From Hysterangium stoloniferum (lineage: Eukaryota; Basidiomycota; Agaricomycetes; Hysterangiales; Hysterangiaceae): a stretch of DNA of 64,000 nt. Below are positions 1 to 64,000 of this stretch, one piece after another. Location of the stretch: NCBI GenBank assembly GCA_015178975.1, contig WHVD01000001.1:2418001-2482000 (forward strand). The letters are read 5' to 3'. The translations under genes and the position numbers were made by a program. How positions within the stretch are numbered: position 1 is the stretch's first letter; each line of letters starts with the position of its first letter. The notes under the pieces were generated by a model. That model saw nothing but the letters and a program-made list of their open reading frames with translations, ran no database searches and was not told where the DNA came from.

Positions 1-684
1 CGGGCGGGGTTCGTGGGTCGTAGGTCGTAAGTCGGAGGTCGTGGGTTGTGAGTCGAGATAGTTGAGAGGGATAGATGCGCCGGAGCCCGCAGGCTCCGAC
101 TAGTGCGAGCGATGTGAATTAAGTAAGGTTTTTAGAGTGGAAAATGTTATTAGATTACTGGGGGGAATCTAAGCTAATTTTTTTCTGACTGGATTGTATG
201 TACAACATCTGCCAGTTTATATAGACCGTGGAATGCATGACATACCAAATCCAGTAATAACGAAACGAAACTAACAAAACATAAAACGGGAATAGTAAAC
301 ACCAAATTGGTGTTAGGAACGGGAGGAAACGGAGCGGAGTCCGAATCGTGACAAAGCATAACCCATAACGGGAAACAGAGCGGGAGCGGAGTCCTAAATC
401 GTGACAGGTCATTTGACTAAAATGGGAATGGGGCTCGATTAGAGCGGTGACAGGATTCTAAGCGGGGACCGGTGACTGGTGCATGGGACGAAGATGGACA
501 TAGACAGAGATGGAGTCCAGGGGAAGTCTGGTGACTGATATGTGTCGTAATGAGGTCGAATGTAACAAGTCTTGACGTAATGGAGTCCGGGCAGGAAATC
601 CTATAAACAGACAATTGGTGCTTGTAGCGCGTGAGGGCGTACGGGTTAGTGCCCGGAGTCCGGCGGGATTGTCCAGTCATAACA
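1..684 (-). repeat. LTR family A, left-truncated by window edge
   Basis: Reverse-oriented copy of the LTR that is complete at 59257-60053 and 3198-3950. It reads through the same blocks: the direct-repeat-like GTCGTAGGTCGTAAG start region, the block around 155-240 containing the transcribed-region sequence CCAGTTTATATAGACCG, and the end CAGTCATAACA at 674-684. The 5' end on the plus strand lies outside the window, so it cannot be told whether this is a solo LTR or belongs to a full element. Open frames inside it are not genes; LTR copies elsewhere share them. Confidence 0.85.
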
Positions 685-689
685 GTTCC

Positions 690-1185
690 CACCAGAGCCC
701 ACATGTCAACTTGTTTATGCCAGACTCTCTGTATGCACCCCACCCTATCTGTACCCAAATCTCTATACCCACTACCAGACAACCCACTGGGACCTGGACT
801 CCACCCTATATACACCTGACACTCTGTATCTCACGGACCAGTCACCGGACCCTGACTGGACTCCCTGAAACCCTTCTAACAGAGCATAGGAGGTTGTCCA
901 TAATCATTATAATATCAAATGTTTACTAATAAAAGCAAAATTGCTACAAAACTCCATATTTAAATAGCAGTATCTATTCTGAGACTATTATATTGTTAGC
1001 CACCAACCATAAGAAAAAATTCTCCATATTACATCCTAAACAATTCAGAATCAATTAATAGAACCTGTTGTATATAGTTTTCCAATTTATGTAAATACTT
1101 GCTAATACTTGGGTTGTTAATTTGTTTTTTAAAAACTAAACTGTAGTTATTTCCTAGTAAAATATATGAGATGTCATTGGAAATT
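690..1185. other. Degenerate LTR-like sequence then AT-rich spacer
   Basis: Bases 690-890 hold C-rich sequence with phrases (GGACTCCA, CAGTCACCGG) that resemble the plus-strand start of LTR family A, probably an old fragment. From about 900 to 1185 the sequence is AT-rich and I see no gene, repeat or motif. Confidence 0.3.
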
Positions 1186-1372
1186 TTTCATCCTATAACC
1201 TACCAGTTCCTAGTCAAGTTTATTTGTCAATCGTGTTTCCACTCTTCCCTTAGTTAGTAGTTTCTAGACACTGACAACTTGTATATAAACCTGCTGTAAA
1301 TGTAGTTACTAGACAATCAGAATATCGACTTCAATACCCCTCTAATCTCCGACTCCATTATCTATTCACTTC
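1186..1372 (+). repeat. Fragment of LTR family B, opposite orientation to 1468-2470
   Basis: The reverse complement of this stretch matches about 1905-2135 closely, including ATATTCTGATTGTCTAGTAA and the following transcribed-region block. It ends where gypsy polymerase coding sequence starts (about 1373). This is a truncated LTR copy with no second end visible. Confidence 0.7.
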
Positions 1373-1545
1373 AACTATGTGTTGATTTCAGAGGACTCAA
1401 TGCTGTCACAAAAAAGGACAAATATCCACTCCCACTTATATCTGACCTACTCGACACTCCATGGAACTGTGAAGAACAGAAACTGACGGGGACCAAACGG
1501 AAGAACTTGGCTTCAGCTTATGTGCTGCACCCTCGCAAGTTACCG

Positions 1546-1850
1546 TCGAGAGTTGGAGACTGAGAGAGTTGGAGACTGAGAGAGTTGGAGACTGAGAGAG
1601 TTGGAGACTGAGAGAGTTGGAGACTGAGAGAGTTGGAGACTGAGAGAGTTGGAGACTGAGAGAGTTGGAGACTGAGAGAGTTGGAGACTGAGAGAGTTGG
1701 AGACTGAGAGAGTTGGAGACTGAGAGAGTTGGAGACTGAGAGAGTTGGAGACTGAGAGAGTCGGAGACTGAGAGAGTCGGAGACTGAGAGAGTCGGAGAC
1801 TGAGAGAGTCAGAGACTGAGAGAGTCAGAGACTGAGAGAGTCGGAGATTA
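1546..1850 (+). repeat. 16-bp minisatellite inside a solo LTR
   Basis: About 19 head-to-tail copies of a 16-bp unit, TGAGAGAGTTGGAGAC. The first units are identical; the last six carry TTGG to TCGG or TCAG changes, so variants cluster at one end. There are no spacers. Confidence 0.95.
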
Positions 1851-1944
1851 GAGGTTGAAGTCGTAAATGTAGGTTGAATCGTAAATTGGATGGAGTCGGA
1901 ATGTGGTGGTCGTGAATAGATAATGGAGTTGGAAATTAGAGGGG

Positions 1945-2010
1945 TATCTAAGTTGATCTAAGTTGATCTAAGTTGATCTAAGTTGATCTAAGTTGATCTA
2001 AGTCGATATT
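1945..2010 (+). repeat. 10-bp tandem repeat
   Basis: About six copies of the decamer ATCTAAGTTG, the last changed to ATCTAAGTCG, within the same LTR. The opposite-orientation fragment at 1186-1372 has a single copy at the matching place, so the expansion is specific to this LTR copy. Confidence 0.9.
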
Positions 2011-3197
2011 CTGATTGTCTAGTAACTACATTTACAGTGGGTTTATATATGAGTTGTCGGCATCTAGAAACTACTAACTAAGGGAAGAGCGGAAACTCGA
2101 TTGACAAATAAACTTGACTAGAAACTGGAAGGTTACAATACAATAAGATCGGAAGCCGAGATTTAGCCGAGAGTGGGATTACGAGAGAAAAGGGAATAGT
2201 CCACGGGCTACAAGTATATATGGGCATATGTGAAACATAGAGTAAAACAGATCATCATAATGAAAAGGGACATATCAAAGCATAACCAGATGGTACGAGT
2301 ATATTTTGACAGGGGCGTAAATGGGGTTTGATCGCCGTGAAGGTATACATCAGTGTCGGTGTTCTGAAGGTTGCCGAAATAATGACTTGATCAATAACCC
2401 GGAACACCGATAGATGGTAGTATTCTCAGGGACCGTCAGATTGCGACATGGTTACAACACGGTCGTAACAGGAACACATTGATTTACACCAAGATAGACT
2501 TAAACATGCCTACCACTCAGTCTGGGTCTCCATGGGAGACGAGTGGAAGACCACTTTCAGAACCTGCTATGGGGCTTTTGAGTGGTTGGTGATGCCCTTT
2601 GGGCTCACCAATGCTCCATCTGTTTTTCAATGTTTTATTAATGACATTTTCTTTGACATGCTTGATGTATGTGTCATTGTTTATCTGGATGACATTCTTA
2701 TCTACTCTGAGGACTCTGCAAAACATGACAAACAGGTGAAGTTCTCTGAAGACTCAGATAACATGGTTCATTTGCAAATGGTAAAAAATGTACTTTTGAC
2801 ACAGACTCCATGGAATATCTAGGTTTCATAATGGGACCCAACAGACTCTGCATGGATCAAGCAAAAGTACAAGTCATCAAAGATTGGCCTGAACCCAGAA
2901 AAGTCAAAGATATACAAATCTTTCCTTGGCTTTGCCAATTCTTACCAATGGTTTATCCATGGATATTCCACAATCATGGTCCCCCTTACTCGTCTCACAT
3001 GCAAGGGTGCTCTGTGGAATTTTGATGATGATCAGTGTTGAAAAGCTTTCAATCTTTTAAAAGATTCTTTTTCTTCAGCTCCTATTCTTTCACATTGGAA
3101 ACTGGACTTCCCACTCATTGTAGAGATGGGTACCTCAGACTATGCACTTGGAGCAATTTTATCCATCCCGGACTCTAACAGAGAAGTATACCCTGTG

Positions 3198-3950
3198 TGT
3201 TACGACCAGAAAATCCCGCTGGACTCCAGGCACTAACCCGTACGCCCCCACACCCCACATGCACCAAATGTCTGTTTATAGGATTTCCCGCCTGGACTCC
3301 ATACGACAAGACTTGTTATGTTTCGACCTCATTACGACACACATCAGTCACCGGACCCCGCTCAGAATCCCGTCACCGCTCTAATTGAGCCCCGTTCCCA
3401 TTTTAGTCAAATGACCTGTCACGATTTAGGACTCCGCTCCCACTCCATTTCCCATTATGGGTTATGCTTTGTCATGATTTGGACTCCGCTCTGTTCCGTT
3501 CCATTCCTAACACCAAACTTGGTGTTTATTATTCCCGTTTTATGTTTTGTTAGTTTCGTTTCATCATTACTGGATTTGGTATGTCATTCACTCCACGGTC
3601 TATATAAACTGGCAGATGTTGTACATACAATCCAGTCAGAAAATTAGCTTAGATTCCCCCCAGTAATCTAATAACATTTTCCGCTCTAAAACCCTACTTG
3701 ATTCACACCACTCGCACTAGTCGGAGCCCACGGGCTCCAGCACATCTATCTCTCTCAACTCTCACGACCCACGACCTCCGACCTACAACCTACAACCCAC
3801 GAACCCTGCCCAGACTCCCCGGGATTCCCATCCACCTGTTTGAAATTGGACAACACGATCTAGCGAGGGCGCAGCCTATAAGCTGAAGCCAAGTTCTACC
3901 GGATATCCATGGGTTTCTCTGGAGACCTGCCCTGTGTGTGTATCCTAACA
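3198..3950 (+). mobile_element. Solo LTR (family A) inside gypsy RNase H, TSD CTGTG
   Basis: Begins TGTTACGACC and ends TATCCTAACA. The pentamer CTGTG flanks it on both sides (3193-3197 and 3951-3955). It is the same family as 59257-60053 (reverse orientation there) and as 1-684. Excision leaves an unbroken RNase H frame. Length is 753 bp. Confidence 0.95.
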
Positions 3951-4127
3951 CTGTGGCTCTTTTGTCCCAGACCTTCACTGGACTGGAGCTCAACTATGAC
4001 ATTCATGATAAGGAACTCCTAGCAATGTTTGCTGCTTTCAAAACTTGGCGACACTATCTGGAAGGCATGGGAACTCTGATTGACATTGTTACTGATCACA
4101 AAAATGTGGAATATTACCCTGCTCCTG

Positions 4128-4800
4128 TCCCATTCCATCCCTAACACCTAGTTTGGTGTTTACCTTTCCCATTTCAGGCTTCCCTATTCTGTCTGTAATT
4201 ATTACTGGATTTGGTATTGCATACATTCCATTATCTAAATAAGCTAGCTGTCACAACCTGTGTTTTCAGTAAACTGTCAGACCCAATTGGACTTCACGAA
4301 AACTCTCATCATTCATCAGTTCCCGATTCACACAAACTGTTGGCCTTCTGAATAACCCCATTAGGCACCTTCATTGTTCTTGATTGGTGTTTTCACCTGC
4401 CCCTTACCCTATACAATCGGAACAGTAATCCCACCTTTCTGTCCTCATAGCCTTTACCACCTACATCCAGATTTATAATGATCCATCAACCAGTCCCCAT
4501 TCACATCACTCTCTATTCTGTCCCATCTTCTCCATTAGTACTTCTGTTTGTTCTGTTTTCATTTGGCTAAGTGCCAGCTTTCTGTATATAAGCTGTTCAT
4601 GTATCATAGTTTTAAGGCAATCAGAATATCGACTCAGAACACTCCAAAACAACTCTCATAGTCTCACTCTAAAGTATCTTGCTCTCCACCTCTGCTTGCA
4701 CTCGCTTACCCTCAGTTTCTGACTCTTGGTCTCCAACTCTTTGACTCTCCAACCCAACCCTCAATTTATCCTTTGGTTTCCGATCAGTGACTTACTGTGA
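4128..4800 (+). repeat. LTR-like fragments
   Basis: Bases 4128-4250 resemble the middle of LTR family A (CCTAACACC, TTTGGTGTTTA, ATTACTGGATTTGGTAT, a degraded TATATAA-type stretch). Bases 4560-4800 resemble the transcribed region of family B (GTATATAAGC, GGCAATCAGAATATCGACT). Neither end of a full LTR is clear. The stretch between is unassigned. Confidence 0.5.
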
Positions 4801-4859
4801 GGATCATATGACAGGACTAGTTCTCACCCACCCAAAATTTAAGGACACCCAACAGTAAC

Positions 4860-5340
4860 TTGGAGGGTTGGTCCAAAAGAACTTCATCTTTGAAGTTATG
4901 GAAAAGATTTAAGAACACACACACTAAATCTTTGTTTCTGAAACTTGCGACTGTGACGGCCCAATATTAACCCGGTCGCGATCGACTTCTCATCGATCAC
5001 GTTCACGAGGCTAATGAGACACCAATGGTCAATATGGGTTAATAATACAGTAATAGAAAAATAGCAGGTTTATTCAAAAATAGATTGTGTCCTCTTCCTC
5101 TTCGTCTAGGGTATTCCGCTCCTCGAGCTCCTGCTCCTGCGCCTGCTCTTCAGTTATAAAATCTACACCTAACTGCGATGAATATATCCGAGCTCCATTG
5201 CAAAATTGAGGTAAGTGCCGGATATCAGCTGCCGTCGTCGCTTTGCACACCTCGCACTGTAAATCGTCTTCCAGGCAGCGGCGGCACTTTCCGCACTTCT
5301 TACAACTCCGTATGTGCGGTCCCTTCACTGTTTAGTATTT
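4860..5340 (-). pseudogene. Inverted, 5'-truncated paralogue of the zinc-finger gene at 7651-10075
   Basis: The minus strand at 5328-5074 encodes 85 residues that match the end of the 655-residue protein: a cysteine cluster (CKKCGKCRRC, CEVC), then EEQAQEQELEERNTLDEEEE against EEAQEQELEERSTLDEED. The match continues for about 200 bp past the stop, 5073-4860, into the 3' flank of the main gene (10110-10310), for example GTGATCGATGA and AAATCTTTTC. The copied block is therefore genomic, not a processed transcript. The match stops near 5340; the zinc fingers and all upstream exons are missing. The reading frame that remains is open, so a short cysteine-rich acidic peptide could be made, but no promoter was recognised. 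Confidence 0.8.
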
Positions 5341-7540
5341 GCTTAGTTAATTCCTCTCCGTGTTATCCATGTGAAAAGGTAGTTCGTAGAGAAACACTTC
5401 ACCTCTATTTAGGACAGTCCAAGTTCCTGATAGTGATGAGGATTCTTATGGAGACGCAATGCAGAGGTATGCCATATCCACTCGTGGAGTCAACGCCGGT
5501 AGTTTATATCCCTCTTTTCTTTGAATTAATTTATTTCACCTTACGCTTGCTACAGTGCTCGGTACTGTCACTGCCCCTACGAAGCTTGATGGAGAAAAAA
5601 CTATCAGAGGATTGATATCAGAGATACCCTTTATGGATGAAGAACATTACAACTGACCGCACCTTCCGCGATAGATAGAGACCATACAGATAGAAATTGG
5701 ATTTTCCGACAGAAGGATTTTAGGTCACATAAACGGATACTGGTATTTAATGCATTTCGACTCAGAAGCTCTATTGATGCAGGACTTAGGTATCGACAAT
5801 AATATTATCCATGCGGCCCAGGTGAGCCATTCGAGCTCGGTCTTGGGGCCAGCGGGCCAGTATTGGCGTCAAATTTTTTCAGTGCGAATATGTGACTTTT
5901 CTTCGCCGAATTCAGCCTATGTGAAGACGAAAATAGGAATCCTTCAGTAAGGGTATATATATTTTTATTAACCATTGATTCAGTGCAGATGGGATGAGGA
6001 GGAATAGCATAAAGCTCAAGGCTAGGGAATGTAAATCGCCGGCAGATATTGTGAGTGATCGTGGAGATGAAAAAGCATGTTGGGGTTTTGGTTCTTATCA
6101 AGGAGTATGGGGATATGATATCTGGGACTCATTGTGGGGGTCGTTTGAACCATCTGCTGAATTGCTTGCTATCTCAACGGTCGGTATTTGCGTTCTCTAC
6201 CTGTTTTCCTAGGGTGGCAGACTTGGCGAAGCCTGCAGTAGGTTGGCCACCACGTGTACCAGGAGTGAGGTAACATCGCGGCGATACATCTATACTGTAC
6301 TACTCTAGAACCCAACTCGCTGGCAGATTCATCTGACCATTCCAATTTTTCATTAAGAGGAACTGAGACTGTTTGTATTAGTATCTCCTTGACGGGCTGT
6401 AACCTTGTTCATTGTTCACATCTTCCATTCAAAAATCACGGATATTGCTGCCACACGGTTCACATTGGCAATATCACAATATCACAATCTCTCATCTTGC
6501 ACTGCATAAAGTCCTTTCAATACATTCTGAAGCCCATACTGGATGCCATTCGGTGAAGATCCAGCGTAGATCTGTGAGCAGACGGCAATGAGAGTTAGAA
6601 GTGTACTGGTTGTATTTATAGTCGACTATCCTTTACACCCATTCAGTGTAAACTTCTGCAGATTCTGATGGTCTTGAGTCTCGAATGCAGTATAAACTGA
6701 CGAACTATATGATGACTAGCCTTGATTAAGACTTCAATAAGGACCGGTTTTTTAATGACCTATCCGCATCGTGTTTCTGGTGTGGAGGAAGGCTGTTGTT
6801 GAATGGAAGACTCAATCCGATGACTTAAAATTCGACAATTCCTGTGTTTTCTCATGCTTGTGATCGAAGTTTGATACGGCAGGCAGTCACATCCGTTTAT
6901 TAGCCTTGTCGCACGGGGGTTCGACTTGCATTATTGAGTATTCATTTTTTATTACTATCTTGTTTAACAATTAACCCGCAATATATCTTGTAAGTCAGAG
7001 CTGTAGTGTAACAATCCAAGTTCATGTCGGTGGCTGACGCAGTGTGGCTGTGCGCTTTGTGCGCTTCACCATTTAATTAAATCAGAACACAGAAAAACAA
7101 AGGGAAGTATTATCAATGGAGACCCTATAACAATAATTATATCTCAGTCGACGGGTAGAAAGGAATCGACTGAGGTAGCTCTTGGTAGTTTGGGTGTATT
7201 TATACGTGACTTTGGAACAAAAGGGACAGAGATACCCGTAAATCACGTGCTTCTCACTGGCTCCCAATTGTATTACGTCTTAGAGCATGTGTAAGCCCTC
7301 ATTTCACAACAGGAAGGCTGTTCGCCTTACCTGGCAAATACTTCACCTCCTATCCCCCTTCTTATCTCTAGCCGGTCGTATTGATAATAAGGGTTACCAG
7401 CAGTAGACCGCTTCCGAATTAATATGGAGTTGGCACCCAACGCGTGTTATACACGAGGGTTAGGATTACTCAATTGCCCTGCGATATTGTAAAACAAAGA
7501 CAATCGCGGAAACCTTGAATTTGAGTTTGTTGATGTGGAT
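5341..7540. other. Long stretch without a recognisable gene
   Basis: Several open frames up to 145 codons occur (for example 5178-5615 plus and 5805-6101 minus), but none shows a known motif, a conserved partner elsewhere in the window or a convincing intron pattern. A minus-strand frame at 7267-7082 carries one CPFC pair and nothing more. Unidentified exons cannot be excluded. Confidence 0.4.
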
Positions 7541-7547
7541 AAGCAGA

Positions 7548-7554
7548 TATATAA
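7548..7554 (+). promoter_or_regulatory. Probable TATA box of the zinc-finger gene
   Basis: TATATAA lies 97 bp upstream of the chosen start ATG (7651), followed by a C/T-rich stretch typical of fungal transcription starts. It supports a transcript starting at about 7580-7620. Confidence 0.5.
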
Positions 7555-7650
7555 CCTCAAACCAACTCTCATTTCTTCTGCCAGTTTTTCCTTAACCACA
7601 GACTCGTCACCTACAACTTAGAATCAACAGTTCTTCTCAATTTCGCAATA

Positions 7651-10075
7651 ATGTACGCTCTATTTAACGACATTTCGTGTTTTCTTCATGTGATATTTCC
7701 ACCACCCTTCTAACGTGACCATTTTTTAGGGAAGACGCCCCTTATCCTAACCAGAGATTTTCTCCCCACGACTCATATGACCTGTGAGTGAGTTGTGTTG
7801 ATGTTGCGCAGCATGTTAATTAATTCTCATTTTTCTGGATTTTTTAGGCAAGGCCTATCTCGTCAATCGTCCCGTAGCCATGCTGCACACCCCGATTTTA
7901 ATCATTTTCGGGGCGTCCACGGTGGAGCCCTGGATGCATTGGGGCAAGAAGATCCCTTTCAATGGTTTTTTTCACAAGGACCACCTGATGAAAGGTATCC
8001 GCTGGGTCCCCTTACCTTCGATACTGGCGACACTAGTACCCAGTTCGTTTACCCTCCTGATTTATCAGGACTGGCATCCCCAAACGATTGGCTTGTTCCT
8101 TCAACCTTGAACTCGCGGTACAACCAACATTTATACAGTGAAGAGAGGTCCCGAATGAGGCTGGACAATATAATAGCATCGATTTCGGCCCCACCGCCAG
8201 GGGTCAGTGGGCATAGTCTGAGGTAAGTTTTCGGGTGATGCGACATCTTGCAATTTTCCACATCTAACGCGCGATTATGTCATAGCTATGGCCATCCTGT
8301 TCCTTCAGGGCTCAACTTGCCCTGCTCCCAACATTTTTATACTAGCGAAGACAGGTCCCGAATGGGGTCGAGGAACACAGAGGTCCCGCTTTCAGCTCTA
8401 CTGCCAGGAATTAATGAACATAGTTACCAGAGGTAAGTTCTCCGCACAGATACGACATATTACAAGATCTGACGCTCAATTTTATAGCAATTCCATGGAC
8501 TCATGGATATCCCATTTCCCCAACACGAGCACCTCTTCGAGGTGGGATGTGACGCCTGACTACGGATCGTGAGTCTGAGACTTCTAGTTATCGTTATTTT
8601 ATCTAACTACTTATTAAACCCAGCTTCCCGCAGAGTACACGGATGCATTCTGCCGAATCTCATTCCTCACAGTGGGATCCGTCCCCGGTTCCTATGGTGT
8701 TTCCAAGTTGTCGGGGGGCACCGTCCGACATGTTTCCAATGGGGATACCGCAGCAACCTCAATGCAATACGAGCATGCCCTCATATTCTTCACTTGGTGG
8801 ATGGAATGGCGGGTATGTGAGATCTAATCTTAACTCAAAGGACCGCTGATGGCGCAGCTTAAATTTAGATTTTTCAATCCTAAAACTACTATGTCAGCTA
8901 CCACCGGACCGTCTGATTCATCCTCCATATGCATGAATCCATGGAGCAAGACCGCTGCTGCTCCCGACTTTACGCAAACAGGCCATTCTGTCAGGTGTTT
9001 TCTCTCTGACTGGAGCTTCACTATAAATATGCTGATACTTGTGGTGTAGTTTGATGTCATTTCCAACTCTTTCACAGGAAGTGTCAAGAGAGCAGGCACC
9101 AAACTGGCCATCGGCCATCGCTTGGGTTGACGGGGCGCACACGTATGGAGTATTTTATTGATTGTTGACAACAAATGACTAATAAAATACAAACTCAGGC
9201 ACGCACCCGCCAACCCGAATTTAAATAATCGTGGTTCTGAACCACAGACAGAAAGTAAAAGCTTTACTGTCTGCGGAAACCAGAGCCCCAATAAACAACG
9301 AGTCAGCGGGCATCTGCCTGCTGACACTTTTATTTTTGTCCCACATGGGTCAAAACCACAACACAAACCAAAGGCACACAATAAACATGCCAAAAGGGTC
9401 CTTTTAGGTCCCAAGTGTCCTCGGGGAATCGCACCAGCACATTTTCCTAAATCTTCCTCCCCCTCTTCCTCGTCTCCCACCTCCTCTTCATCCTCGGGAA
9501 CTCACATTGAATTACGTTCATCAGAAGTGCCTTGTCCTTATGGGAACATGCACTGCAGAAAGACGGTGTGTAGTCTGGCGACCGTGTTGGACCACGCCCT
9601 GCGACACTGGGTGGTCCATGTTCGCGATGAGCTGCGAGCGATCAGAAATCATACAATCAAACTCTGCGATGGGCGCATTATCACCACAGAACACAAGCAT
9701 CGGATGGCAGAGCAATATTTCACACACTTCTGTCCGAATCCTGCCTGTCATCAAACTTGGTCAAGAGCAGACCAAGTCCGCACCCACATTAGGAACAGCC
9801 GCGAGTGCTCCTTGCTTGCTTACTGTGGAGGTTGTAAGGGATGCGGTGAGTGCCAGAACTGCCTGGCAGGCGATGCACAGTGTCAGAACTGCAAAAAATG
9901 TGCGAAACTACGGCGGCAGTTCATATCTGGAGCATACCTCACGATCGCAAAAGAACTCGGGTATGTTCCTCCGGGACGATTGGATAGAATTGTTATCCTT
10001 GATGAGGAGGCACAGGAGCAGGAGCTCGAGGAACGGAGTACCCTTGATGAAGAGGACGACGGCGGCATTGTATAA
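7651..10075 (+). CDS. Nine-exon gene for a zinc-finger, cysteine-cluster protein (655 aa), family not recognised
   Basis: Exons 7651-7676, 7730-7783, 7848-8222, 8286-8432, 8488-8568, 8624-8812, 8869-8994, 9050-9142, 9199-10075 join into one open frame of 656 codons. All eight introns are GT..AG, 53-64 bp, phase 2. ATG 7651 is chosen because exon 1 then ends in phase 2 like all others. Residues 1-360 are rich in Ser, Pro, Asn and Gln and look disordered; exon 3 (about 109-151) and exon 4 (153-200) are diverged duplicates (QHLYSEERSRM against QHFYTSEDRSRM). Residues 476-500 form C-x6-C-x12-H-x3-H, 542-567 C-x4-C-x12-H-x6-C, and 573-598 a cluster C-x2-C-x2-C-x2-C-x2-C-x6-C-x2-C-x2-C. The tail is acidic. 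Nucleic-acid binding in the nucleus is a reasonable guess only. A truncated copy sits inverted at 4.9-5.3 kb. It has no stop or frameshift. Confidence 0.8.
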
Positions 10076-10310
10076 ATAGGACTGATATTTTTGTTTTATG
10101 ATTTGATTAATTATATGATTTGGCGCTTGATGCCTCATTAGCGTTCTCTATGTGATCGATGAACAAGTCGGCCGCGACCCACGCCAACATTAGCTGTATC
10201 GCAGTCGCAAGCTTCGGAAACGAAGGTTTGCGCACGTGTGATCGTAAATCTTTTCTATAACTCCAAAGATGAAATTTTATCGGATAGATGGTTATATTTA
10301 TTGTCCAACA
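10076..10310 (+). other. 3' flank shared with the inverted paralogue
   Basis: About 200 bp after the stop codon match the reverse complement of 4860-5073, with shared blocks such as CTCATTAGC, GTGATCGATGA and AAATCTTTTC. This marks one edge of the duplicated segment. Confidence 0.75.
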
Positions 10311-10639
10311 TCGCGATTTCGGACGAGAAAGAAGGCACTAAGCTCTGAGCAATGCCGAAAAATTGACTGCTGTGAGGCATCCAACGTGTCCGCTCGATAA
10401 GGCCAGACGTAGTCCAAAAGCATTTCTAAATCTATTCGATTATCAGTCATGTAACACGAGTACGTGGCTTCTCGTGAGGGCCTCCGTTATTTGGTGACCA
10501 TGTCAAGCTTACTTACGATTGTTTTCTATTGTTTCACTCGAGAATTAAGAACTGTTTCAAGTTGTTTTGCGTCAACTATCTCATCCCTAGATTTTTTTAA
10601 CCATCTCCTTTAGTCACCTTTGGCTTCCAAGATTGATCA

Positions 10640-11433
10640 CCGATCGAGTTCAAATAGTTTCTTATTCCGTTTGTTAGAAGTTTTGAGATTGAGCTACATA
10701 TGTCGACTACGCGTTCTGAACGACTTTACCCTACAGCTGCCTTATCCTCCCGATGATCCACATCGCGTCCGAAATTTGTCAGACCTTCAGCCGGGCGGAC
10801 ACGCCTACCTCATAGCTCAAATGAGTCTGGATATCATTGTACTTGTACACATCTGGATCCCATGTGGAGATCACCAACGTCCTTGAAATACTTCGCTTGT
10901 TCTAGGGCTCACCGTCATTTTGAAAATTGAAAGAATTCATGTGAAAAAATGCCTGTGAGCAGCAATGAAGTAGTAAATGTCAGGGCTCAAAGGCATTTAT
11001 GTAAACATCATTACCAAAGTAATGTTGAATTAGTCAAGGAGCGAAATAATCAACCAGATAGTATTGTATTATAAATATTATCCTCTAGGTGAATCGCCCC
11101 AAATGTAGAATTAATAGATTGAATTAGTGGGCGATATGCATTTATAAACTCCCCTATTTCCAAACTCCCTGTGTTTGCAATCCTCCACAAACGCATCCCC
11201 AACAAAATTCAAGTGTTGTCATATGTAATCTCCGGTTCGTTTTGTATGATGGAACAGAAAACTTTATTTTTGTCCCGCATGGACAATTCGAGGAAGGCTT
11301 CCTTGAGATCATGGATGATATCAGAGGCCTCGGGAACATGCTCCAGACTTTCATGCAAGACATCAACTGCAACTACTCTACAGCAATTGTTAATAATGAG
11401 GCGCAGGGCCAGCTGTTGCATGCAGAGCGATAA
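10640..11433 (+). pseudogene. Gene fragments of unknown family, paralogous to 12420-12880
   Basis: Two blocks match a minus-strand relic at 12.4-12.9 kb. The first (about 10690-10790) encodes CRLRVLNDFTLQLPYPPDDP against CQLHILDDLIPELPYCPNYP. The second (11242-11433) encodes YDGTENFIFVPHG, GNMLQTFMQDIN and LLHAER against YDGMETF, GDMLQTSVQGK and VLHAEP. In the relic the blocks are adjacent; here about 430 bp separate them, which may be introns or an insertion. The stretch FIFVPHG also occurs in exon 9 of the 655-aa gene, with nearly identical DNA. I could not build a closed gene model and do not recognise the family. Confidence 0.45.
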
Positions 11434-11439
11434 AGCCGT

Positions 11440-12415
11440 GCACAGTCAATTTTACGAGTTAGTTGGTTGCGGTATTCTGTCCTTCATAATGATAGTGTCC
11501 CAGGAATAAAACTGGCGTTGCTGAACCATCAACTTCATATAAACGGTCGGACTTCATGTATTTTTCTACAATTCTTAAGTCTTAGATAGATATATGAAGA
11601 AATTTCGCAGTGTTAATGCCAAGGCTGGCTAGGAATGAGTGTATTTTCCACTTGTACTGGTTTTAGGGGGAAAGGCGAGGATCGAATGACAGGGTTTTAA
11701 AAGACAAGGAGGGGATTCTATTTGAACATGCACAAAGGTTGTTGCTTTCACAAGTGACGTGTCTCGAGTAGAATTGCCTGCGATGATCGCTGTAGCGAAA
11801 GTCCATATGCCAGACGAAGAAGGCTTGAAGTCGTTCGTTGTTAGTATGTTGGTATAATTGTATTCTCGCATCCCTTTGAGTATTGTGCAATGTCAACACC
11901 CTGTTCATTGAAAATTAAATATAAGCTAGATTCAAGATAATAACTGGGTATTTGTACGGTAGATGCCAACTAGTTAAGGTGTACAATCTACAATGCTCGC
12001 ATCTATGCTAACTAAAGTGACCATTTTCGGGGAACAAAAGAGATGTAAGAACCAAGGAAAATAACAAAGGGGAACAGAAAGAACATGGTGGAATGTTCTG
12101 TGAGGCAAAGGAACTGAAAGGCTGCTGTCTAATGCAGCCTTACATTGGCATCGGTCCAGACGTTGATAGGACCAAACTGTATTCCTCGAGAACGGCGAGT
12201 ATGATACACGATGATGATGGTAAGTAAAACGATTATCTAAAAACGTACTATGCGCTCTGTGACAATGTAATTGGTATGTCATAAGCTACCAGGCTTACAG
12301 GAACAATGGCAAGCTTTTATTCTGACCCTGCATGAGATTCCAGCTATACCCAAGAGACCAGCACTATGACGTGCTTGTTAATTCCAACAGTTCACTGAAA
12401 GTGCACATCATTGCA
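11440..12415. other. No gene recognised
   Basis: Open frames of 80-102 codons on the minus strand (for example 12282-11974) have no motif and no repeat partner in the window. Nothing else is visible. Confidence 0.4.
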
Positions 12416-12419
12416 TAGC

Positions 12420-12880
12420 CTATCCATGCATGATCCATGGAATCCATTGATGATATCTTGAATTTCCGGTATCATGGGGAAGCCTGAGGGAAATATTTAA
12501 AATCACATGTCCGAATCCTTCGTTTCCGGTAGAAAGTTGATTGTGCGGCATACTGTGGCTCTGCATGCAGTACCTTGCCTTGCACTGATGTCTGGAGCAT
12601 GTCCCCGATGGCTCTCCCGTGGTGCACACTGTCAAAGAAGTGTTGCCTGATCTATCTATTAGGGATAACATTGAGGAATGTTTCCATTCCATCATACTAA
12701 ACCAACCAGTAACCACATTGACTCGGCACAGATTCAACCGACGTGGATAATTAGGACAGTATGGCAGCTCTGGGATAAGGTCGTCCAGAATGTGTAGTTG
12801 ACAAAATGTAGCTATGTTCGCGATACATTCAGTAGGCGGTAAGAAAATTATTTTACACTCGAAATCTGTCCAAGTCAAAG
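12420..12880 (-). pseudogene. Decayed paralogue of 10640-11433
   Basis: The minus strand carries both conserved blocks of the upstream fragments next to each other, but in different frames, with an in-frame TAG inside the second block. The correspondence with 10.7 and 11.3 kb is at protein level, so the copy is old. A 152-codon open frame spanning it (12878-12420) mixes the true frame of the first block with a shifted frame of the second and is not a real product. Confidence 0.5.
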
Positions 12881-12884
12881 GTAA

Positions 12885-14440
12885 CTGATGGTTAAAGAAT
12901 GTAAGGAATCCAACTTGAATTTAAAGAGTTGCTAGGTGTGACCTGGGTCTGGGTACATGCAAAAAAACCTTTATGTCTATATAGTTAATGACCCAATCAA
13001 TGGATTGTATGGTGATCAGTGTGTTGAAACAGTTGAATAACTCTTGACAAACACCCTGTGAGTGTGAGGAAAGTAAACACTAAATGTATTCAACTGTGAA
13101 ATAACTACATACCTGTGAGTGTGAGGAAAGTAAACACTAAGGAGATTTCCCACACCCACAGTGGAGTATGCTACAGGGTGCTTACCTAAGCACCACACAT
13201 CAGTTACCTTACTAGGTAACTCACTCAATACTGCACCTACAGTGCTGGGAAAAATACTACAAATATCAGAAAAATATAGGGAACATCATAGACTATGTAA
13301 GAGCTGTAATATTATACTCTAACACAGTGAGCCATGAAGATTGTCACAAGAGTGTACTTGTGTTATAAAACTGATTATCTCATAGTTTAGAAAATGCTCT
13401 TCGATTCACGGACTATTCTTTTAATCTCTGTCCCCTTGATATGAACATTCCTTCAATGTGTTTTTCCTTCCACAGAACCTGCTTGTGATGTCGCTCCCAC
13501 CTTCCCCGCTCCCCTTCACACGCTTGCCCATTTACTAGTATAATCTGATGATGTAGTGCAGCGTTTTTGTCAAATTTGAAACCCCATGTTGAGTAAAAAT
13601 CCCAGCCGCCACGTGGCCTCTAGGTTATTATGGCATGTGAAGCGAGACATATTCAGCAATTTTGGACCTTTGTAGGCCATACAGCATCTAATTTCATAAT
13701 AACTGAAATATGGCGTGTTTTCACTTCCCTGCAGCCAATCGTTGTCCGTGTTTCGGGCAGGGAATGTAGAAAGTAAATCATGTAGCACACAGCATACTGT
13801 ATATATCTACGCGACAAGGTTTATGGCCATATTATCCACGACTGTGATGATCCCTAATGCCCTTCCGGTTGCTGGTCTTTACGCCCTCTGCATGTAGGCG
13901 GATAATTCATGGTGTCGTTCACTATACCCTCTCAGATAGACCCCTCGCCAGTGTATCAGCCAGAATCTTAAGGTGGCCCAGCGATAGTCATATTTAAAAA
14001 AATACTGTCTGATTTGTTCATCCTGTTTCGCCACCTGCCCTTATGGATTCGCTGTTCGCCTACTACACCGCCTTGACATGACCACCGTGAAACAAAATTA
14101 TTAAAAATCTCAAAAGCAGTCCAAATAATACAAACTGAGCATAAGTAAAACCCAGACCTGTTCTACATCTCGCTCAACCACCCCATCTACTGCAATTCCA
14201 TCGTGTCCATGGTGAGTTCCAACGGTGCAGCTCGGGTAGCCGCTGTCTCGCCATTAGCCCCGTCTGCCGCAATTCTCCCATCATGTCCTTGGCAAGAACC
14301 AACCACATTGCGTGGTAAAGAAAAGACAGATCATGTCACCATTAACAACCAACACTATCCAGGTCACCGCCCGCCTCCGGAGAAGTCTGTATTGGACACG
14401 GGAACTCAACCAGAGTGCACCATTGCAAATATGTAAGAGT
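12885..14440. other. Spacer with a 29-bp direct repeat pair
   Basis: A 29-bp sequence beginning CCTGTGAGTGTGAGG occurs at 13055-13083 and again, unchanged, at 13112-13140. A second notable string is TACAGTGCTGGGAAAAA at about 13239, which resembles a Tc1/mariner-type end, but no matching inverted end was found. No gene is recognised; frames of 60-77 codons have no support. Confidence 0.4.
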
Positions 14441-14441
14441 A

Positions 14442-15126
14442 ATATAGTTAACTGATACCTCCAGCATTGGGAGATTTAACAGCGAAAATTGAGCGGAAGT
14501 CATATCCAATACTGAAAAAGTTAAAAATATCACAAGTTCCATCTCATCCATCTTTATTCTTCATCCAAAGGCATAAGTGACATATCGCTACAACGCCATA
14601 TGTCAGTAGCACATCATGGTATTTTTCATGCTACTCGATAAACTTAATGATAAGATCGTGCGTCTCGTCTTTTAATGACGAATGATGAATCTAATCCATT
14701 GTATTCCAGCAGTTCCACTACGGAAAAAGTCCACACCGTGATTACGGCCATTGAATATGAGTGTGTCGTTGGTGGGATCAACACTGCATTTCCCCTACCA
14801 ATCCGGCGCACCATCCCAAGGCACAACCAATAACAAATACAGCGCCTCGACGTGCCAAAGAGCAACTATGACAAACCATGGAAATAATCGTGCGGCTTTT
14901 TTTTTAATGACGAATGATCTATCTAATCCATTATATTCCAGAAGTTCCACTACGGACAAAGTCCACACCATAATTACGGCCTTTGAATATATGTGTGTCG
15001 CTGTTGGGATGAACACTGCATTTCCCCTACCGACCCGGCGCTCCATCCCAGGGCACAGCCAACAGCAAATACAGCGCCTCGACGTACCAAAGAGCGACTA
15101 TCTACTAAGATCATCGATCATCACTC
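14442..15126 (+). promoter_or_regulatory. Upstream region of K1, with its promoter block duplicated
   Basis: The block that precedes every K copy starts from CATATGTCAG and runs through AATGACGAATGAT, ACTGCATTTCCCCTACC and AATACAGCGCCTCGACG to the start ATG. Here it is present twice: a diverged copy at about 14600-14870 and a better one at about 14885-15126. The second lacks its distal part. An older shared module (GGGAGATTTAACAG) precedes at 14470, as at 32877 and 41500. Promoter role is inferred from position and conservation. Confidence 0.55.
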
Positions 15127-17729
15127 ATGGAAATTGCAGCAATTGTTGTCAAAGTCGCTGGCGATGCCGTTCCAGTACCTGGCTTAAAGAGTGCAGCGCC
15201 CCTTCTTTTGGAGATTATGAACGCTATAAAGGTGGGTCGTCCGCATCAACACTAGTTTAAGAGTTGATGTGGATGATGATTCACAATCACCAGGCAAGCG
15301 GGGAGCAAAACGAGAGATTGAATAACCTTGTCCAGACCACTGGACGTCGCCTCGTCGCTTTCCACGATCAGCTGAGGGGGAAGTGGGAGAATATCCCGGA
15401 CAATTTCAAAACCATATTGGACGATTATCAGAAGTAGGAACTTGAGACTCACTGAGTAGCGGTACTTGACGAATAAATCGATTGCTTCAGTGCACTTGAG
15501 GATGTTCTTGCGCTTGCAAGGTCATACAAACCAAGAAAGGGTCTCAAATCACACGTGTCTTGGATGCGACAACGAGATAGGTCTATCGCCAAACTTGAAA
15601 GGCGATTGGAAGAAGCGGAGAAAGGGGCAATGGTGCGTGCTGAAAGTGACACTTAGAGTCGGTCGTGATACATATTGGGTCTTAGATGTATTTCTCGCTG
15701 GATACCTCATTAGCCGTCGCTCAACTCGTAGCCGTTGATGATGCCAGAATGGACGATATCATACGTCAATTACGCGGCATCCTTGATTCGTTTTCATCGG
15801 TCACGGGCAGAGGAAGAAACGATATTAGTGAACACGTGCGCTCGTTCTGTGCACTCAAAGATGATGGCCGTGGGCTTATAGTATTGATATAGTGTTTGGT
15901 TCATAGAAGGAATTTCCAAGTGTTACGCACCATATCGATCGCGAACCATAATTGTTATGATGATGAAAAGGCAGGACATCATCGGGTCGCCTTGCGGTGG
16001 AGTGTTAAACTTTGTGAAGCGAAGGCTGAAAGTGACGGTAAGTCGGTATTGGTCAAATTGTACGAAGGCGGGAGACCCACATGGGATTTGAGACACAAAG
16101 AGGTACGAGTTCTGTTTTGCCTGGTTTGGATTTCAGAAACTATTTGCAACACACCACACTTTTGATATAGTTCCAACGCGACCTCACCTCCTATCAAGAC
16201 GTGTGGTAAGAATGAAACACATCGGATTAAATAACCCAAGTAGTCCAATCATATTCATGTTCAGGGATCCTAGCGTTGCTGAGTTCTTGGGCTACAGTAA
16301 CGCACAAGACAATGTACTTTTCCAAGTTTTCCGTAATCCGGGCCCTGAACCTGAGGACGCATGCAATTGGCTCGAACGCACTAGATTATCCGGTCCGAGA
16401 GAAACCATTTTGGGACTATGGGACATGGTGAATGAAATTACGCGCGATATTTACAAGCTAACACGATATATTTTAGAGGGATTCTTACAATGTGACGTAC
16501 TTTGGTACCTTCTCTCCCGAAATACTGATGTGACAATGTGACATTAGGAATTAGTTGAATTCTGTGCAAACAACGAAATTTTTATTTACCAGCTTGTTCA
16601 TTAATTCGACTGACATCAGATGTCAATCATAACTTTGTCAATTCAGTTTTATCTTCCCGGTGATTCAATTGTCACTGTCACAGACTGTCCTGCCAATCGC
16701 CGTCATCTGAAGCTTGTGTACACCGGAACACTGCGTAGTCCCCACTACAGGGGCTGGCATCCCGGTATTTATACCGGTCACTCTAGGATCAATCCATCAT
16801 CACCGGACTCCATCGTAAACTTATTCATACCCGATGTGTATTCATGGCGTCTCGGCACGGCTTTAATGGATGAACAACTTCGAAGCTCGCACACCATTCA
16901 TCAATTAGCCAATCAACTACTGGACTTCGAGTTTCTGCAACCAATTACGTACGCTTTCGAGGATGGAGATCTGGGGTACATCGCTTTGTGGGACGTGGGT
17001 TATCGGGATAAAGTTACAGGCGATTTTGTAATGTGTGGGAATCTACATGAGTGGTTCTCTGAAACCCTCGGGATAGAACCCTTAGTCGGTGTTCATGTGA
17101 ACCTCGGCTACTCTAGGTTTAGAAATTTAGATGAGGGTGAGAGTGTAACAATACGAGGTAGAAAACCAATGAGAAGGTATTTTTGGAGCTAGCACACTGA
17201 CCGATCGTTGCTCAGTTTTCTGCCGCGTAGATATACCTATGATATTGGCGAAGGCAGCATCGAAGGTTTCTGCCGGCCCACTATCTATATGGTAGACTCA
17301 GGCCAGTCGTCTGAAGTTCAGAAAGCGTGGAGAGCATACGCACCCCTTTACATGGAGGAAAATGGGATCAAGGGTGTCCTTCCACACGAGTTGATGATCA
17401 GTAAGCACAGAAGTCTTTTGGGAATGATATTGACCCCTTTGTGACAACAGTAAACGGATGGATGACACAAGTAGTTGTGGAAATGCCTCAGAATTTGTTT
17501 GCTTCACTTCCCCCTTCATCAACGTCAGAGCCTGACAAAGTAATTTAGTCACTCCGGAGATGTGGAACCGCGTGCCATATTCTTGTTTGAACCTACTTCT
17601 CCACGTTATATTTCTAGCCCCTCGGGGGGACCTGTCCTGGATGTGCAGTTGCGCGCTTCTTATGATGCGGAGCCCAGTTGGATTAATGACCTCGTGTGGC
17701 CGGACACGGTATCCGAGCCAGACCCGTGA
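15127..17729 (+). pseudogene. K1: MLKL/HeLo-like helical domain plus kinase-like protein, near-complete but interrupted
   Basis: Exons 15127-15231, 15294-15433, 15491-15632 and 15686 onward encode the N-terminal domain: IAAIVVKVAGDAVPVPGLK, then HDQLRGKWENIP, LEDVLALARSYKP and the charged coiled stretch RQRDRSIAKLERRLEEAEK. This order resembles the MLKL-type four-helix domain of fungal signalling proteins. Next come GKSVLVKLYEGG and DPSVAEFLGYS, like a kinase N-lobe; no HRD or DFG motif was seen. An intron at 16530-16619 leads to a domain starting PGDSIVTVTDCPANRRHLKL, which I do not recognise; a 39-bp intron (17177-17215) follows. The last piece ends at TGA 17727-17729. An in-frame TAG at 15890-15892 breaks the chain before the kinase-like part, and the link between FLPRRYTYD and the last exon could not be closed. 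A role in cell death or recognition is inference from the domain only. Confidence 0.6.
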
Positions 17730-18002
17730 GCTTCGATGTTGTCCTCATTTAATAGCATTAACGTCTTGAATAAGGTGGAGACGTTATTTTCAGCTACCTA
17801 GGTGCATATGGGAGGAGGATTAAACTTGGACATGATCACACCCATGGAACATTTTCCCGTCAAGTCTAACTATATCATTCTGTGATACAAAAGCCCTTTA
17901 TTTACTGCTCTGGAGCTCTGCCCATAATTCAATTGTGAACAAAGAATACGTGAATGTTAATTTTCAAAAATAACTACAAAAAAAGTAGTTCTTCGCCGTA
18001 AC

Positions 18003-20033
18003 TGTGTGACATCGCGTAACATGTGCTGGAGTCCTGCGTCTTGCGCTCATTCTTCCTCCCAGACTTTCTCGCATTCCCAGCCCTCGTCTTTCAAAATATT
18101 TTCAGAGAGACGAAACACTACAATGCTTTGAAAAAGAAGTATGTCCTCCGTTCTTCCAATGGAAATGAGATTTCCTTTATTATGCTTACGCTCCAACCAC
18201 GCGATTTAATAGGATCTACTTGAAGGCATCGACGTGTGCCTCCCGTGCTTGGATAGAGTGTGTGTGGGGGGCGATGTGACTCGGATGCATGTGCAACTGC
18301 ATTGTGGGATGCTTGGGTGTCCGTGTATGTGAAGAGCATGCTGGAGCCGAACCCGAAACGCGTGAGTAGGGTGTTTTTTTTCTTCTGTGAGCAGCTGAGT
18401 ATGAGCTGGGAAGTTTTGATGATTAAGTTGGTGGCGTTGGTGATAGAACAGTAGCAGACCGCCGCTTAGGAACCTACTGTCGAGGACACGGAGAAGGACA
18501 ATTATGAGTGTATGCCGACAGTGAGATATTGGGCTTGTCATGGCCAAGGAACGAGGTCATTTCTTGACGAGTCGAATCATCCTGAGGTCCGTCATAGTCG
18601 TATAATGTTTTCGAGCCTGTCTCCCCTGCAAGACTGAGGGGACACCGCAATCTCGGAAACAGCTGCTACATGGCATCAACATCGATACTCACACTTCCAG
18701 CCTTCCGCACATACCATCCCTGATCCTTTCCCACCCGTTCCTGTTCCTGCACCGAAGAGCTCCCCATATCCTGTTTTGACTTTCAGATGCGCAAAATCGC
18801 GGAAGGAATCCGTTCAGGCTGGTTTTCCCACTGTCGCAGCCATTTCCCGTCTCACACCGCCGGTGTCCCTGCCCTCGTCGAAGTGCTGGTCCGGCCGCGG
18901 AACCAATGCCATCGATGGTGATCCCCTCGTTCATCCCCGACGCCACTGCCCATATAACAAGAACCCATCAAACCCACCGTGTTCAAATCCCTCATCAGAA
19001 GAGTCCGCAAAGAAATCTCGATGACGAAACAGCAAGACGCGCAAGAGTTCTTCGCATATATTCTTAAAGTCCTGCGTCAGCAAGTTAAAAACACGTCCCG
19101 GAGCCGGAGCCTACTGTCATCCTCTGCTTTGAGGTGGAGCAAGAGTCACGGTGTATGTTGTGCAAGGGTTTGCGCGCTAGTTTGTGGACGAGCATGATGA
19201 ATTCAGCGTGGGTATCCGATCCCGGCTTTAGAGAGGTGTTGTATGTGCGGGGGAGGCTGTGTGTGTACGTAGGGGACAGGATGGGTAAACCTGCGGTTGA
19301 GTATTCGTGCCCGTGGTGCGAGGCAGGGGTTCCACCGCAGACGTGAGTCTTTCAAAGTGTCGTCTCAGTACTCTAGGCTGATGCTGACCTGGTTGTGGAT
19401 GTGTTTCCAGACGCGCATTGTACATGCCACGAATTTTCTGCACGTGAGTTGGGTGCCTACAAAACTTGGTCAGTGGTGGCTATTCTCCCTTCAACGCGTA
19501 TCATGGACAAGGAGGGAGGCCATTCCTTGAAGAGTCGAGTCATCCTCAGGTACCTACCTCATACTCGCCCAATGGGTTTGAGCCTGTCATATCTCAAGGA
19601 CTGACATGGCTCAGGGATCTGGGAAACAGTTGCGACATGGCGTCCACCCTCCAATCAATATTCACACGTCCAACCTTCCGCATATACTATCCCTAACTCC
19701 GGCCGCTCCCGTCCGAAAGGCCCCCCCCCTCCCAATGTTCAATACTGCCCGCTCGCAGCCATTCCCTACCGGTCGTTGTCAGAAGGCATTATTTGCTACC
19801 AGGAATAGTGGCGCAGAGGCAGTTGTAGTGGTTGATTGGACAGATGGAGGCTCCGCGTGTAATGTTGATGATATTAGACATCGTCGTTCGCCCCTTTTTC
19901 TTTTGTCATTACAGGCGTCGATGGTCCTTCGCTGCAGTCGAAAGTTGCGGCGGCAAGTGACATTGGGCCTGAACCCTCTGTGGAGTAGATAAATATGATA
20001 GAGGATCTGGGATGTATGTTATATGGTGAGTAA
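18003..20033 (+). pseudogene. U1: UBP14/USP5-type ubiquitin hydrolase relic
   Basis: Pieces of a UBP14/USP5 protein occur in order: the N-terminal region (RIPSPRLSKYFQRDETLQCF, intron, then GIDVCLPCLDRVC) as before the ZnF-UBP domain; the catalytic cysteine box NLGNSCYMAS (18649-18678) followed by LPAFRTYHP; the conserved TKQQDAQEFFAY (about 19022); a CPWCEAG pair (about 19306); a second, partial cysteine box GNSCDMAST (about 19618); and UBA-like ends RCQKALFATRNS and IEDLG (19790-20015). In the family these enzymes disassemble free polyubiquitin. Stops (for example TGA after RTYHP) and frameshifts are frequent, the histidine box was not found, and the segment ending in the cysteine box is present twice, so it cannot be active. 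Confidence 0.75.
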
Positions 20034-20483
20034 CTGCACGCATACAGGCATACATGCAATACATATATGTTTGCTGTGAACATAATAATGAACATCTCAC
20101 CACTGCAACATGCAAGATTCGGATCAGAGAAGGATCGATGGGATATTATTTTGTAACCTGCAACCAACTGTCAAGATTGGTCATAAATGTCTAGAATGAT
20201 ATGGGGGTACGAGGGTTTCGAGCAATGCGAAACAGATATCTGGTTACCATCAGGGTCCATGCCATTTTGCATGGGGAGCTCGTTCCAAAGATTCAACGCA
20301 GTGTAATGATTCACATAGAATTTGTTATTAGTACAAGAAGCGTAAGTAAAGGCATGACAGCCTATGTAACTTATTTAATTTTATGTGGGACTGCATGCGA
20401 TAAAGAGCAAGAAGGTGGATGCAGCGGTACTGCTAACTGAAGAAAGACGATCAATGGCTAATCACCCTCAGCACATCATGGTA
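20034..20483. other. Spacer shared after U copies
   Basis: The sequence from GGTGAGTAACTGCA with CATACATGCAATACAT repeats, through TTATTTAATTTTATGTGGGA, to CGATCAATGGCTAATCACC also follows U4 (40630-41175) and in part U3b (32060-32310). It is the constant 3' flank of the duplicated unit; no gene is seen. Confidence 0.6.
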
Positions 20484-22392
20484 CTTGATTCATTTTCGTC
20501 CGTCACGGGCAGAGGCAGCAATGATTTGGTGAACACGCGTACGCCCGTTCTGTCATCTCAAAGATCTTGTCCGTGGGTTTATCATAATGAGACAGTATTT
20601 GGTCGATCGAAGGGACTTGCAACTGTTACGCACGTTATCGGTCGCGAACCACAATGATTATGACTATGAAAAGGCAGGAAATCATGGGGTCACCTTGCGG
20701 TGGAGTGTCACACTTTGCGAAGCGAAGACTGAAAGTCGATATTGGTCAAGGTGGGAGACCCACGTGGGATTTGAAACGCAAAAAGGTACGAGTCCCGTTT
20801 TGGCTGGTTTGAGTTTCAGAAAGGATTTGCAACTTTTGATATAGTTCTAACGCGACCTCACTTCCTATCAAACGTATGGTAAGAATGCAACACATCAGAT
20901 TAAATAACCCAAGTAGTCCAATCACATTCATGGTCAGGGACCCTAGCATTGCTGAGTTCTTGGGCTACAGTAACGCACGAGACAATGTACTTTTCCAAGT
21001 TTTCCATAATCCGGGCACTGAGCCTGAGGACGCATGCAAATGGCTCGAACGTACTAGATCATCCGGTGTGAAAGAAACCATTTTGGCACTATACGACATG
21101 GTGAATGAAATTACTCGCGATATTTACAAGCTAACGCGATATACTTTAGAGGGATTCTTACAATGTGACGTGCTTGGATACCTCCTCTCCCGCAAATGCT
21201 GATGTGACAATGTGACATTAGGAATTAGTTGAATTCAGTTCAAACAACGAAATTGAAATTCACTTCGTTGTTCGTTAATTCGACTGACATCAGATGTCAA
21301 TCATAACTTTGTCTATTCAGTTTTTGAATCCCGGTGATTCAATTGTCACTGTCACAGACTGTCTTGCCAATCGCTGTCATCTGAAGCTTGTGTTTACCCG
21401 AACACTGTTTCGTGGCCAAAGATACTACGGGATCTGGTATCCCGGTGTTTATACCGGTTACTCTAGGATCAATCCATCATCACCCGACTGCATCGTAGAC
21501 CTATTCATGTCCAAAGTGCGTTCATGGTGTCTCGGCACTGCTTTAATGGATCAACAACTTCGAAGCTCGCACACCATTCATCAATTGGCCAATCAACTAC
21601 TGGACTTCGAGTTTCTGCGACCAATTATGGGCTATATGGACAATGAAGATCTGAGGGACATCGCTTTGTGGGACGTGGGCTATTGGGATAAAGATACAGG
21701 TCATTTTGTAGTGTGTGGGAATCTACATGAGTGCTTCTCTGAAACCCTCGGTATAGAACCCTCAGTCAAGGTTCGTGTTAGCATCGACAAGCATACGTCT
21801 AGATATTTAGCCGAGGGTAAGAGTGTAACAATACGAGGTGGAAAACCAATGAGGAGGTATTTTTCGAGCTAGTACACTGACCCGATCGTTGCTCAGTTTT
21901 CTGCCGCGTAGATATGCCTTTGATACTGGCAAAGTCGGTATCGAAGATTTCTGCTGGCGTTATCTCACGATCGAATATCTCTGCCGGCCCTCGTGTGAAG
22001 TGCAGAGAGCATGGAGAGCATACGCACCGCTTTACATAGAGAAAAATGGGATCAAGGGTGTCTCTCCACACGAGTTGATTATCACTAAGCACAGGAGTCT
22101 TTTGGAAATGATATTGAACCCTTTGTGGCACCAGTAAACGAATGGGAGACACAAGTAGTTGTGGAAATGCCTCAAAACCTGTTTGTTTCACTTCCCCCTT
22201 CACCAATGTGAGAGCCTGACAGAGTAATTTAGTCACTCCGGAGATGTGGAACCGCGTACCATATTCCTCTTTGCCCCTACTTCTCCACGTTATATTTCTG
22301 GCCCTTCGGGGGCGCGCGCTTCGTATGATGCGGAGCCCAGTTGGATACATGACCTTGTGTGGCCGGACACAGTATTTAAGCCAAACCCGTGA
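20484..22392 (+). pseudogene. K2: 5'-truncated K copy
   Basis: Exons 1-3 are missing. The promoter string GCACATCATGGTAC runs straight into exon 4 sequence (TTGATTCATTTTCG) near 20484. It then keeps the kinase-like segment (20587 onward, without the TAG of K1), DPSIAEFLGYS, and the PGDSIVTVTD domain open from 21294 to the 3' intron. An extra base at 21196-21201 (CGCAAATGCTGA against the K1 frame) makes a stop before the PGDSIVTVTD exon. A short deletion also removes GKSVLVK. The last exon lacks the GGPVLDVQL stretch, through a small deletion, and ends at TGA 22390-22392. Confidence 0.7.
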
Positions 22393-22669
22393 GTATCGAT
22401 GTTGTCCTTATTTAATAGTATTAACGTTGAATAAGGCGGATACGTTACTTTCAGCTAGCTAGGTGCATATGGGAGGATGATTAAACTTGGATACGATCAC
22501 ACCCATCGAACATTTTCCCGTCAAGTCTAGCTATATCAGTGATATAAAAGCTCTTTATTTACTGGAAATCTGTACCTCTGCCCATAATTCAATGGTTAAC
22601 AGAAGAGGTTTGAATACGTCAATGTTAATCTTCAAAAATAATTACAAAAAAGTAGTTTTTCGCCGTAGC

Positions 22670-23541
22670 TATGTGCTGGAGTCCTACGTCTTGCCTCCAT
22701 TCTTCCTCCCAGACTTTCTCGCATTCCCAGTCCTCGTCTTTCAGAATCTTTTCAGAGAGAAGCAACAGCACAATAATTTGACAAAGGAGTATGTACTCCT
22801 TTCTTCCAATCGAAATCAGATTTCACCGATCATTCTTACGTGCTTGCTATCCACGCGACCTAATAGGATCTACTTCAAGGCATCGATATGATCCTCCCGT
22901 ACTGTGATGGAGAGTGTATAGGGGATGATGTGACCCGGATTCATGTGCAGCTGCATTTGGGATGCTTGGGTATCCGTGTATGTGAAGACCATGCTGGAAC
23001 CGAACCCGAGATGAGTGAGTAGCGTGTTTTTTTTTCTTCGGTGAGCAGCTGACTATGAGCAGGGAAGATTTAATGATTGAGTTGGTGGCGTTGGTGATAG
23101 AACAGTAGCGCACCGCTGCTCAAGAACCTTGCTACTGTCGAGGACACAGAGAAGGACAATTATGAGTGTATACCGACAGTGAGATATTGGGCTTGTCATG
23201 GACACGGAACGAGGTCATTTCTTGATCAGTTGAATCATCCTGAAGTCCGTCAGATTCGTGTAATGTTTTCGAGCCTGTCTCCCCTGCAAGACTGACGGGA
23301 CTCCGTAATCTCGGAAACAGCTGCTACATGGCATCAACATTGACATTCACACTTCCAACCTTCCGCACATACCATCCTTTATCCTTTCTCACCCATGCCT
23401 GTTCCTGCATCGAAGAGTTCCCCATATCCTGTTTTGACTTTCAGATGCGCATGAGAGCGGACTGAATCCGCTCAGGCTGGTTATCGCACCCTCGCGGCCA
23501 TTTACCGTCTCACACCTCCGGTGTCATTACCACCGCCAAAG
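22670..23541 (+). pseudogene. U2: 3'-truncated UBP14-like relic
   Basis: It follows K2 with the usual spacing. It carries the N-terminal block, the CHGHGTRSFLD block (about 23190) and the cysteine box region (NLGNSCYMAS, about 23309). Homology to the other U copies stops at about 23541, before the QQDAQEFF segment. Stops and frame changes are present throughout. Confidence 0.7.
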
Positions 23542-23544
23542 TGC

Positions 23545-24770
23545 TGGTGCGCCCATGGCTTGCTGGATTCATCAGTAATTGGGCAAGGCATATCTGACAT
23601 TGACAGGGAAGCCATGACTAGGTGGTTCGCATCTGTCATTCGTAATCCAACGGACGTTCGAAGTCGGCCCCGGTTACTTTTGTGGTCTGGCAATGGAGCG
23701 GATCGGGACAAAGCTACTGTACGACACCAAGATATCCATTTTGGTTGGGAAGTGCTTCTTCAACACATGACATGTGGAGGAGCACCAAAGGAGGGTTGTA
23801 AGGCTCACAGACACAGGCGAGGGGGAAAAGACAAGGAATAGACTGCTGAAAAAACAGTTAACAGTGGGGCAATTGAACATAATTGTTAAAGAGGGGGTGG
23901 ATCTCTTGAGGCATGTTCGCTTCTGGTAAACGCGATCCATTTCATGCTAAAATCATTTTAAAGAAGGCCGTCTTACCCGCCTAAGATCCGATATCCGGGG
24001 AAATGGCTTCTCATAAATATGTATACCGCCTTTATTTCCGGGCTTGGCACTAGCGAAGAAGCGAAGATCGGCAGAGTCATAGTAGTGATGGCGCATGTAA
24101 TCGACATCAGCTAAAATGGTTCCCCGCAACTTCCTGGTGACTGCTATGCTGTCGCCTAGATATTCCTATCACACCTTGGCGAATACCTTTAAGCACCCTT
24201 AGACAATCGATCGTTTTGTTGGGGAATAAACTCGTCAAATCAATAAAGGATTATAAGGCTCTATCACTTGAGGGTAAAATCGATACTGATAATGTTTGCA
24301 TGGTGAGCCGTGCTGGGATGGAGAGAAATTGGAGGCACGGTTTGGTAAAAGTATTGGAAGAAACCGAATATCATTATCAGCCGTGTCGGCCTGAATAGGT
24401 GCCAGCTTGCCCGATCCCCGCTGCTTAAGTCCTGAGCCAGTCGACTGATCGTGTCTGAGGCATCCGGGCATCAGGCTGACGGCTTTGCATAGAATACCAC
24501 AGCAAGGGTCACACAGCCTGTCACCAGGGTCACACAGCATGGGCAAATCTTCTTGCACGTCGCCTTCGATAAGGTATGTTGACGAGTTCGAGGCCATGCC
24601 CAAAGTCTAAGCCTTGCCAAACACTGCACCATGACGACTGAACAAGAAATTCCCAACAGTCCCATCGCAGTTACAGCACCTGCTTGTAGTTGACAAAGTC
24701 CCAGAAGCTCTTTCGTTTACCAACTGTGTCTTGTTAAAACCCACGCAAGGTTTGAGAGAAGGAGACTAGG
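23545..24770. other. Unassigned sequence breaking the array
   Basis: Unrelated to the K/U units. Open frames of 60-122 codons (for example 24603-24235 minus) lack motifs. A short repeat of GTCACACAGC occurs at 24508 and 24529. No gene is supported. Confidence 0.35.
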
Positions 24771-24776
24771 AAAGAG

Positions 24777-25109
24777 ATGCAACAGATGCAACAATACAAG
24801 AGGGTATGTGCATGCCATTTACTTTCAATATTTAGAGGATGCATCACAGTTGCGGCAACTGTCTTTGAAGGGACAGGTTTGGGTTTGGGTTTGAGTTTGG
24901 GGAGGTTAGGAGGTTGGGAGAGTAGGAGGACGTTGTCCAAGATGGACCCTATTCATAATGCGACGAGCGTGTTGGGTTTGGGTTTGAGTTTGGGGAGGTT
25001 GGGAGGTTGGGAGAGTAGGAGGACGTTGTCCAAGATGGAGCCTATTCATAATGCGACGAGCGTGACAAGAGAGAGGACATTGAATGTGGATGGGAAGGAA
25101 ATGAAATAA
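24777..25109 (+). other. 110-codon open frame with a 31-residue tandem duplication
   Basis: A 93-bp unit is present twice in a row (from 24881 and from 24974) with few differences, adding a perfect in-frame repeat of LGGWESRRTLSKM plus its surroundings. The rest of the frame is short and unrecognised, and no introns, TATA or partner were found. It may be a gene fragment or simply a duplicated G/T-rich stretch; the frame being kept across both copies follows automatically from 93 being a multiple of three. Confidence 0.3.
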
Positions 25110-27184
25110 AAGTGGAAGAGGCCGAGCTTCATTTGCGAGCTCCCAAGTTGGTGCGTCAGGTCGATGGATGTTTAGTCTTCATGGTTTGGCTTTGATTGGG
25201 TTGGCCAATGCTTCACTTCTTCTCCTTGAGGACAAAGAAAGACAGCACAACTGACAAAATTGGACCGAGATAGAATAGAAGAGGAGCAGCGAATGCCCAA
25301 GACTCAGCCGCTGCCCAGCGGGGCTGTAGGTAAACGACTGAGGTTGCATTTCATAGCATCGCATACATATATACGCGTGTGGGTGAAAAATGAGCTCGTA
25401 CGATGAAGGGGAAAATATAAGCGGGTGGTCTAGTCCGATATACGATCTGGCAGTGTTCCCGCGTTTGGGGTATGAGCATTGCCGCAACAACATTGTTCCT
25501 GTCGTCTCAAATTATCGGTTATCATAAGACTAGTTCAGAACCCAAAATCAGCCTATTTATTGTTTCATGACGCCTCGAGGCTAATACGGGGGTTACTGCC
25601 GTTAAATTCACAATATCCAGAACCTGAAATTGCGTGCACGGCAGTGCGACCGAATAGCCCAAACCCTGCTCTCCACGACTTCCTGGACTTTTCTGCGATG
25701 CATGGAGAGGAGAGTTGGACGACGACCTTGGGTATTTTGATGCACGACGTACATTCGCTCCTCTGTCTGCTTGCGATTCTATTTGTCGGGGCGAGAGAAT
25801 GGTGACAAGTGACGTGTCCGCATCCATTTCAGAGTCGCTTAAAATTGAACTGTACAAACGTAGGTAGCGTTCCTACAGAAACAGCGCCCGTCGCTACCCG
25901 CCTACCTTTCCCTTTCGCATTCTCGTACACACTTGCCTATCCCATCTCGATATCGATGGATCACGCTGGTAAAACCTCCCAAGGCCGTGTCTTTGACCAC
26001 CTTGTTATGAATAATCCACGCAATTAATATGCAAAGCGCACATACCCAACAAATCTGTGGATGGATTGAAGCTACCAAATCATAATCGAGCGCACGTTTG
26101 ACTAGGAATATAAATTTTTAATGTATCAGTTAATATATCTCCCAACGAAGGGCTTCCGCCGGGATCCCCCACCATCGCATGCAACGTCCGCCAATCTTTA
26201 GCCCCACCTGATGTCGTGTCACAGGTTTAATGTATACCAAGTCAATGCACTACCGATTGTTGGAATTGCAAGCCTGCGATACTTGAGCCATGTATTTCGG
26301 CTGTTTCAGCCCTCTTGGCGATCCTCCACCATTTGTGACCAGTGTGACCACTGGTCGTGGAGAAAGAAGCCAAGCTAAAAGCAGAGACGATGTTTCCATA
26401 TTAAAACCACAATTCAAAAAGCAGGGGTAAATACAGAATTTGATCCCCGAGATGTCCGAAAATCGGCTCAAATACCATACACGAGTCACATACCACAGCC
26501 CACGGCCTCCCATGACCGACACTGAGCATTAGCGACTTGCCTATCATGGGTCCCCAGGGCACCCCTGTCAAATTAAGCGCCATTAAGAAGCATCCTTTCA
26601 ACGCTTAAAACAGGCGATACCGACGCTTCCTTTCTGGTCTTTCTGTGTCTTTGGCCAAATAGAGGTTGTGTAGGGTATCGGCCGATATGGTTTCATTACA
26701 TCTAAAACAATAAAGATAAATACTTTTATATTTGTCCATAAATAATTCAGAATTATCGTCATTCCACTGATGTCAAAATGAAAAAAAAAATGGTTTACTG
26801 AATTGTACTCTGACCATGCTCAGTGGGCTGATGCCTGGTTTAACCCATGTACATCCAACCTATCACTAAACCTATCATGTCAGAAGGTGATTCACTGACT
26901 GACACATTGATTGGTACAAATACTTCATTACAAGCTTATTGAGCCATTGTAGTTTGTGCATTGACATTAAGCCAACCTATACTATTTTTTAATAAAAAGG
27001 AAATGTAATTTTATAGCTTGATCTATTCTAATAAAACGCGTCAGGCTGTGCGAGACACTCGACAATCACTATTCATCGCCTGAATAAATATCTATACAAA
27101 CTGCCCAGCATTTCTTGATCTTCCAAGTTTGGATGCATGGTTCCTAATGCAATCGAGGATATTTTTGGCGCTATCATATCGCCC
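25110..27184. other. Unassigned sequence
   Basis: Frames of 64-111 codons on both strands (for example 25479-25805 plus with its antisense 25857-25522) have no recognisable domain, and none is repeated in the window. The end near 26940-27080 is AT-rich. No gene is supported. Confidence 0.35.
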
Positions 27185-27477
27185 ATTGGTATAACCTCGT
27201 TCCTTACCACCCCAGGTCGTACTTCTTTGTGTCTCAAATTTCAAGTGGGTCTCCCGCCTCGTACACGTTGACCAACACCGGCTTACCGTCACTTTCAGTC
27301 TTCGCTTCACAAAGTTTAACACTCCACCGCAAGGTGACCTGATGATTTCCTGCCTTTTCATAATAATAATCATTGTGGGTCGCGACCGATAAAGTATGTA
27401 ACAGTTGCAACTTCTTCGGTGGATCAAATACTGTCTCATTACGATAAGCTCACAGGCATGATCTTTGAGATGACAGA
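27185..27477 (-). pseudogene. K3i: inverted scrap of a K gene
   Basis: The minus strand encodes the kinase-like N-lobe segment with SVKLCEAKTESDGK-type sequence and the GRPTW block, decayed. It meets the plus-strand K3 copy at about 27477/27478, so the two lie head to head with both inner ends lost. The end of exon 4 (TGTCATCTCAAAGATCATGCC) is the last part kept. Confidence 0.65.
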
Positions 27478-28679
27478 GGAGATGGCATCCCGGTATTTAT
27501 CCCGGTGACTCTAGGATCAATCCATCCTCACCCGACTCCATCGTGAATTTATTCATGCCCAAAGTGGATTCATGGTGTCTCGGCACGGCTTTAATGGATC
27601 AACAAATTTGAAGCTCGCACACCATTCATCAATTGGCCAATCAACTACTGGACTTCGGGTTTCTGGAACCAATCACGGGCTCTATCGAGGATGGAGATCT
27701 GGGGTCCATCGCGTTGTGGGACGTGGGCTATCGGGATAAAGTTACAGACCATTTTGTAGTGTGTGGGAATCTACAAGAGTGGTTCTCTGAAACCCTCGGT
27801 ATAGAACCCTTAGTCGAGGTTCGTGTTCACCTCAACGAGCGAGCGTCTAGATATTTAGACGAGGGTGAGAGTGCAATAATATGAGGTGGAAAACCAATGA
27901 GAAGGTATTTTTGGAGCTAGCACACTGACCTGATCGTTGCTCAGTTTTCTGCCGCGTAGATATACCTATGATATTGGTGAAAGCAGTATCGAAGCTTTCT
28001 GCCGGCCCAGTGTCTATATCACAGACTTAGCCCCGTCGTCTGAAGTGCAGAAAGCGTGGAGAGCGTACGCACCGCTTTACATCGAGGAAAATAAGATCAA
28101 GGGTGTCCTTCCACACGAGTTGATGATCAGTAAGCATAGAAGTCTTTTGGGAATGATATTGACGCCTTTCTGACAACAGTAAACTACTTTAGGACAACAG
28201 TAGTTTTTGAAATGCCTCAGAATTTGTTTGTTTCACTTCCCCCTTCATCAATGTGACAGCCTGACAGAGTAATTTAGTCACTCTGGAGATGTGGAACCGC
28301 GTAACATATTCTTGTTTGAACCTACTTCTCCGCGTCATATTCCTGGCCCCTCGGGAGGACCTGTCCTGGATGTGCAATTGCGCGCTTCTTATGATGCGGA
28401 ACTGTAATCCTGGTGCCCAGTCTTACGCACGGACCCTTTAGTTTTACGTGATTACATAATCACCGTGTTGTAAGGTATAAGTAGCCGGGAAGTTTTCAGG
28501 ACCTTAGATCTTACCGTACGCTGCACTTGCCTGTATCTTGTTCTGCTCTGGACAATACACCGTGGTCCTGTCAACTTGTGTGACCGCCAGTGATCCCAAT
28601 TGACGACGGGATTACAGGAACCCACTTGGATAAATGACCCTGTGTGGCCGGACACGGTATTTGAGCGAGACCCGTGGGT
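27478..28679 (+). pseudogene. K3: 5'-truncated K copy, split by a solo LTR
   Basis: Begins inside the PGDSIVTVTD domain (at GGCATCCCGGTATTTATCCC) and runs through IALWDVGYRDKV, WFSETLGIEP and LPRRYTYDIG to the last exon. Defects are a TGA early in the fragment (AACAAATTTGAAGC, 27601-27612), an in-frame TGA at the end of the domain (27882-27884) and loss of the usual terminal stop (CCCGTGGGTG instead of CCCGTGAG). A 214-bp solo LTR sits in the last exon at 28403-28616. Confidence 0.7.
28403..28616 (+). mobile_element. Solo LTR (family C) in K3, TSD GGAAC
   Basis: TGTAATCCTGG at the start and GACGGGATTACA at the end, with GGAAC on both sides (28398-28402 and 28617-28621). Taking it out rejoins the K last exon (GATGCGGAAC-CCACTTGGAT against GATGCGGAGCCCAGTTGGAT in other copies). 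A second copy of this family is at 32554-32795. Confidence 0.95.
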
Positions 28680-28959
28680 GTCGATGTTGTCATTATTTAA
28701 TACTATTAACGTTTTGAATAAGGTCTGTATGGTATTTTCAGCTACCTAGGTCCATATGGGAGGAGGATTAAACTCGGATACGATCAAAACCATTGAACAG
28801 TTTTGTATCACGTCTAGCTATCATTCTGAGATATAAAAACTCTTTATTTACTGGAGCTCTGTCTCTCTTCTCATAATTCAATTTGAACAGAAGATGTAAG
28901 AATACGTGAATGTTAATTTTCAAAAATAATTACAAAAAAAGTAGTTCTTCGCCGTAACT

Positions 28960-30575
28960 GTGTGACATGTGCTGGAGTCTTACGTCTTGCGCTCATTTTT
29001 CTTCCCAGACCTTCTCGCATTCCCAGTCCTCGTCTTTCAGAATCTTTTCAGAGAGAAGAAACAGCATAATGCTTTGACAAAGAAGTATGTCCTCCTTTCT
29101 TTCAATCGAAATGAGATTTCACTTATTATGCTTACGTCCCAACCACGCGATCTAATAGGATCTACCTGAAGGCATATCGACGGGTGCCTCCCGTGCCTTG
29201 ATAGAGTGCGTGTGGGGGGCGGTGTGACGTGGATGCATCTCTAGTTTCATTGTGATGCTTGGGTATCCGTGTATGTGAAGAGCATGCTGGAACCAAACGC
29301 GAACCGAGTGGGTAAGGTGTTTTTTTTTTGTTCTGTGAGCATGTGCGTATGAGCTGGGCAGCTTTGCTGATTGAGTTAGTGGCGTTGGTGATAGAAGAGT
29401 AGCGAACTGCCGCTTAAGAACCTTGTTACTGTCGAGGAGAACGAGAAGAACAATTATGAATTTAGGCCGACAGTGAAATATTGGGGTTGTCTTGGACAAG
29501 GACGGAGGTCATTTCTTGAAGAGTCAGAGTCGAGTCATCCTGAGGTACGTCATACTCGTGTAATGTTTTCGAGCCCGTCTTCCCTGCAGGACTCCGCGAT
29601 CTCGGAAACAGCTGCTACATGGCATCCACCCTCCCATCGATATTCATGTTTCCAGCCTTCCGCACATACCATCGCCTATTATTTCTCACCCACGACTGTT
29701 CCTGCACCGAAGAGCTCCCCATATCCTGTTTGACTTTCAGATGCGCAAAATAGCGGACTGAATCCGTTCAGGTTGGTTATCACACCCTTGCAGCCATTTC
29801 CCATTTTACACCACTGGTGTCCCTACCTCCTCCGAAGTGCTGTTGAGCTCATGGAACCAATACCATTGACGATGATCCCTCGTCCATCCTCGACGCCACT
29901 GCCCGTGAACCCATCAAACCTACCATGTTCAATTCCCTCATCGGAAGAGTCCACGAAGAATTCTCGATGAAGAAAGAGCAAGATTCTCAAGAGTTCTTCG
30001 CATATATATTCTTAAAGCCCTGCGGCAACAAGCTAAAAACATGTCCCGAAACCGGAGCCTACTGTCATCTTTTGCTTTCAGGTGGAACAAGAGTCACCGT
30101 GTATGTAGTGCAAGGGTGTGGGTGCTAGCTTGTGGATGAGCATGATGATTTGAGCGTGGGTATCGGATCCCGGCTTTAGAGAGGTGTTGTATGCGCGGGG
30201 GAAGCTGTGTGTGTGCATAGGGACAGGATGGGTAAACCTGCGGTTGAGTATTCATGCCCGCGGTGCGAGGCAGGGGTTCCACCGCAGACGTGAGTCTTTC
30301 ATAGTGTCGTCTCAGTACCATAGGCTGATACCGACCAGGTCGTGGATGTCTTTCCAGACCTGCACGTGTTGTGGCTTTCCTGACATCTTTGTTGTACATG
30401 CGACGAATTCTTTGCACGTGAGGTGGGTGCCTACAAAATGTGGTCAGCGGTGGTTATTCTCCCTTTAACGCGTGTTATAGACAAGGAGGGAGGCCATTCC
30501 TTGAAGAATCGAGTCATCCTCAGGTACGTCATACTCGCCCAATGTGTTCGAGCCTGTCTTCTCTCCAGGACTGAC
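28960..30575 (+). pseudogene. U3: UBP14-like relic
   Basis: It follows K3 in the usual order. It has the N-terminal block (28969-29170), the REKQ-type region, the cysteine box region near 29600 (ETAATWHPP in a shifted frame), MFNSLIGRVHEEFSMKKEQD with SQEFFAYIF (29925-30010), and the CPRCEAG-type pair near 30258. Several stops and single-base changes break it. The duplicate cysteine-box segment that follows in all units starts at about 30580. Confidence 0.7.
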
Positions 30576-30579
30576 TGGA

Positions 30580-32040
30580 CTCAGGAATCTGGGACACAGT
30601 TGCGACATAGCATCCACCCTTTAATCAATGTTCACACTTCCAACCTTCCACATATACTATCCCCTATCCTTTCTCACCCAGCCCTGCTCCTGCACCCAAC
30701 ACCTCCTCGTGTCCTGTATTGACTGTCAGATGCCAAAATGGTGGAGTCCTCTCAATTTACCGCCACTGCCCGTGTGCCCTCCCTTGCACCAGTGCCAATG
30801 GAGGTTGTGGACCCAATGACAATGGACACTGATGTAAGAATTGAGGGAGAGAAACGTGGACGCGAACAAGACAACGATAGTATTACTAAGCAACTGTACA
30901 GTAGATCAATAACTTGAAAGTTAAATAATAATTCTAAACTGAAATATTTAACAGTTGATCCCCTCGTTCACCCCCCTTGACGCCAACGCCCGTATTCCAA
31001 GAAGGCAGTAACCTGATGATGTTCAAGTCTCACATTGGAAAGGACGGGAGGAATTCTCGATGATGAAAGAGAAAGCCGGAAGAATTCTTTGCGTATCTTC
31101 TCAAATTCCTGTGTTAACAAGCTAAGAAACGTGCCGGTGCCGTTAGTGACGGAGGTGAACCTGAGCTAGAAAGTACTGACATCTTCCGCCTGCCGCGGAG
31201 CCGGAGCTGCAGTCTATGTAGTGCAAGTTAGTGCGGTGCCATGTAAGCCAATGTGATGATTTGTGTGCGGGTCGCGGCTCCGGAGGCAGGGGAAGGTGCA
31301 AGAGAAGGTGCTGTATCACGTGTCCGTGGGAGCGGGTGGGAAGCTGAGGACGGAGGATGTGGTGTAATGCGGGAGTTGTCGCAGACACGTGAGTTTTCCC
31401 TCCTCCTCGTCCGTATCACCGAACATGGATATATGTCTAGACTTGCACATTTTGCGACTTCCCCTGATATTCCTCCTTTTTTCTTGAAGACTTTTCCGTT
31501 CTACTACCCAATGATGACGTACTTATTTTGGCCTAGCACCTTGCCTCAGGACTGGAACTGGGTGAGACCCCGCTGTCGGATGGCAATTGTGTCGTTTATT
31601 GACATGTGCTTATTTCCCTTATCTATTCCCGTTCATATTCACTCCATTCTGAACCATGTGGAGTTTATCTGTCTTGCCACTTTTCTCCACTCCCTCCCAT
31701 TCTACATCTCTCACGTTTAATTTCATCCTAAATTCCCGCTCCGGCCTCTCCCATACGAAAGCCCCTCCCTCCCAATCTTCAACACTGCCCCGTTTGCAGC
31801 GATTCGCTACCGGTCATTCTCAGAACGCATTATTTGATACCGGTAATAGTGGCTCGGAGGGGGTTGTAGTGGTTGATTGGACATATGGAGGTTCCGGGTG
31901 TGTCGATGATAATGGACACCGTCGTTGGCCCGTCTTTCTTTTGTTGTTACAGGTATCAATGATCCTTCGGTGCAGTCGAAAGTTGGGGCGGAAAGTGACA
32001 GTGGGCCTGAACCATCTGTGAAGTAGATAACTATGATGGA
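30580..32040 (+). pseudogene. U3b: second, more diverged UBP14-like piece ending in UBA repeats
   Basis: Starts with the repeated cysteine-box block (GGACACAGTTGCGACATAGC), passes a diverged QQDA-equivalent (MFKSHIGKDG and EEFFAYLLKF, about 31025-31110), and ends with UBA-like pieces (SQNALFDTGNS near 31815, MMEDVG near 32033). Unlike U1 and U4, about 1 kb of extra coding-like sequence lies between the cysteine box and the UBA part, so this copy keeps more of the ancestral gene. Stops are frequent. A 155-codon open frame at 31253-31720 crosses this region but matches no UBP segment. Confidence 0.55.
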
Positions 32041-33380
32041 GGATGTGGGATGTACGTTATATGGTTAGTAACTACACGCATACACGCATACATGCAACAC
32101 ATATATGTTGCTGTGAACATTATTTAATAATGAATATCTCACAATAAAGTATCACCATACAACATGCAAAATTAGGATCAGAGACGGATCGATGCGAGAT
32201 TATTTTCTAACCTGGAACTTTTCAAGACCGACAGAGGTATAGTAATCAAACTCTCAAGAGTGGTCATGAATGTCTAGAAATGACCATCAATGGCTAATCC
32301 CCGTCACGCAATTATCATATTTTACAACGACATCACTGCTTTGTTAGATTTTACACTTGGAACTGATGGAGGTATTTTTACCATTTTCCTTGTTGAGTAG
32401 TAACTTGTTCTCAAAATGTTTATTGGCCAAAGATTTGGATGCCGAATTTCAGGCATGAAATTTGACGGATACAGGCTTAGCTTGTGTTGGATACACGGAA
32501 GCCACCACTGGCTCACCAGATTGCACCACTCCAATTGTGTAAAAGATATAGTGTGTAAGCCTGGCGCCCCAGTCTTACTCATTGTCCTTTTGTTCCACTC
32601 CTTTGTTCTCATTGTCCTTTTGTTCCACTCCCTTTGTTCTACCACGTGATCACAGCATATAAAGCCTAGGTAGTTTTCCTTCTCTTTCCTTACCGTACGC
32701 TGCACTTGCCTGTATCCTGTCTTGTTCTGGACAATACACTGTGGTCCTGTCAACTCGTGTGACCGCCAGTGATCCCAATTGACGACGGGATTACATAGTG
32801 ACTGGACTAAATGTGCACCTAATACCGGTGAGCCGGACCTGCTCTCATGAAACCCAGTAGTCGTGTTGTATCCGTGGGAGATTTAACAGAGAAACTTGAA
32901 TTGAAGTCGGATCCAGTATTGAAAGGGTTACAAAAATATCACGGTTCCATCTCATCCATATGTCTTAAGTTTTGCCCAGAAAGACACAATGCCGGCTCCG
33001 TTTGGCAAAGGACAAGGCGAGACAACTGATCATGGGAATAACCAAGGTAGAACTGACCTATAGCTACAATGCCATATGTCAGTTAGCACAGCATGGCACT
33101 GTTTATTCTACTCGATAAACCATTCATAATATTGTGCGGCTTTTTTTTTAATGACGAATGATCTATCTAATCCCTTGTATTCCAGGAATTCCACTATGCA
33201 CAAAGTCCACATCGTGATTACGGCCTTTGAATATTAGTGTGTCGCTGTTGGGATGAACACTGCACTTCCCCTACCAATCCGGCACACCATCCCACGGCAC
33301 AGCCAATACCAAATACAGCGCCTCGACGTGCCGAAGAGCAGCTATCCCTCACCATCTACTAAGATCATCGACCATCGCTC
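32041..33380 (+). promoter_or_regulatory. Spacer and upstream region of K4
   Basis: The 3' flank of the unit (GGTTAGTAACTACACGC) passes into a module also seen at 41190-41640 (AGATTTGGATGCCGAATTTCAGG, GGAAGCCACCACTGGCTC, GGGAGATTTAACAGAGAAACTTGA) and then the K promoter block (CATATGTCAGTTAGCACA at 33072 to the ATG at 33381). A family C solo LTR lies at 32554-32795. The module may be a remnant of another coding exon, but no frame is conserved between copies. Confidence 0.45.
32554..32795 (+). mobile_element. Solo LTR (family C), TSD TAGTG
   Basis: TGTAAGCCTGG at the start and GACGGGATTACA at the end; TAGTG on both sides (32549-32553 and 32796-32800). It is longer than the copy at 28403 by an internal duplication of CATTGTCCTTTTGTTCCACT (32579 and 32610). 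Confidence 0.95.
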
Positions 33381-35041
33381 ATGGACATTGCAGCCATTGT
33401 TGTTAAAGTCGCTGGGGATGCTGTTCCAGTACCTGGCTTAAAGCGTGCAGCGACCCTTCTTTTGGAGATTATGAACGCTATAAAGGTGGGTCGTCTGCAT
33501 CAACACTAGTTTAAGAGCTGATGTGGATGATGATTCACAATTACCAGGCAAGCGGGGAGCAAAACGAGAGATTGAATACCCTTGTCCGGACCACTGGACG
33601 TCGCCGCGTCGCTTTCCACGATCAGCTGAGGGGAAGTGGGAGAATATCCCGGGCAATTTCAAAACTATATTGGACGGTTATCAGAAGTGGGAACTTGAGA
33701 CTCACTGAGTAACCGTACCTGACGAATAAATTTTTTTTTTTCAGTGCACTTGAGGATGTTCTTGCGCTTGCAAGGTCATACAAACCAAGTCAAGGTCTTA
33801 AATCACACGTGTCTTGGATACGACAACGCGGCAAGTCTATCGGCAAACTGGAAAGGCGATTGGAAGAAGCGGACAAAGAGGCCATGGTGCGTACTGAAAG
33901 TGACACTCAAGAGTCGTTCGTTACATATTGACTCTTAGATGTGCATTTTGCTGGATACTTCATTAGCCGTCGCTCAACTGGTAGCCGTCGATGATACCAG
34001 AATGGACGATACCATCCCCGATTCGTTTTCGTCGGCCACGGTCAGAGGAAGAAACGATATTAGTGAACACGTACGCCCGTTCTGTCATCTGAAAGATCAT
34101 GCCCGTGGGCTTATAGTAATGATATAGTGTTTGGTTCATAGAAGGAATTTCCAAGTGTTGCGCACCATATCGATCGCGCACCATAATGATTATGACGATG
34201 AAAAGGCAGAACACCATCCGGTCGCCTTGCGGTGGAATGTCAAACTTTGTGAAGCAAAGGCTGAAAGTGATGGCAAGTCGGTATTGGTCAAAATGTACGA
34301 AGGCGGGAGACCCACGTGGGATTTGAGACACAAAGAGGTGCGAGTTTTGTTTTGGCTGGTTTGGGTTTCCGAAACTATTTGCACACTTCCTATCAAGACA
34401 TATGGTAAGAATGAAACACATCAGATTAAATAACCAAGTAGTCCAATCACATTCATGTTCAGGGACCCTAGCATTGCTGAGTTCTTGGGCTACAGTAACG
34501 CACGAGACAATGTACTTTTCCAAGTTTTCCGTAATCCAGGCACTGAACCAGAGGACGCATGCAAATGGCTCGAACGCACTAGATCATTCGGTGTAAGAGA
34601 AACCATTTTGGGACTATGGGACATGGTGAATGAAATTACTCGCGATATTTACAAGCTAACGCGATATACTTTAGAGGGATTCTTACAATGTGACGTGCTT
34701 GGATACCTCCTCTCCCGCAAATGCTGATGTGACAATGTGACATTAGGAATTAGGGGATTTCTGTTCCAACAACAAAATTTTTATTTACCGGCTTGTTCGT
34801 TAATTCCACTGACATCAGATGTCAATGATAACTTTGTCTATTCAGTTTTTAAATCCCGGTGATTCAATTGTGACTGTCACAGACTGTCCTGCCAATCGCC
34901 GTCATCTGAAGCTTGTGTTTACCGGAACACTGCGCAGCGGTGTCCCATTCCATGGGAGATGGTATGCCGGTATTTATCCCGGTCACTCTAGGATCAATCC
35001 ATCATAACCCGACTCCATCGTAGACTTATTCATGTCCGAAG

Positions 35042-37392
35042 TGTTGAGATTATTTGCGCAGTTCTAAATAATACTCTCAGTAAGTGATAAACCCCAGTGA
35101 GAAATCTCTATTTCCTAATACAACCAGGCATAACCAAATAAAGTAGGTATAACGTCATTGATCTGCAATCGTGCCGGAGCTTTTGTAACATAATCCTGTA
35201 TAACCAACTGCTTTCCTGCAATATTTTCAATGGTTCTGTACCAATATTTGTTGGCTCCGTTTGTATTGAGATATACAAGGACGGTTCATCTGGGGATATC
35301 TAATTAGGACTAAAATATGAGCGCAGATAATGACTAGAATTGCTATTGTCATGGCCACCAACCATGGGGAGTTTCTTCAGGATTCCAAGCTAAAATTGAG
35401 TAGAAACCATAGAAAACATGATACTGGGTATATACTGCATCCAAAGCAAGAATTTGAAACCACCGCTGCTGCTAGAATAATGTGTGACAATGACACAAAT
35501 GTAACGCACTCCGGGGCCAGTTGACCTTGCCTTCTACCACCATATCATCAGTGTCATGGCCCTCACCTCCTCTTACATGTTCTCACAGAAAACCACAGCT
35601 GTGTGCTCCCCCAGTAATTGACCCTATTCTTCTTCTTGAGTAAAGTCGAGGAGAGTCATCGTTTTGACCATTTAGACATCCCCAATCCCGGTCGCATCGT
35701 TCCAGCCATAACCTGCTTGAGAATAATCCGATCTACAGTAACCATATGGGCCATGAACTTGTAAGTTTACCACATAGTCTTCATGTTTTGAGCACATATA
35801 TGTGCTCTTTTGATAGGCATTTTATTACAAAACCGCCAACCACAGAGACCTTCTGGCTGCTGGAAACTCTGCTTATGGTGACCCTGTATGATGCCTATAA
35901 CAAGCTAAATGCTGCAAACAAACATGCCCGTCCTCCAAATTCTATAGATCACAAGCGAACAGGTAAAACCAGCTCTGCCACCGGAATGAAGCGTATCAGA
36001 GGTACAAATTCAGCCAAGTAAGTCCAAATATTTTCTGGGGTGTGACTAACGCATTGTCCAGAAATTTATTTTACATCGAATACCTCAAGACACATTATCC
36101 AGTTATGCCAGCCACCTTCGAATGTATCTGGAAAGCACTTGGGAAGGAAAAAATTAAAGCAACGCCCCTTATTTCCTATGTTTCGTCTTCCACTTTATTG
36201 TGATGCACCCCCGGCATTATAAATAGAAATGGATCATTTTCAGCAAGTCGCTGAGGGAGGCGAGCAACCAAGGTACAAACAATCTTAGGGAGGATTAACA
36301 TTCAGTATGTTTTCATGTTGTTTATATTGCAAAGGACAGGATCATTCATGATTTCCAGACTTGTATCAACGCATCCTCAGCATCCTTCGGCATCCCATTT
36401 CGACTTCTCTATTGCTCTGATGTCTCCTGCCTCAGCTTTCACCGCTCTCACGTTATCACTACTGTCTCACTGGTCTCGCCCTTTATTCACTCGCTATCTG
36501 CTATTGTGTACTGCGCCTTCAATGTTTATGAATCTCAAGCTACGTTCTCACATCTCATACAGCCAATGCACTTGGCAGCCGTGTCTCTCACCTCGTCTCC
36601 CGCTTTACCGCACGCTCGCTCTTCAAGTTTCCCGCATATCCCCTACTTTTGGCGCCGGCTTAATTAACTGCATCTCTTACCTGTTAACTTCTCTCGTAAT
36701 GTCACTTCGGTCACTTTTTATCCTGCCTGCATCACTGTATAATAGGTGCTCTTTTCACATGCTCGTAATGCCTTCACATTGTCGTTAGACTGGCCCGGTG
36801 CGATTCCTCATGCCACTTTCTGCTGTCTCTTTATCGTCTCAGTGTCTTCATGCTCCCGAGACCGGTATGTCTTTGACTTTGGGCAGTGAGTGTGCTGGAT
36901 GTGGTTATGTGTTCGGCATGCGGAGAGGCTGAATAAAGTTGTATGCCAATAGATAGAGATGGTTATATGATGATCGATGTGTCTCGCTATACACATATGC
37001 AATAGATCAATATGATTCTATGTATATTTAGGCGGTTTGAATTTTCATATAACCACGAGCTGCCTGGACCAGAACGTCAAACGCGATAGAAAGTCCATTA
37101 TGTGATTCTATATAGTTCGATTTGGCAATAGCGATTTCTTACTGGGGATAAACCTTCACTATAACATCTATTGTTATCTACCTAAATAATATTGAATTAA
37201 TAGTAAGTAAACTATTAATGTAGAACTAAGGAAAATTGCATACCTCTCAGTGAGTGATAAACCCTCACTGAGAGGCTACGCGATCAGTCTCTATACTAAT
37301 ATACTATCCATAAGCGTAATGTAACTATACAGTTACCTTACGCTGCGTTCCAGCTTACCCAAGGTAGCTTACGTAATGCTAATATTTCAACA
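35042..37392. mobile_element. 2351-bp insertion in K4 with TG..CA ends and TSD CGAAG
   Basis: The K4 domain stops at CATGTCCGAAG and resumes at CGAAGTGCGTTC, so the pentamer CGAAG (35037-35041 and 37393-37397) is duplicated. The ends TGTTGA and TCAACA are inverted. These are signs of an LTR-type insertion, but no full-length LTR pair, Gag or Pol was recognised. A motif TCTCAGTRAGTGATAAACCC lies 33 bp from the left end and again at 37245. At 37243-37275 it forms a 12-bp stem with a 9-base loop. Inside are a 91-codon frame at 35746-36021 and a 157-codon frame at 36315-36788 with no known motif. It may be a non-autonomous element carrying host sequence. Confidence 0.7.
35746..36021 (+). other. 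Open frame within the K4 insertion
   Basis: The frame ends in a basic stretch (DHKRTGKTSSATGMKRIRG). A possible 51-bp intron (GTAAGTTTACC to TTTTGATAG, about 35761-35815) lies at its start, which would make it a captured exon pair. I do not recognise the product and no second copy exists in the window. Confidence 0.25.
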
Positions 37393-38289
37393 CGAAGTGC
37401 GTTCAAGGTGTCTCCGCACGGCTTTAATGGAAGAACAACTTCGAAGCTCGCACACCATTCGTCAATGGGCCAATCACCTACTGGACTTCGACTTTCTACC
37501 CCCAACCGCGGGTGACATCGAGGATGGAGATCTGGGGTCCATCGCTTTGTGGGACGTGGGCTATCGGGATAAAGTTACAGGCGATTTTGTAGTGTGTGGG
37601 AATCTACATGGGTGGTTCTCTGACACTCTCGGCATAGAGCCCTTATTCAAGGTTATTGTTCGCCTCGGCAACCATAGGTCTAGATATTTAGACGAGGGTG
37701 AGAGTGTAACAATACGAGGTGGAAAACCAATGAGAAGGTATTTTTCGAGCTAGCAGACCCGATCGTTGTTCAGTTTTCTGCCGCGTAGATATACCTATGA
37801 TATTGGCGAAGCCACCATTGAAGAGTTCTGCCGGCCCATGGTCAATGTCGGAGATGTCCACCCGTCGTCTAAAGTGCAGAAAGCATGGAGAGCATACGCA
37901 CCGCTTTACATAGAGGAGAATGGGATCAAGGGTATCCCTCCACATGAATTGATGATAAGTAAGTACAAAAGTCTTTTGGAAATGATATTGAACCCATCGT
38001 GACAATAGTAATATACTTGGAGACAAGAGTAGTTGTGGAAATGCCTCAGAATTTGTTAGTTTCACTTCCCCCTTCATCAATGTCCGAGCCTGACAGAGTA
38101 ATCTAGTCACTCCGGAGAAGTGGAACCGCGTACCATATTCCTGTTTGAGCCTACTCCTCCACGTTATATTTCTGGCCCCTCGGGGGGACCTGTCCTAGAT
38201 GTGCAGTTGCGCGCTTCTTATGATGCGGAGCCCAGTTGGATAAATGACCCTGTGTGGCCGGACACGGTATTTGAGCGAGACCCGTAAGC

Positions 38290-40640
38290 GTCGATGTTGT
38301 CCTTATTTAATAGTATTAACGTGTTGAATAAGGATTGTATTGTATTTTCAGCTACCTAGGTGCATATGGGAGGAGGATTAAACTCGGACACGATCAAACC
38401 TAGCGAACATTTTCCCGTCACGTCTAGCTATATCATTCAGAGATATAAAAGCTCTTTATTTACTGGAGCTCTGTGCCTCTGCCCATGATTCAATTGTGAA
38501 CAGAAGATGTAAGAATACGTGAATGTTAATTTTCAGAAATAAAAAAAGTGTGACATCGCGTAACATGTGCTGGAGTCCTGCGTCTTGCGCTCATTCTCCC
38601 TCCCAGACTTTCTCGCATTCCCAGCCCTCGTGTTTCAGACTCTTTTCAGAGAGAAGAAACACCACAATGCTTTGGCAAAGAAGTATGTCCTCCGTTCTTC
38701 CAATGGAAATGAGATTTCCCTTATTATGCTTACGCCCCAACCACGCGATCTAATAGGATCTACTTGAAGGAATCGACGTCTGCCTCCCGTGCTTGGATAG
38801 AGAGTGTGGGGGGGGGGGCGATGTGACGCGGATGCATGTGCAGCTGCATTGTGTGATGCTTGGGTATCCGTGTATGTGAAGAGCATGCTGGAACCGAACC
38901 CGAAGCGAGTGAGTAGGGTGTTTTCTTTCTTCTGTGAGCAGCTGAGTATGAGCTGGGAAGTTTTGATGATTGAGTTGGTGGCGTTGGTGATAGAACAGTC
39001 GCGGACCGCCGCTTAAGAACCTTGCTACTGTCGAGGACACGGAGAAGGACAATTATGAGTGTATGCCGACAGTGAGATATTGGGCTTGTCATGGACAAGG
39101 AACGTGGTCATTTCTTGACGAGTCGAATCATCCTGAAGTCCGTCATACTCGTGTAATGTTTTCGAGCCTGTCTCCCCTGCAAGACTGACGGGACTTCGCA
39201 ATCTCGGAAACAGCTGCTACATGGCATCAACATCGATACTCACACTTCCAGCCTTCCGCACATACCATCCCTGATCCTTTCTCACCCGGGCCTGTTCCTG
39301 CACCGAAGAGCTCCCCATATCCTGTTTTGACTTTCAGATGCGCAAAATCGCGGACCGAATCCGTTCAGGCTGGTTATCCCACCCTCGCAGCCATTTCCCA
39401 TCTCACACCGCCGGTGTCCTACCCTCGTAGAAGTGCTGGTGAGGCCGTGGAACCAATGCCATCGACGGTGATCCCCTCGTTCATCCCCGACGCCACTGCC
39501 TGTATTCCAAGAACCCTTCCAACCCCACCATGTTCAAATGCCTCATCGGAATAGTCCACAAGGAAATATCGATGACGAAACAGCAAGACGTGCTAGAATT
39601 CTTCGCATATATATTCTTAAAGTCCTGCATCAGCAAGTTCAAAACACGTCCCGGAGCCGGAGCCGACTGTCATCCTCTGTTTTGAGGTGGAAAAAGAGTT
39701 ACTGTGTATGTATTGCAAGGGTGTGTGCGCTAGCTTGTGGACGAATGATAATTTGAGCGTGGGTATCCGATCCCGGCTTTAGAGAGGTGTTGTATGCGCG
39801 GGGAAGCTCCGTGTGTGCGTAGGGAACAGGATGGGTAAACCTGCGGTTGAGTATTGGTGCCCGTGGTGCGAGGCAGGGGTTCCACCGCAGACGTGAGCTT
39901 TCATAGTGTCGTCTCAGTACTATAGACTGATTCCGACCAGGTCGTGGATGTGTTTCCAGACGTGCACGTGTTGCGACTTTCCCTGACATCCTTGTTGTAC
40001 ATGCGACGAATTTATTGCACGTGAGGTGGGTGCCTACAAAATGTGGTCAGTGGTGGTTATTCTCCCTTCAACACGTGTCATAGACAAGGAGGGAGGCCAT
40101 CCCTCGAAGAGTCGAGTCATCCTAAGGTACGTCATACCCGCCCAATGGGTTCGAGCATGTCTTCTCTCAAGGACTGACAGGACTCAAGGATCTAGGAAAC
40201 AGTTGCTACATAGCATCCACCCTCCAATCACTATGCACACTTCCAGCCTTCCACATATAGTATCCCCTATCCTTTCTCACCCAGGCCTGTACCTGCACCC
40301 AACAGCTCCTGTATTGCGTGGCTTAACTCCGGCCTCTCCCGTACGCAATCCCTCTCCCTCCCCTTCTTCAATGTTGCCCCGCTCGCAGTGATTCCCTCCC
40401 GGTCGTTGTCAGAAGGCATTATTGCTACCGGGGAAGGCGGTTGTTGTGGTTTATTGGCCATGTGGAAGTTCCGGGTGTGTCGTTGATGATATTAGACACC
40501 GTCTTTCTTTTGTCATTACAGGCATCAATAATCCTGCAGTGCATTCGATAGTTGCGCCGGCAAGTGACAGTGGGCCTGAACCGTCCGTGGAGTACATAGC
40601 TATGATGGAGGATGTGGGACGTACGTTATATAGTGAGTAA
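38290..40640 (+). pseudogene. U4: UBP14-like relic
   Basis: After a spacer with a shared polyadenylation-like AT stretch it carries the N-terminal block (38567), GIDV-like region, DTEKDNYECMPTVRYWACHG (39037-39096), cysteine box NLGNSCYMAS (about 39200), TKQQDVLEFFAYIF in which the usual DAQEFF is DVLEFF (about 39574), the CPWCEAG pair (about 39860), the duplicate cysteine box (LGNSCYIAST, about 40194) and the UBA pieces RCQKAL (about 40400) and MMEDVG (40604-40621). As in U1, everything between the second cysteine box and the first UBA is missing, and the same junction is used. Confidence 0.75.
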
Positions 40641-41691
40641 CTGCATGCATACACGCATACACGCATACATGCAATACATGTGTTTTCTGTGAACATAACA
40701 TGGCACATCTCACGATAAAGCACCACTATGCAACATGCAAGATTCGGATGAGAGACGGATCGATGGGATATTATTTTCTAACCTGCAAAGTTTCAAAACC
40801 GACAGAGGTATAGTAATCAAACGCTCAAGATTGGTCGTAAATGTCTAGAATGATATGGGGGTACGAGGGTTTCTTTGAGTAGGAGCGGCGCGAAACAGAT
40901 ATATGGTTATTATCGCAGTCCATGCCATTTTGCATGCGGAGCTCTTTCCAAAGATTCAACGCAGTGTGATGATTCTATGATGATGTTGATGAATTACATT
41001 CTGGAGGACCGGTAGAATTTGTGATTCGCACAGGGGGCGTAAGTTAAGGCAAAACAAAGCCTATGTAACTACAATGCATTATTTAATTTTATGTGGGACT
41101 ACATGCGATGACGAAGAAGGTGGATTCAATGGGATTGCTGACTGAAGAAACACGATCAATGGCTAATCACCCTCACTCAGCTATCATATTTTACAATGGT
41201 TTTGTTGGATTTTACACTTGCTTGAAAATGATGACATTATTTCTATCATCTTCTTTGTTAAATAGTTCCTTGTTCTTAAAAATTTTATTGGTCGAAGATT
41301 TGGATGCCGAATTTCAGGTATGAAATTTGACGTATACAAGCTCGCTTGTGTTCGATACACGGAAGCCACCACTGGCTCGCCAGATTGCACCACTCCAATT
41401 TTGTAAAAGTAATATTACTGAACTGAACATATACCTAACACCGGTGATCCTGACCTGCTCTCAGGACAGCAGGTAGTCATGTGTTGTAGCAGTGGGAAAT
41501 TTAACAGAGAAACTTGAGTTGAAGTCATATCCATTCTTGAAAGTTACAAAGACAGCACAAGTTCCCTCTCATCCATATGTCTCAATTTTTACCCGATACA
41601 CAATACTAGCTCCAATTTGCAAAGGACAAGGCGAGAGACAACTGATCAGAAGGTACAACTGGCCTTCGCTACAACGCCATATGTCAGTTAG
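40641..41691. other. Spacer: unit 3' flank and K upstream module
   Basis: Holds the same sequence as 20034-20470 (CATGCAATACAT, ATGGGGGTACGAGGGTTTC) and then the module of 32300-33030 (GATTTGGATGCCGAATTTCAGG, TTTAACAGAGAAACTTGA), ending in the K promoter start CATATGTCAGTTAG. No gene is seen. Confidence 0.55.
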
Positions 41692-41986
41692 TGTTAGAGT
41701 ATGATGATTACGATTAGTATTAAATCATACCTTGTATTGTGAATGTATTTTTCCGGTCTGGTTCACACATGTGATTAGCTATATTTAGTTTAGTGTTCCC
41801 TTAGTTCCAAACCAAGTGCACAGACCATGTAGCTTAGTATATAGTTACATCCAGATGAGAGTAGGACCTCATCTGGAAACCTAGCTATATCACCGGTTTA
41901 CTTCTACCTGCTCAGTCCTTAGTGGCATTCGCTCCAAGTGCCGAGAGTCATCGCACTGTGATCCCCCAGGCTTGCAGATCTTAACA
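41692..41986 (+). mobile_element. Solo LTR (family D) in a K promoter, TSD GTTAG
   Basis: TGTTAGAGTATGATG at the start and CAGATCTTAACA at the end, with GTTAG on both sides (41687-41691 and 41987-41991). Inside, CCAGATGAG and CTCATCTGG form a 9-bp hairpin with an 8-base loop near 41851. It sits within the promoter block of K5. No other copy was found here. Confidence 0.9.
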
Positions 41987-41991
41987 GTTAG

Positions 41992-42815
41992 CACAGGTAC
42001 TTGACTCGTTTTCGTCGGTCACGGGCAGAGGAAGAAATGATATTAGTGAACGCGTACGCCCGTCCTGTCATCGTAACGCCCGTGGGCTCGTCTTAATGAA
42101 GTATTTGGTCGATCGAAGGGACTTGCAACTGCTACACACCATATCCATTGTGAACCATAATTATTATGATGATTAAAAGGCAGGAAATCATCGGGCCGCC
42201 TTGCGGTGGAGTGTCAAACTTCGTGAAGCGAAGACTGAAAGTCGGTATTGGTCAAAATGTACGAAGGTGGGAGACCCAGGTGGTGTTGGATTTCGAGCAT
42301 CATACAAGCTCATATTCTTTTGTTCCTTTTCCCCATTGTCCTCTTGTCTCACATCCTTGTTGTTTTCCTCATTAGGATTCCATTGTTCCTGTTGTATATA
42401 TATGTAGCTATGTGTGAATATAGCTCCCCGCGCGTTTGCGAGGGTCCCTGCTATACTCGGGTGAGGTCGAAGTCCATCTCATCTCAACAGGTGGGATTTG
42501 AGACACAAAAAGGTATGAGATCTCTCTTGTTTGGATTTCAGACACTATTTGAAACATATCACACTTTTTACATAGTTTCAACGTGACCTCAATTCCTATC
42601 AGGACCTTGAATAAGAATGCGACACGTCAAAGGACGTGGGCTGCCGAGTGCTTGGGCTACAGTAACACAAGACAATGTACTTTTCCAAGTTTTCCGTAAT
42701 CTGGGCCCTGAACCTGAAGACGCATGCAAATGGCTCGAACGCACTAGATCATCCGATGTGAGAGAAACCATTTTGGGACTATGGGACATGGTGAATGAAA
42801 TTACTCACGATAAGG
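41992..42815 (+). pseudogene. K5: short K fragment, truncated at both ends
   Basis: Starts with promoter sequence fused to exon 4 at TACTTGACTCG, the same junction type as K2, and keeps the kinase-like segment, the block starting FRNLGPEPEDACKWLERTRS, and ILGLWDMVNEITHD. It ends abruptly near 42811. A family E solo LTR (42284-42489) sits inside GGRPTWDL. Deletions of a few bases and shifted frames are common. Confidence 0.7.
42284..42489 (+). mobile_element. Solo LTR (family E) in K5, TSD GGTGG
   Basis: TGTTGGATTTCG at the start and CATCTCAACA at the end, with GGTGG on both sides (42279-42283 and 42490-42494). Removal gives GAGACCCAGGTGGGATTTGAG, the K sequence. It contains a GTATATATATGTAGC TATA-like stretch and a C/T-rich upstream half. 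Confidence 0.92.
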
Positions 42816-43529
42816 TACATTCAGATCTCCCAAGTGAGAATAGCGAGTTAAAAAATACCCAGAATCAACTAAAACATACAGATGATTTCTAATATACATG
42901 TATACATGAGAGTAAGAACAGAAGATAGGAATCATGCGTCTCGATTTGCCATGAAACAATAAACATCTCAGTCTCACAATATAGAGTAGTATCTGTTGAG
43001 AACGGTTGACTCTATATGAGTCCGGACGTTCGGAATGAGGTGGCCATATTTTCCCCATACGAAGACTTTGCCGAAACACCGCTTCCTGATCAAATGCTAA
43101 GTTGCCGGGACGCGTCGCTGGTTAGGAAATTTTGTCCCGCGTCATATGCCCCGCACATGCCGCTGTAGTGTGAGTGGCGCGCAAAAGATATTTCCCGTTC
43201 AAACCTTGCAAGGTTGTTGAGTGCGGCAAAAGGACTTTTGCATCTCTAACAGGACATATTGTTGAATAGGCCAGATCATGCAAAACAACAAAGTTAATAT
43301 AATTTATCTGAAATTTTGAAATTTATTTCAATATTAGTGCAAGAAATTTTACACACTCTTCACTAGATACTTGCCAAAACACAAGGATTACGAATCTTTG
43401 ATTATTTAATCTTATATCAATCAGTTCAGCAGTCCGGTGAATTTCATTGTAGCGGCAATCACTGAAATTGGTCGGGTATGCATTTATATGGGGGAAATAC
43501 AGCCACCCTTTGGAATGCATGAGATGCAA
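42816..43529. other. Unassigned spacer before the inverted repeat
   Basis: No match to the K or U units. Minus-strand frames of 78 and 92 codons have no recognised motif. K5 ends at its left edge and the inverted-repeat arm begins at its right edge. Confidence 0.4.
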
Positions 43530-43899
43530 GGAGCGCTCAGGAAGAATTGGATACCTCATCCGCTACCGTGACGTCACTGAGAATCAGTACCGAATTTAAA
43601 AAATGTAGTGTGGCAAATCTACTGCACGATCTGCTCCACGATTACACAGTGGAATCTGTAGAACTCATCCAGGGCCGGAGTTACGATGGTGATTTTCACT
43701 TCTCGTGGATGAGCTGGTAGCCTGTCGATCGGGTAAAAGGCTATAGCAAACAATTGTGTCATGAGAAGATTTTGACACCTCAGCCTCTTCCATCGTATTC
43801 ACTACGAGTTCGGCATCTCATTGCGCATGGTATGGAACAGAGTTGAAAAGTGTACAAAATGTGAAATGTGACCCCGAACAAACGCGACGGACATACCCA

Positions 43900-44395
43900 A
43901 TGAAGTAAATGTGACTAGACAGGTGCTTTTATTAAGCCTATGCTTTCAAGGAGACTTTGGACACCGTGCTTACCTGTCATGTACCATTCCTGATAAAAAT
44001 GAAGACCCATACCATCTTCGGAATTTTGAATGGCCTTCCATAACACGAGGAAGCAAACGATTGTTTCGTAAATCAGCAACGGCAGCACTCCAAATGCAAA
44101 CCTTGGTGACATTCTATCGACAGAAAAACAACCGGTGAATCCGAACGTCAGCGCTGAGCCTATCGGATATTACCAACAAGGTGGAAATATTGTTTTCATG
44201 AAATTTCAAAACTCACCGAATGGCATATGAAGGCCTGGTCCCATCACGAGCAAACTCACAAGTACCGCTAGTGCTAATACGATTGTTAGAACTATAAGCA
44301 ACTTGTGGTTCCGTCGATGAACGTGCAAACATTTTAAGTTGGTGACTTAATGAATGACATTGATGTTGTATTAATGAGAGAAACCCACACGACAT
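43900..44395 (-). pseudogene. M6: multi-pass membrane protein relic (DUF6533-like)
   Basis: The minus strand encodes a hydrophobic helix (LLIVLTIVLALAVLVSLLV, about 44295-44239) and, after intron-like sequence, FAFGVLPLLIYETIVCFLVL followed by WKAIQ. A block PLLIYE...LWK after a transmembrane segment is typical of the fungal DUF6533 membrane family. A one-base deletion after WKAIQN relative to the right-arm copy shifts the frame, and the splice junctions could not be closed in one frame. The mirror copy is M7 at 55.4-55.7 kb. Confidence 0.5.
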
Positions 44396-44909
44396 AGTAT
44401 AGAATGACTAGATGCAGTGTGTAGTATGGGACGCTCCAGGTAATGAAACCAATACAACAGAGATAACAAAAGGTTACTTACTTTTCATTAATACACTGCT
44501 CCAGTCTCAGGCCGGGTGTCACTTCCCGGCCACATCACCAACCCGTCATCGCGACGCTGCCTTCCGCAACATCCTCCCTGCCATAATAACGCGCTCCTGG
44601 TCAGCGACAACGAGCTCGCGTTCCAGCATTCCTGGCCACCCCAGAAGGGCGCACTTGGCGCATTTTGCGGGACTGATATATTTTAGGCAATTCTTTAGGC
44701 ATAATGCACACCGTGTCATTTAGCAGAACCCGAATACAAAATGGGTATTTCATACATGATTGGTGAGACAAATGTGACGACGAGCGAGTGCGCCAGGTTG
44801 GATGGCAGCACCGCACATTCCAACAAATATAGCCCGAAAAGCAAATCTCAATCATAGACTACTTTTTCCAATCGATTTTATTACGACGCCGTCTCATACA
44901 TCTTTATTC

Positions 44910-45242
44910 TGTATTAGCCAGGGAAAACTGACCTATCGCTACAACGCCATATGTCCGTTAGCACATCATGGTACTTTTATTTTATTCGACAAACCATTGA
45001 AAAAATCACGCGGCTTTTTTTCAATGACGAATGATCTATCTAATCCATTATATTCCAGACGTTCCACTACGGACAAATGATTACGGCCTTTGAATATATG
45101 TGTGTCGCTGTTGGGATGAACACTGCATTTCCCCTACTGACCCGGCGCTCCATCCCAGGGCACAGCCAACAGTAAATACAGCGCCTCAACGACCAAAGAG
45201 CGACTATCCCTCACCATCTACTAAGATTATCGACCATCACTC
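44910..45242 (+). promoter_or_regulatory. Promoter block of K6
   Basis: The full block that precedes K copies: CTATCGCTACAACGCCATATG, TTAGCACATCATGGTAC, a T-rich stretch with AATGACGAATGATC, ACTGCATTTCCCCTAC, AATACAGCGCCTCAACG, then ATG at 45243. Conservation across K1, K4, K6, K7 and K8 marks it as the probable core promoter and leader; no classical TATA box was seen. Confidence 0.55.
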
Positions 45243-47837
45243 ATGGACATTGCAGCTATTGTTGTCAAAGTCGCTGGCGATGCCGTTCCAGTCCCTGGCT
45301 TAAAGAGTGCAGCGACCCTGGTTTTGGAGATTATGAACGCTATAAAGGTGGTCGTCTGCATCAACACTAGTTTAAGAGCTGATGTGGATGATGATTCACT
45401 ATCACCAGGCAAGCGGGGAGCAAAACGAGAGATTTAATACCCTTGTCCAGACCACTGGACGTCGCCTCGTCGCTTTCCACGATCAGCTGAGGGGGAAGTG
45501 GGAGGACATCCCGGACGATTTCAAAGCTATATTGGACGAGTATCAGAAGTGAGAACGTGGGACTCACTGAGTAATCGTACTTGACGAATAGATCGATTGT
45601 TTCAGTGCACTTGAGGATGTTCTTGCGCTTGCACGGTCATACACACCAAGAAAAGGTCTGAAAGCACACGTCGTGTCTTGGATGCGACAACGAGATAGGT
45701 CTATCGCCAAACTGGAAAGGCGATTGGAAGAAGCGGAGAAAGAGGCAATGGTGCGTACTGAAAGTGACACTCAGAGTCGTTTGTTATACATATTGGCTCT
45801 TAGATGTATTTTTCGCTGGGTACTTCATTAGCCGTTGCTCAACTCCTAGCCGTCGATGATACCAGAATGGACGATATCATCCTTGATTCGTTTTCATCGG
45901 TCACGGGCAGAGGAAGAAGTGATATTAGTGACCGCGTACGCCCGTTCTGTCATCTCAAAGATCATTTCCGTGGGTTTATCATAATGAGGCAGTATTTGAT
46001 CGATCGAAGGGACTTGCAACTGTTACGCACCTTATCGGTCGCGAACCACATTGATTATGACTATGAAAAGGCAGGAAATCATGGGGTCACCTTGCGGTGG
46101 AGTGTCACACTTTGTGAAGCGAAGACTGAAAGTGACGGTAAGTCGGTATTGGTCAAAAAGTACGAAGGGGGGAGACCCACGTGGGATTTGAGACGCAGAC
46201 AGGTACGAGTCCCGTTTTGGCTGGTTTGGGTTTCAGAAACTATTTGTAAAATAACACAGTTTTGATATAGTTCCAATGGGACCTCACTTCCTATCAAGAC
46301 GTATGGTAATAATGCAACACATCAGAGTAAATAATCCGAGTAGTCCAATCACATTCCTGTTCAGGAACCCTAGCATTGCTCCGTTTTTGGGCTACAGTGA
46401 CGCACAAGACAATGTACTTTTTCAAGTTTTCCGTGATCCAGGCACTGAACCAGAGGACGCATGCAAATGGCTGGAACGCACTAGATCATCCGATGTGAGA
46501 AAAACCATTTTGGGACTGTGGGACATGGTGAATGAAATTACGCGCGATATTTACAAGCTAACGCGATGTATTTTAGAGGGATTCTTACAATGTGACGTAC
46601 TTGGATACCTTCTCTCCCCGCAAACGCTGATGTGACAATGTGACATTAGGAATTAGTTGATTTCTGTTCAAACAACGAAATTGATATTAACCTGCTTGTT
46701 CGTTAATTCGACTGACATCAGATGTCAATGATAACTTTGTCTATTCAGTTTTTTATGCCCGGTGATTCAATTGTCACTGTCACAGACTGTCCTGCCAATC
46801 GCCGTCATCTGAAGCTTGTGTACACCGGAACACTGCTCCCAGGGTACTATGGGAGATGGTATCCCGGTATTTATCCCGGTCACTCTAGGATCAATCCATC
46901 ATCACCCGACTCCATCGTAACCTTATTCATGTCCAAAGTGTATTCATGGTGTTTCGGCACGGCTTTAATGGATGAACAACTTCGAAGCTCGCACACCATT
47001 CATCAATTGGCCAATCAACTACTGGACTTCGGGTTTCTGGAACCACTTCAGGACTATATCGAGGATGGAAATCTGGGGTCCATCGCTTTGTGGGACGTGG
47101 GCTATCGGGATAAAGTTACAGGCGATTTTGTAGTGTGTGGGAATCTACATGAGTGGTTCTCTGAAACCCTCGGTATAGAACCCTTCGTCAACGTTTTTGT
47201 TCGCCTCGGCAACCATGGGTCCAGATATTTAGACGAGGGTGAGAGTGTAACAATACGAGGTGGAAAACCAATGAGAAGGTATTTTTGGAGCTAGCACACT
47301 CACCCGATCGTTGCTCAGTTTTCTGCCGCGTAGACATAGCTATGATATTGGCCAAGTCAGAATCGACGATTTATGCGGGCCCAGTGTCTATATCAGAGAC
47401 TTAGGCTCGTCGTCTGAAGTGCAGAAAGCGTGGAGAGCATACGCACTACTTTACATAGATGAAAATGGGATCAAGGGTGTCCTTCCACACGAGTTGATGA
47501 TCAGTAAGCACAGAAGTCTTTTGGGAATGATATTGACCACTTTGTGACAACAGTAAACCACGTTAGGACAACAGTAGTTGTGGAAATGCCTCAGAACGTG
47601 TTTGTCTCACTTCACTTCCCCCTTCATCAATGTGAGAGCCTGACAGAGTCATCTAGTCACTCCGGAGATGTGGAACCGCGTACCATATTCCTGTTTGAAC
47701 CTACTTCTCTACGTTATATTTCTGGCCCCTCGGGGGGACCTGTTCCAGATGTGCAGTTGCGTGCTTCTTATGATGCGGAGCCCAGTTGGATAAATGACCC
47801 TGTGTTGCCGGACACGGTATTTGAGCCACACCCGTGA
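45243..47837 (+). pseudogene. K6: best-preserved K copy
   Basis: Exon 1 (45243-45347), exon 2 with HDQLRGKWEDIPDDFK, exon 3 with RQRDRSIAKLERRLEEAEK, and exon 4 (45804 on), which runs open through the site of the K1 TAG into RQYLIDRRDLQLLRT, VALRW-type sequence, SDGKSVLVKKYEGGRP and the FQWDLTSYQDV exon. The next exon carries NPSIAPFLGYS and ETILGLWDM-type sequence. A frameshift before the PGDSIVTVTD exon (CTCCCCGCAAACGCTGATG, two extra bases against K1) ends the frame at 46635; that exon itself is open (46722-47294). The last exons end DVEPRTIFLFEPTS to EPHP and TGA 47835-47837. Exon 4 lacks the six codons RQLRGI present in K1, K7 and K8. With one repair site only, this is the copy closest to function, yet as read it is broken. 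Confidence 0.65.
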
Positions 47838-48124
47838 GCGTCGATGTTGTCCTTATTTAATAGTATTAACGTCTTGAATAAGGTGGATAAGTTATTTTCA
47901 GCTACCTAGGTGCATATGGGAGGAGGATTAAACTCGGGCACGATCAAACCCATCGAACATTTCTTCCCTTCATGTCTAGCTATATCATTTTGTGATATAA
48001 AAGCCCTTTATTTAATGGAGCGCTGGAGCTCTGCCCATAATTCAATTGTGAACAAAAGATGTAAGAATACGTGAATGTTAATTTTCAAAAATAACTACAA
48101 AAAAAGTAGTTCTTCGCCGTAACT

Positions 48125-49781
48125 GTGTGACATCGCGTAACATGTGCTGGAGTCCTGCGTCTTGCGCTCATTCTACCTCCTAGACTTTCTCGCCTTCCCA
48201 GCCCTCGTCTTTCAAAATATTTTAAGAGAGAAGAAACACTACAATCATTTGACAAAGAAGTATGTCCTCCGTTCTTCCAATGAAATCAGATTTCACTTCT
48301 TATGCTTACGCACCAACCACGCGAACTAATAGGATTTACTTGAAGGCATCGACTTGTGCCTCCCGTGCTTGGATAGAGAGTGTGTGAGGGGCTATGTGAC
48401 GCGGATGAATGTGCAGCTGCATTGTGGGATGCTTGGGTATCCGCGTGTGTGAAGAGCATGCTGGAACCCAACGCGAAACGAGTGAGTAGGGTGTTTTTTT
48501 TATTTTTTTTTAATTCTGTGAGCAGCTGAGTATGAGCTGGGAAGTTTTGATGATTGAGTTGGTGGGGTTGATGATAGAATAGTAGCGGACCGCTGCTCAA
48601 GAACCTTGCTACTGTCGAGGACACGGAGAAGGACAATTATGAGTGTTTGCCGACAGTGAAATATTGGGCTTGTCATGGACAAGGAACGAGGTCATTTCTT
48701 GACGAGTCGAATCATCCTGAGGTCCGTCATACTCGTGTAATGTTTTCCAGCCTGTCTCTCCTGCAAGACTGAGGGGACTCCGCAATCTCGGAAACAGCTG
48801 CTACATGGCATCAACATCGATACTCACACTTCCAGCCTTCTGCACATACCATCCCTGATCTTTCTCACCCGGGCCTGTTCCTGCACCGAAGAGCTCCCCA
48901 TATCCTGTTTTGATTTTCAGATGCGCAAAATCGCGGACAGAATCCGTTCAGGTTGATTATTGCACCGTCGCAGCGATTTCCTGTCATCGCCGGTGTCCGT
49001 CCCTACCCCCGTCGAAGTTCTGGTGAGGCCGTGGAACCAATGCCATCGGAGTCCCTGCCATCGACGATGATTACCTCGTCCATCCTCGACGCCACTGCCG
49101 GTACTCCAAGAACCCATCAAACCCACCATGTTCCAATCCCTCATCGGAAGAGTCCACGAAAAATTCTCGATGACGAAACAGAAAGATGCTCAAGAGTTCT
49201 TCGCATATATATTCTTAAACCTCTGCGGCAACAAGCTAAAAACACGTCCCCAATCCAGAGCCTACTGTCATCTTCTGCTTTCAGGTGGAACAAGAGTCAC
49301 TGTGTATGTAGTGCAAGTTGTGTGTGCTAGCTTGTGGACGAGGATGATGATTTCAGCGTGGGTATCCGATCCCGGCTTTAGAGAGGTGTTGTATGCGCGG
49401 AGGAAGCTGCATGTGTGCGTAGGGCACAGGATGGGTAAACCTGCGGTTGAGTATTCGTGTCCGTGGTGCGAGGCAGGGGTTCCACCGCAGACGTGAGTCT
49501 TTCATAGTGTCGTCTTGCTATTATAGGCTGATACGACCAGGTCGTGGATGTGTTTCCAGAAGTTCACGTGTTGTAACTTTCCCTAACATCTTTGTTGTAC
49601 ATGCGACGAATTCTTTGCACGTGAGGTGGGTGCCTACAAAACGTGGTCAGCGGTGGTTATTCTCCCTTCAACGCGTGTCATGGACAAGGAGGGAGGCCAT
49701 TGCTTAAAGAGTCGAGTCATCATCAGGTACCTACCTCATACCCGCCCAATAGGTTCGAGCTTGTCTTCTCTCAAGGGCACA
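48125..49781 (+). pseudogene. U6: UBP14-like relic in the left arm
   Basis: It contains the N-terminal block (48144), the CLPCLD-type block, the DTEKDNYECLPTVKYWACHG segment (48621-48680), the cysteine box NLGNSCYMAS (about 48785), MFQSLIGRVHEKFSMTKQKD with AQEFFAYIF (49128-49217; QQDA is changed to QKDA), the CPWCEAG pair (about 49460), and the MDKEGGH block. It ends at the centre of the inverted repeat before the duplicate cysteine box. Frameshifts separate most blocks. Confidence 0.7.
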
Positions 49782-50010
49782 CGGGCAGCAGGAGACGGGA
49801 AATGGGTGGGAGGTGCGATTGCTGGCCTGAGAGGACTCCGCCATTTTGGCATCTGACGGTCAATACAGGACGCGAGGAGCTGTTGGGTGCAGGAGCAGGG
49901 CTGGGTGAGAAAGGATAGGGGATAGTATATGCGGAAGGCTGGAAGTGTGAGTATCGATGTTGATGCCATGTAGCAGCTGTTTCCCAAATCACTGAGTCAT
50001 GTCAGTCCTT
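49782..50010. other. Centre spacer of the inverted repeat
   Basis: About 229 bp not mirrored in the left arm. On the minus strand it holds the duplicate U cysteine-box block (GGGAAACAGCTGCTACATGG, from 49986) continuing to TGCCAAAATGGCGGAGTCC, so it is the natural continuation of U7. The left arm lost this part or the inversion was made off-centre. Confidence 0.75.
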
Positions 50011-51650
50011 GAGAGAAGACAGGCTCGAACTCATTGGGCGAGTATGAGGTAGATACCTGAAGATGACTCGACTCTTCAAGGAATGGCCTCCCTCCTTGTC
50101 CATGACACGCGTTGAAGGGAGAATCGCCACCACTGACCAAGGTTTGTAGGCACCCACGTGCAAATAATTCGTCGCATGTACAACAAAGATGTTAGGGAAA
50201 GTTACAACACGTGAACTTCTGGAAACACATCCACGACCTGGTCGTATCAGCCTATAATAGCAAGACGACACTATGAAAGACTCACGTCTGCGGTGGAACC
50301 CCTGCCTCGCACCGCGCGCACGAATATTGAACTGCAGGTTTACCCATCCTGTCCCCCACCCACACATGCAGCTTCCGCCGCGCGTACAACACCTCTCTAA
50401 AGCCGGGAACGGATACCCACGCTCAAATCATCATGGTCGTCCACAAAATAGCGCGCGCACCCTTGCACTACATACACAGTGACGACTGTTGTTCCACCTC
50501 AAAGCAGAGGATGACAGTAGGCTCCGGCTCCGGGCGTGTTTTTAACTTGCTGACGCAGGACTTTAAGAATATATATGCGAAGAACTCTTGCGCGTCTTGC
50601 TGTTTCGTCATCGAGATTTCCTCGTGGACACTTCCGATGAGGGATTTGAACATGTGGGTTTGATGGGTTCTTGGAATACGGGCAGTGGCGTCGGGGATGA
50701 ACGAGGGATCACCGTCGATGGCATTGGGTCCGCGGCCTCACCAGCACTTCGACGAGGGTAGGGACACCGGCGGTGTGAGACGAGAAATGGCTGCGTGGGT
50801 GGGATAACGGCCTGAACGGATTCGGTCCGCGATTTTACGCATCGGAAAGTCAAAATAGGATATGGGGAGCTCTTCGGTGCAGGAAGAGGCGCGGGTGAGA
50901 AAGGATGAGGGATGGTATGTGCGGAAGGCTGGAAGTGTGAGTATCGATGTCGATGCCATGTAGCAGCTGTTTCCGAGATTGCGGAGTCCCGTCAGTCTTG
51001 CAGGGGAGACAGACTCGAAAACATTACAAGAGTATGACGGACCTCAGGATGATTCGACTCGTTAAGAAATGACCTCGTTCCTTGTCCATGACAAGCTCAA
51101 TATCTCACTGTCGGCAAACACTCATAATTGTCCTTCTTCGTGTCCTTGACAGTAGCGAGGTTCTTAAGCGGCGGCCGGCGACAGTTCTATCACCAACGCC
51201 ACCAACGCAATCATCAAAACTTCCCTGCTCATACTCAGCTGCTTACAGAAGAAAAAAAACACCCTACTCACTCGTTTCGGGTTCGGTTCCAGCATGCTCT
51301 TCACATACACGGATAGCCAAGCATCCCACAATGCAGCTACACATGCATCCGCGTCACATCCTTCCCCTCACACACTTTATCCAAGCACGGGATGCACACG
51401 TCGATGCCTTCAAGTAGATCCTATTAGATCGCGTGGCTAGGGCGTAAGCATAATAAGTGAAATCTCATTTCCATTGGAAGAAAGGAGGACATACTTCTTT
51501 GTCAACGCATTGGGTTGTACCTTCTCTTTGAAAAGATCCTGAAAGACGAGGACTGGGAATGCGAGAAAGTCTGGGAGGAAGAATGAGTGTAAGACGCAGG
51601 ACGCCAGCACATGTTACGCGATGTCACACAGTTACGGCGAAGAACTACTT
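50011..51650 (-). pseudogene. U7: UBP14-like relic in the right arm
   Basis: Read on the minus strand: N-terminal block (about 51620-51480), GIDV-type block (51400), cysteine box LGNSCYMAS (about 50987-50961) with an unusually long open stretch LPAFRTYHPSSFLTR to MRKIADRIRSGRYPTH, then MFKSLIGSVHEEISMTKQQD and AQEFFAYIF (50653-50564) with EPEPTVILCFEVEQ. A one-base loss (CCCACATG for CCCACCATG, about 50655) shifts the frame between these two blocks. This is the copy in which the UBP14 identity is easiest to see. Confidence 0.78.
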
Positions 51651-51914
51651 TTTTTGTAGTTATTTTTGAAAATTAACATTCACATATTCTTACATTTTCT
51701 GTTCACAATTGAATTATGGGAAGAGCTCCAGAGCTCCAGTAAATAAAGGGCTTTTGTATCCCAGAATGATATAGCTAGACTTGACGGGAAAATGTTCGAT
51801 GGGTGTTGTCGTGTCCGAGTTTAATCCTCCTCCCATATGCACCTAGGTAGCTGAAAGTACACTACAAACCTTACTCAAAAAGTTAATAGTATTAAATAAG
51901 GACAACATCGACGC

Positions 51915-54236
51915 TTACGGGTCTCGCGCAGATACCGTGTCCGGCCACACAGGGTCATTTATCCAACTGGGCTCCGCATCATAAGAAGCACGCAACTGCA
52001 CATCTGGAACAGGTCCCCCCGAGGGGCCAGATATATAACGTGGAGAAGTAGGCTCAAACAGGAATATAGTACGCGGTTCCACATCTCCGGAGTGACTAAA
52101 TTAATCTGTCAGGCTCTGACATGGATGAAGGGGGAAGTGAAACTAACAAATTCTGAGGCATTTCCATAACGACGTGTGTCTCCCATTCGTTTACTGTTGC
52201 CACAAAGGGGTCAATATCATTTCGAAAAGACTTCTGTGCTTACTGATCATCAACTCGTGTGGAAGGACACCCTTGATCCCATTTTCCTCTATGTAAAGTG
52301 GTGCGTAGGCTCTCCACGCTTTCTGCACTTCAGACGACGGGTCTAAGTCTGCGATATAGATGGGCCGGCAGAAATCGTCGATACTGGCTTCACCAATATC
52401 ATAGGTATATCTACGCGGCAGAAAATTGAGCAACGATCGGGTCAGTGTGCTAGCTCCAAAAATACCTTTTCATTGGTTTTCCACCTCCTATTGTTACACT
52501 CTCACCCTCGTCTAAATAACTAAACCCATGGTTGCCGAGGCAAACACAAACATTGACAAAGGGTTCTATACCGAGGGTTTCAGAGAACCAGTGATGTAGA
52601 TTCCCACACACTACGAAATGGCCTGTAACTTTATCCCGATAGCCCACGTCCCACAAAGCGATGGACCCCAGATCTCCATCCTCGATGTGACCCGTGATTG
52701 GTCGCAGAAACCCGAAGTCCAGTAGTTGATTGGCCAATTGATGAATGGTGTGCGAGCTTCGAAGTTGTTGATCCATTAAAGCAGTTCCGAGACACCATGA
52801 CTCCGTTTTGGAGATGAATAAGTCTACGATGGAGTCGGGTGATGATGGATTGATCCTAGAGTAACTGGTATAAATACCGGGATACCATCTCCCATAGTAC
52901 CCTAACGGGTCACGGCTGACCAGTGTTCCGGTGTACACAAGCTTCAGATGACGGCGATTGGCAGGACAGTCTGTGACAGTCACAATTGAATCACCGGGAT
53001 GGAAAAACTTGGTCAGGGCCCGGATTACGGAAAACTTGGAAAAGTACATTGTCTTGTGCGTTACTGTAGCCCAAGAACTCAGCAATGCTAGGGTCCCTGA
53101 ACATAAATGTGATTGGACTACGTGGGTTATTTAATCTGATGTGTTGCATTCTTACCACACGTCTTGATAGGAAGTGAGGTCGTGTTGAAACTATATCAAA
53201 AGTGGGATACGTTGCAAATAGTGTCGCAAACCCAAACCAGCCAAAGCAGAACTCGTACCTCTTTGCGTCTCAAATCCCACGTGGGTCTCCCGCCTTCGTA
53301 TATTTTAACCAATACCGACTTACTGTCACTTTCAGTCTTCGCCTCACAAAGTTTGACACTCCACCGCAAGGCGACTCGATGATTTCCTGCCTTTTCATCA
53401 TCATAATGATTATGGTTCGCGATCGATATGGTCCGTAACACTTGGAAATTCCTTCTATGAACCAAACACTATATAATTACTATAAGCCCACGGGCATGAT
53501 CTTTGAGATGACAAAACGAGCGTACGTGTTCACTAATATCGTTTCTTCCTCTGACCGTGACCGATGAAAACGAATCAAGGATACCGCGTAATTGACGTAT
53601 GATATCGTCCATTCTGGTATCATCGACGGCTACGAGTTGAGCGACGGCTAATGAAGTATCCAGCAAAATGCACATCTAAGAGCCAATATATAACGAACGA
53701 CTCTGAGTGTCACTTTCAGCACGTACCATTGCCTCTTTCTCCGCTTCTTCCAATCGCCTTTGCAGTCTGGTGATAGACCTATCTCGTTGTCGCATCCAAG
53801 ACACGACGTGTGCTTTAAGACCTTGTCTTGGTGTGTATGACCTTGCAAGCGCAAGAACATCCTCAAGTGCACTGAAAACAATCGATTTATTAGTCAAGTA
53901 CGGTTACCCAATGAGTCTCAAGTTCTCACTTCTGATAATCGTCCAATATAGTTTTGAAATCGTCAGGGATATTCTCCCACTTCTCCCTCAGCTGATCGTG
54001 GAAAGCGACGAGGCGACGTCCAGTGGTTTGAACAAGAGGATGCAATCTCTCGTTTTGCTCCCCGCTTGCCTGGTGATTGTGAATCATGATCCACATCAGC
54101 TCTTAAACTGGTGTTGATGCAGACGACCTACCTTTATAACGTTCATAATCTCCAAAACCAGGGTCGCTGCACTCTTTAAGCCAGGCAATGGAACGGCATC
54201 GCCAGCGACTTTGACAACAATGGCTGCAATGTCCAT
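51915..54236 (-). pseudogene. K7: K copy in the right arm, internal deletion
   Basis: ATG at 54236; exon 2 with GEQNERLHPLV-type sequence; exon 3 with SWMRQRDRSITRLQRRLEEA; exon 4 with RQLRGILDSFSSV and the shared TAG (about 53474). The kinase-like exon (SNAQDN-type sequence) is then joined directly to FHPGDSIVTVTDCPANRRHL near 53013, which removes the remainder of that exon and the following intron. The domain continues to WFSETLGIEP and LPRRYTYDIG and ends at TAA 51915-51917. K4 and K7 share the TAA terminus. Confidence 0.7.
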
Positions 54237-54539
54237 GAGCGATAGTCGATGATCTTAGTAGATGGTGAGAGATAGTTGCTCTTTGGCACGTCGAGGCGCT
54301 GTATTTGTTATTGGCTGTGCCTTGGGATGGTGCGCCTTTATAACGTTCATGATCTCCAAAACAAGGGTTGCTGCACTCTTTAAGCCAGGGAGCGGAACGG
54401 CATCGCCAGCGACTTTGACAACAATGGCTGCAATGTCCATGAGCGATGGTCGATGATCTTAGTAGATGGTGAGAGACAGTTGCTCTTTGGCACGTCGAGG
54501 CGCTGTATTTGTTATTGGCTGTGCCCTGGGATAGTGCGC
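54132..54539 (-). repeat. 204-bp tandem duplication of K7 exon 1 and leader
   Basis: Bases 54132-54335 and 54336-54539 are near-identical direct repeats, each holding exon 1 and about 100 bp of leader. Two start codons result (54236 and 54440). The outer copy is spliceless because its exon runs into the leader of the inner one. Confidence 0.85.
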
Positions 54540-55000
54540 CGGATTGGTAGGGGAAATGCAGTGTTGATCCCACCAACGACACACTCATATTCAAAGGCCG
54601 TAGTCACAGAGTGTACTATGTCCGGAGTGGAACTGCTGAAATATAATGGATTAGATAGATCATTCGTCATTAAAAGAAACGCCGCACGACCTTTTCAATG
54701 GTTTGTCGAGCAAAATGATAGTACAGTGATGTGCTAACTGACATATGGCATTGTAGCGATAGGTCAGTTGTGCCTTGGTTAATAAAGAATAAAGAAGTAT
54801 GAGATGGTTGTAAAAAAATCGATTGGAAAAAGTAGTCTATGATTGAAATTTACTTTTCGGGAATTTGCGGTGCTGCTATCTACGCTGGCGCACTCGCTCG
54901 TCACATTTGTCTCGCCAATCATGTATGATATAACTATTTTGTATTCGAGTCCTACTAAATTACACGGTGTGCATTATGCATAAAAAATGTCTGAAATATA
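54540..55000 (-). promoter_or_regulatory. Promoter block of K7
   Basis: The same conserved block as before K6, in reverse: TAGGGGAAATGCAGT, GATCATTCGTCATT, GTACAGTGATGTGCTAACTG, CATATGGCATTGTAGCGATAG. Beyond 54770 it continues into a further conserved stretch (AAATCGATTGGAAAAAGTAG) that also lies upstream of K8 at 62005. Confidence 0.55.
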
Positions 55001-55379
55001 TTAGTTCCCCAAAATGCGCCAAGTGCGCCATTCTGGCCTGACCAGGAACGATGGGACGCGAGCTCGTTGTCGCTGACGGCGAGCGCGTTAGTATGGCACG
55101 GGAGGACGTTGCCGAAGGCAGCGCCGCGATGACGGGTTGGTGATGTGGCCGGGAAGTGACACCCGGCCTCGAGACTGGAGCAGGGTATTAGTGAAAAGTA
55201 AGTAACACTTTGTTATCTTTGTTGTATTGGTTTCCTGACCTGGAACGTCCCATTCTCGCAGAATTAGCGGTGGAAGAGGCCTCACTACACACTTTATCAA
55301 GTCATTCTACTATGTCGGGTCAGTTTCTCTGATTAATACAAGATCAACGTCATTCATTAAGTTACCAACAAAAGGTTTA

Positions 55380-55745
55380 TTTACGCCGTTTATTGACGGA
55401 ACAACAAGTTGCTTATAGTACTAACAATCGCATTAGCACTAGCGGTACTTGCAAGTTTGCTCGTGATGGGCCCGGGCCTTCATATGCCATACGGTGAGTT
55501 CTGGAATTACATGAAAACAATATTTCCAACTTGTTGTTAATATGCGATACACCAAGGTTTGCGTTTGGAATGCTGCCGTTGCTGATCTACGAAACAATTC
55601 TTTGCTTCCCCATCTTATGGAAGGCCATTCAGAATTACGGAAATGGATATGGGTCTTCATTTTTATCAGAAATGGTACATGACAGGTAAGCACGGTGTCG
55701 AAAGTCACCTTGAAAGCATGGGCTTAAAAAAAGCACCTGTCTAGT
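55380..55745 (+). pseudogene. M7: multi-pass membrane protein relic (DUF6533-like)
   Basis: Encodes LLIVLTIALALAVLASLLV, intron-like sequence from 55494 (GTGAGTTC) to 55556, then FAFGMLPLLIYETILCFPIL with WKAIQ and SSFLSEMVHDR up to a GTAAGC donor at 55686. The second exon is intact here, in contrast to M6. The helix-coding frame and the second exon do not join in phase at this acceptor, and the left-arm acceptor (CGATAG) is deleted, so the gene is probably broken. It is divergent from K7 and would share its upstream region. Confidence 0.5.
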
Positions 55746-56226
55746 CACATTTACTTCGTTGGGTATGTCCGTCACATTTCACATTTTGTACACTTTTAAA
55801 CTCTGTTTTTCCAGTAGCTTCACCGTTCTCTGTCTTGACTAAACCCTCTACTGCGCGCCTGGGGCATGTTCATCATATCGTAAGTTAAACCACTTTTGCT
55901 TATTCATGCTCGAGGCGAGAATATGTATTTAGACGATAATATACCATACCATGCGCGATGGGATGCTGACTCTTGGTGAATACCATGGAATAGGCTGAAT
56001 TGTTGAACTCTTCTCATGACACAACTGTTACGCCTATAACCTTTTACCATCGATAGGCTACCGGTTCATCAAAGGGAAGTGAAAAATCACCACCGTAACT
56101 CCGGCCCCGGATGAGTTCTACAGATTCCACACTGTAATCAGGGAGCAGATCGGGGAGTAGATTTGCCACACACTCACTAGATTCGGTAGCGGATGAGGTA
56201 TTTTAATTCTTACTGGGGCTCCTTGC

Positions 56227-56492
56227 TGTTAAAAGGTAACTCTATATGTATCTCAGTCTCGTATTAGTGTATAACGGACTTAGTGTATATACCTATATGT
56301 ATCTGATATATACAATTAATATAAAGGTAAAAGAAATACTATGCAGAGCAACACTCACCTCAGCCTTGTATTAGTGTATAACGGACTGAGGTGTAAATGT
56401 TGTAACTATGCAGTTTAAATACCGCACAGGGAACGATGACTGTGTATGTGCCTTACATGTGATGATAAGGTTTTATGGTGTTATCCCCAACA
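56227..56492 (-). repeat. 3' LTR of the minus-strand Ty1/copia element
   Basis: On the minus strand it begins TGTTGGGGATAACACC and ends CTTTTAACA, 266 bp, directly after a purine-rich tract (GGTGAGGAGGAG) that would prime plus-strand synthesis. The matching 5' LTR is not present, since the element is truncated near 60783; only one side of a target duplication (CTTGC, 56222-56226) can be read. Confidence 0.8.
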
Positions 56493-56534
56493 CTCCTCCT
56501 CACCGTTGAAACTCCTCCTCGCATGGAAGTCCAA

Positions 56535-59180
56535 CTATTTGAGACCCAGAAAACCTTGTAGTTTGATAAATTGAGATGGTTCTAAGGCCTTCGTAAAGAT
56601 ATCAGCTAAATTATCCTTCGTATGGATGTAGTGAAGACGAAAATCCCCAGCCTGGACACATTCCCGGAGGAAATGGAACTTAATGTCAATATGTTTGACC
56701 CGGGAGTGAAGGAGGGGATCCTCAGAGAGGGCAGTGGCAGCATTATTGTCACAGAGTATGGTGGTTTTGGAGGGGGGGAGCATGGAAATACTGCGGAAAA
56801 GGCTACGGAGCCAGGTGCCTTCCTTGACAGACTCGAAGGCAGCGACATATTCAGCTTCACATGATGATGCAGCAACGGTTTTTTGCTTTTTTGATGTCCA
56901 AGAAATAATACCAGAGCCAAGGGTGAAGGCATAGCCACTGACGCTGCGACGGGTATCCAAACAATTGGCCCAATCAGAGTGAGTATACCCAATCAAAGAA
57001 AGGGTGTTGGACCCCCCAAGGCATAGTCGGAGATCACGAGTGCCTTTTAAGTATCGAACAACTCGAATGGCAGCAGTCCAGTGGGGAGTTGAGTAGCTGT
57101 CAAGGTATTGAGACAGTTGTTGAACAGCATATGAAATGTCTGGGCGTGTGGAAATAGCAAGATAGAGTAAGCAGCCAACAAGGGACCGGTAGGGTAGTTT
57201 AAGGATGGCATCCAGGCTAGGTTGGGAGAGAGATGTGCGATCGGTCCGACGAAGCTTGAGGTTGTGGTCCATCGGGGTGGAGACGATAGAAGCATGGGTC
57301 TGACCAAATTGGCGGATGATTTTGTCAATCAGAGCTGATTGGGAAAGAAGGGCGAGATGGTTGTGTCGGTCCAATTCAACAGCTATACCAACGACAAAAC
57401 GGACAGAACCCAACTCGGAGATAGTCCAAATGGCACGCATCTGAGTCTTGAAAGATTCATTCTCAGCAGTGTTGCTGGCGATGGACAAGAAGTCGTCGAC
57501 ATGGATGGCTACAATAATAATGCCAGTCGGCGTTTGGCGATAATAGAGACAAGGTTCACATGGAAGCCGAGTAAAGCCCCAGGTGAGCATTTGCTCATTC
57601 ATAGTTTGATTCCAGATACGTCCACTCTGCTTCATGCCATATAGACCACGTAAGATCATCCAGACATAATCATGTTTCCCAGGCTCGGCAAAACCTTCGG
57701 GTTGTTCCATAAACTGAATCTTGTCATCTGGGAGTAGACCGTAAAGAAAAGCGGTCTTAATGTCAATTTGTTGGGCATCCCATCCAAGAGTGGTAGTGAT
57801 GTGGAGGAGTATGCGCCAGGACTCCATGCGTGCAGTAGGTGAGGTGGTTTGATGATAATCCTTTCCATATATTTGCTCGAAACCCTTAAAGACAAGCCTG
57901 ACTTTCCAGCGGACAGCATTGCCATGTTCATCCCTTTTTATGCGGAAAATGGGGCGGCCCTTTCTGATTTTGCACCCTTGAGGAACTTCCGACCTGGGGA
58001 CTAATTTATAGACTCCCATTGCTTTGAGGGAATCAAGTTCATCTTGGAAACCAGCCCGCCACCGCTCTGCATCCCCTGAGCATAACGCCTCCTCCCAAGT
58101 TTTGGGCTCGTCATTGCAAGTGAGTGGATCGATCCCAAGGCCATCGGAGATGGCCACTAAAGCGAGATCAAAGCTAGGGGAGTCGTATCCTGAGTTTAGC
58201 GACAAAAGAGCATCTTGTATTTGCTCCAGGTCAGGAGATGAGGATAGTTCGGGCAAGTCAATGATAGCTTGCGAACGCGCTAATTTTTCAAGGTGCAGGC
58301 ATTCAGCACTATCCTTTGATGCCTGAATGGATTGCTGGAGTCTATTGGACCCCAGGGGAATACCAGCCGTCGTACAAGTGGAGTGGGGAAGAGGTTGCTC
58401 ATTGGGGGGAGGTAATGTGTCTGGCACTTCCAAAATGATAGGGAGTGGTGGGGGTTCATCGTAGGTGTCAATGGAAGAGCTGACGGCAGTAGACCTGGAA
58501 GATAGTGGCAATGGGGATGTGGTAAGGGGAGTGACAATCCCAGATGAAGGTGATTTAGGGTGGCCATCATGACTTTCTAGGAAACGAACGTGATAAGAAC
58601 TATAGATTTGGTGGGTCACTGTATCATAGTATCGATATGATTTTGATTTCGCATCATACCCGACTAGTATGCATTCAATAGAGCGTTCAAATATTTTTGG
58701 GTTTGTTTTGTTTTGAATGAGGACGAAAGCATGAGATCTGATCTCTTTCATGTAAGAGTAGTCAGGGGGGCGCCCGTACCAAAGTTCCCATGGCATCTTG
58801 TTTTGAAGGGTAGTAGTGGTGGTTTTCATGTGAAGATGAGCTGCAGTGAGGTATAATTCATCCCATAAGTAAGCAGGTAGACCAGCATAGATACGCATTG
58901 ATCTCACTTTTCCCATAAGTGTCCGATGCATCCGCTCAACGCGCCCGATGTGTGCCGATGTATAGGATGCAGTAAACTGTTGTTCTGTTCCCCTGAATGC
59001 TAACCAGTTTGACATTTCATGACTCTTGAGTTCTCCATTATCAGTGCGGTATATCCCAACCTTGAGACCTGTCTCGACTTCCCGAGCCCGTTCCCATGTT
59101 TGAAGGTTAGGGAAGGTGTCGCTTTTGTGTTTCAAAGGGATGGTCCATACGTAGCTTGTAAAATCATCAACTATATTCAT
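56535..59180 (-). CDS. Ty1/copia polyprotein, integrase core to RNase H (881-codon open frame)
   Basis: An uninterrupted frame. Integrase catalytic Asp residues are in NIVDDFTSYVW (start) and RTDNGE (about residue 48), and the Glu in IGRVERMHRTL (about 84). Reverse transcriptase motifs are KTAFLYGLLPDD and the catalytic HVDDFLSIA. RNase H has SDWANCLDTRRSVSGY, SCEAEYVAAFESVK, VKHIDIKFHFLRE and ADIFTKALEP. It ends 41 bp before the 3' LTR. The lack of any stop over 2.6 kb points to recent activity, but the start shown is only the first Met after a solo LTR (59257-60053) that cuts integrase; the protein was once part of a longer polyprotein with the pieces at 60.06-60.78 kb. Confidence 0.9.
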   Translation of the reverse strand: MNIVDDFTSYVWTIPLKHKSDTFPNLQTWERAREVETGLKVGIYRTDNGELKSHEMSNWLAFRGTEQQFTASYTSAHIGRVERMHRTLMGKVRSMRIYAGLPAYLWDELYLTAAHLHMKTTTTTLQNKMPWELWYGRPPDYSYMKEIRSHAFVLIQNKTNPKIFERSIECILVGYDAKSKSYRYYDTVTHQIYSSYHVRFLESHDGHPKSPSSGIVTPLTTSPLPLSSRSTAVSSSIDTYDEPPPLPIILEVPDTLPPPNEQPLPHSTCTTAGIPLGSNRLQQSIQASKDSAECLHLEKLARSQAIIDLPELSSSPDLEQIQDALLSLNSGYDSPSFDLALVAISDGLGIDPLTCNDEPKTWEEALCSGDAERWRAGFQDELDSLKAMGVYKLVPRSEVPQGCKIRKGRPIFRIKRDEHGNAVRWKVRLVFKGFEQIYGKDYHQTTSPTARMESWRILLHITTTLGWDAQQIDIKTAFLYGLLPDDKIQFMEQPEGFAEPGKHDYVWMILRGLYGMKQSGRIWNQTMNEQMLTWGFTRLPCEPCLYYRQTPTGIIIVAIHVDDFLSIASNTAENESFKTQMRAIWTISELGSVRFVVGIAVELDRHNHLALLSQSALIDKIIRQFGQTHASIVSTPMDHNLKLRRTDRTSLSQPSLDAILKLPYRSLVGCLLYLAISTRPDISYAVQQLSQYLDSYSTPHWTAAIRVVRYLKGTRDLRLCLGGSNTLSLIGYTHSDWANCLDTRRSVSGYAFTLGSGIISWTSKKQKTVAASSCEAEYVAAFESVKEGTWLRSLFRSISMLPPSKTTILCDNNAATALSEDPLLHSRVKHIDIKFHFLRECVQAGDFRLHYIHTKDNLADIFTKALEPSQFIKLQGFLGLK

Positions 59181-59256
59181 AATATAATTATTTCCAATTT
59201 GTGATGTTACAGCATGTGGTCCAGACAGATCTATCCAGACTTTTTCGAGCCTCCTG

Positions 59257-60053
59257 TGTTAGGATACACACACAGGGCGGGTTTCTGGAGAAACCCGCGG
59301 GATATCCGGTAGGACTTGGCTTCAGCTTATAGGCTGCGCCCTCGCTAGATCGTGTTGTCCAATTTCAGACAGGCGGACAGGAGTCCCAGGAGTCCGGGCG
59401 GGGGTTCGTGAGTTGTGAGTTGTGAGTCGAGATGGTCGAGAGAGTTTAGATGCGTCGGAGCCCGTGGGCTCCGACTAGTGTGAGCGGTCTGATAAGAGTA
59501 GGGTTTAGAGAGGAAAATGTATTAGATCACTGGGGGGAATCTAAGCTAATTTTCTGACTGGATTGTATGTACAACATCTGCCAGTTTATATAGACCGTGG
59601 AATGCATGACATACCGAATCCAGTAATAATGAGACGAAGCGAACAAAACATAAAACGGGAATGATAAACACCAAATTGGTGTTAGGAACGGGATGGAACG
59701 GAGCAGAGTCCGAATCGTGACAAAGCATAACCCATAACGGGAAACGGAGCGGAAGCGGAGTCCTAAATCATGACAGGTCATTTGACTAAAATGGGAACGG
59801 GGCTCGATTAGAGCGGTGATGGGATTCTGAGCGGGTTCCAGTGACTGATGCGTGGGACAAAGACGGACATAGCCAGAGACGGGGTCCGGGGGAAGTCCGG
59901 TGACTGATATGTGTCTTAATGAGGTCGAGCGTAACGAGTCTTGACGTAACAGAGTCCGGGCGGGAAATCCTATAAACAGACGATTGGTGCTTGTAGCGCG
60001 TGGGGGCGTACGAGTTAGTGCCCGGAGTCCGGCGGGATTGTCCGGTCGTAACA
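59257..60053 (-). mobile_element. Solo LTR (family A) inside the copia integrase, TSD TCCTG
   Basis: Begins TGTTAGGATACACACACAGG and ends GGTCGTAACA on the plus strand, 797 bp, with TCCTG on both sides (59252-59256 and 60054-60058). The copia frame reads KICEEG/CSKNM-type sequence before and RRLEKVWIDLSG after it, so the integrase was cut at the start of its core. It is a close relative of 3198-3950 and 1-684. Confidence 0.95.
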
Positions 60054-60783
60054 TCCTGGTCCCCCTATGCCCTAACCCCTCCTCACATATTTTTGGAACA
60101 GGAGACTTTGTCTGCTTTCCAATGATACATGAGTCGCATTTGGGGGGGGGCAGTAGTTGAGGCTGGTCGCGCACCTTTCATCAGGCCATTGTTGAGCATG
60201 TCAGTGATGGATTTGTAGTTAGCATGCCCAAGGCGGCGGTGCCAAGTCTCGAGAGTGGGTAGATTTTGCATGATGAGAGCATGTTCCACTTGTGCAGAGT
60301 GTAGCATCAATGAGTAGGTTTTTGTGTGTGAGTAAGGAGCCACAGGCAATTATGGAGTTAGATGACTTGGTACTGAGCCAACAAGAGTCATGATCGAAAT
60401 GTGCGATAACGTTGGAGTCACAAGTGAGGTATCGAACCGAGATTAAGCATACGACTGCTTCAGGGATGTAAAGCACGTCCCGAAGAAGGATGTGGGATCC
60501 TCGGCCTAGACGTATTTTGATATCGCCTATTCCAATGGCCCATATAGATGATCCTCCTAAACCTCTTACAGAACGAGGTGTGACGGCTCTTAAGGTGATG
60601 AAGTCGGTTTGATCAGGTGATATATGTATAGTTGCACTGCTATCCAACCAAAAGGGGTTAGTCTCCGTAGATAATGGAGTTCGGCTTGTTTGTGATAATG
60701 GTTGGACAGTAGAGGTGCTCAGGATGGTGAGAGATGGTTGACTGTGCTTGTTCCAATCCACGGTAGTTTGCAGCTCCTCCTCT
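60054..60783 (-). pseudogene. Ty1/copia protease and pre-integrase segment
   Basis: The minus strand encodes the protease motif FWLDSSATIHISPD (near 60650), LRDVLYIPEAVVCLISV, then the pre-integrase zinc motif WHRRLGHANYKS and CDSCIIGKQTKSP (H..H..C..C). Frameshifts near 60305 and at the G run 60142-60150 split it. Upstream Gag and the 5' LTR are missing: at about 60783 the frame runs into K8 sequence. Confidence 0.85.
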
Positions 60784-61628
60784 TTCATAGTCATAATCGT
60801 TGTGGTTCGCGACCGATATGGTGCGTAACAGTTGCAAGTCCCTTCGATCGACCAAATACTGTCTCATTACGATAAAACCACGGACATGATCTTTGAGACA
60901 GAACGGGCGTACGCGTTCACTAATATCGTTTCTTCCTCTGCCTGTGACCGATGAAAACGAATCAAGGATACCGCGTAACTGACGTATGATATCGTCCATT
61001 CTGGTATCATCGACGGCTACGAGCTGAGCGACGGTTAATGATGTATCCAGCGAAAAATACATCTAAAGAGCCAATATGTATAACGAGCGACTCCGATTGT
61101 CACCTTCTTTCAGCACGCACCATTGCCTCTTTCTCCGCTTCTTCCAATCGCCTTTGCAGTCTGGTGATAGACCTATCTCGTTGTCGCATCCAAGACACGA
61201 CGTGTGCTTTAAGACCTTTTCTTGGTGTGTATGACCGTGCAAGCGCAAGAACATCCTCAAGTGCACTGAAAACAGTTATTTGTTTGTCAAGTCCGGTTAC
61301 CCAGTGAGTCTCAAGTTCTTACTTCTGATAATCGTCCAATATAGTTTTGAAATTGTCCGGGATATTCTCCCACTTCCCCCTCAGCTGATCGTGGAAAGCG
61401 ACGAGGCGACGTCCAGTAGTCCGGACAAGGTGATTCAACCTCTCGTTTTGCTCCCCGCTTGCCTGATGGTTGTGAATTATGATCCACATTAGCTCTTAAA
61501 CTAGTGATGATGCAGACGACCTGCCTTTATAACGTTCATGATCTCCAAAACAAGGGTTGCTGCACTCTTAAGCCAGGGAGCGGAACGGCATCGCCAGCGA
61601 CTTTGACAACAATGGCTGCAATGTCCAT
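60784..61628 (-). pseudogene. K8: 3'-truncated K copy fused to copia
   Basis: ATG at 61628; exons 1-4 of the MLKL-like domain with RQRDRSITRLQRRLEEAEK and FSLDTSLTVAQLVAVDDTRM, then RQYLVDRRDLQLLRTISVAN without the TAG. The first exon has a one-base loss (CTTAAGAGTGC for CTTAAAGAGTGC, about 61568) and its donor is GCAGGT instead of GTGGGT. The copy stops at DYDYE, where copia sequence begins. Confidence 0.75.
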
Positions 61629-62176
61629 GAGCGGTGGTCGATGATCTTAGTAGATGGTGAGAGACAGTTGCTCTTTGGCACGTCGAGGCGCTGTACTTGT
61701 TATTGGCTGTGCCCTGGGATAGTGCGCCGGATTGGTAGGGGAAATGCAGTGTTGATCCCACCAACAACACACTCATATTCAAAGGTCGTAATCACGGAGT
61801 GGACTTTGTCCGGAGTGGAACTGCTGAATAGAATGGATTAGATAGATAATTCGTCATTCAAAGAAATGCGGCACGATCTTTTCAATGGTTTGTCGACCAA
61901 AATGATAGTGCAGTGATGTGCTAACTGACATATGGCGTTGTAGCGATAGGTCAGTTGTGCCTTGCTTAATAAATAATAAAAGAAGTATGGGATGGTTGTA
62001 ATAAAATCGATTGGAAAAAGTAGTCTATGATTGAAATTTACTTTTCGGGAATTTGCGGTGCTACTATCCACGCTGGCGCACTCGCTCGTTGTCACATTTG
62101 TCTCGCCAATCATGTATGATATAGCTATTTTGTATTTGAGTCCTACTAAATTACACGGTGTGCATTATGCATAAAA
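61629..62176 (-). promoter_or_regulatory. Promoter block of K8 and distal flank
   Basis: Reverse of the conserved block (CATATGGCGTTGTAGCGATAG, GATGTGCTAACTG, TAGGGGAAATGCAGTG). It stays alike to the K7 upstream region out to CACGGTGTGCATTATGCATAAAA (62154-62176), then changes to retroelement sequence. Confidence 0.55.
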
Positions 62177-62520
62177 GAATATTAGGTATAACGAGTATTG
62201 CAGAAGTAAGCGCGCGTATGAAAAAGGTGAGACAAAAATGTCTCGAAAAGACGCAACGTGTCATATGTTCAATCTCCTCTCGAATGTACTCTTATATACG
62301 TGTAGTATAACTAGGGAATCTCTCAGCGAACGTTTATTCGCTGAGAGTAAGTGATATGTGTATTGCCTCATCACGAAACAAAACTTATCTATGTACTTAA
62401 ACGTCTTTAGGTATTGTATAATATAGTGAACGTTTATTCGCTGAGATACTTAAACGTCTTTAGGTTATGGTCCGGCTCTTTATATTGATAGAAAACAATT
62501 AACAAGCCATTCTAATTAAT
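62177..62520 (+). repeat. Probable 5' LTR and leader of a second Ty1/copia element
   Basis: Starts where K8 flank homology ends and leads to a Gag start at 62528. It holds a perfect 11-bp hairpin (CTCTCAGCGAA, six-base loop, TTCGCTGAGAG; 62320-62347), a partial second copy of it at 62427-62447, and the string ACTTAAACGTCTTTAGGT twice (62395 and 62449). LTR ends were not located with confidence, and the second LTR would lie outside the window. Confidence 0.5.
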
Positions 62521-62527
62521 CGCTGAA

Positions 62528-64000
62528 ATGATTACCCTGGACAAAATTAAGAATTATGAAATAAGCACTGCGAGTGCTTACCAAGTTTTTCTGAAGTTAC
62601 GCAAAGACAATTATTTTACTTGGAGTGCGAGTATGAAAACCATGCTGGAGTCTTTGAATCAATGGAAGGTTGTAACTGGAGAACTGGTGGATCCTATACA
62701 CGTAGACACGAAGGTTCTGACGATGGAGGAACTTGAGATCAAAGAGGCCTGGGAACTTCTAAAGAAGAGGGCCTATAGCGAGATAATGCTCTGCGTTGAA
62801 GAGAGCCCAGGGTGGCTATAATGGTGGATAGTAATCCAGTTAATGCATGGGAAACTTTGAAGATGACTTACGGAACACGATTGGCCAATAGTCGTGCGAC
62901 ACTACTTTCCGAACTCGTTCGTACGTGTTACGATGGGACAGGAATTATTGAATATAAATCCCAAATGGACTCCATCAGACTTAAATTGTTGGAGGCTGGT
63001 CATGCCATCACGAATGCTGACTACCTCAGCCTATTCATGAGTATGCTGCCCAAAGATTTCAATATAATGTCAATGACAATCGATTATGACATTGATACTG
63101 TCGAAGAAGTAGTCAATAAACTGCGTCAAGTAGAGATTCAAAAATAAATACATCCAGGCTATGGTGAAGGTTCTGCATTTCGTGCCCAGAGGGGCAAAGG
63201 GTCCATGTTTCGCCCCCAGAGGGGAATCAGTACGCAGCAAGGAGCATTTCGTAATAGGGGTCGTGGTCGTGCTGCCATTCCACGAGGAACACAGATCAGG
63301 AGGAGTACTCCACAATCTAGTTGTTTCGAATGCGGGGATTTGTCGCATTGGGCAAGTAATTGTCCTAAGAGAAAGCAGCGATATGCTCAGCAATCTGAAC
63401 ATTGGAAGAACCAAAATAAAAGTAACAACTCATCTGGAAATATGCCATCTCCCTCAGTTGCAAGTAGGGGAATGTTTACCACCATCGAATCCACATTTTT
63501 CTTGAGCAAGGAAAGTGTGCCACATAAATATTTCTTTGATTCTGCAGCATCAGGACATTATGTGCCGAGTATGTATGACTTACACGATTTTATGGCATAT
63601 AAAAATCCAAAGAAAATCCAAACGGTGAATGGCACTTATATTTATGCCAGAGGTATTGGAACATTGCATTTCAAGGTTACGGAACATGGTCTGGAGTTTA
63701 TAGGTGAAATTCCCAATGTCGAATGGACTCCTGAAGTTAAAGTGTGACTCCTTAATCCCACGCAGTTTTTCAAAGATGGATATCACATTATGTTGAGCAA
63801 AACAGGTTCTACAATAGTCGATTCATCAGGATGTACACTCATTGAGGCGAATGAGAGAGGTAATGTATACCCTTTCCAGCTGGATATGATTTCCGTGTCA
63901 CCACCAGTATGTGAATATACAAATTTATCAGACAATGAATTACAAAATAGGTTGGAAGACGTACCTATGATATTTTCCGTGAATTCGGCATGCGATATTA
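62528..64000 (+). pseudogene. Ty1/copia gag-protease region, decayed, continues past window
   Basis: Gag of the UBN2/gag-copia type (62528-63147): YFTWSASMKTMLESLNQWK, then NAWETLKMTYGTRLANSRAT and LPKDFNIMSMTIDYDI. A one-base shift near 62815 and a TAA at 63145-63147 interrupt it. The zinc knuckle CFECGDLSHWASNC (C-x2-C-x4-H-x4-C) follows at about 63322, then the protease motif FFDSAASGHYVPS (about 63532). A TGA at 63745 breaks it again, and coding sequence resumes in the same frame (LLNPTQFFKDGYHIMLSKTG). It is a different lineage from the minus-strand copia element. Confidence 0.85.

Follow-up and report, generated by a model that had tools for sequence, protein, structure and literature searches.

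A diversified, partly intact multigene family with decayed UBP14-like companions in Hysterangium stoloniferum

The window, the 64-kb stretch of Hysterangium stoloniferum DNA analysed here, carries a repeated block in which a gene, K, is followed by a deubiquitinase-like piece, U. An earlier note had described this duplicated unit, and the longest match between units (4.8 kb at 88% identity) confirms it. The common strand proposed for the copies holds for K1 to K6, which lie on the plus strand, but not for the last two K copies or for a piece of K3, which are inverted. The K content of the window was compiled exon by exon (Table 1). Judging from the order of the pieces, K4 and K5 are probably two parts of one copy, K5 being the 3′ half, now some 2.3 kb distant. 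An Rfam search of the window returned nothing at gathering score.

Table 1. Copies of K and U in the window (exon coordinates include the stop codon).
Feature	Position	Strand	Description
K1	15127-17729	+	Predicted complete gene of 12 exons (658 aa); frame open across 11 GT-AG introns
K1 exons	15127-15231, 15294-15433, 15491-15632, 15686-15835, 15893-16102, 16171-16205, 16265-16491, 16555-16595, 16647-17176, 17231-17400, 17451-17496, 17549-17729	+	
U1	18634-19693	+	UBP14-like relic; UCH pieces, stops and frame changes relative to UBP14
U1, second partial Cys-box repeat	19598-19690	+	
K2	20478-22389	+	5′-truncated; exons 1-3 unmatched, exons 4 and 5 partial
U2	23292-23522	+	Short UCH relic with stop
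K3	27246-28674	mixed	Broken; piece of exon 5 inverted (27416-27246), followed by incomplete exon 9 through exon 12, stops in exons 9 and 12
U3	29589-31219	+	UCH relic, several stops
K4	33381-35043	+	Runs from exon 1 into exon 9 (first third), then interrupted; exon 2 in two frames, exon 9 with stop
K5	37373-38284	+	Remainder of an exon 9 through exon 12
U5	39185-40308	+	UCH relic with stops
K scrap	41997-42811	+	Parts of exons 4, 5 and 7; stop
K6	45243-47837	+	Predicted complete gene of 12 exons (653 aa); frame open across 11 GT-AG introns, codon-level conservation
K6 exons	45243-45347, 45409-45548, 45606-45750, 45804-45935, 45993-46202, 46271-46305, 46365-46591, 46657-46697, 46749-47278, 47334-47503, 47554-47599, 47657-47837	+	
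K6 hypervariable part (exons 8-11)	46683-47573	+	Holds 22 of 25 codons with amino-acid-changing diversity >3x intron diversity
U6	48769-49776	+	UCH relic; stops, lacks coding signature
U of inverted K copy	49748-50995	-	Relic
Inverted K copy	51918-54440	-	Broken; exon 8 and the greater part of exon 7 missing; exon 1 twice (204-bp tandem repeat)
Truncated inverted K copy	60775-61628	-	Only exons 1-4 and part of 5; match stops at copia-type coding sequence

Conservation and splice signals define K as a 12-exon gene with introns of 50-68 nt and a protein of about 650 residues, whose N terminus is encoded across four exons. K1 and K6 each keep one uninterrupted frame (658 and 653 codons) through all exons to a single terminal stop, whereas truncations or interruptions affect the remaining window copies. 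The earlier description of every copy as broken was therefore wrong, having arisen because the short introns were mistaken for damage, and the view of K as a relic only gains no support from its open copies, GT-AG introns and codon-level conservation. Across 25 aligned copies, nine have an open frame and exclusively GT/GC-AG introns across the exons present: six are complete (w1, w6, L022, L023, L035 and L072) and three begin without a 5′ end in the aligned piece (L016, L036 and L073, the last with a 3.4-kb gap ahead of exon 3). The other 16 comprise 12 with frameshifts or large changes and 4 whose defect is a single stop, the loss of one acceptor, or both.

On contig C1 the family occupies roughly 1 Mb (49 exon-3 and 65 exon-10 matches), with further members on other contigs; the array is largely head-to-tail and partly inverted, with open and broken copies mixed. 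Genome-wide, 94 of 103 exon-3 matches and 130 of 139 exon-10 matches are free of stops. Within this one assembly, whose ITS looks basidiomycete-like, near-identical units (99.5-99.8%) recur on some small contigs. Retrotransposon remains occur near K copies. A search for exons 1-4 found none in the diverged relative L071, and in L077-L080 the 1.7 kb preceding exon 9 gave no convincing match to them; given that the diverged K of L070 keeps exons 1-3 and that exon-3 matches also occur elsewhere on C17, C98 and C312, absence of the front end is not the rule among diverged relatives.

Constraint on K is strongest at the N terminus and weakest in codons 331-600: across nine in-frame copies, ω was 0.36 (codons 1-130), 0.45 (131-174), 0.49 (175-330), 0.83 (331-600) and 0.41 (601-653), the copies in this and the other selection statistics being mutually non-independent. 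These values bear on whether the block is simply a functionless segmental duplication in decay, its K copies being young relics. Most window copies and 16 of the 25 aligned ones are indeed not open, and exon 9 has a median ω of 0.77 (30 copies); but the nine open copies with canonical introns, the low N-terminal ω, a coding conservation that sets K apart from U of the same units, and a held-out ω above 2 at chosen codons (below) make decay an unlikely account.

Amino-acid-changing diversity exceeded three times intron diversity at 22 of 269 codons in 331-600, at 3 of 330 before and 0 of 53 after, and the same criterion flagged 1/167, 0/165 and 2/161 intron triplets; in a frame-shifted control on codons 331-600, the +2 count flagged 20 of 268 triplets and the +1 count 8 of 268. 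We then chose codons in half of 23 copies and measured ω in the other half, over 20 random halvings. Held-out ω was 2.88 at the chosen codons (2.29-3.89 over the halvings) and 0.53 at the remainder, with on average 21.6 of the 25 codons chosen per split falling within 331-600; dN thus exceeded dS in the putative sensor part of K, as in a diversifying family. Held-out dS was also raised at these codons (0.26, versus 0.144 elsewhere), and old shuffled variation therefore contributes. Distances in six gene segments were nearly uncorrelated among 16 copies (r from -0.08 to 0.33), indicating that segments have been shuffled between them.

Such shuffling, together with the raised dS, would fit hypervariable codons produced by conversion or mutation hot spots and not by selection. 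We consider that origin unlikely, since dN stood about 2.9-fold above dS at the chosen codons in held-out copies while the adjacent introns 7-11 remain at π 0.064-0.099. The wtf and Spok drive families are likewise multicopy and fast-changing, with many dead copies, and K resembles them in its multicopy arrays of mixed live and dead copies, to which the nearby retrotransposon remains may be added. That K is a selfish or meiotic-drive family of this kind, harming those that lack a copy, nevertheless seems improbable to us, as diversification is concentrated at certain codons in one portion of the protein and the other portion is conserved.

U, assigned to the UBP14/USP5 deubiquitinases (peptidase C19), shows UCH (PF00443) similarity downstream of K1 (E = 3.4e-11 for U1, window positions 18640-19125). 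Its Cys-box, QQDA-box and UBA pieces are 67, 49 and 62% identical to an apparently intact UBP14 on contig C312. Same-strand UCH matches lie within 2.5 kb downstream of 33 of 77 near-full exon-9 matches and upstream of 2 of 77 (drawn from 110 of the 150 matches listed), at nearly constant spacing, and the diverged K of L070 likewise has UBP14-like pieces at its flanks. This association would suit a working pair, in which a death kinase is restrained or released by its deubiquitinase, the 'switch and release' arrangement raised earlier. However, every U matched (in the window and at 17 of 18 loci, some coinciding) carries stops or frame changes where the C312 gene is one open frame, and Cys and His boxes in an open frame were not found in the U copies tested. 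A codon scan of eight copies detected no consistent coding frame in U but did detect coding conservation in K of the same units; U diverges by 0.18-0.25 per site, as against 0.05-0.12 in 10 of the 12 K exons; and on the K-cluster contigs no UCH match extends past position 220 of the 254-position profile, leaving the C-terminal end unmatched, with a sole stop-free match of at least 95 profile positions (C1:2664381). The identification of U as a broken UBP14-like relic is thus borne out. The pairing itself is largely refuted and very improbable, and the U pieces look like dead hitchhikers.

The earlier note had likened the K N terminus to MLKL/HeLo bundles. Pfam MLKL_N, however, reached only E = 0.073 in one of six full K proteins and matched none of ten N-terminal sequences; no Pfam kinase family matched the six proteins, and a K profile had no PDB match at E ≤ 10. 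Because the K sequences are much alike, these profile tests are weak, and the MLKL/kinase resemblance, including a motif order that by eye we take to be kinase N-lobe-like, therefore stays a lead. Pfam on single exons and on N termini gave nothing above curated cut-offs, a low-power hhalign comparison of the N terminus with an MLKL_N protein of the same genome (L074) gave a probability of 0.1, and none of the 147 PF07714 matches listed for this genome lies inside the C1 array. AlphaFold models of exon 9 alone from four window copies were unusable (mean pLDDT 33). Myosin, the best of ten weak PDB matches to one N terminus (E = 0.012), was judged a coiled-coil chance match. As no Pfam or PDB family scored above threshold, we read effector and sensor roles from the pattern of change.

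A conserved front, together with a back half where a handful of positions change rapidly, is the pattern expected of an immune or self/non-self repertoire. We favour, at a probability of roughly 0.55, the reading that K is a partly living, diversified intracellular recognition family with a conserved effector end and a hypervariable sensor end. The helical-looking N terminus would be the putative effector with one shared output, for which cell death or growth arrest is most plausible, and some two dozen codons within about 331-600, diversifying under positive selection, would form a putative ligand-recognising surface. The megabase array would keep making and breaking copies while recombination reassorts their segments, and so could act as a generator of recognition specificities, whether for non-self or for parasites. 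U would be a dead UBP14 fragment caught in the ancestral duplicated unit and copied along with it.

Excerpts of two reports describe basidiomycotal MLKL-like (BaMLKL) and HeLo/HELL proteins in fungi, some HELL domains being joined to kinase or pseudokinase domains (PMC9815663, PMC12881547). K, also fungal, resembles these by eye only, in a conserved helix-rich N terminus followed by a kinase-N-lobe-like stretch, whereas its profile searches do not reach MLKL_N, kinases or PDB; the excerpts mention no hypervariable part in a megabase array such as that of K. Fungal NLR allorecognition receptors of the het-e/het-d type, with a variable WD40 sensor, share with K a conserved effector end, a diversifying sensor end and large repertoires, as far as an excerpt describes them (PMC10197012), but NACHT/NB-ARC and WD40/TPR/ANK families were absent from the six full K proteins (Pfam), and K varies in scattered codons, not in repeats. 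None of the titles and abstract openings retrieved in literature searches describes an array like that of K. A bolder and rather doubtful version of our reading would make K a single-gene receptor-executioner of a new layout, in which a hypervariable sensor is joined to an MLKL-type, necroptosis-like effector end, in a megabase array making new specificities by recombination, and so a fungal counterpart of polymorphic immune regions like those of NLR, KIR or MHC genes.

The K family also illustrates how a many-intron multigene family can pass for a gene graveyard in a sequence-only reading. To our knowledge, the somatic recognition genes of mushroom-forming fungi are poorly known; with many open, shuffled copies, a conserved front and a hypervariable back, K is a direct candidate for a somatic recognition repertoire.

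The window (positions 2418001-2482000 of contig C1), from an assembly of 111.1 Mb in 554 contigs, carries a repeated block in which a 12-exon gene, K, is followed by a UBP14-like piece, U. Such a repeat had been described in the earlier note, and it is borne out by the best unit-to-unit match (4.8 kb at 88% identity) and by an exon-by-exon inventory, which recovered K1, K2, K3, K4, K5, a scrap, K6 and two inverted copies. Complementary exon-9 parts of K4 and K5 are separated by ~2.3 kb (35044-37372), a stretch that is probably an insertion splitting this exon. The match of the truncated inverted copy stops at 60775, inside a copia-type Pol_BBD match (60222-60863, reverse-strand frame).

K copies, retrotransposon remains and tandem repeats in the window
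Feature	Position	Strand	Detail
K1	15127-17729		open to single terminal stop; all introns GT-AG
K5	~2.3 kb beyond K4		probable 3' half of K4; exon inventory
K scrap	42 kb		exon inventory
K6	45243-47837		open to single terminal stop; all introns GT-AG
Inverted K copy	51.9-54.4 kb		exon inventory
Truncated inverted K copy	60.8-61.6 kb		exon inventory
LTR-retrotransposon remains	2469-2819	+	RVT_1 fragment
LTR-retrotransposon remains	56538-60863	-	copia-type RVT_2/rve/Pol_BBD
LTR-retrotransposon remains	62516-63744	+	gag-like (below cut-off) and Pol_BBD pieces
Tandem repeat	1548-1847		16-bp minisatellite, 18.8 copies
Tandem repeat	14655-15101		232-bp pair, around K-unit start
Tandem repeat	24879-25064		93-bp pair
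Tandem repeat	54131-54540		204-bp pair, around K-unit start

A codon-frame scan of eight K copies, two of them relatives ~60-73% identical in DNA to the rest, revealed frames with few or no stops across ~45230-47780, in which changes preserve amino-acid similarity and which are split by short gaps. Donor and acceptor signals are mostly kept at these gaps across the aligned copies (the gap after exon 3, for instance, spans 47-58 nt), consistent with the gaps being introns. The final model, based on aligned copies, open frames and splice signals in a single assembly, has 12 exons, with 11 introns of 50-68 nt each in K6. The previous reading of all K copies as broken is contradicted by the intact frames and splice sites of K1 and K6 and by a wider count of 25 aligned copies, picked for a near-full exon 9 after exclusion of 11 truncated or duplicate loci and scored over the exons contained in each aligned piece: 9 are open with GT/GC-AG introns only. 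That reading was made without a splice model and probably mistook introns for damage. Six open copies are complete (K1, K6 and, elsewhere in the genome, L022, L023, L035 and L072); L016 and L036 are open with exon 1 cut by the locus edge, and L073 is open from exon 3, with a 3.4 kb gap between its exons 2 and 3. Near misses are L025 (one acceptor), L031 (one stop), L015 (one stop, in an aligned piece without front exons) and L027 (one stop and one acceptor), and frameshifts or large changes affect 12 of the 25.

Genome-wide, where most copies were assessed by single exons, 103 of 106 candidates matched exon 3 (94 of these matches stop-free) and 139 of 145 matched exon 10 (130 stop-free); units recur on some small contigs at 99.5-99.8% identity, so the matches are not all distinct genes. 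A single contig, C1, holds 49 of the exon-3 matches (1.79-2.81 Mb) and 65 of the exon-10 matches (1.80-2.81 Mb). At least 150 matches were counted for exon 9, for which 150 of the 195 candidates were scored; among 110 of the matches listed, 77 are near-full, 66 of these without a stop. Neighbouring exon-9 matches on C1 form long same-strand stretches with several strand switches. Outside the array lie five diverged relatives (L071 and L077-L080), around which the DNA examined held no convincing match to exons 1-4; their N-terminal part may have been exchanged or lost, or may lie further away. Another diverged relative, L070, retains exons 1-3. The genome's 5.8S/ITS region looks basidiomycete, and five 5.8S matches of unequal score were seen; compared by eye, one 5.8S/ITS locus (L076) is set apart from another (L075) by numerous C/T and G/A changes, conserved rRNA positions included, resembling mutated rDNA copies.

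Constraint is uneven along K. Across nine in-frame copies, omega (dN/dS) was 0.36 for codons 1-130 of the 653-codon model, 0.45 for 131-174, 0.49 for 175-330, 0.83 for 331-600 and 0.41 for 601-653. Among 23 copies, 25 of 652 codons were hypervariable, defined as amino-acid-changing diversity exceeding the mean for introns (0.122) more than threefold: 3/330 in codons 1-330, 22/269 in 331-600 and 0/53 thereafter, with 1/167, 0/165 and 2/161 intron triplets above the same level. Frame-shifted counts in 331-600 (20/268 in the +2 frame, 8/268 in the +1 frame) count against reading these numbers as selection; the codon counts thus show hypervariable spots, and the frame itself is known from the open reading frame. 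So that no data served both selection and testing, codons were picked in a random half of the copies and omega was taken in the other half, giving a mean of 2.88 at picked codons (2.29-3.89 over 20 splits of related copies, whose halves are not independent) and 0.53 at the remainder. Codons 493, 495, 497, 499 and 501, all among the most variable, occupy every second position, as might be expected if this stretch were a beta strand with one face exposed. Pairwise distances for six gene segments in 16 copies were nearly uncorrelated (r -0.08 to 0.33), indicating that segments have been reassorted among copies.

U1 matches UCH (E=3.4e-11). Pieces of U also occur in a UBP14 gene on contig C312 (~50-52 kb) that appears intact and carries a Cys box, a zinc-finger-like part, UBA and a GHYVAH box. 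Compared with a 247-residue open segment of that gene, every U with a match, in the window and at 17 of 18 loci (some of which coincide with window copies or with one another), has stops or frame changes; L073 had no U match to this segment. No consistent coding frame emerged for U in a codon scan of eight copies. U diverges by 0.18-0.25 per site with gaps up to 24%, and K exons by 0.05-0.12 per site in 10 of 12, short exons 8 and 11 reaching 0.21-0.22. The sole stop-free UCH match of at least 95 profile positions on the K-cluster contigs is C1:2664381-2664809. Judged by its sequence, U is dead wherever examined, in agreement with its earlier description as a broken UBP14-like relic, and the near-constant K-U spacing is accordingly most likely the legacy of a unit duplicated ancestrally. 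On C312, ~53 kb from the UBP14 gene, lies a K-like exon 9, which may hint at the birthplace of that unit.

By eye, the K N terminus is conserved and helical-looking (MDIAAIVVKVAGDAVPVPGLKSAATLVLEIMN...) and is followed by a kinase-N-lobe-like motif order (SVLVK.YEGG...; DLTSYQDVW; LGYS...NVLFQVF) and then the variable part. Of six full K proteins, one showed Pfam MLKL_N, at E=0.073, and of 10 N-terminal sequences none did; the Pfam search of the six proteins found no kinase family, the K profile had no PDB match at E<=10, and profile comparison with an MLKL_N protein from the same genome gave a probability of 0.1. Profile searches thus do not confirm the MLKL/HeLo-type and kinase-like resemblance first proposed, although the tests are weak: the other five full proteins share 80-87% identity with the first, so that the profiles carry little information. 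Fold prediction for exon 9 on its own yielded no usable model. Ordinary protein-kinase (PF07714) matches, many of them short fragments, cluster at C2:1.008-1.027 Mb and on C509.

Published work assigns MLKL/HeLo proteins a role in fungal allorecognition (PMC10197012, PMC12881547, PMC9815663) and already describes MLKL-like domains of basidiomycetes as well as proteins that combine a HELL domain with a kinase or pseudokinase domain (PMC9815663, PMC12881547); titles and abstract openings retrieved from the open-licence literature mentioned no array of such genes on the megabase scale and with hypervariable codons. A recognition repertoire best accounts for the K pattern, in which the front is conserved, the back is hypervariable, segments are shuffled and live copies stand beside broken ones; its ligands might come from another strain, a virus or a bacterium, and its output, if judged solely by the unconfirmed MLKL/HeLo resemblance and the part such proteins play in allorecognition, would be cell death.
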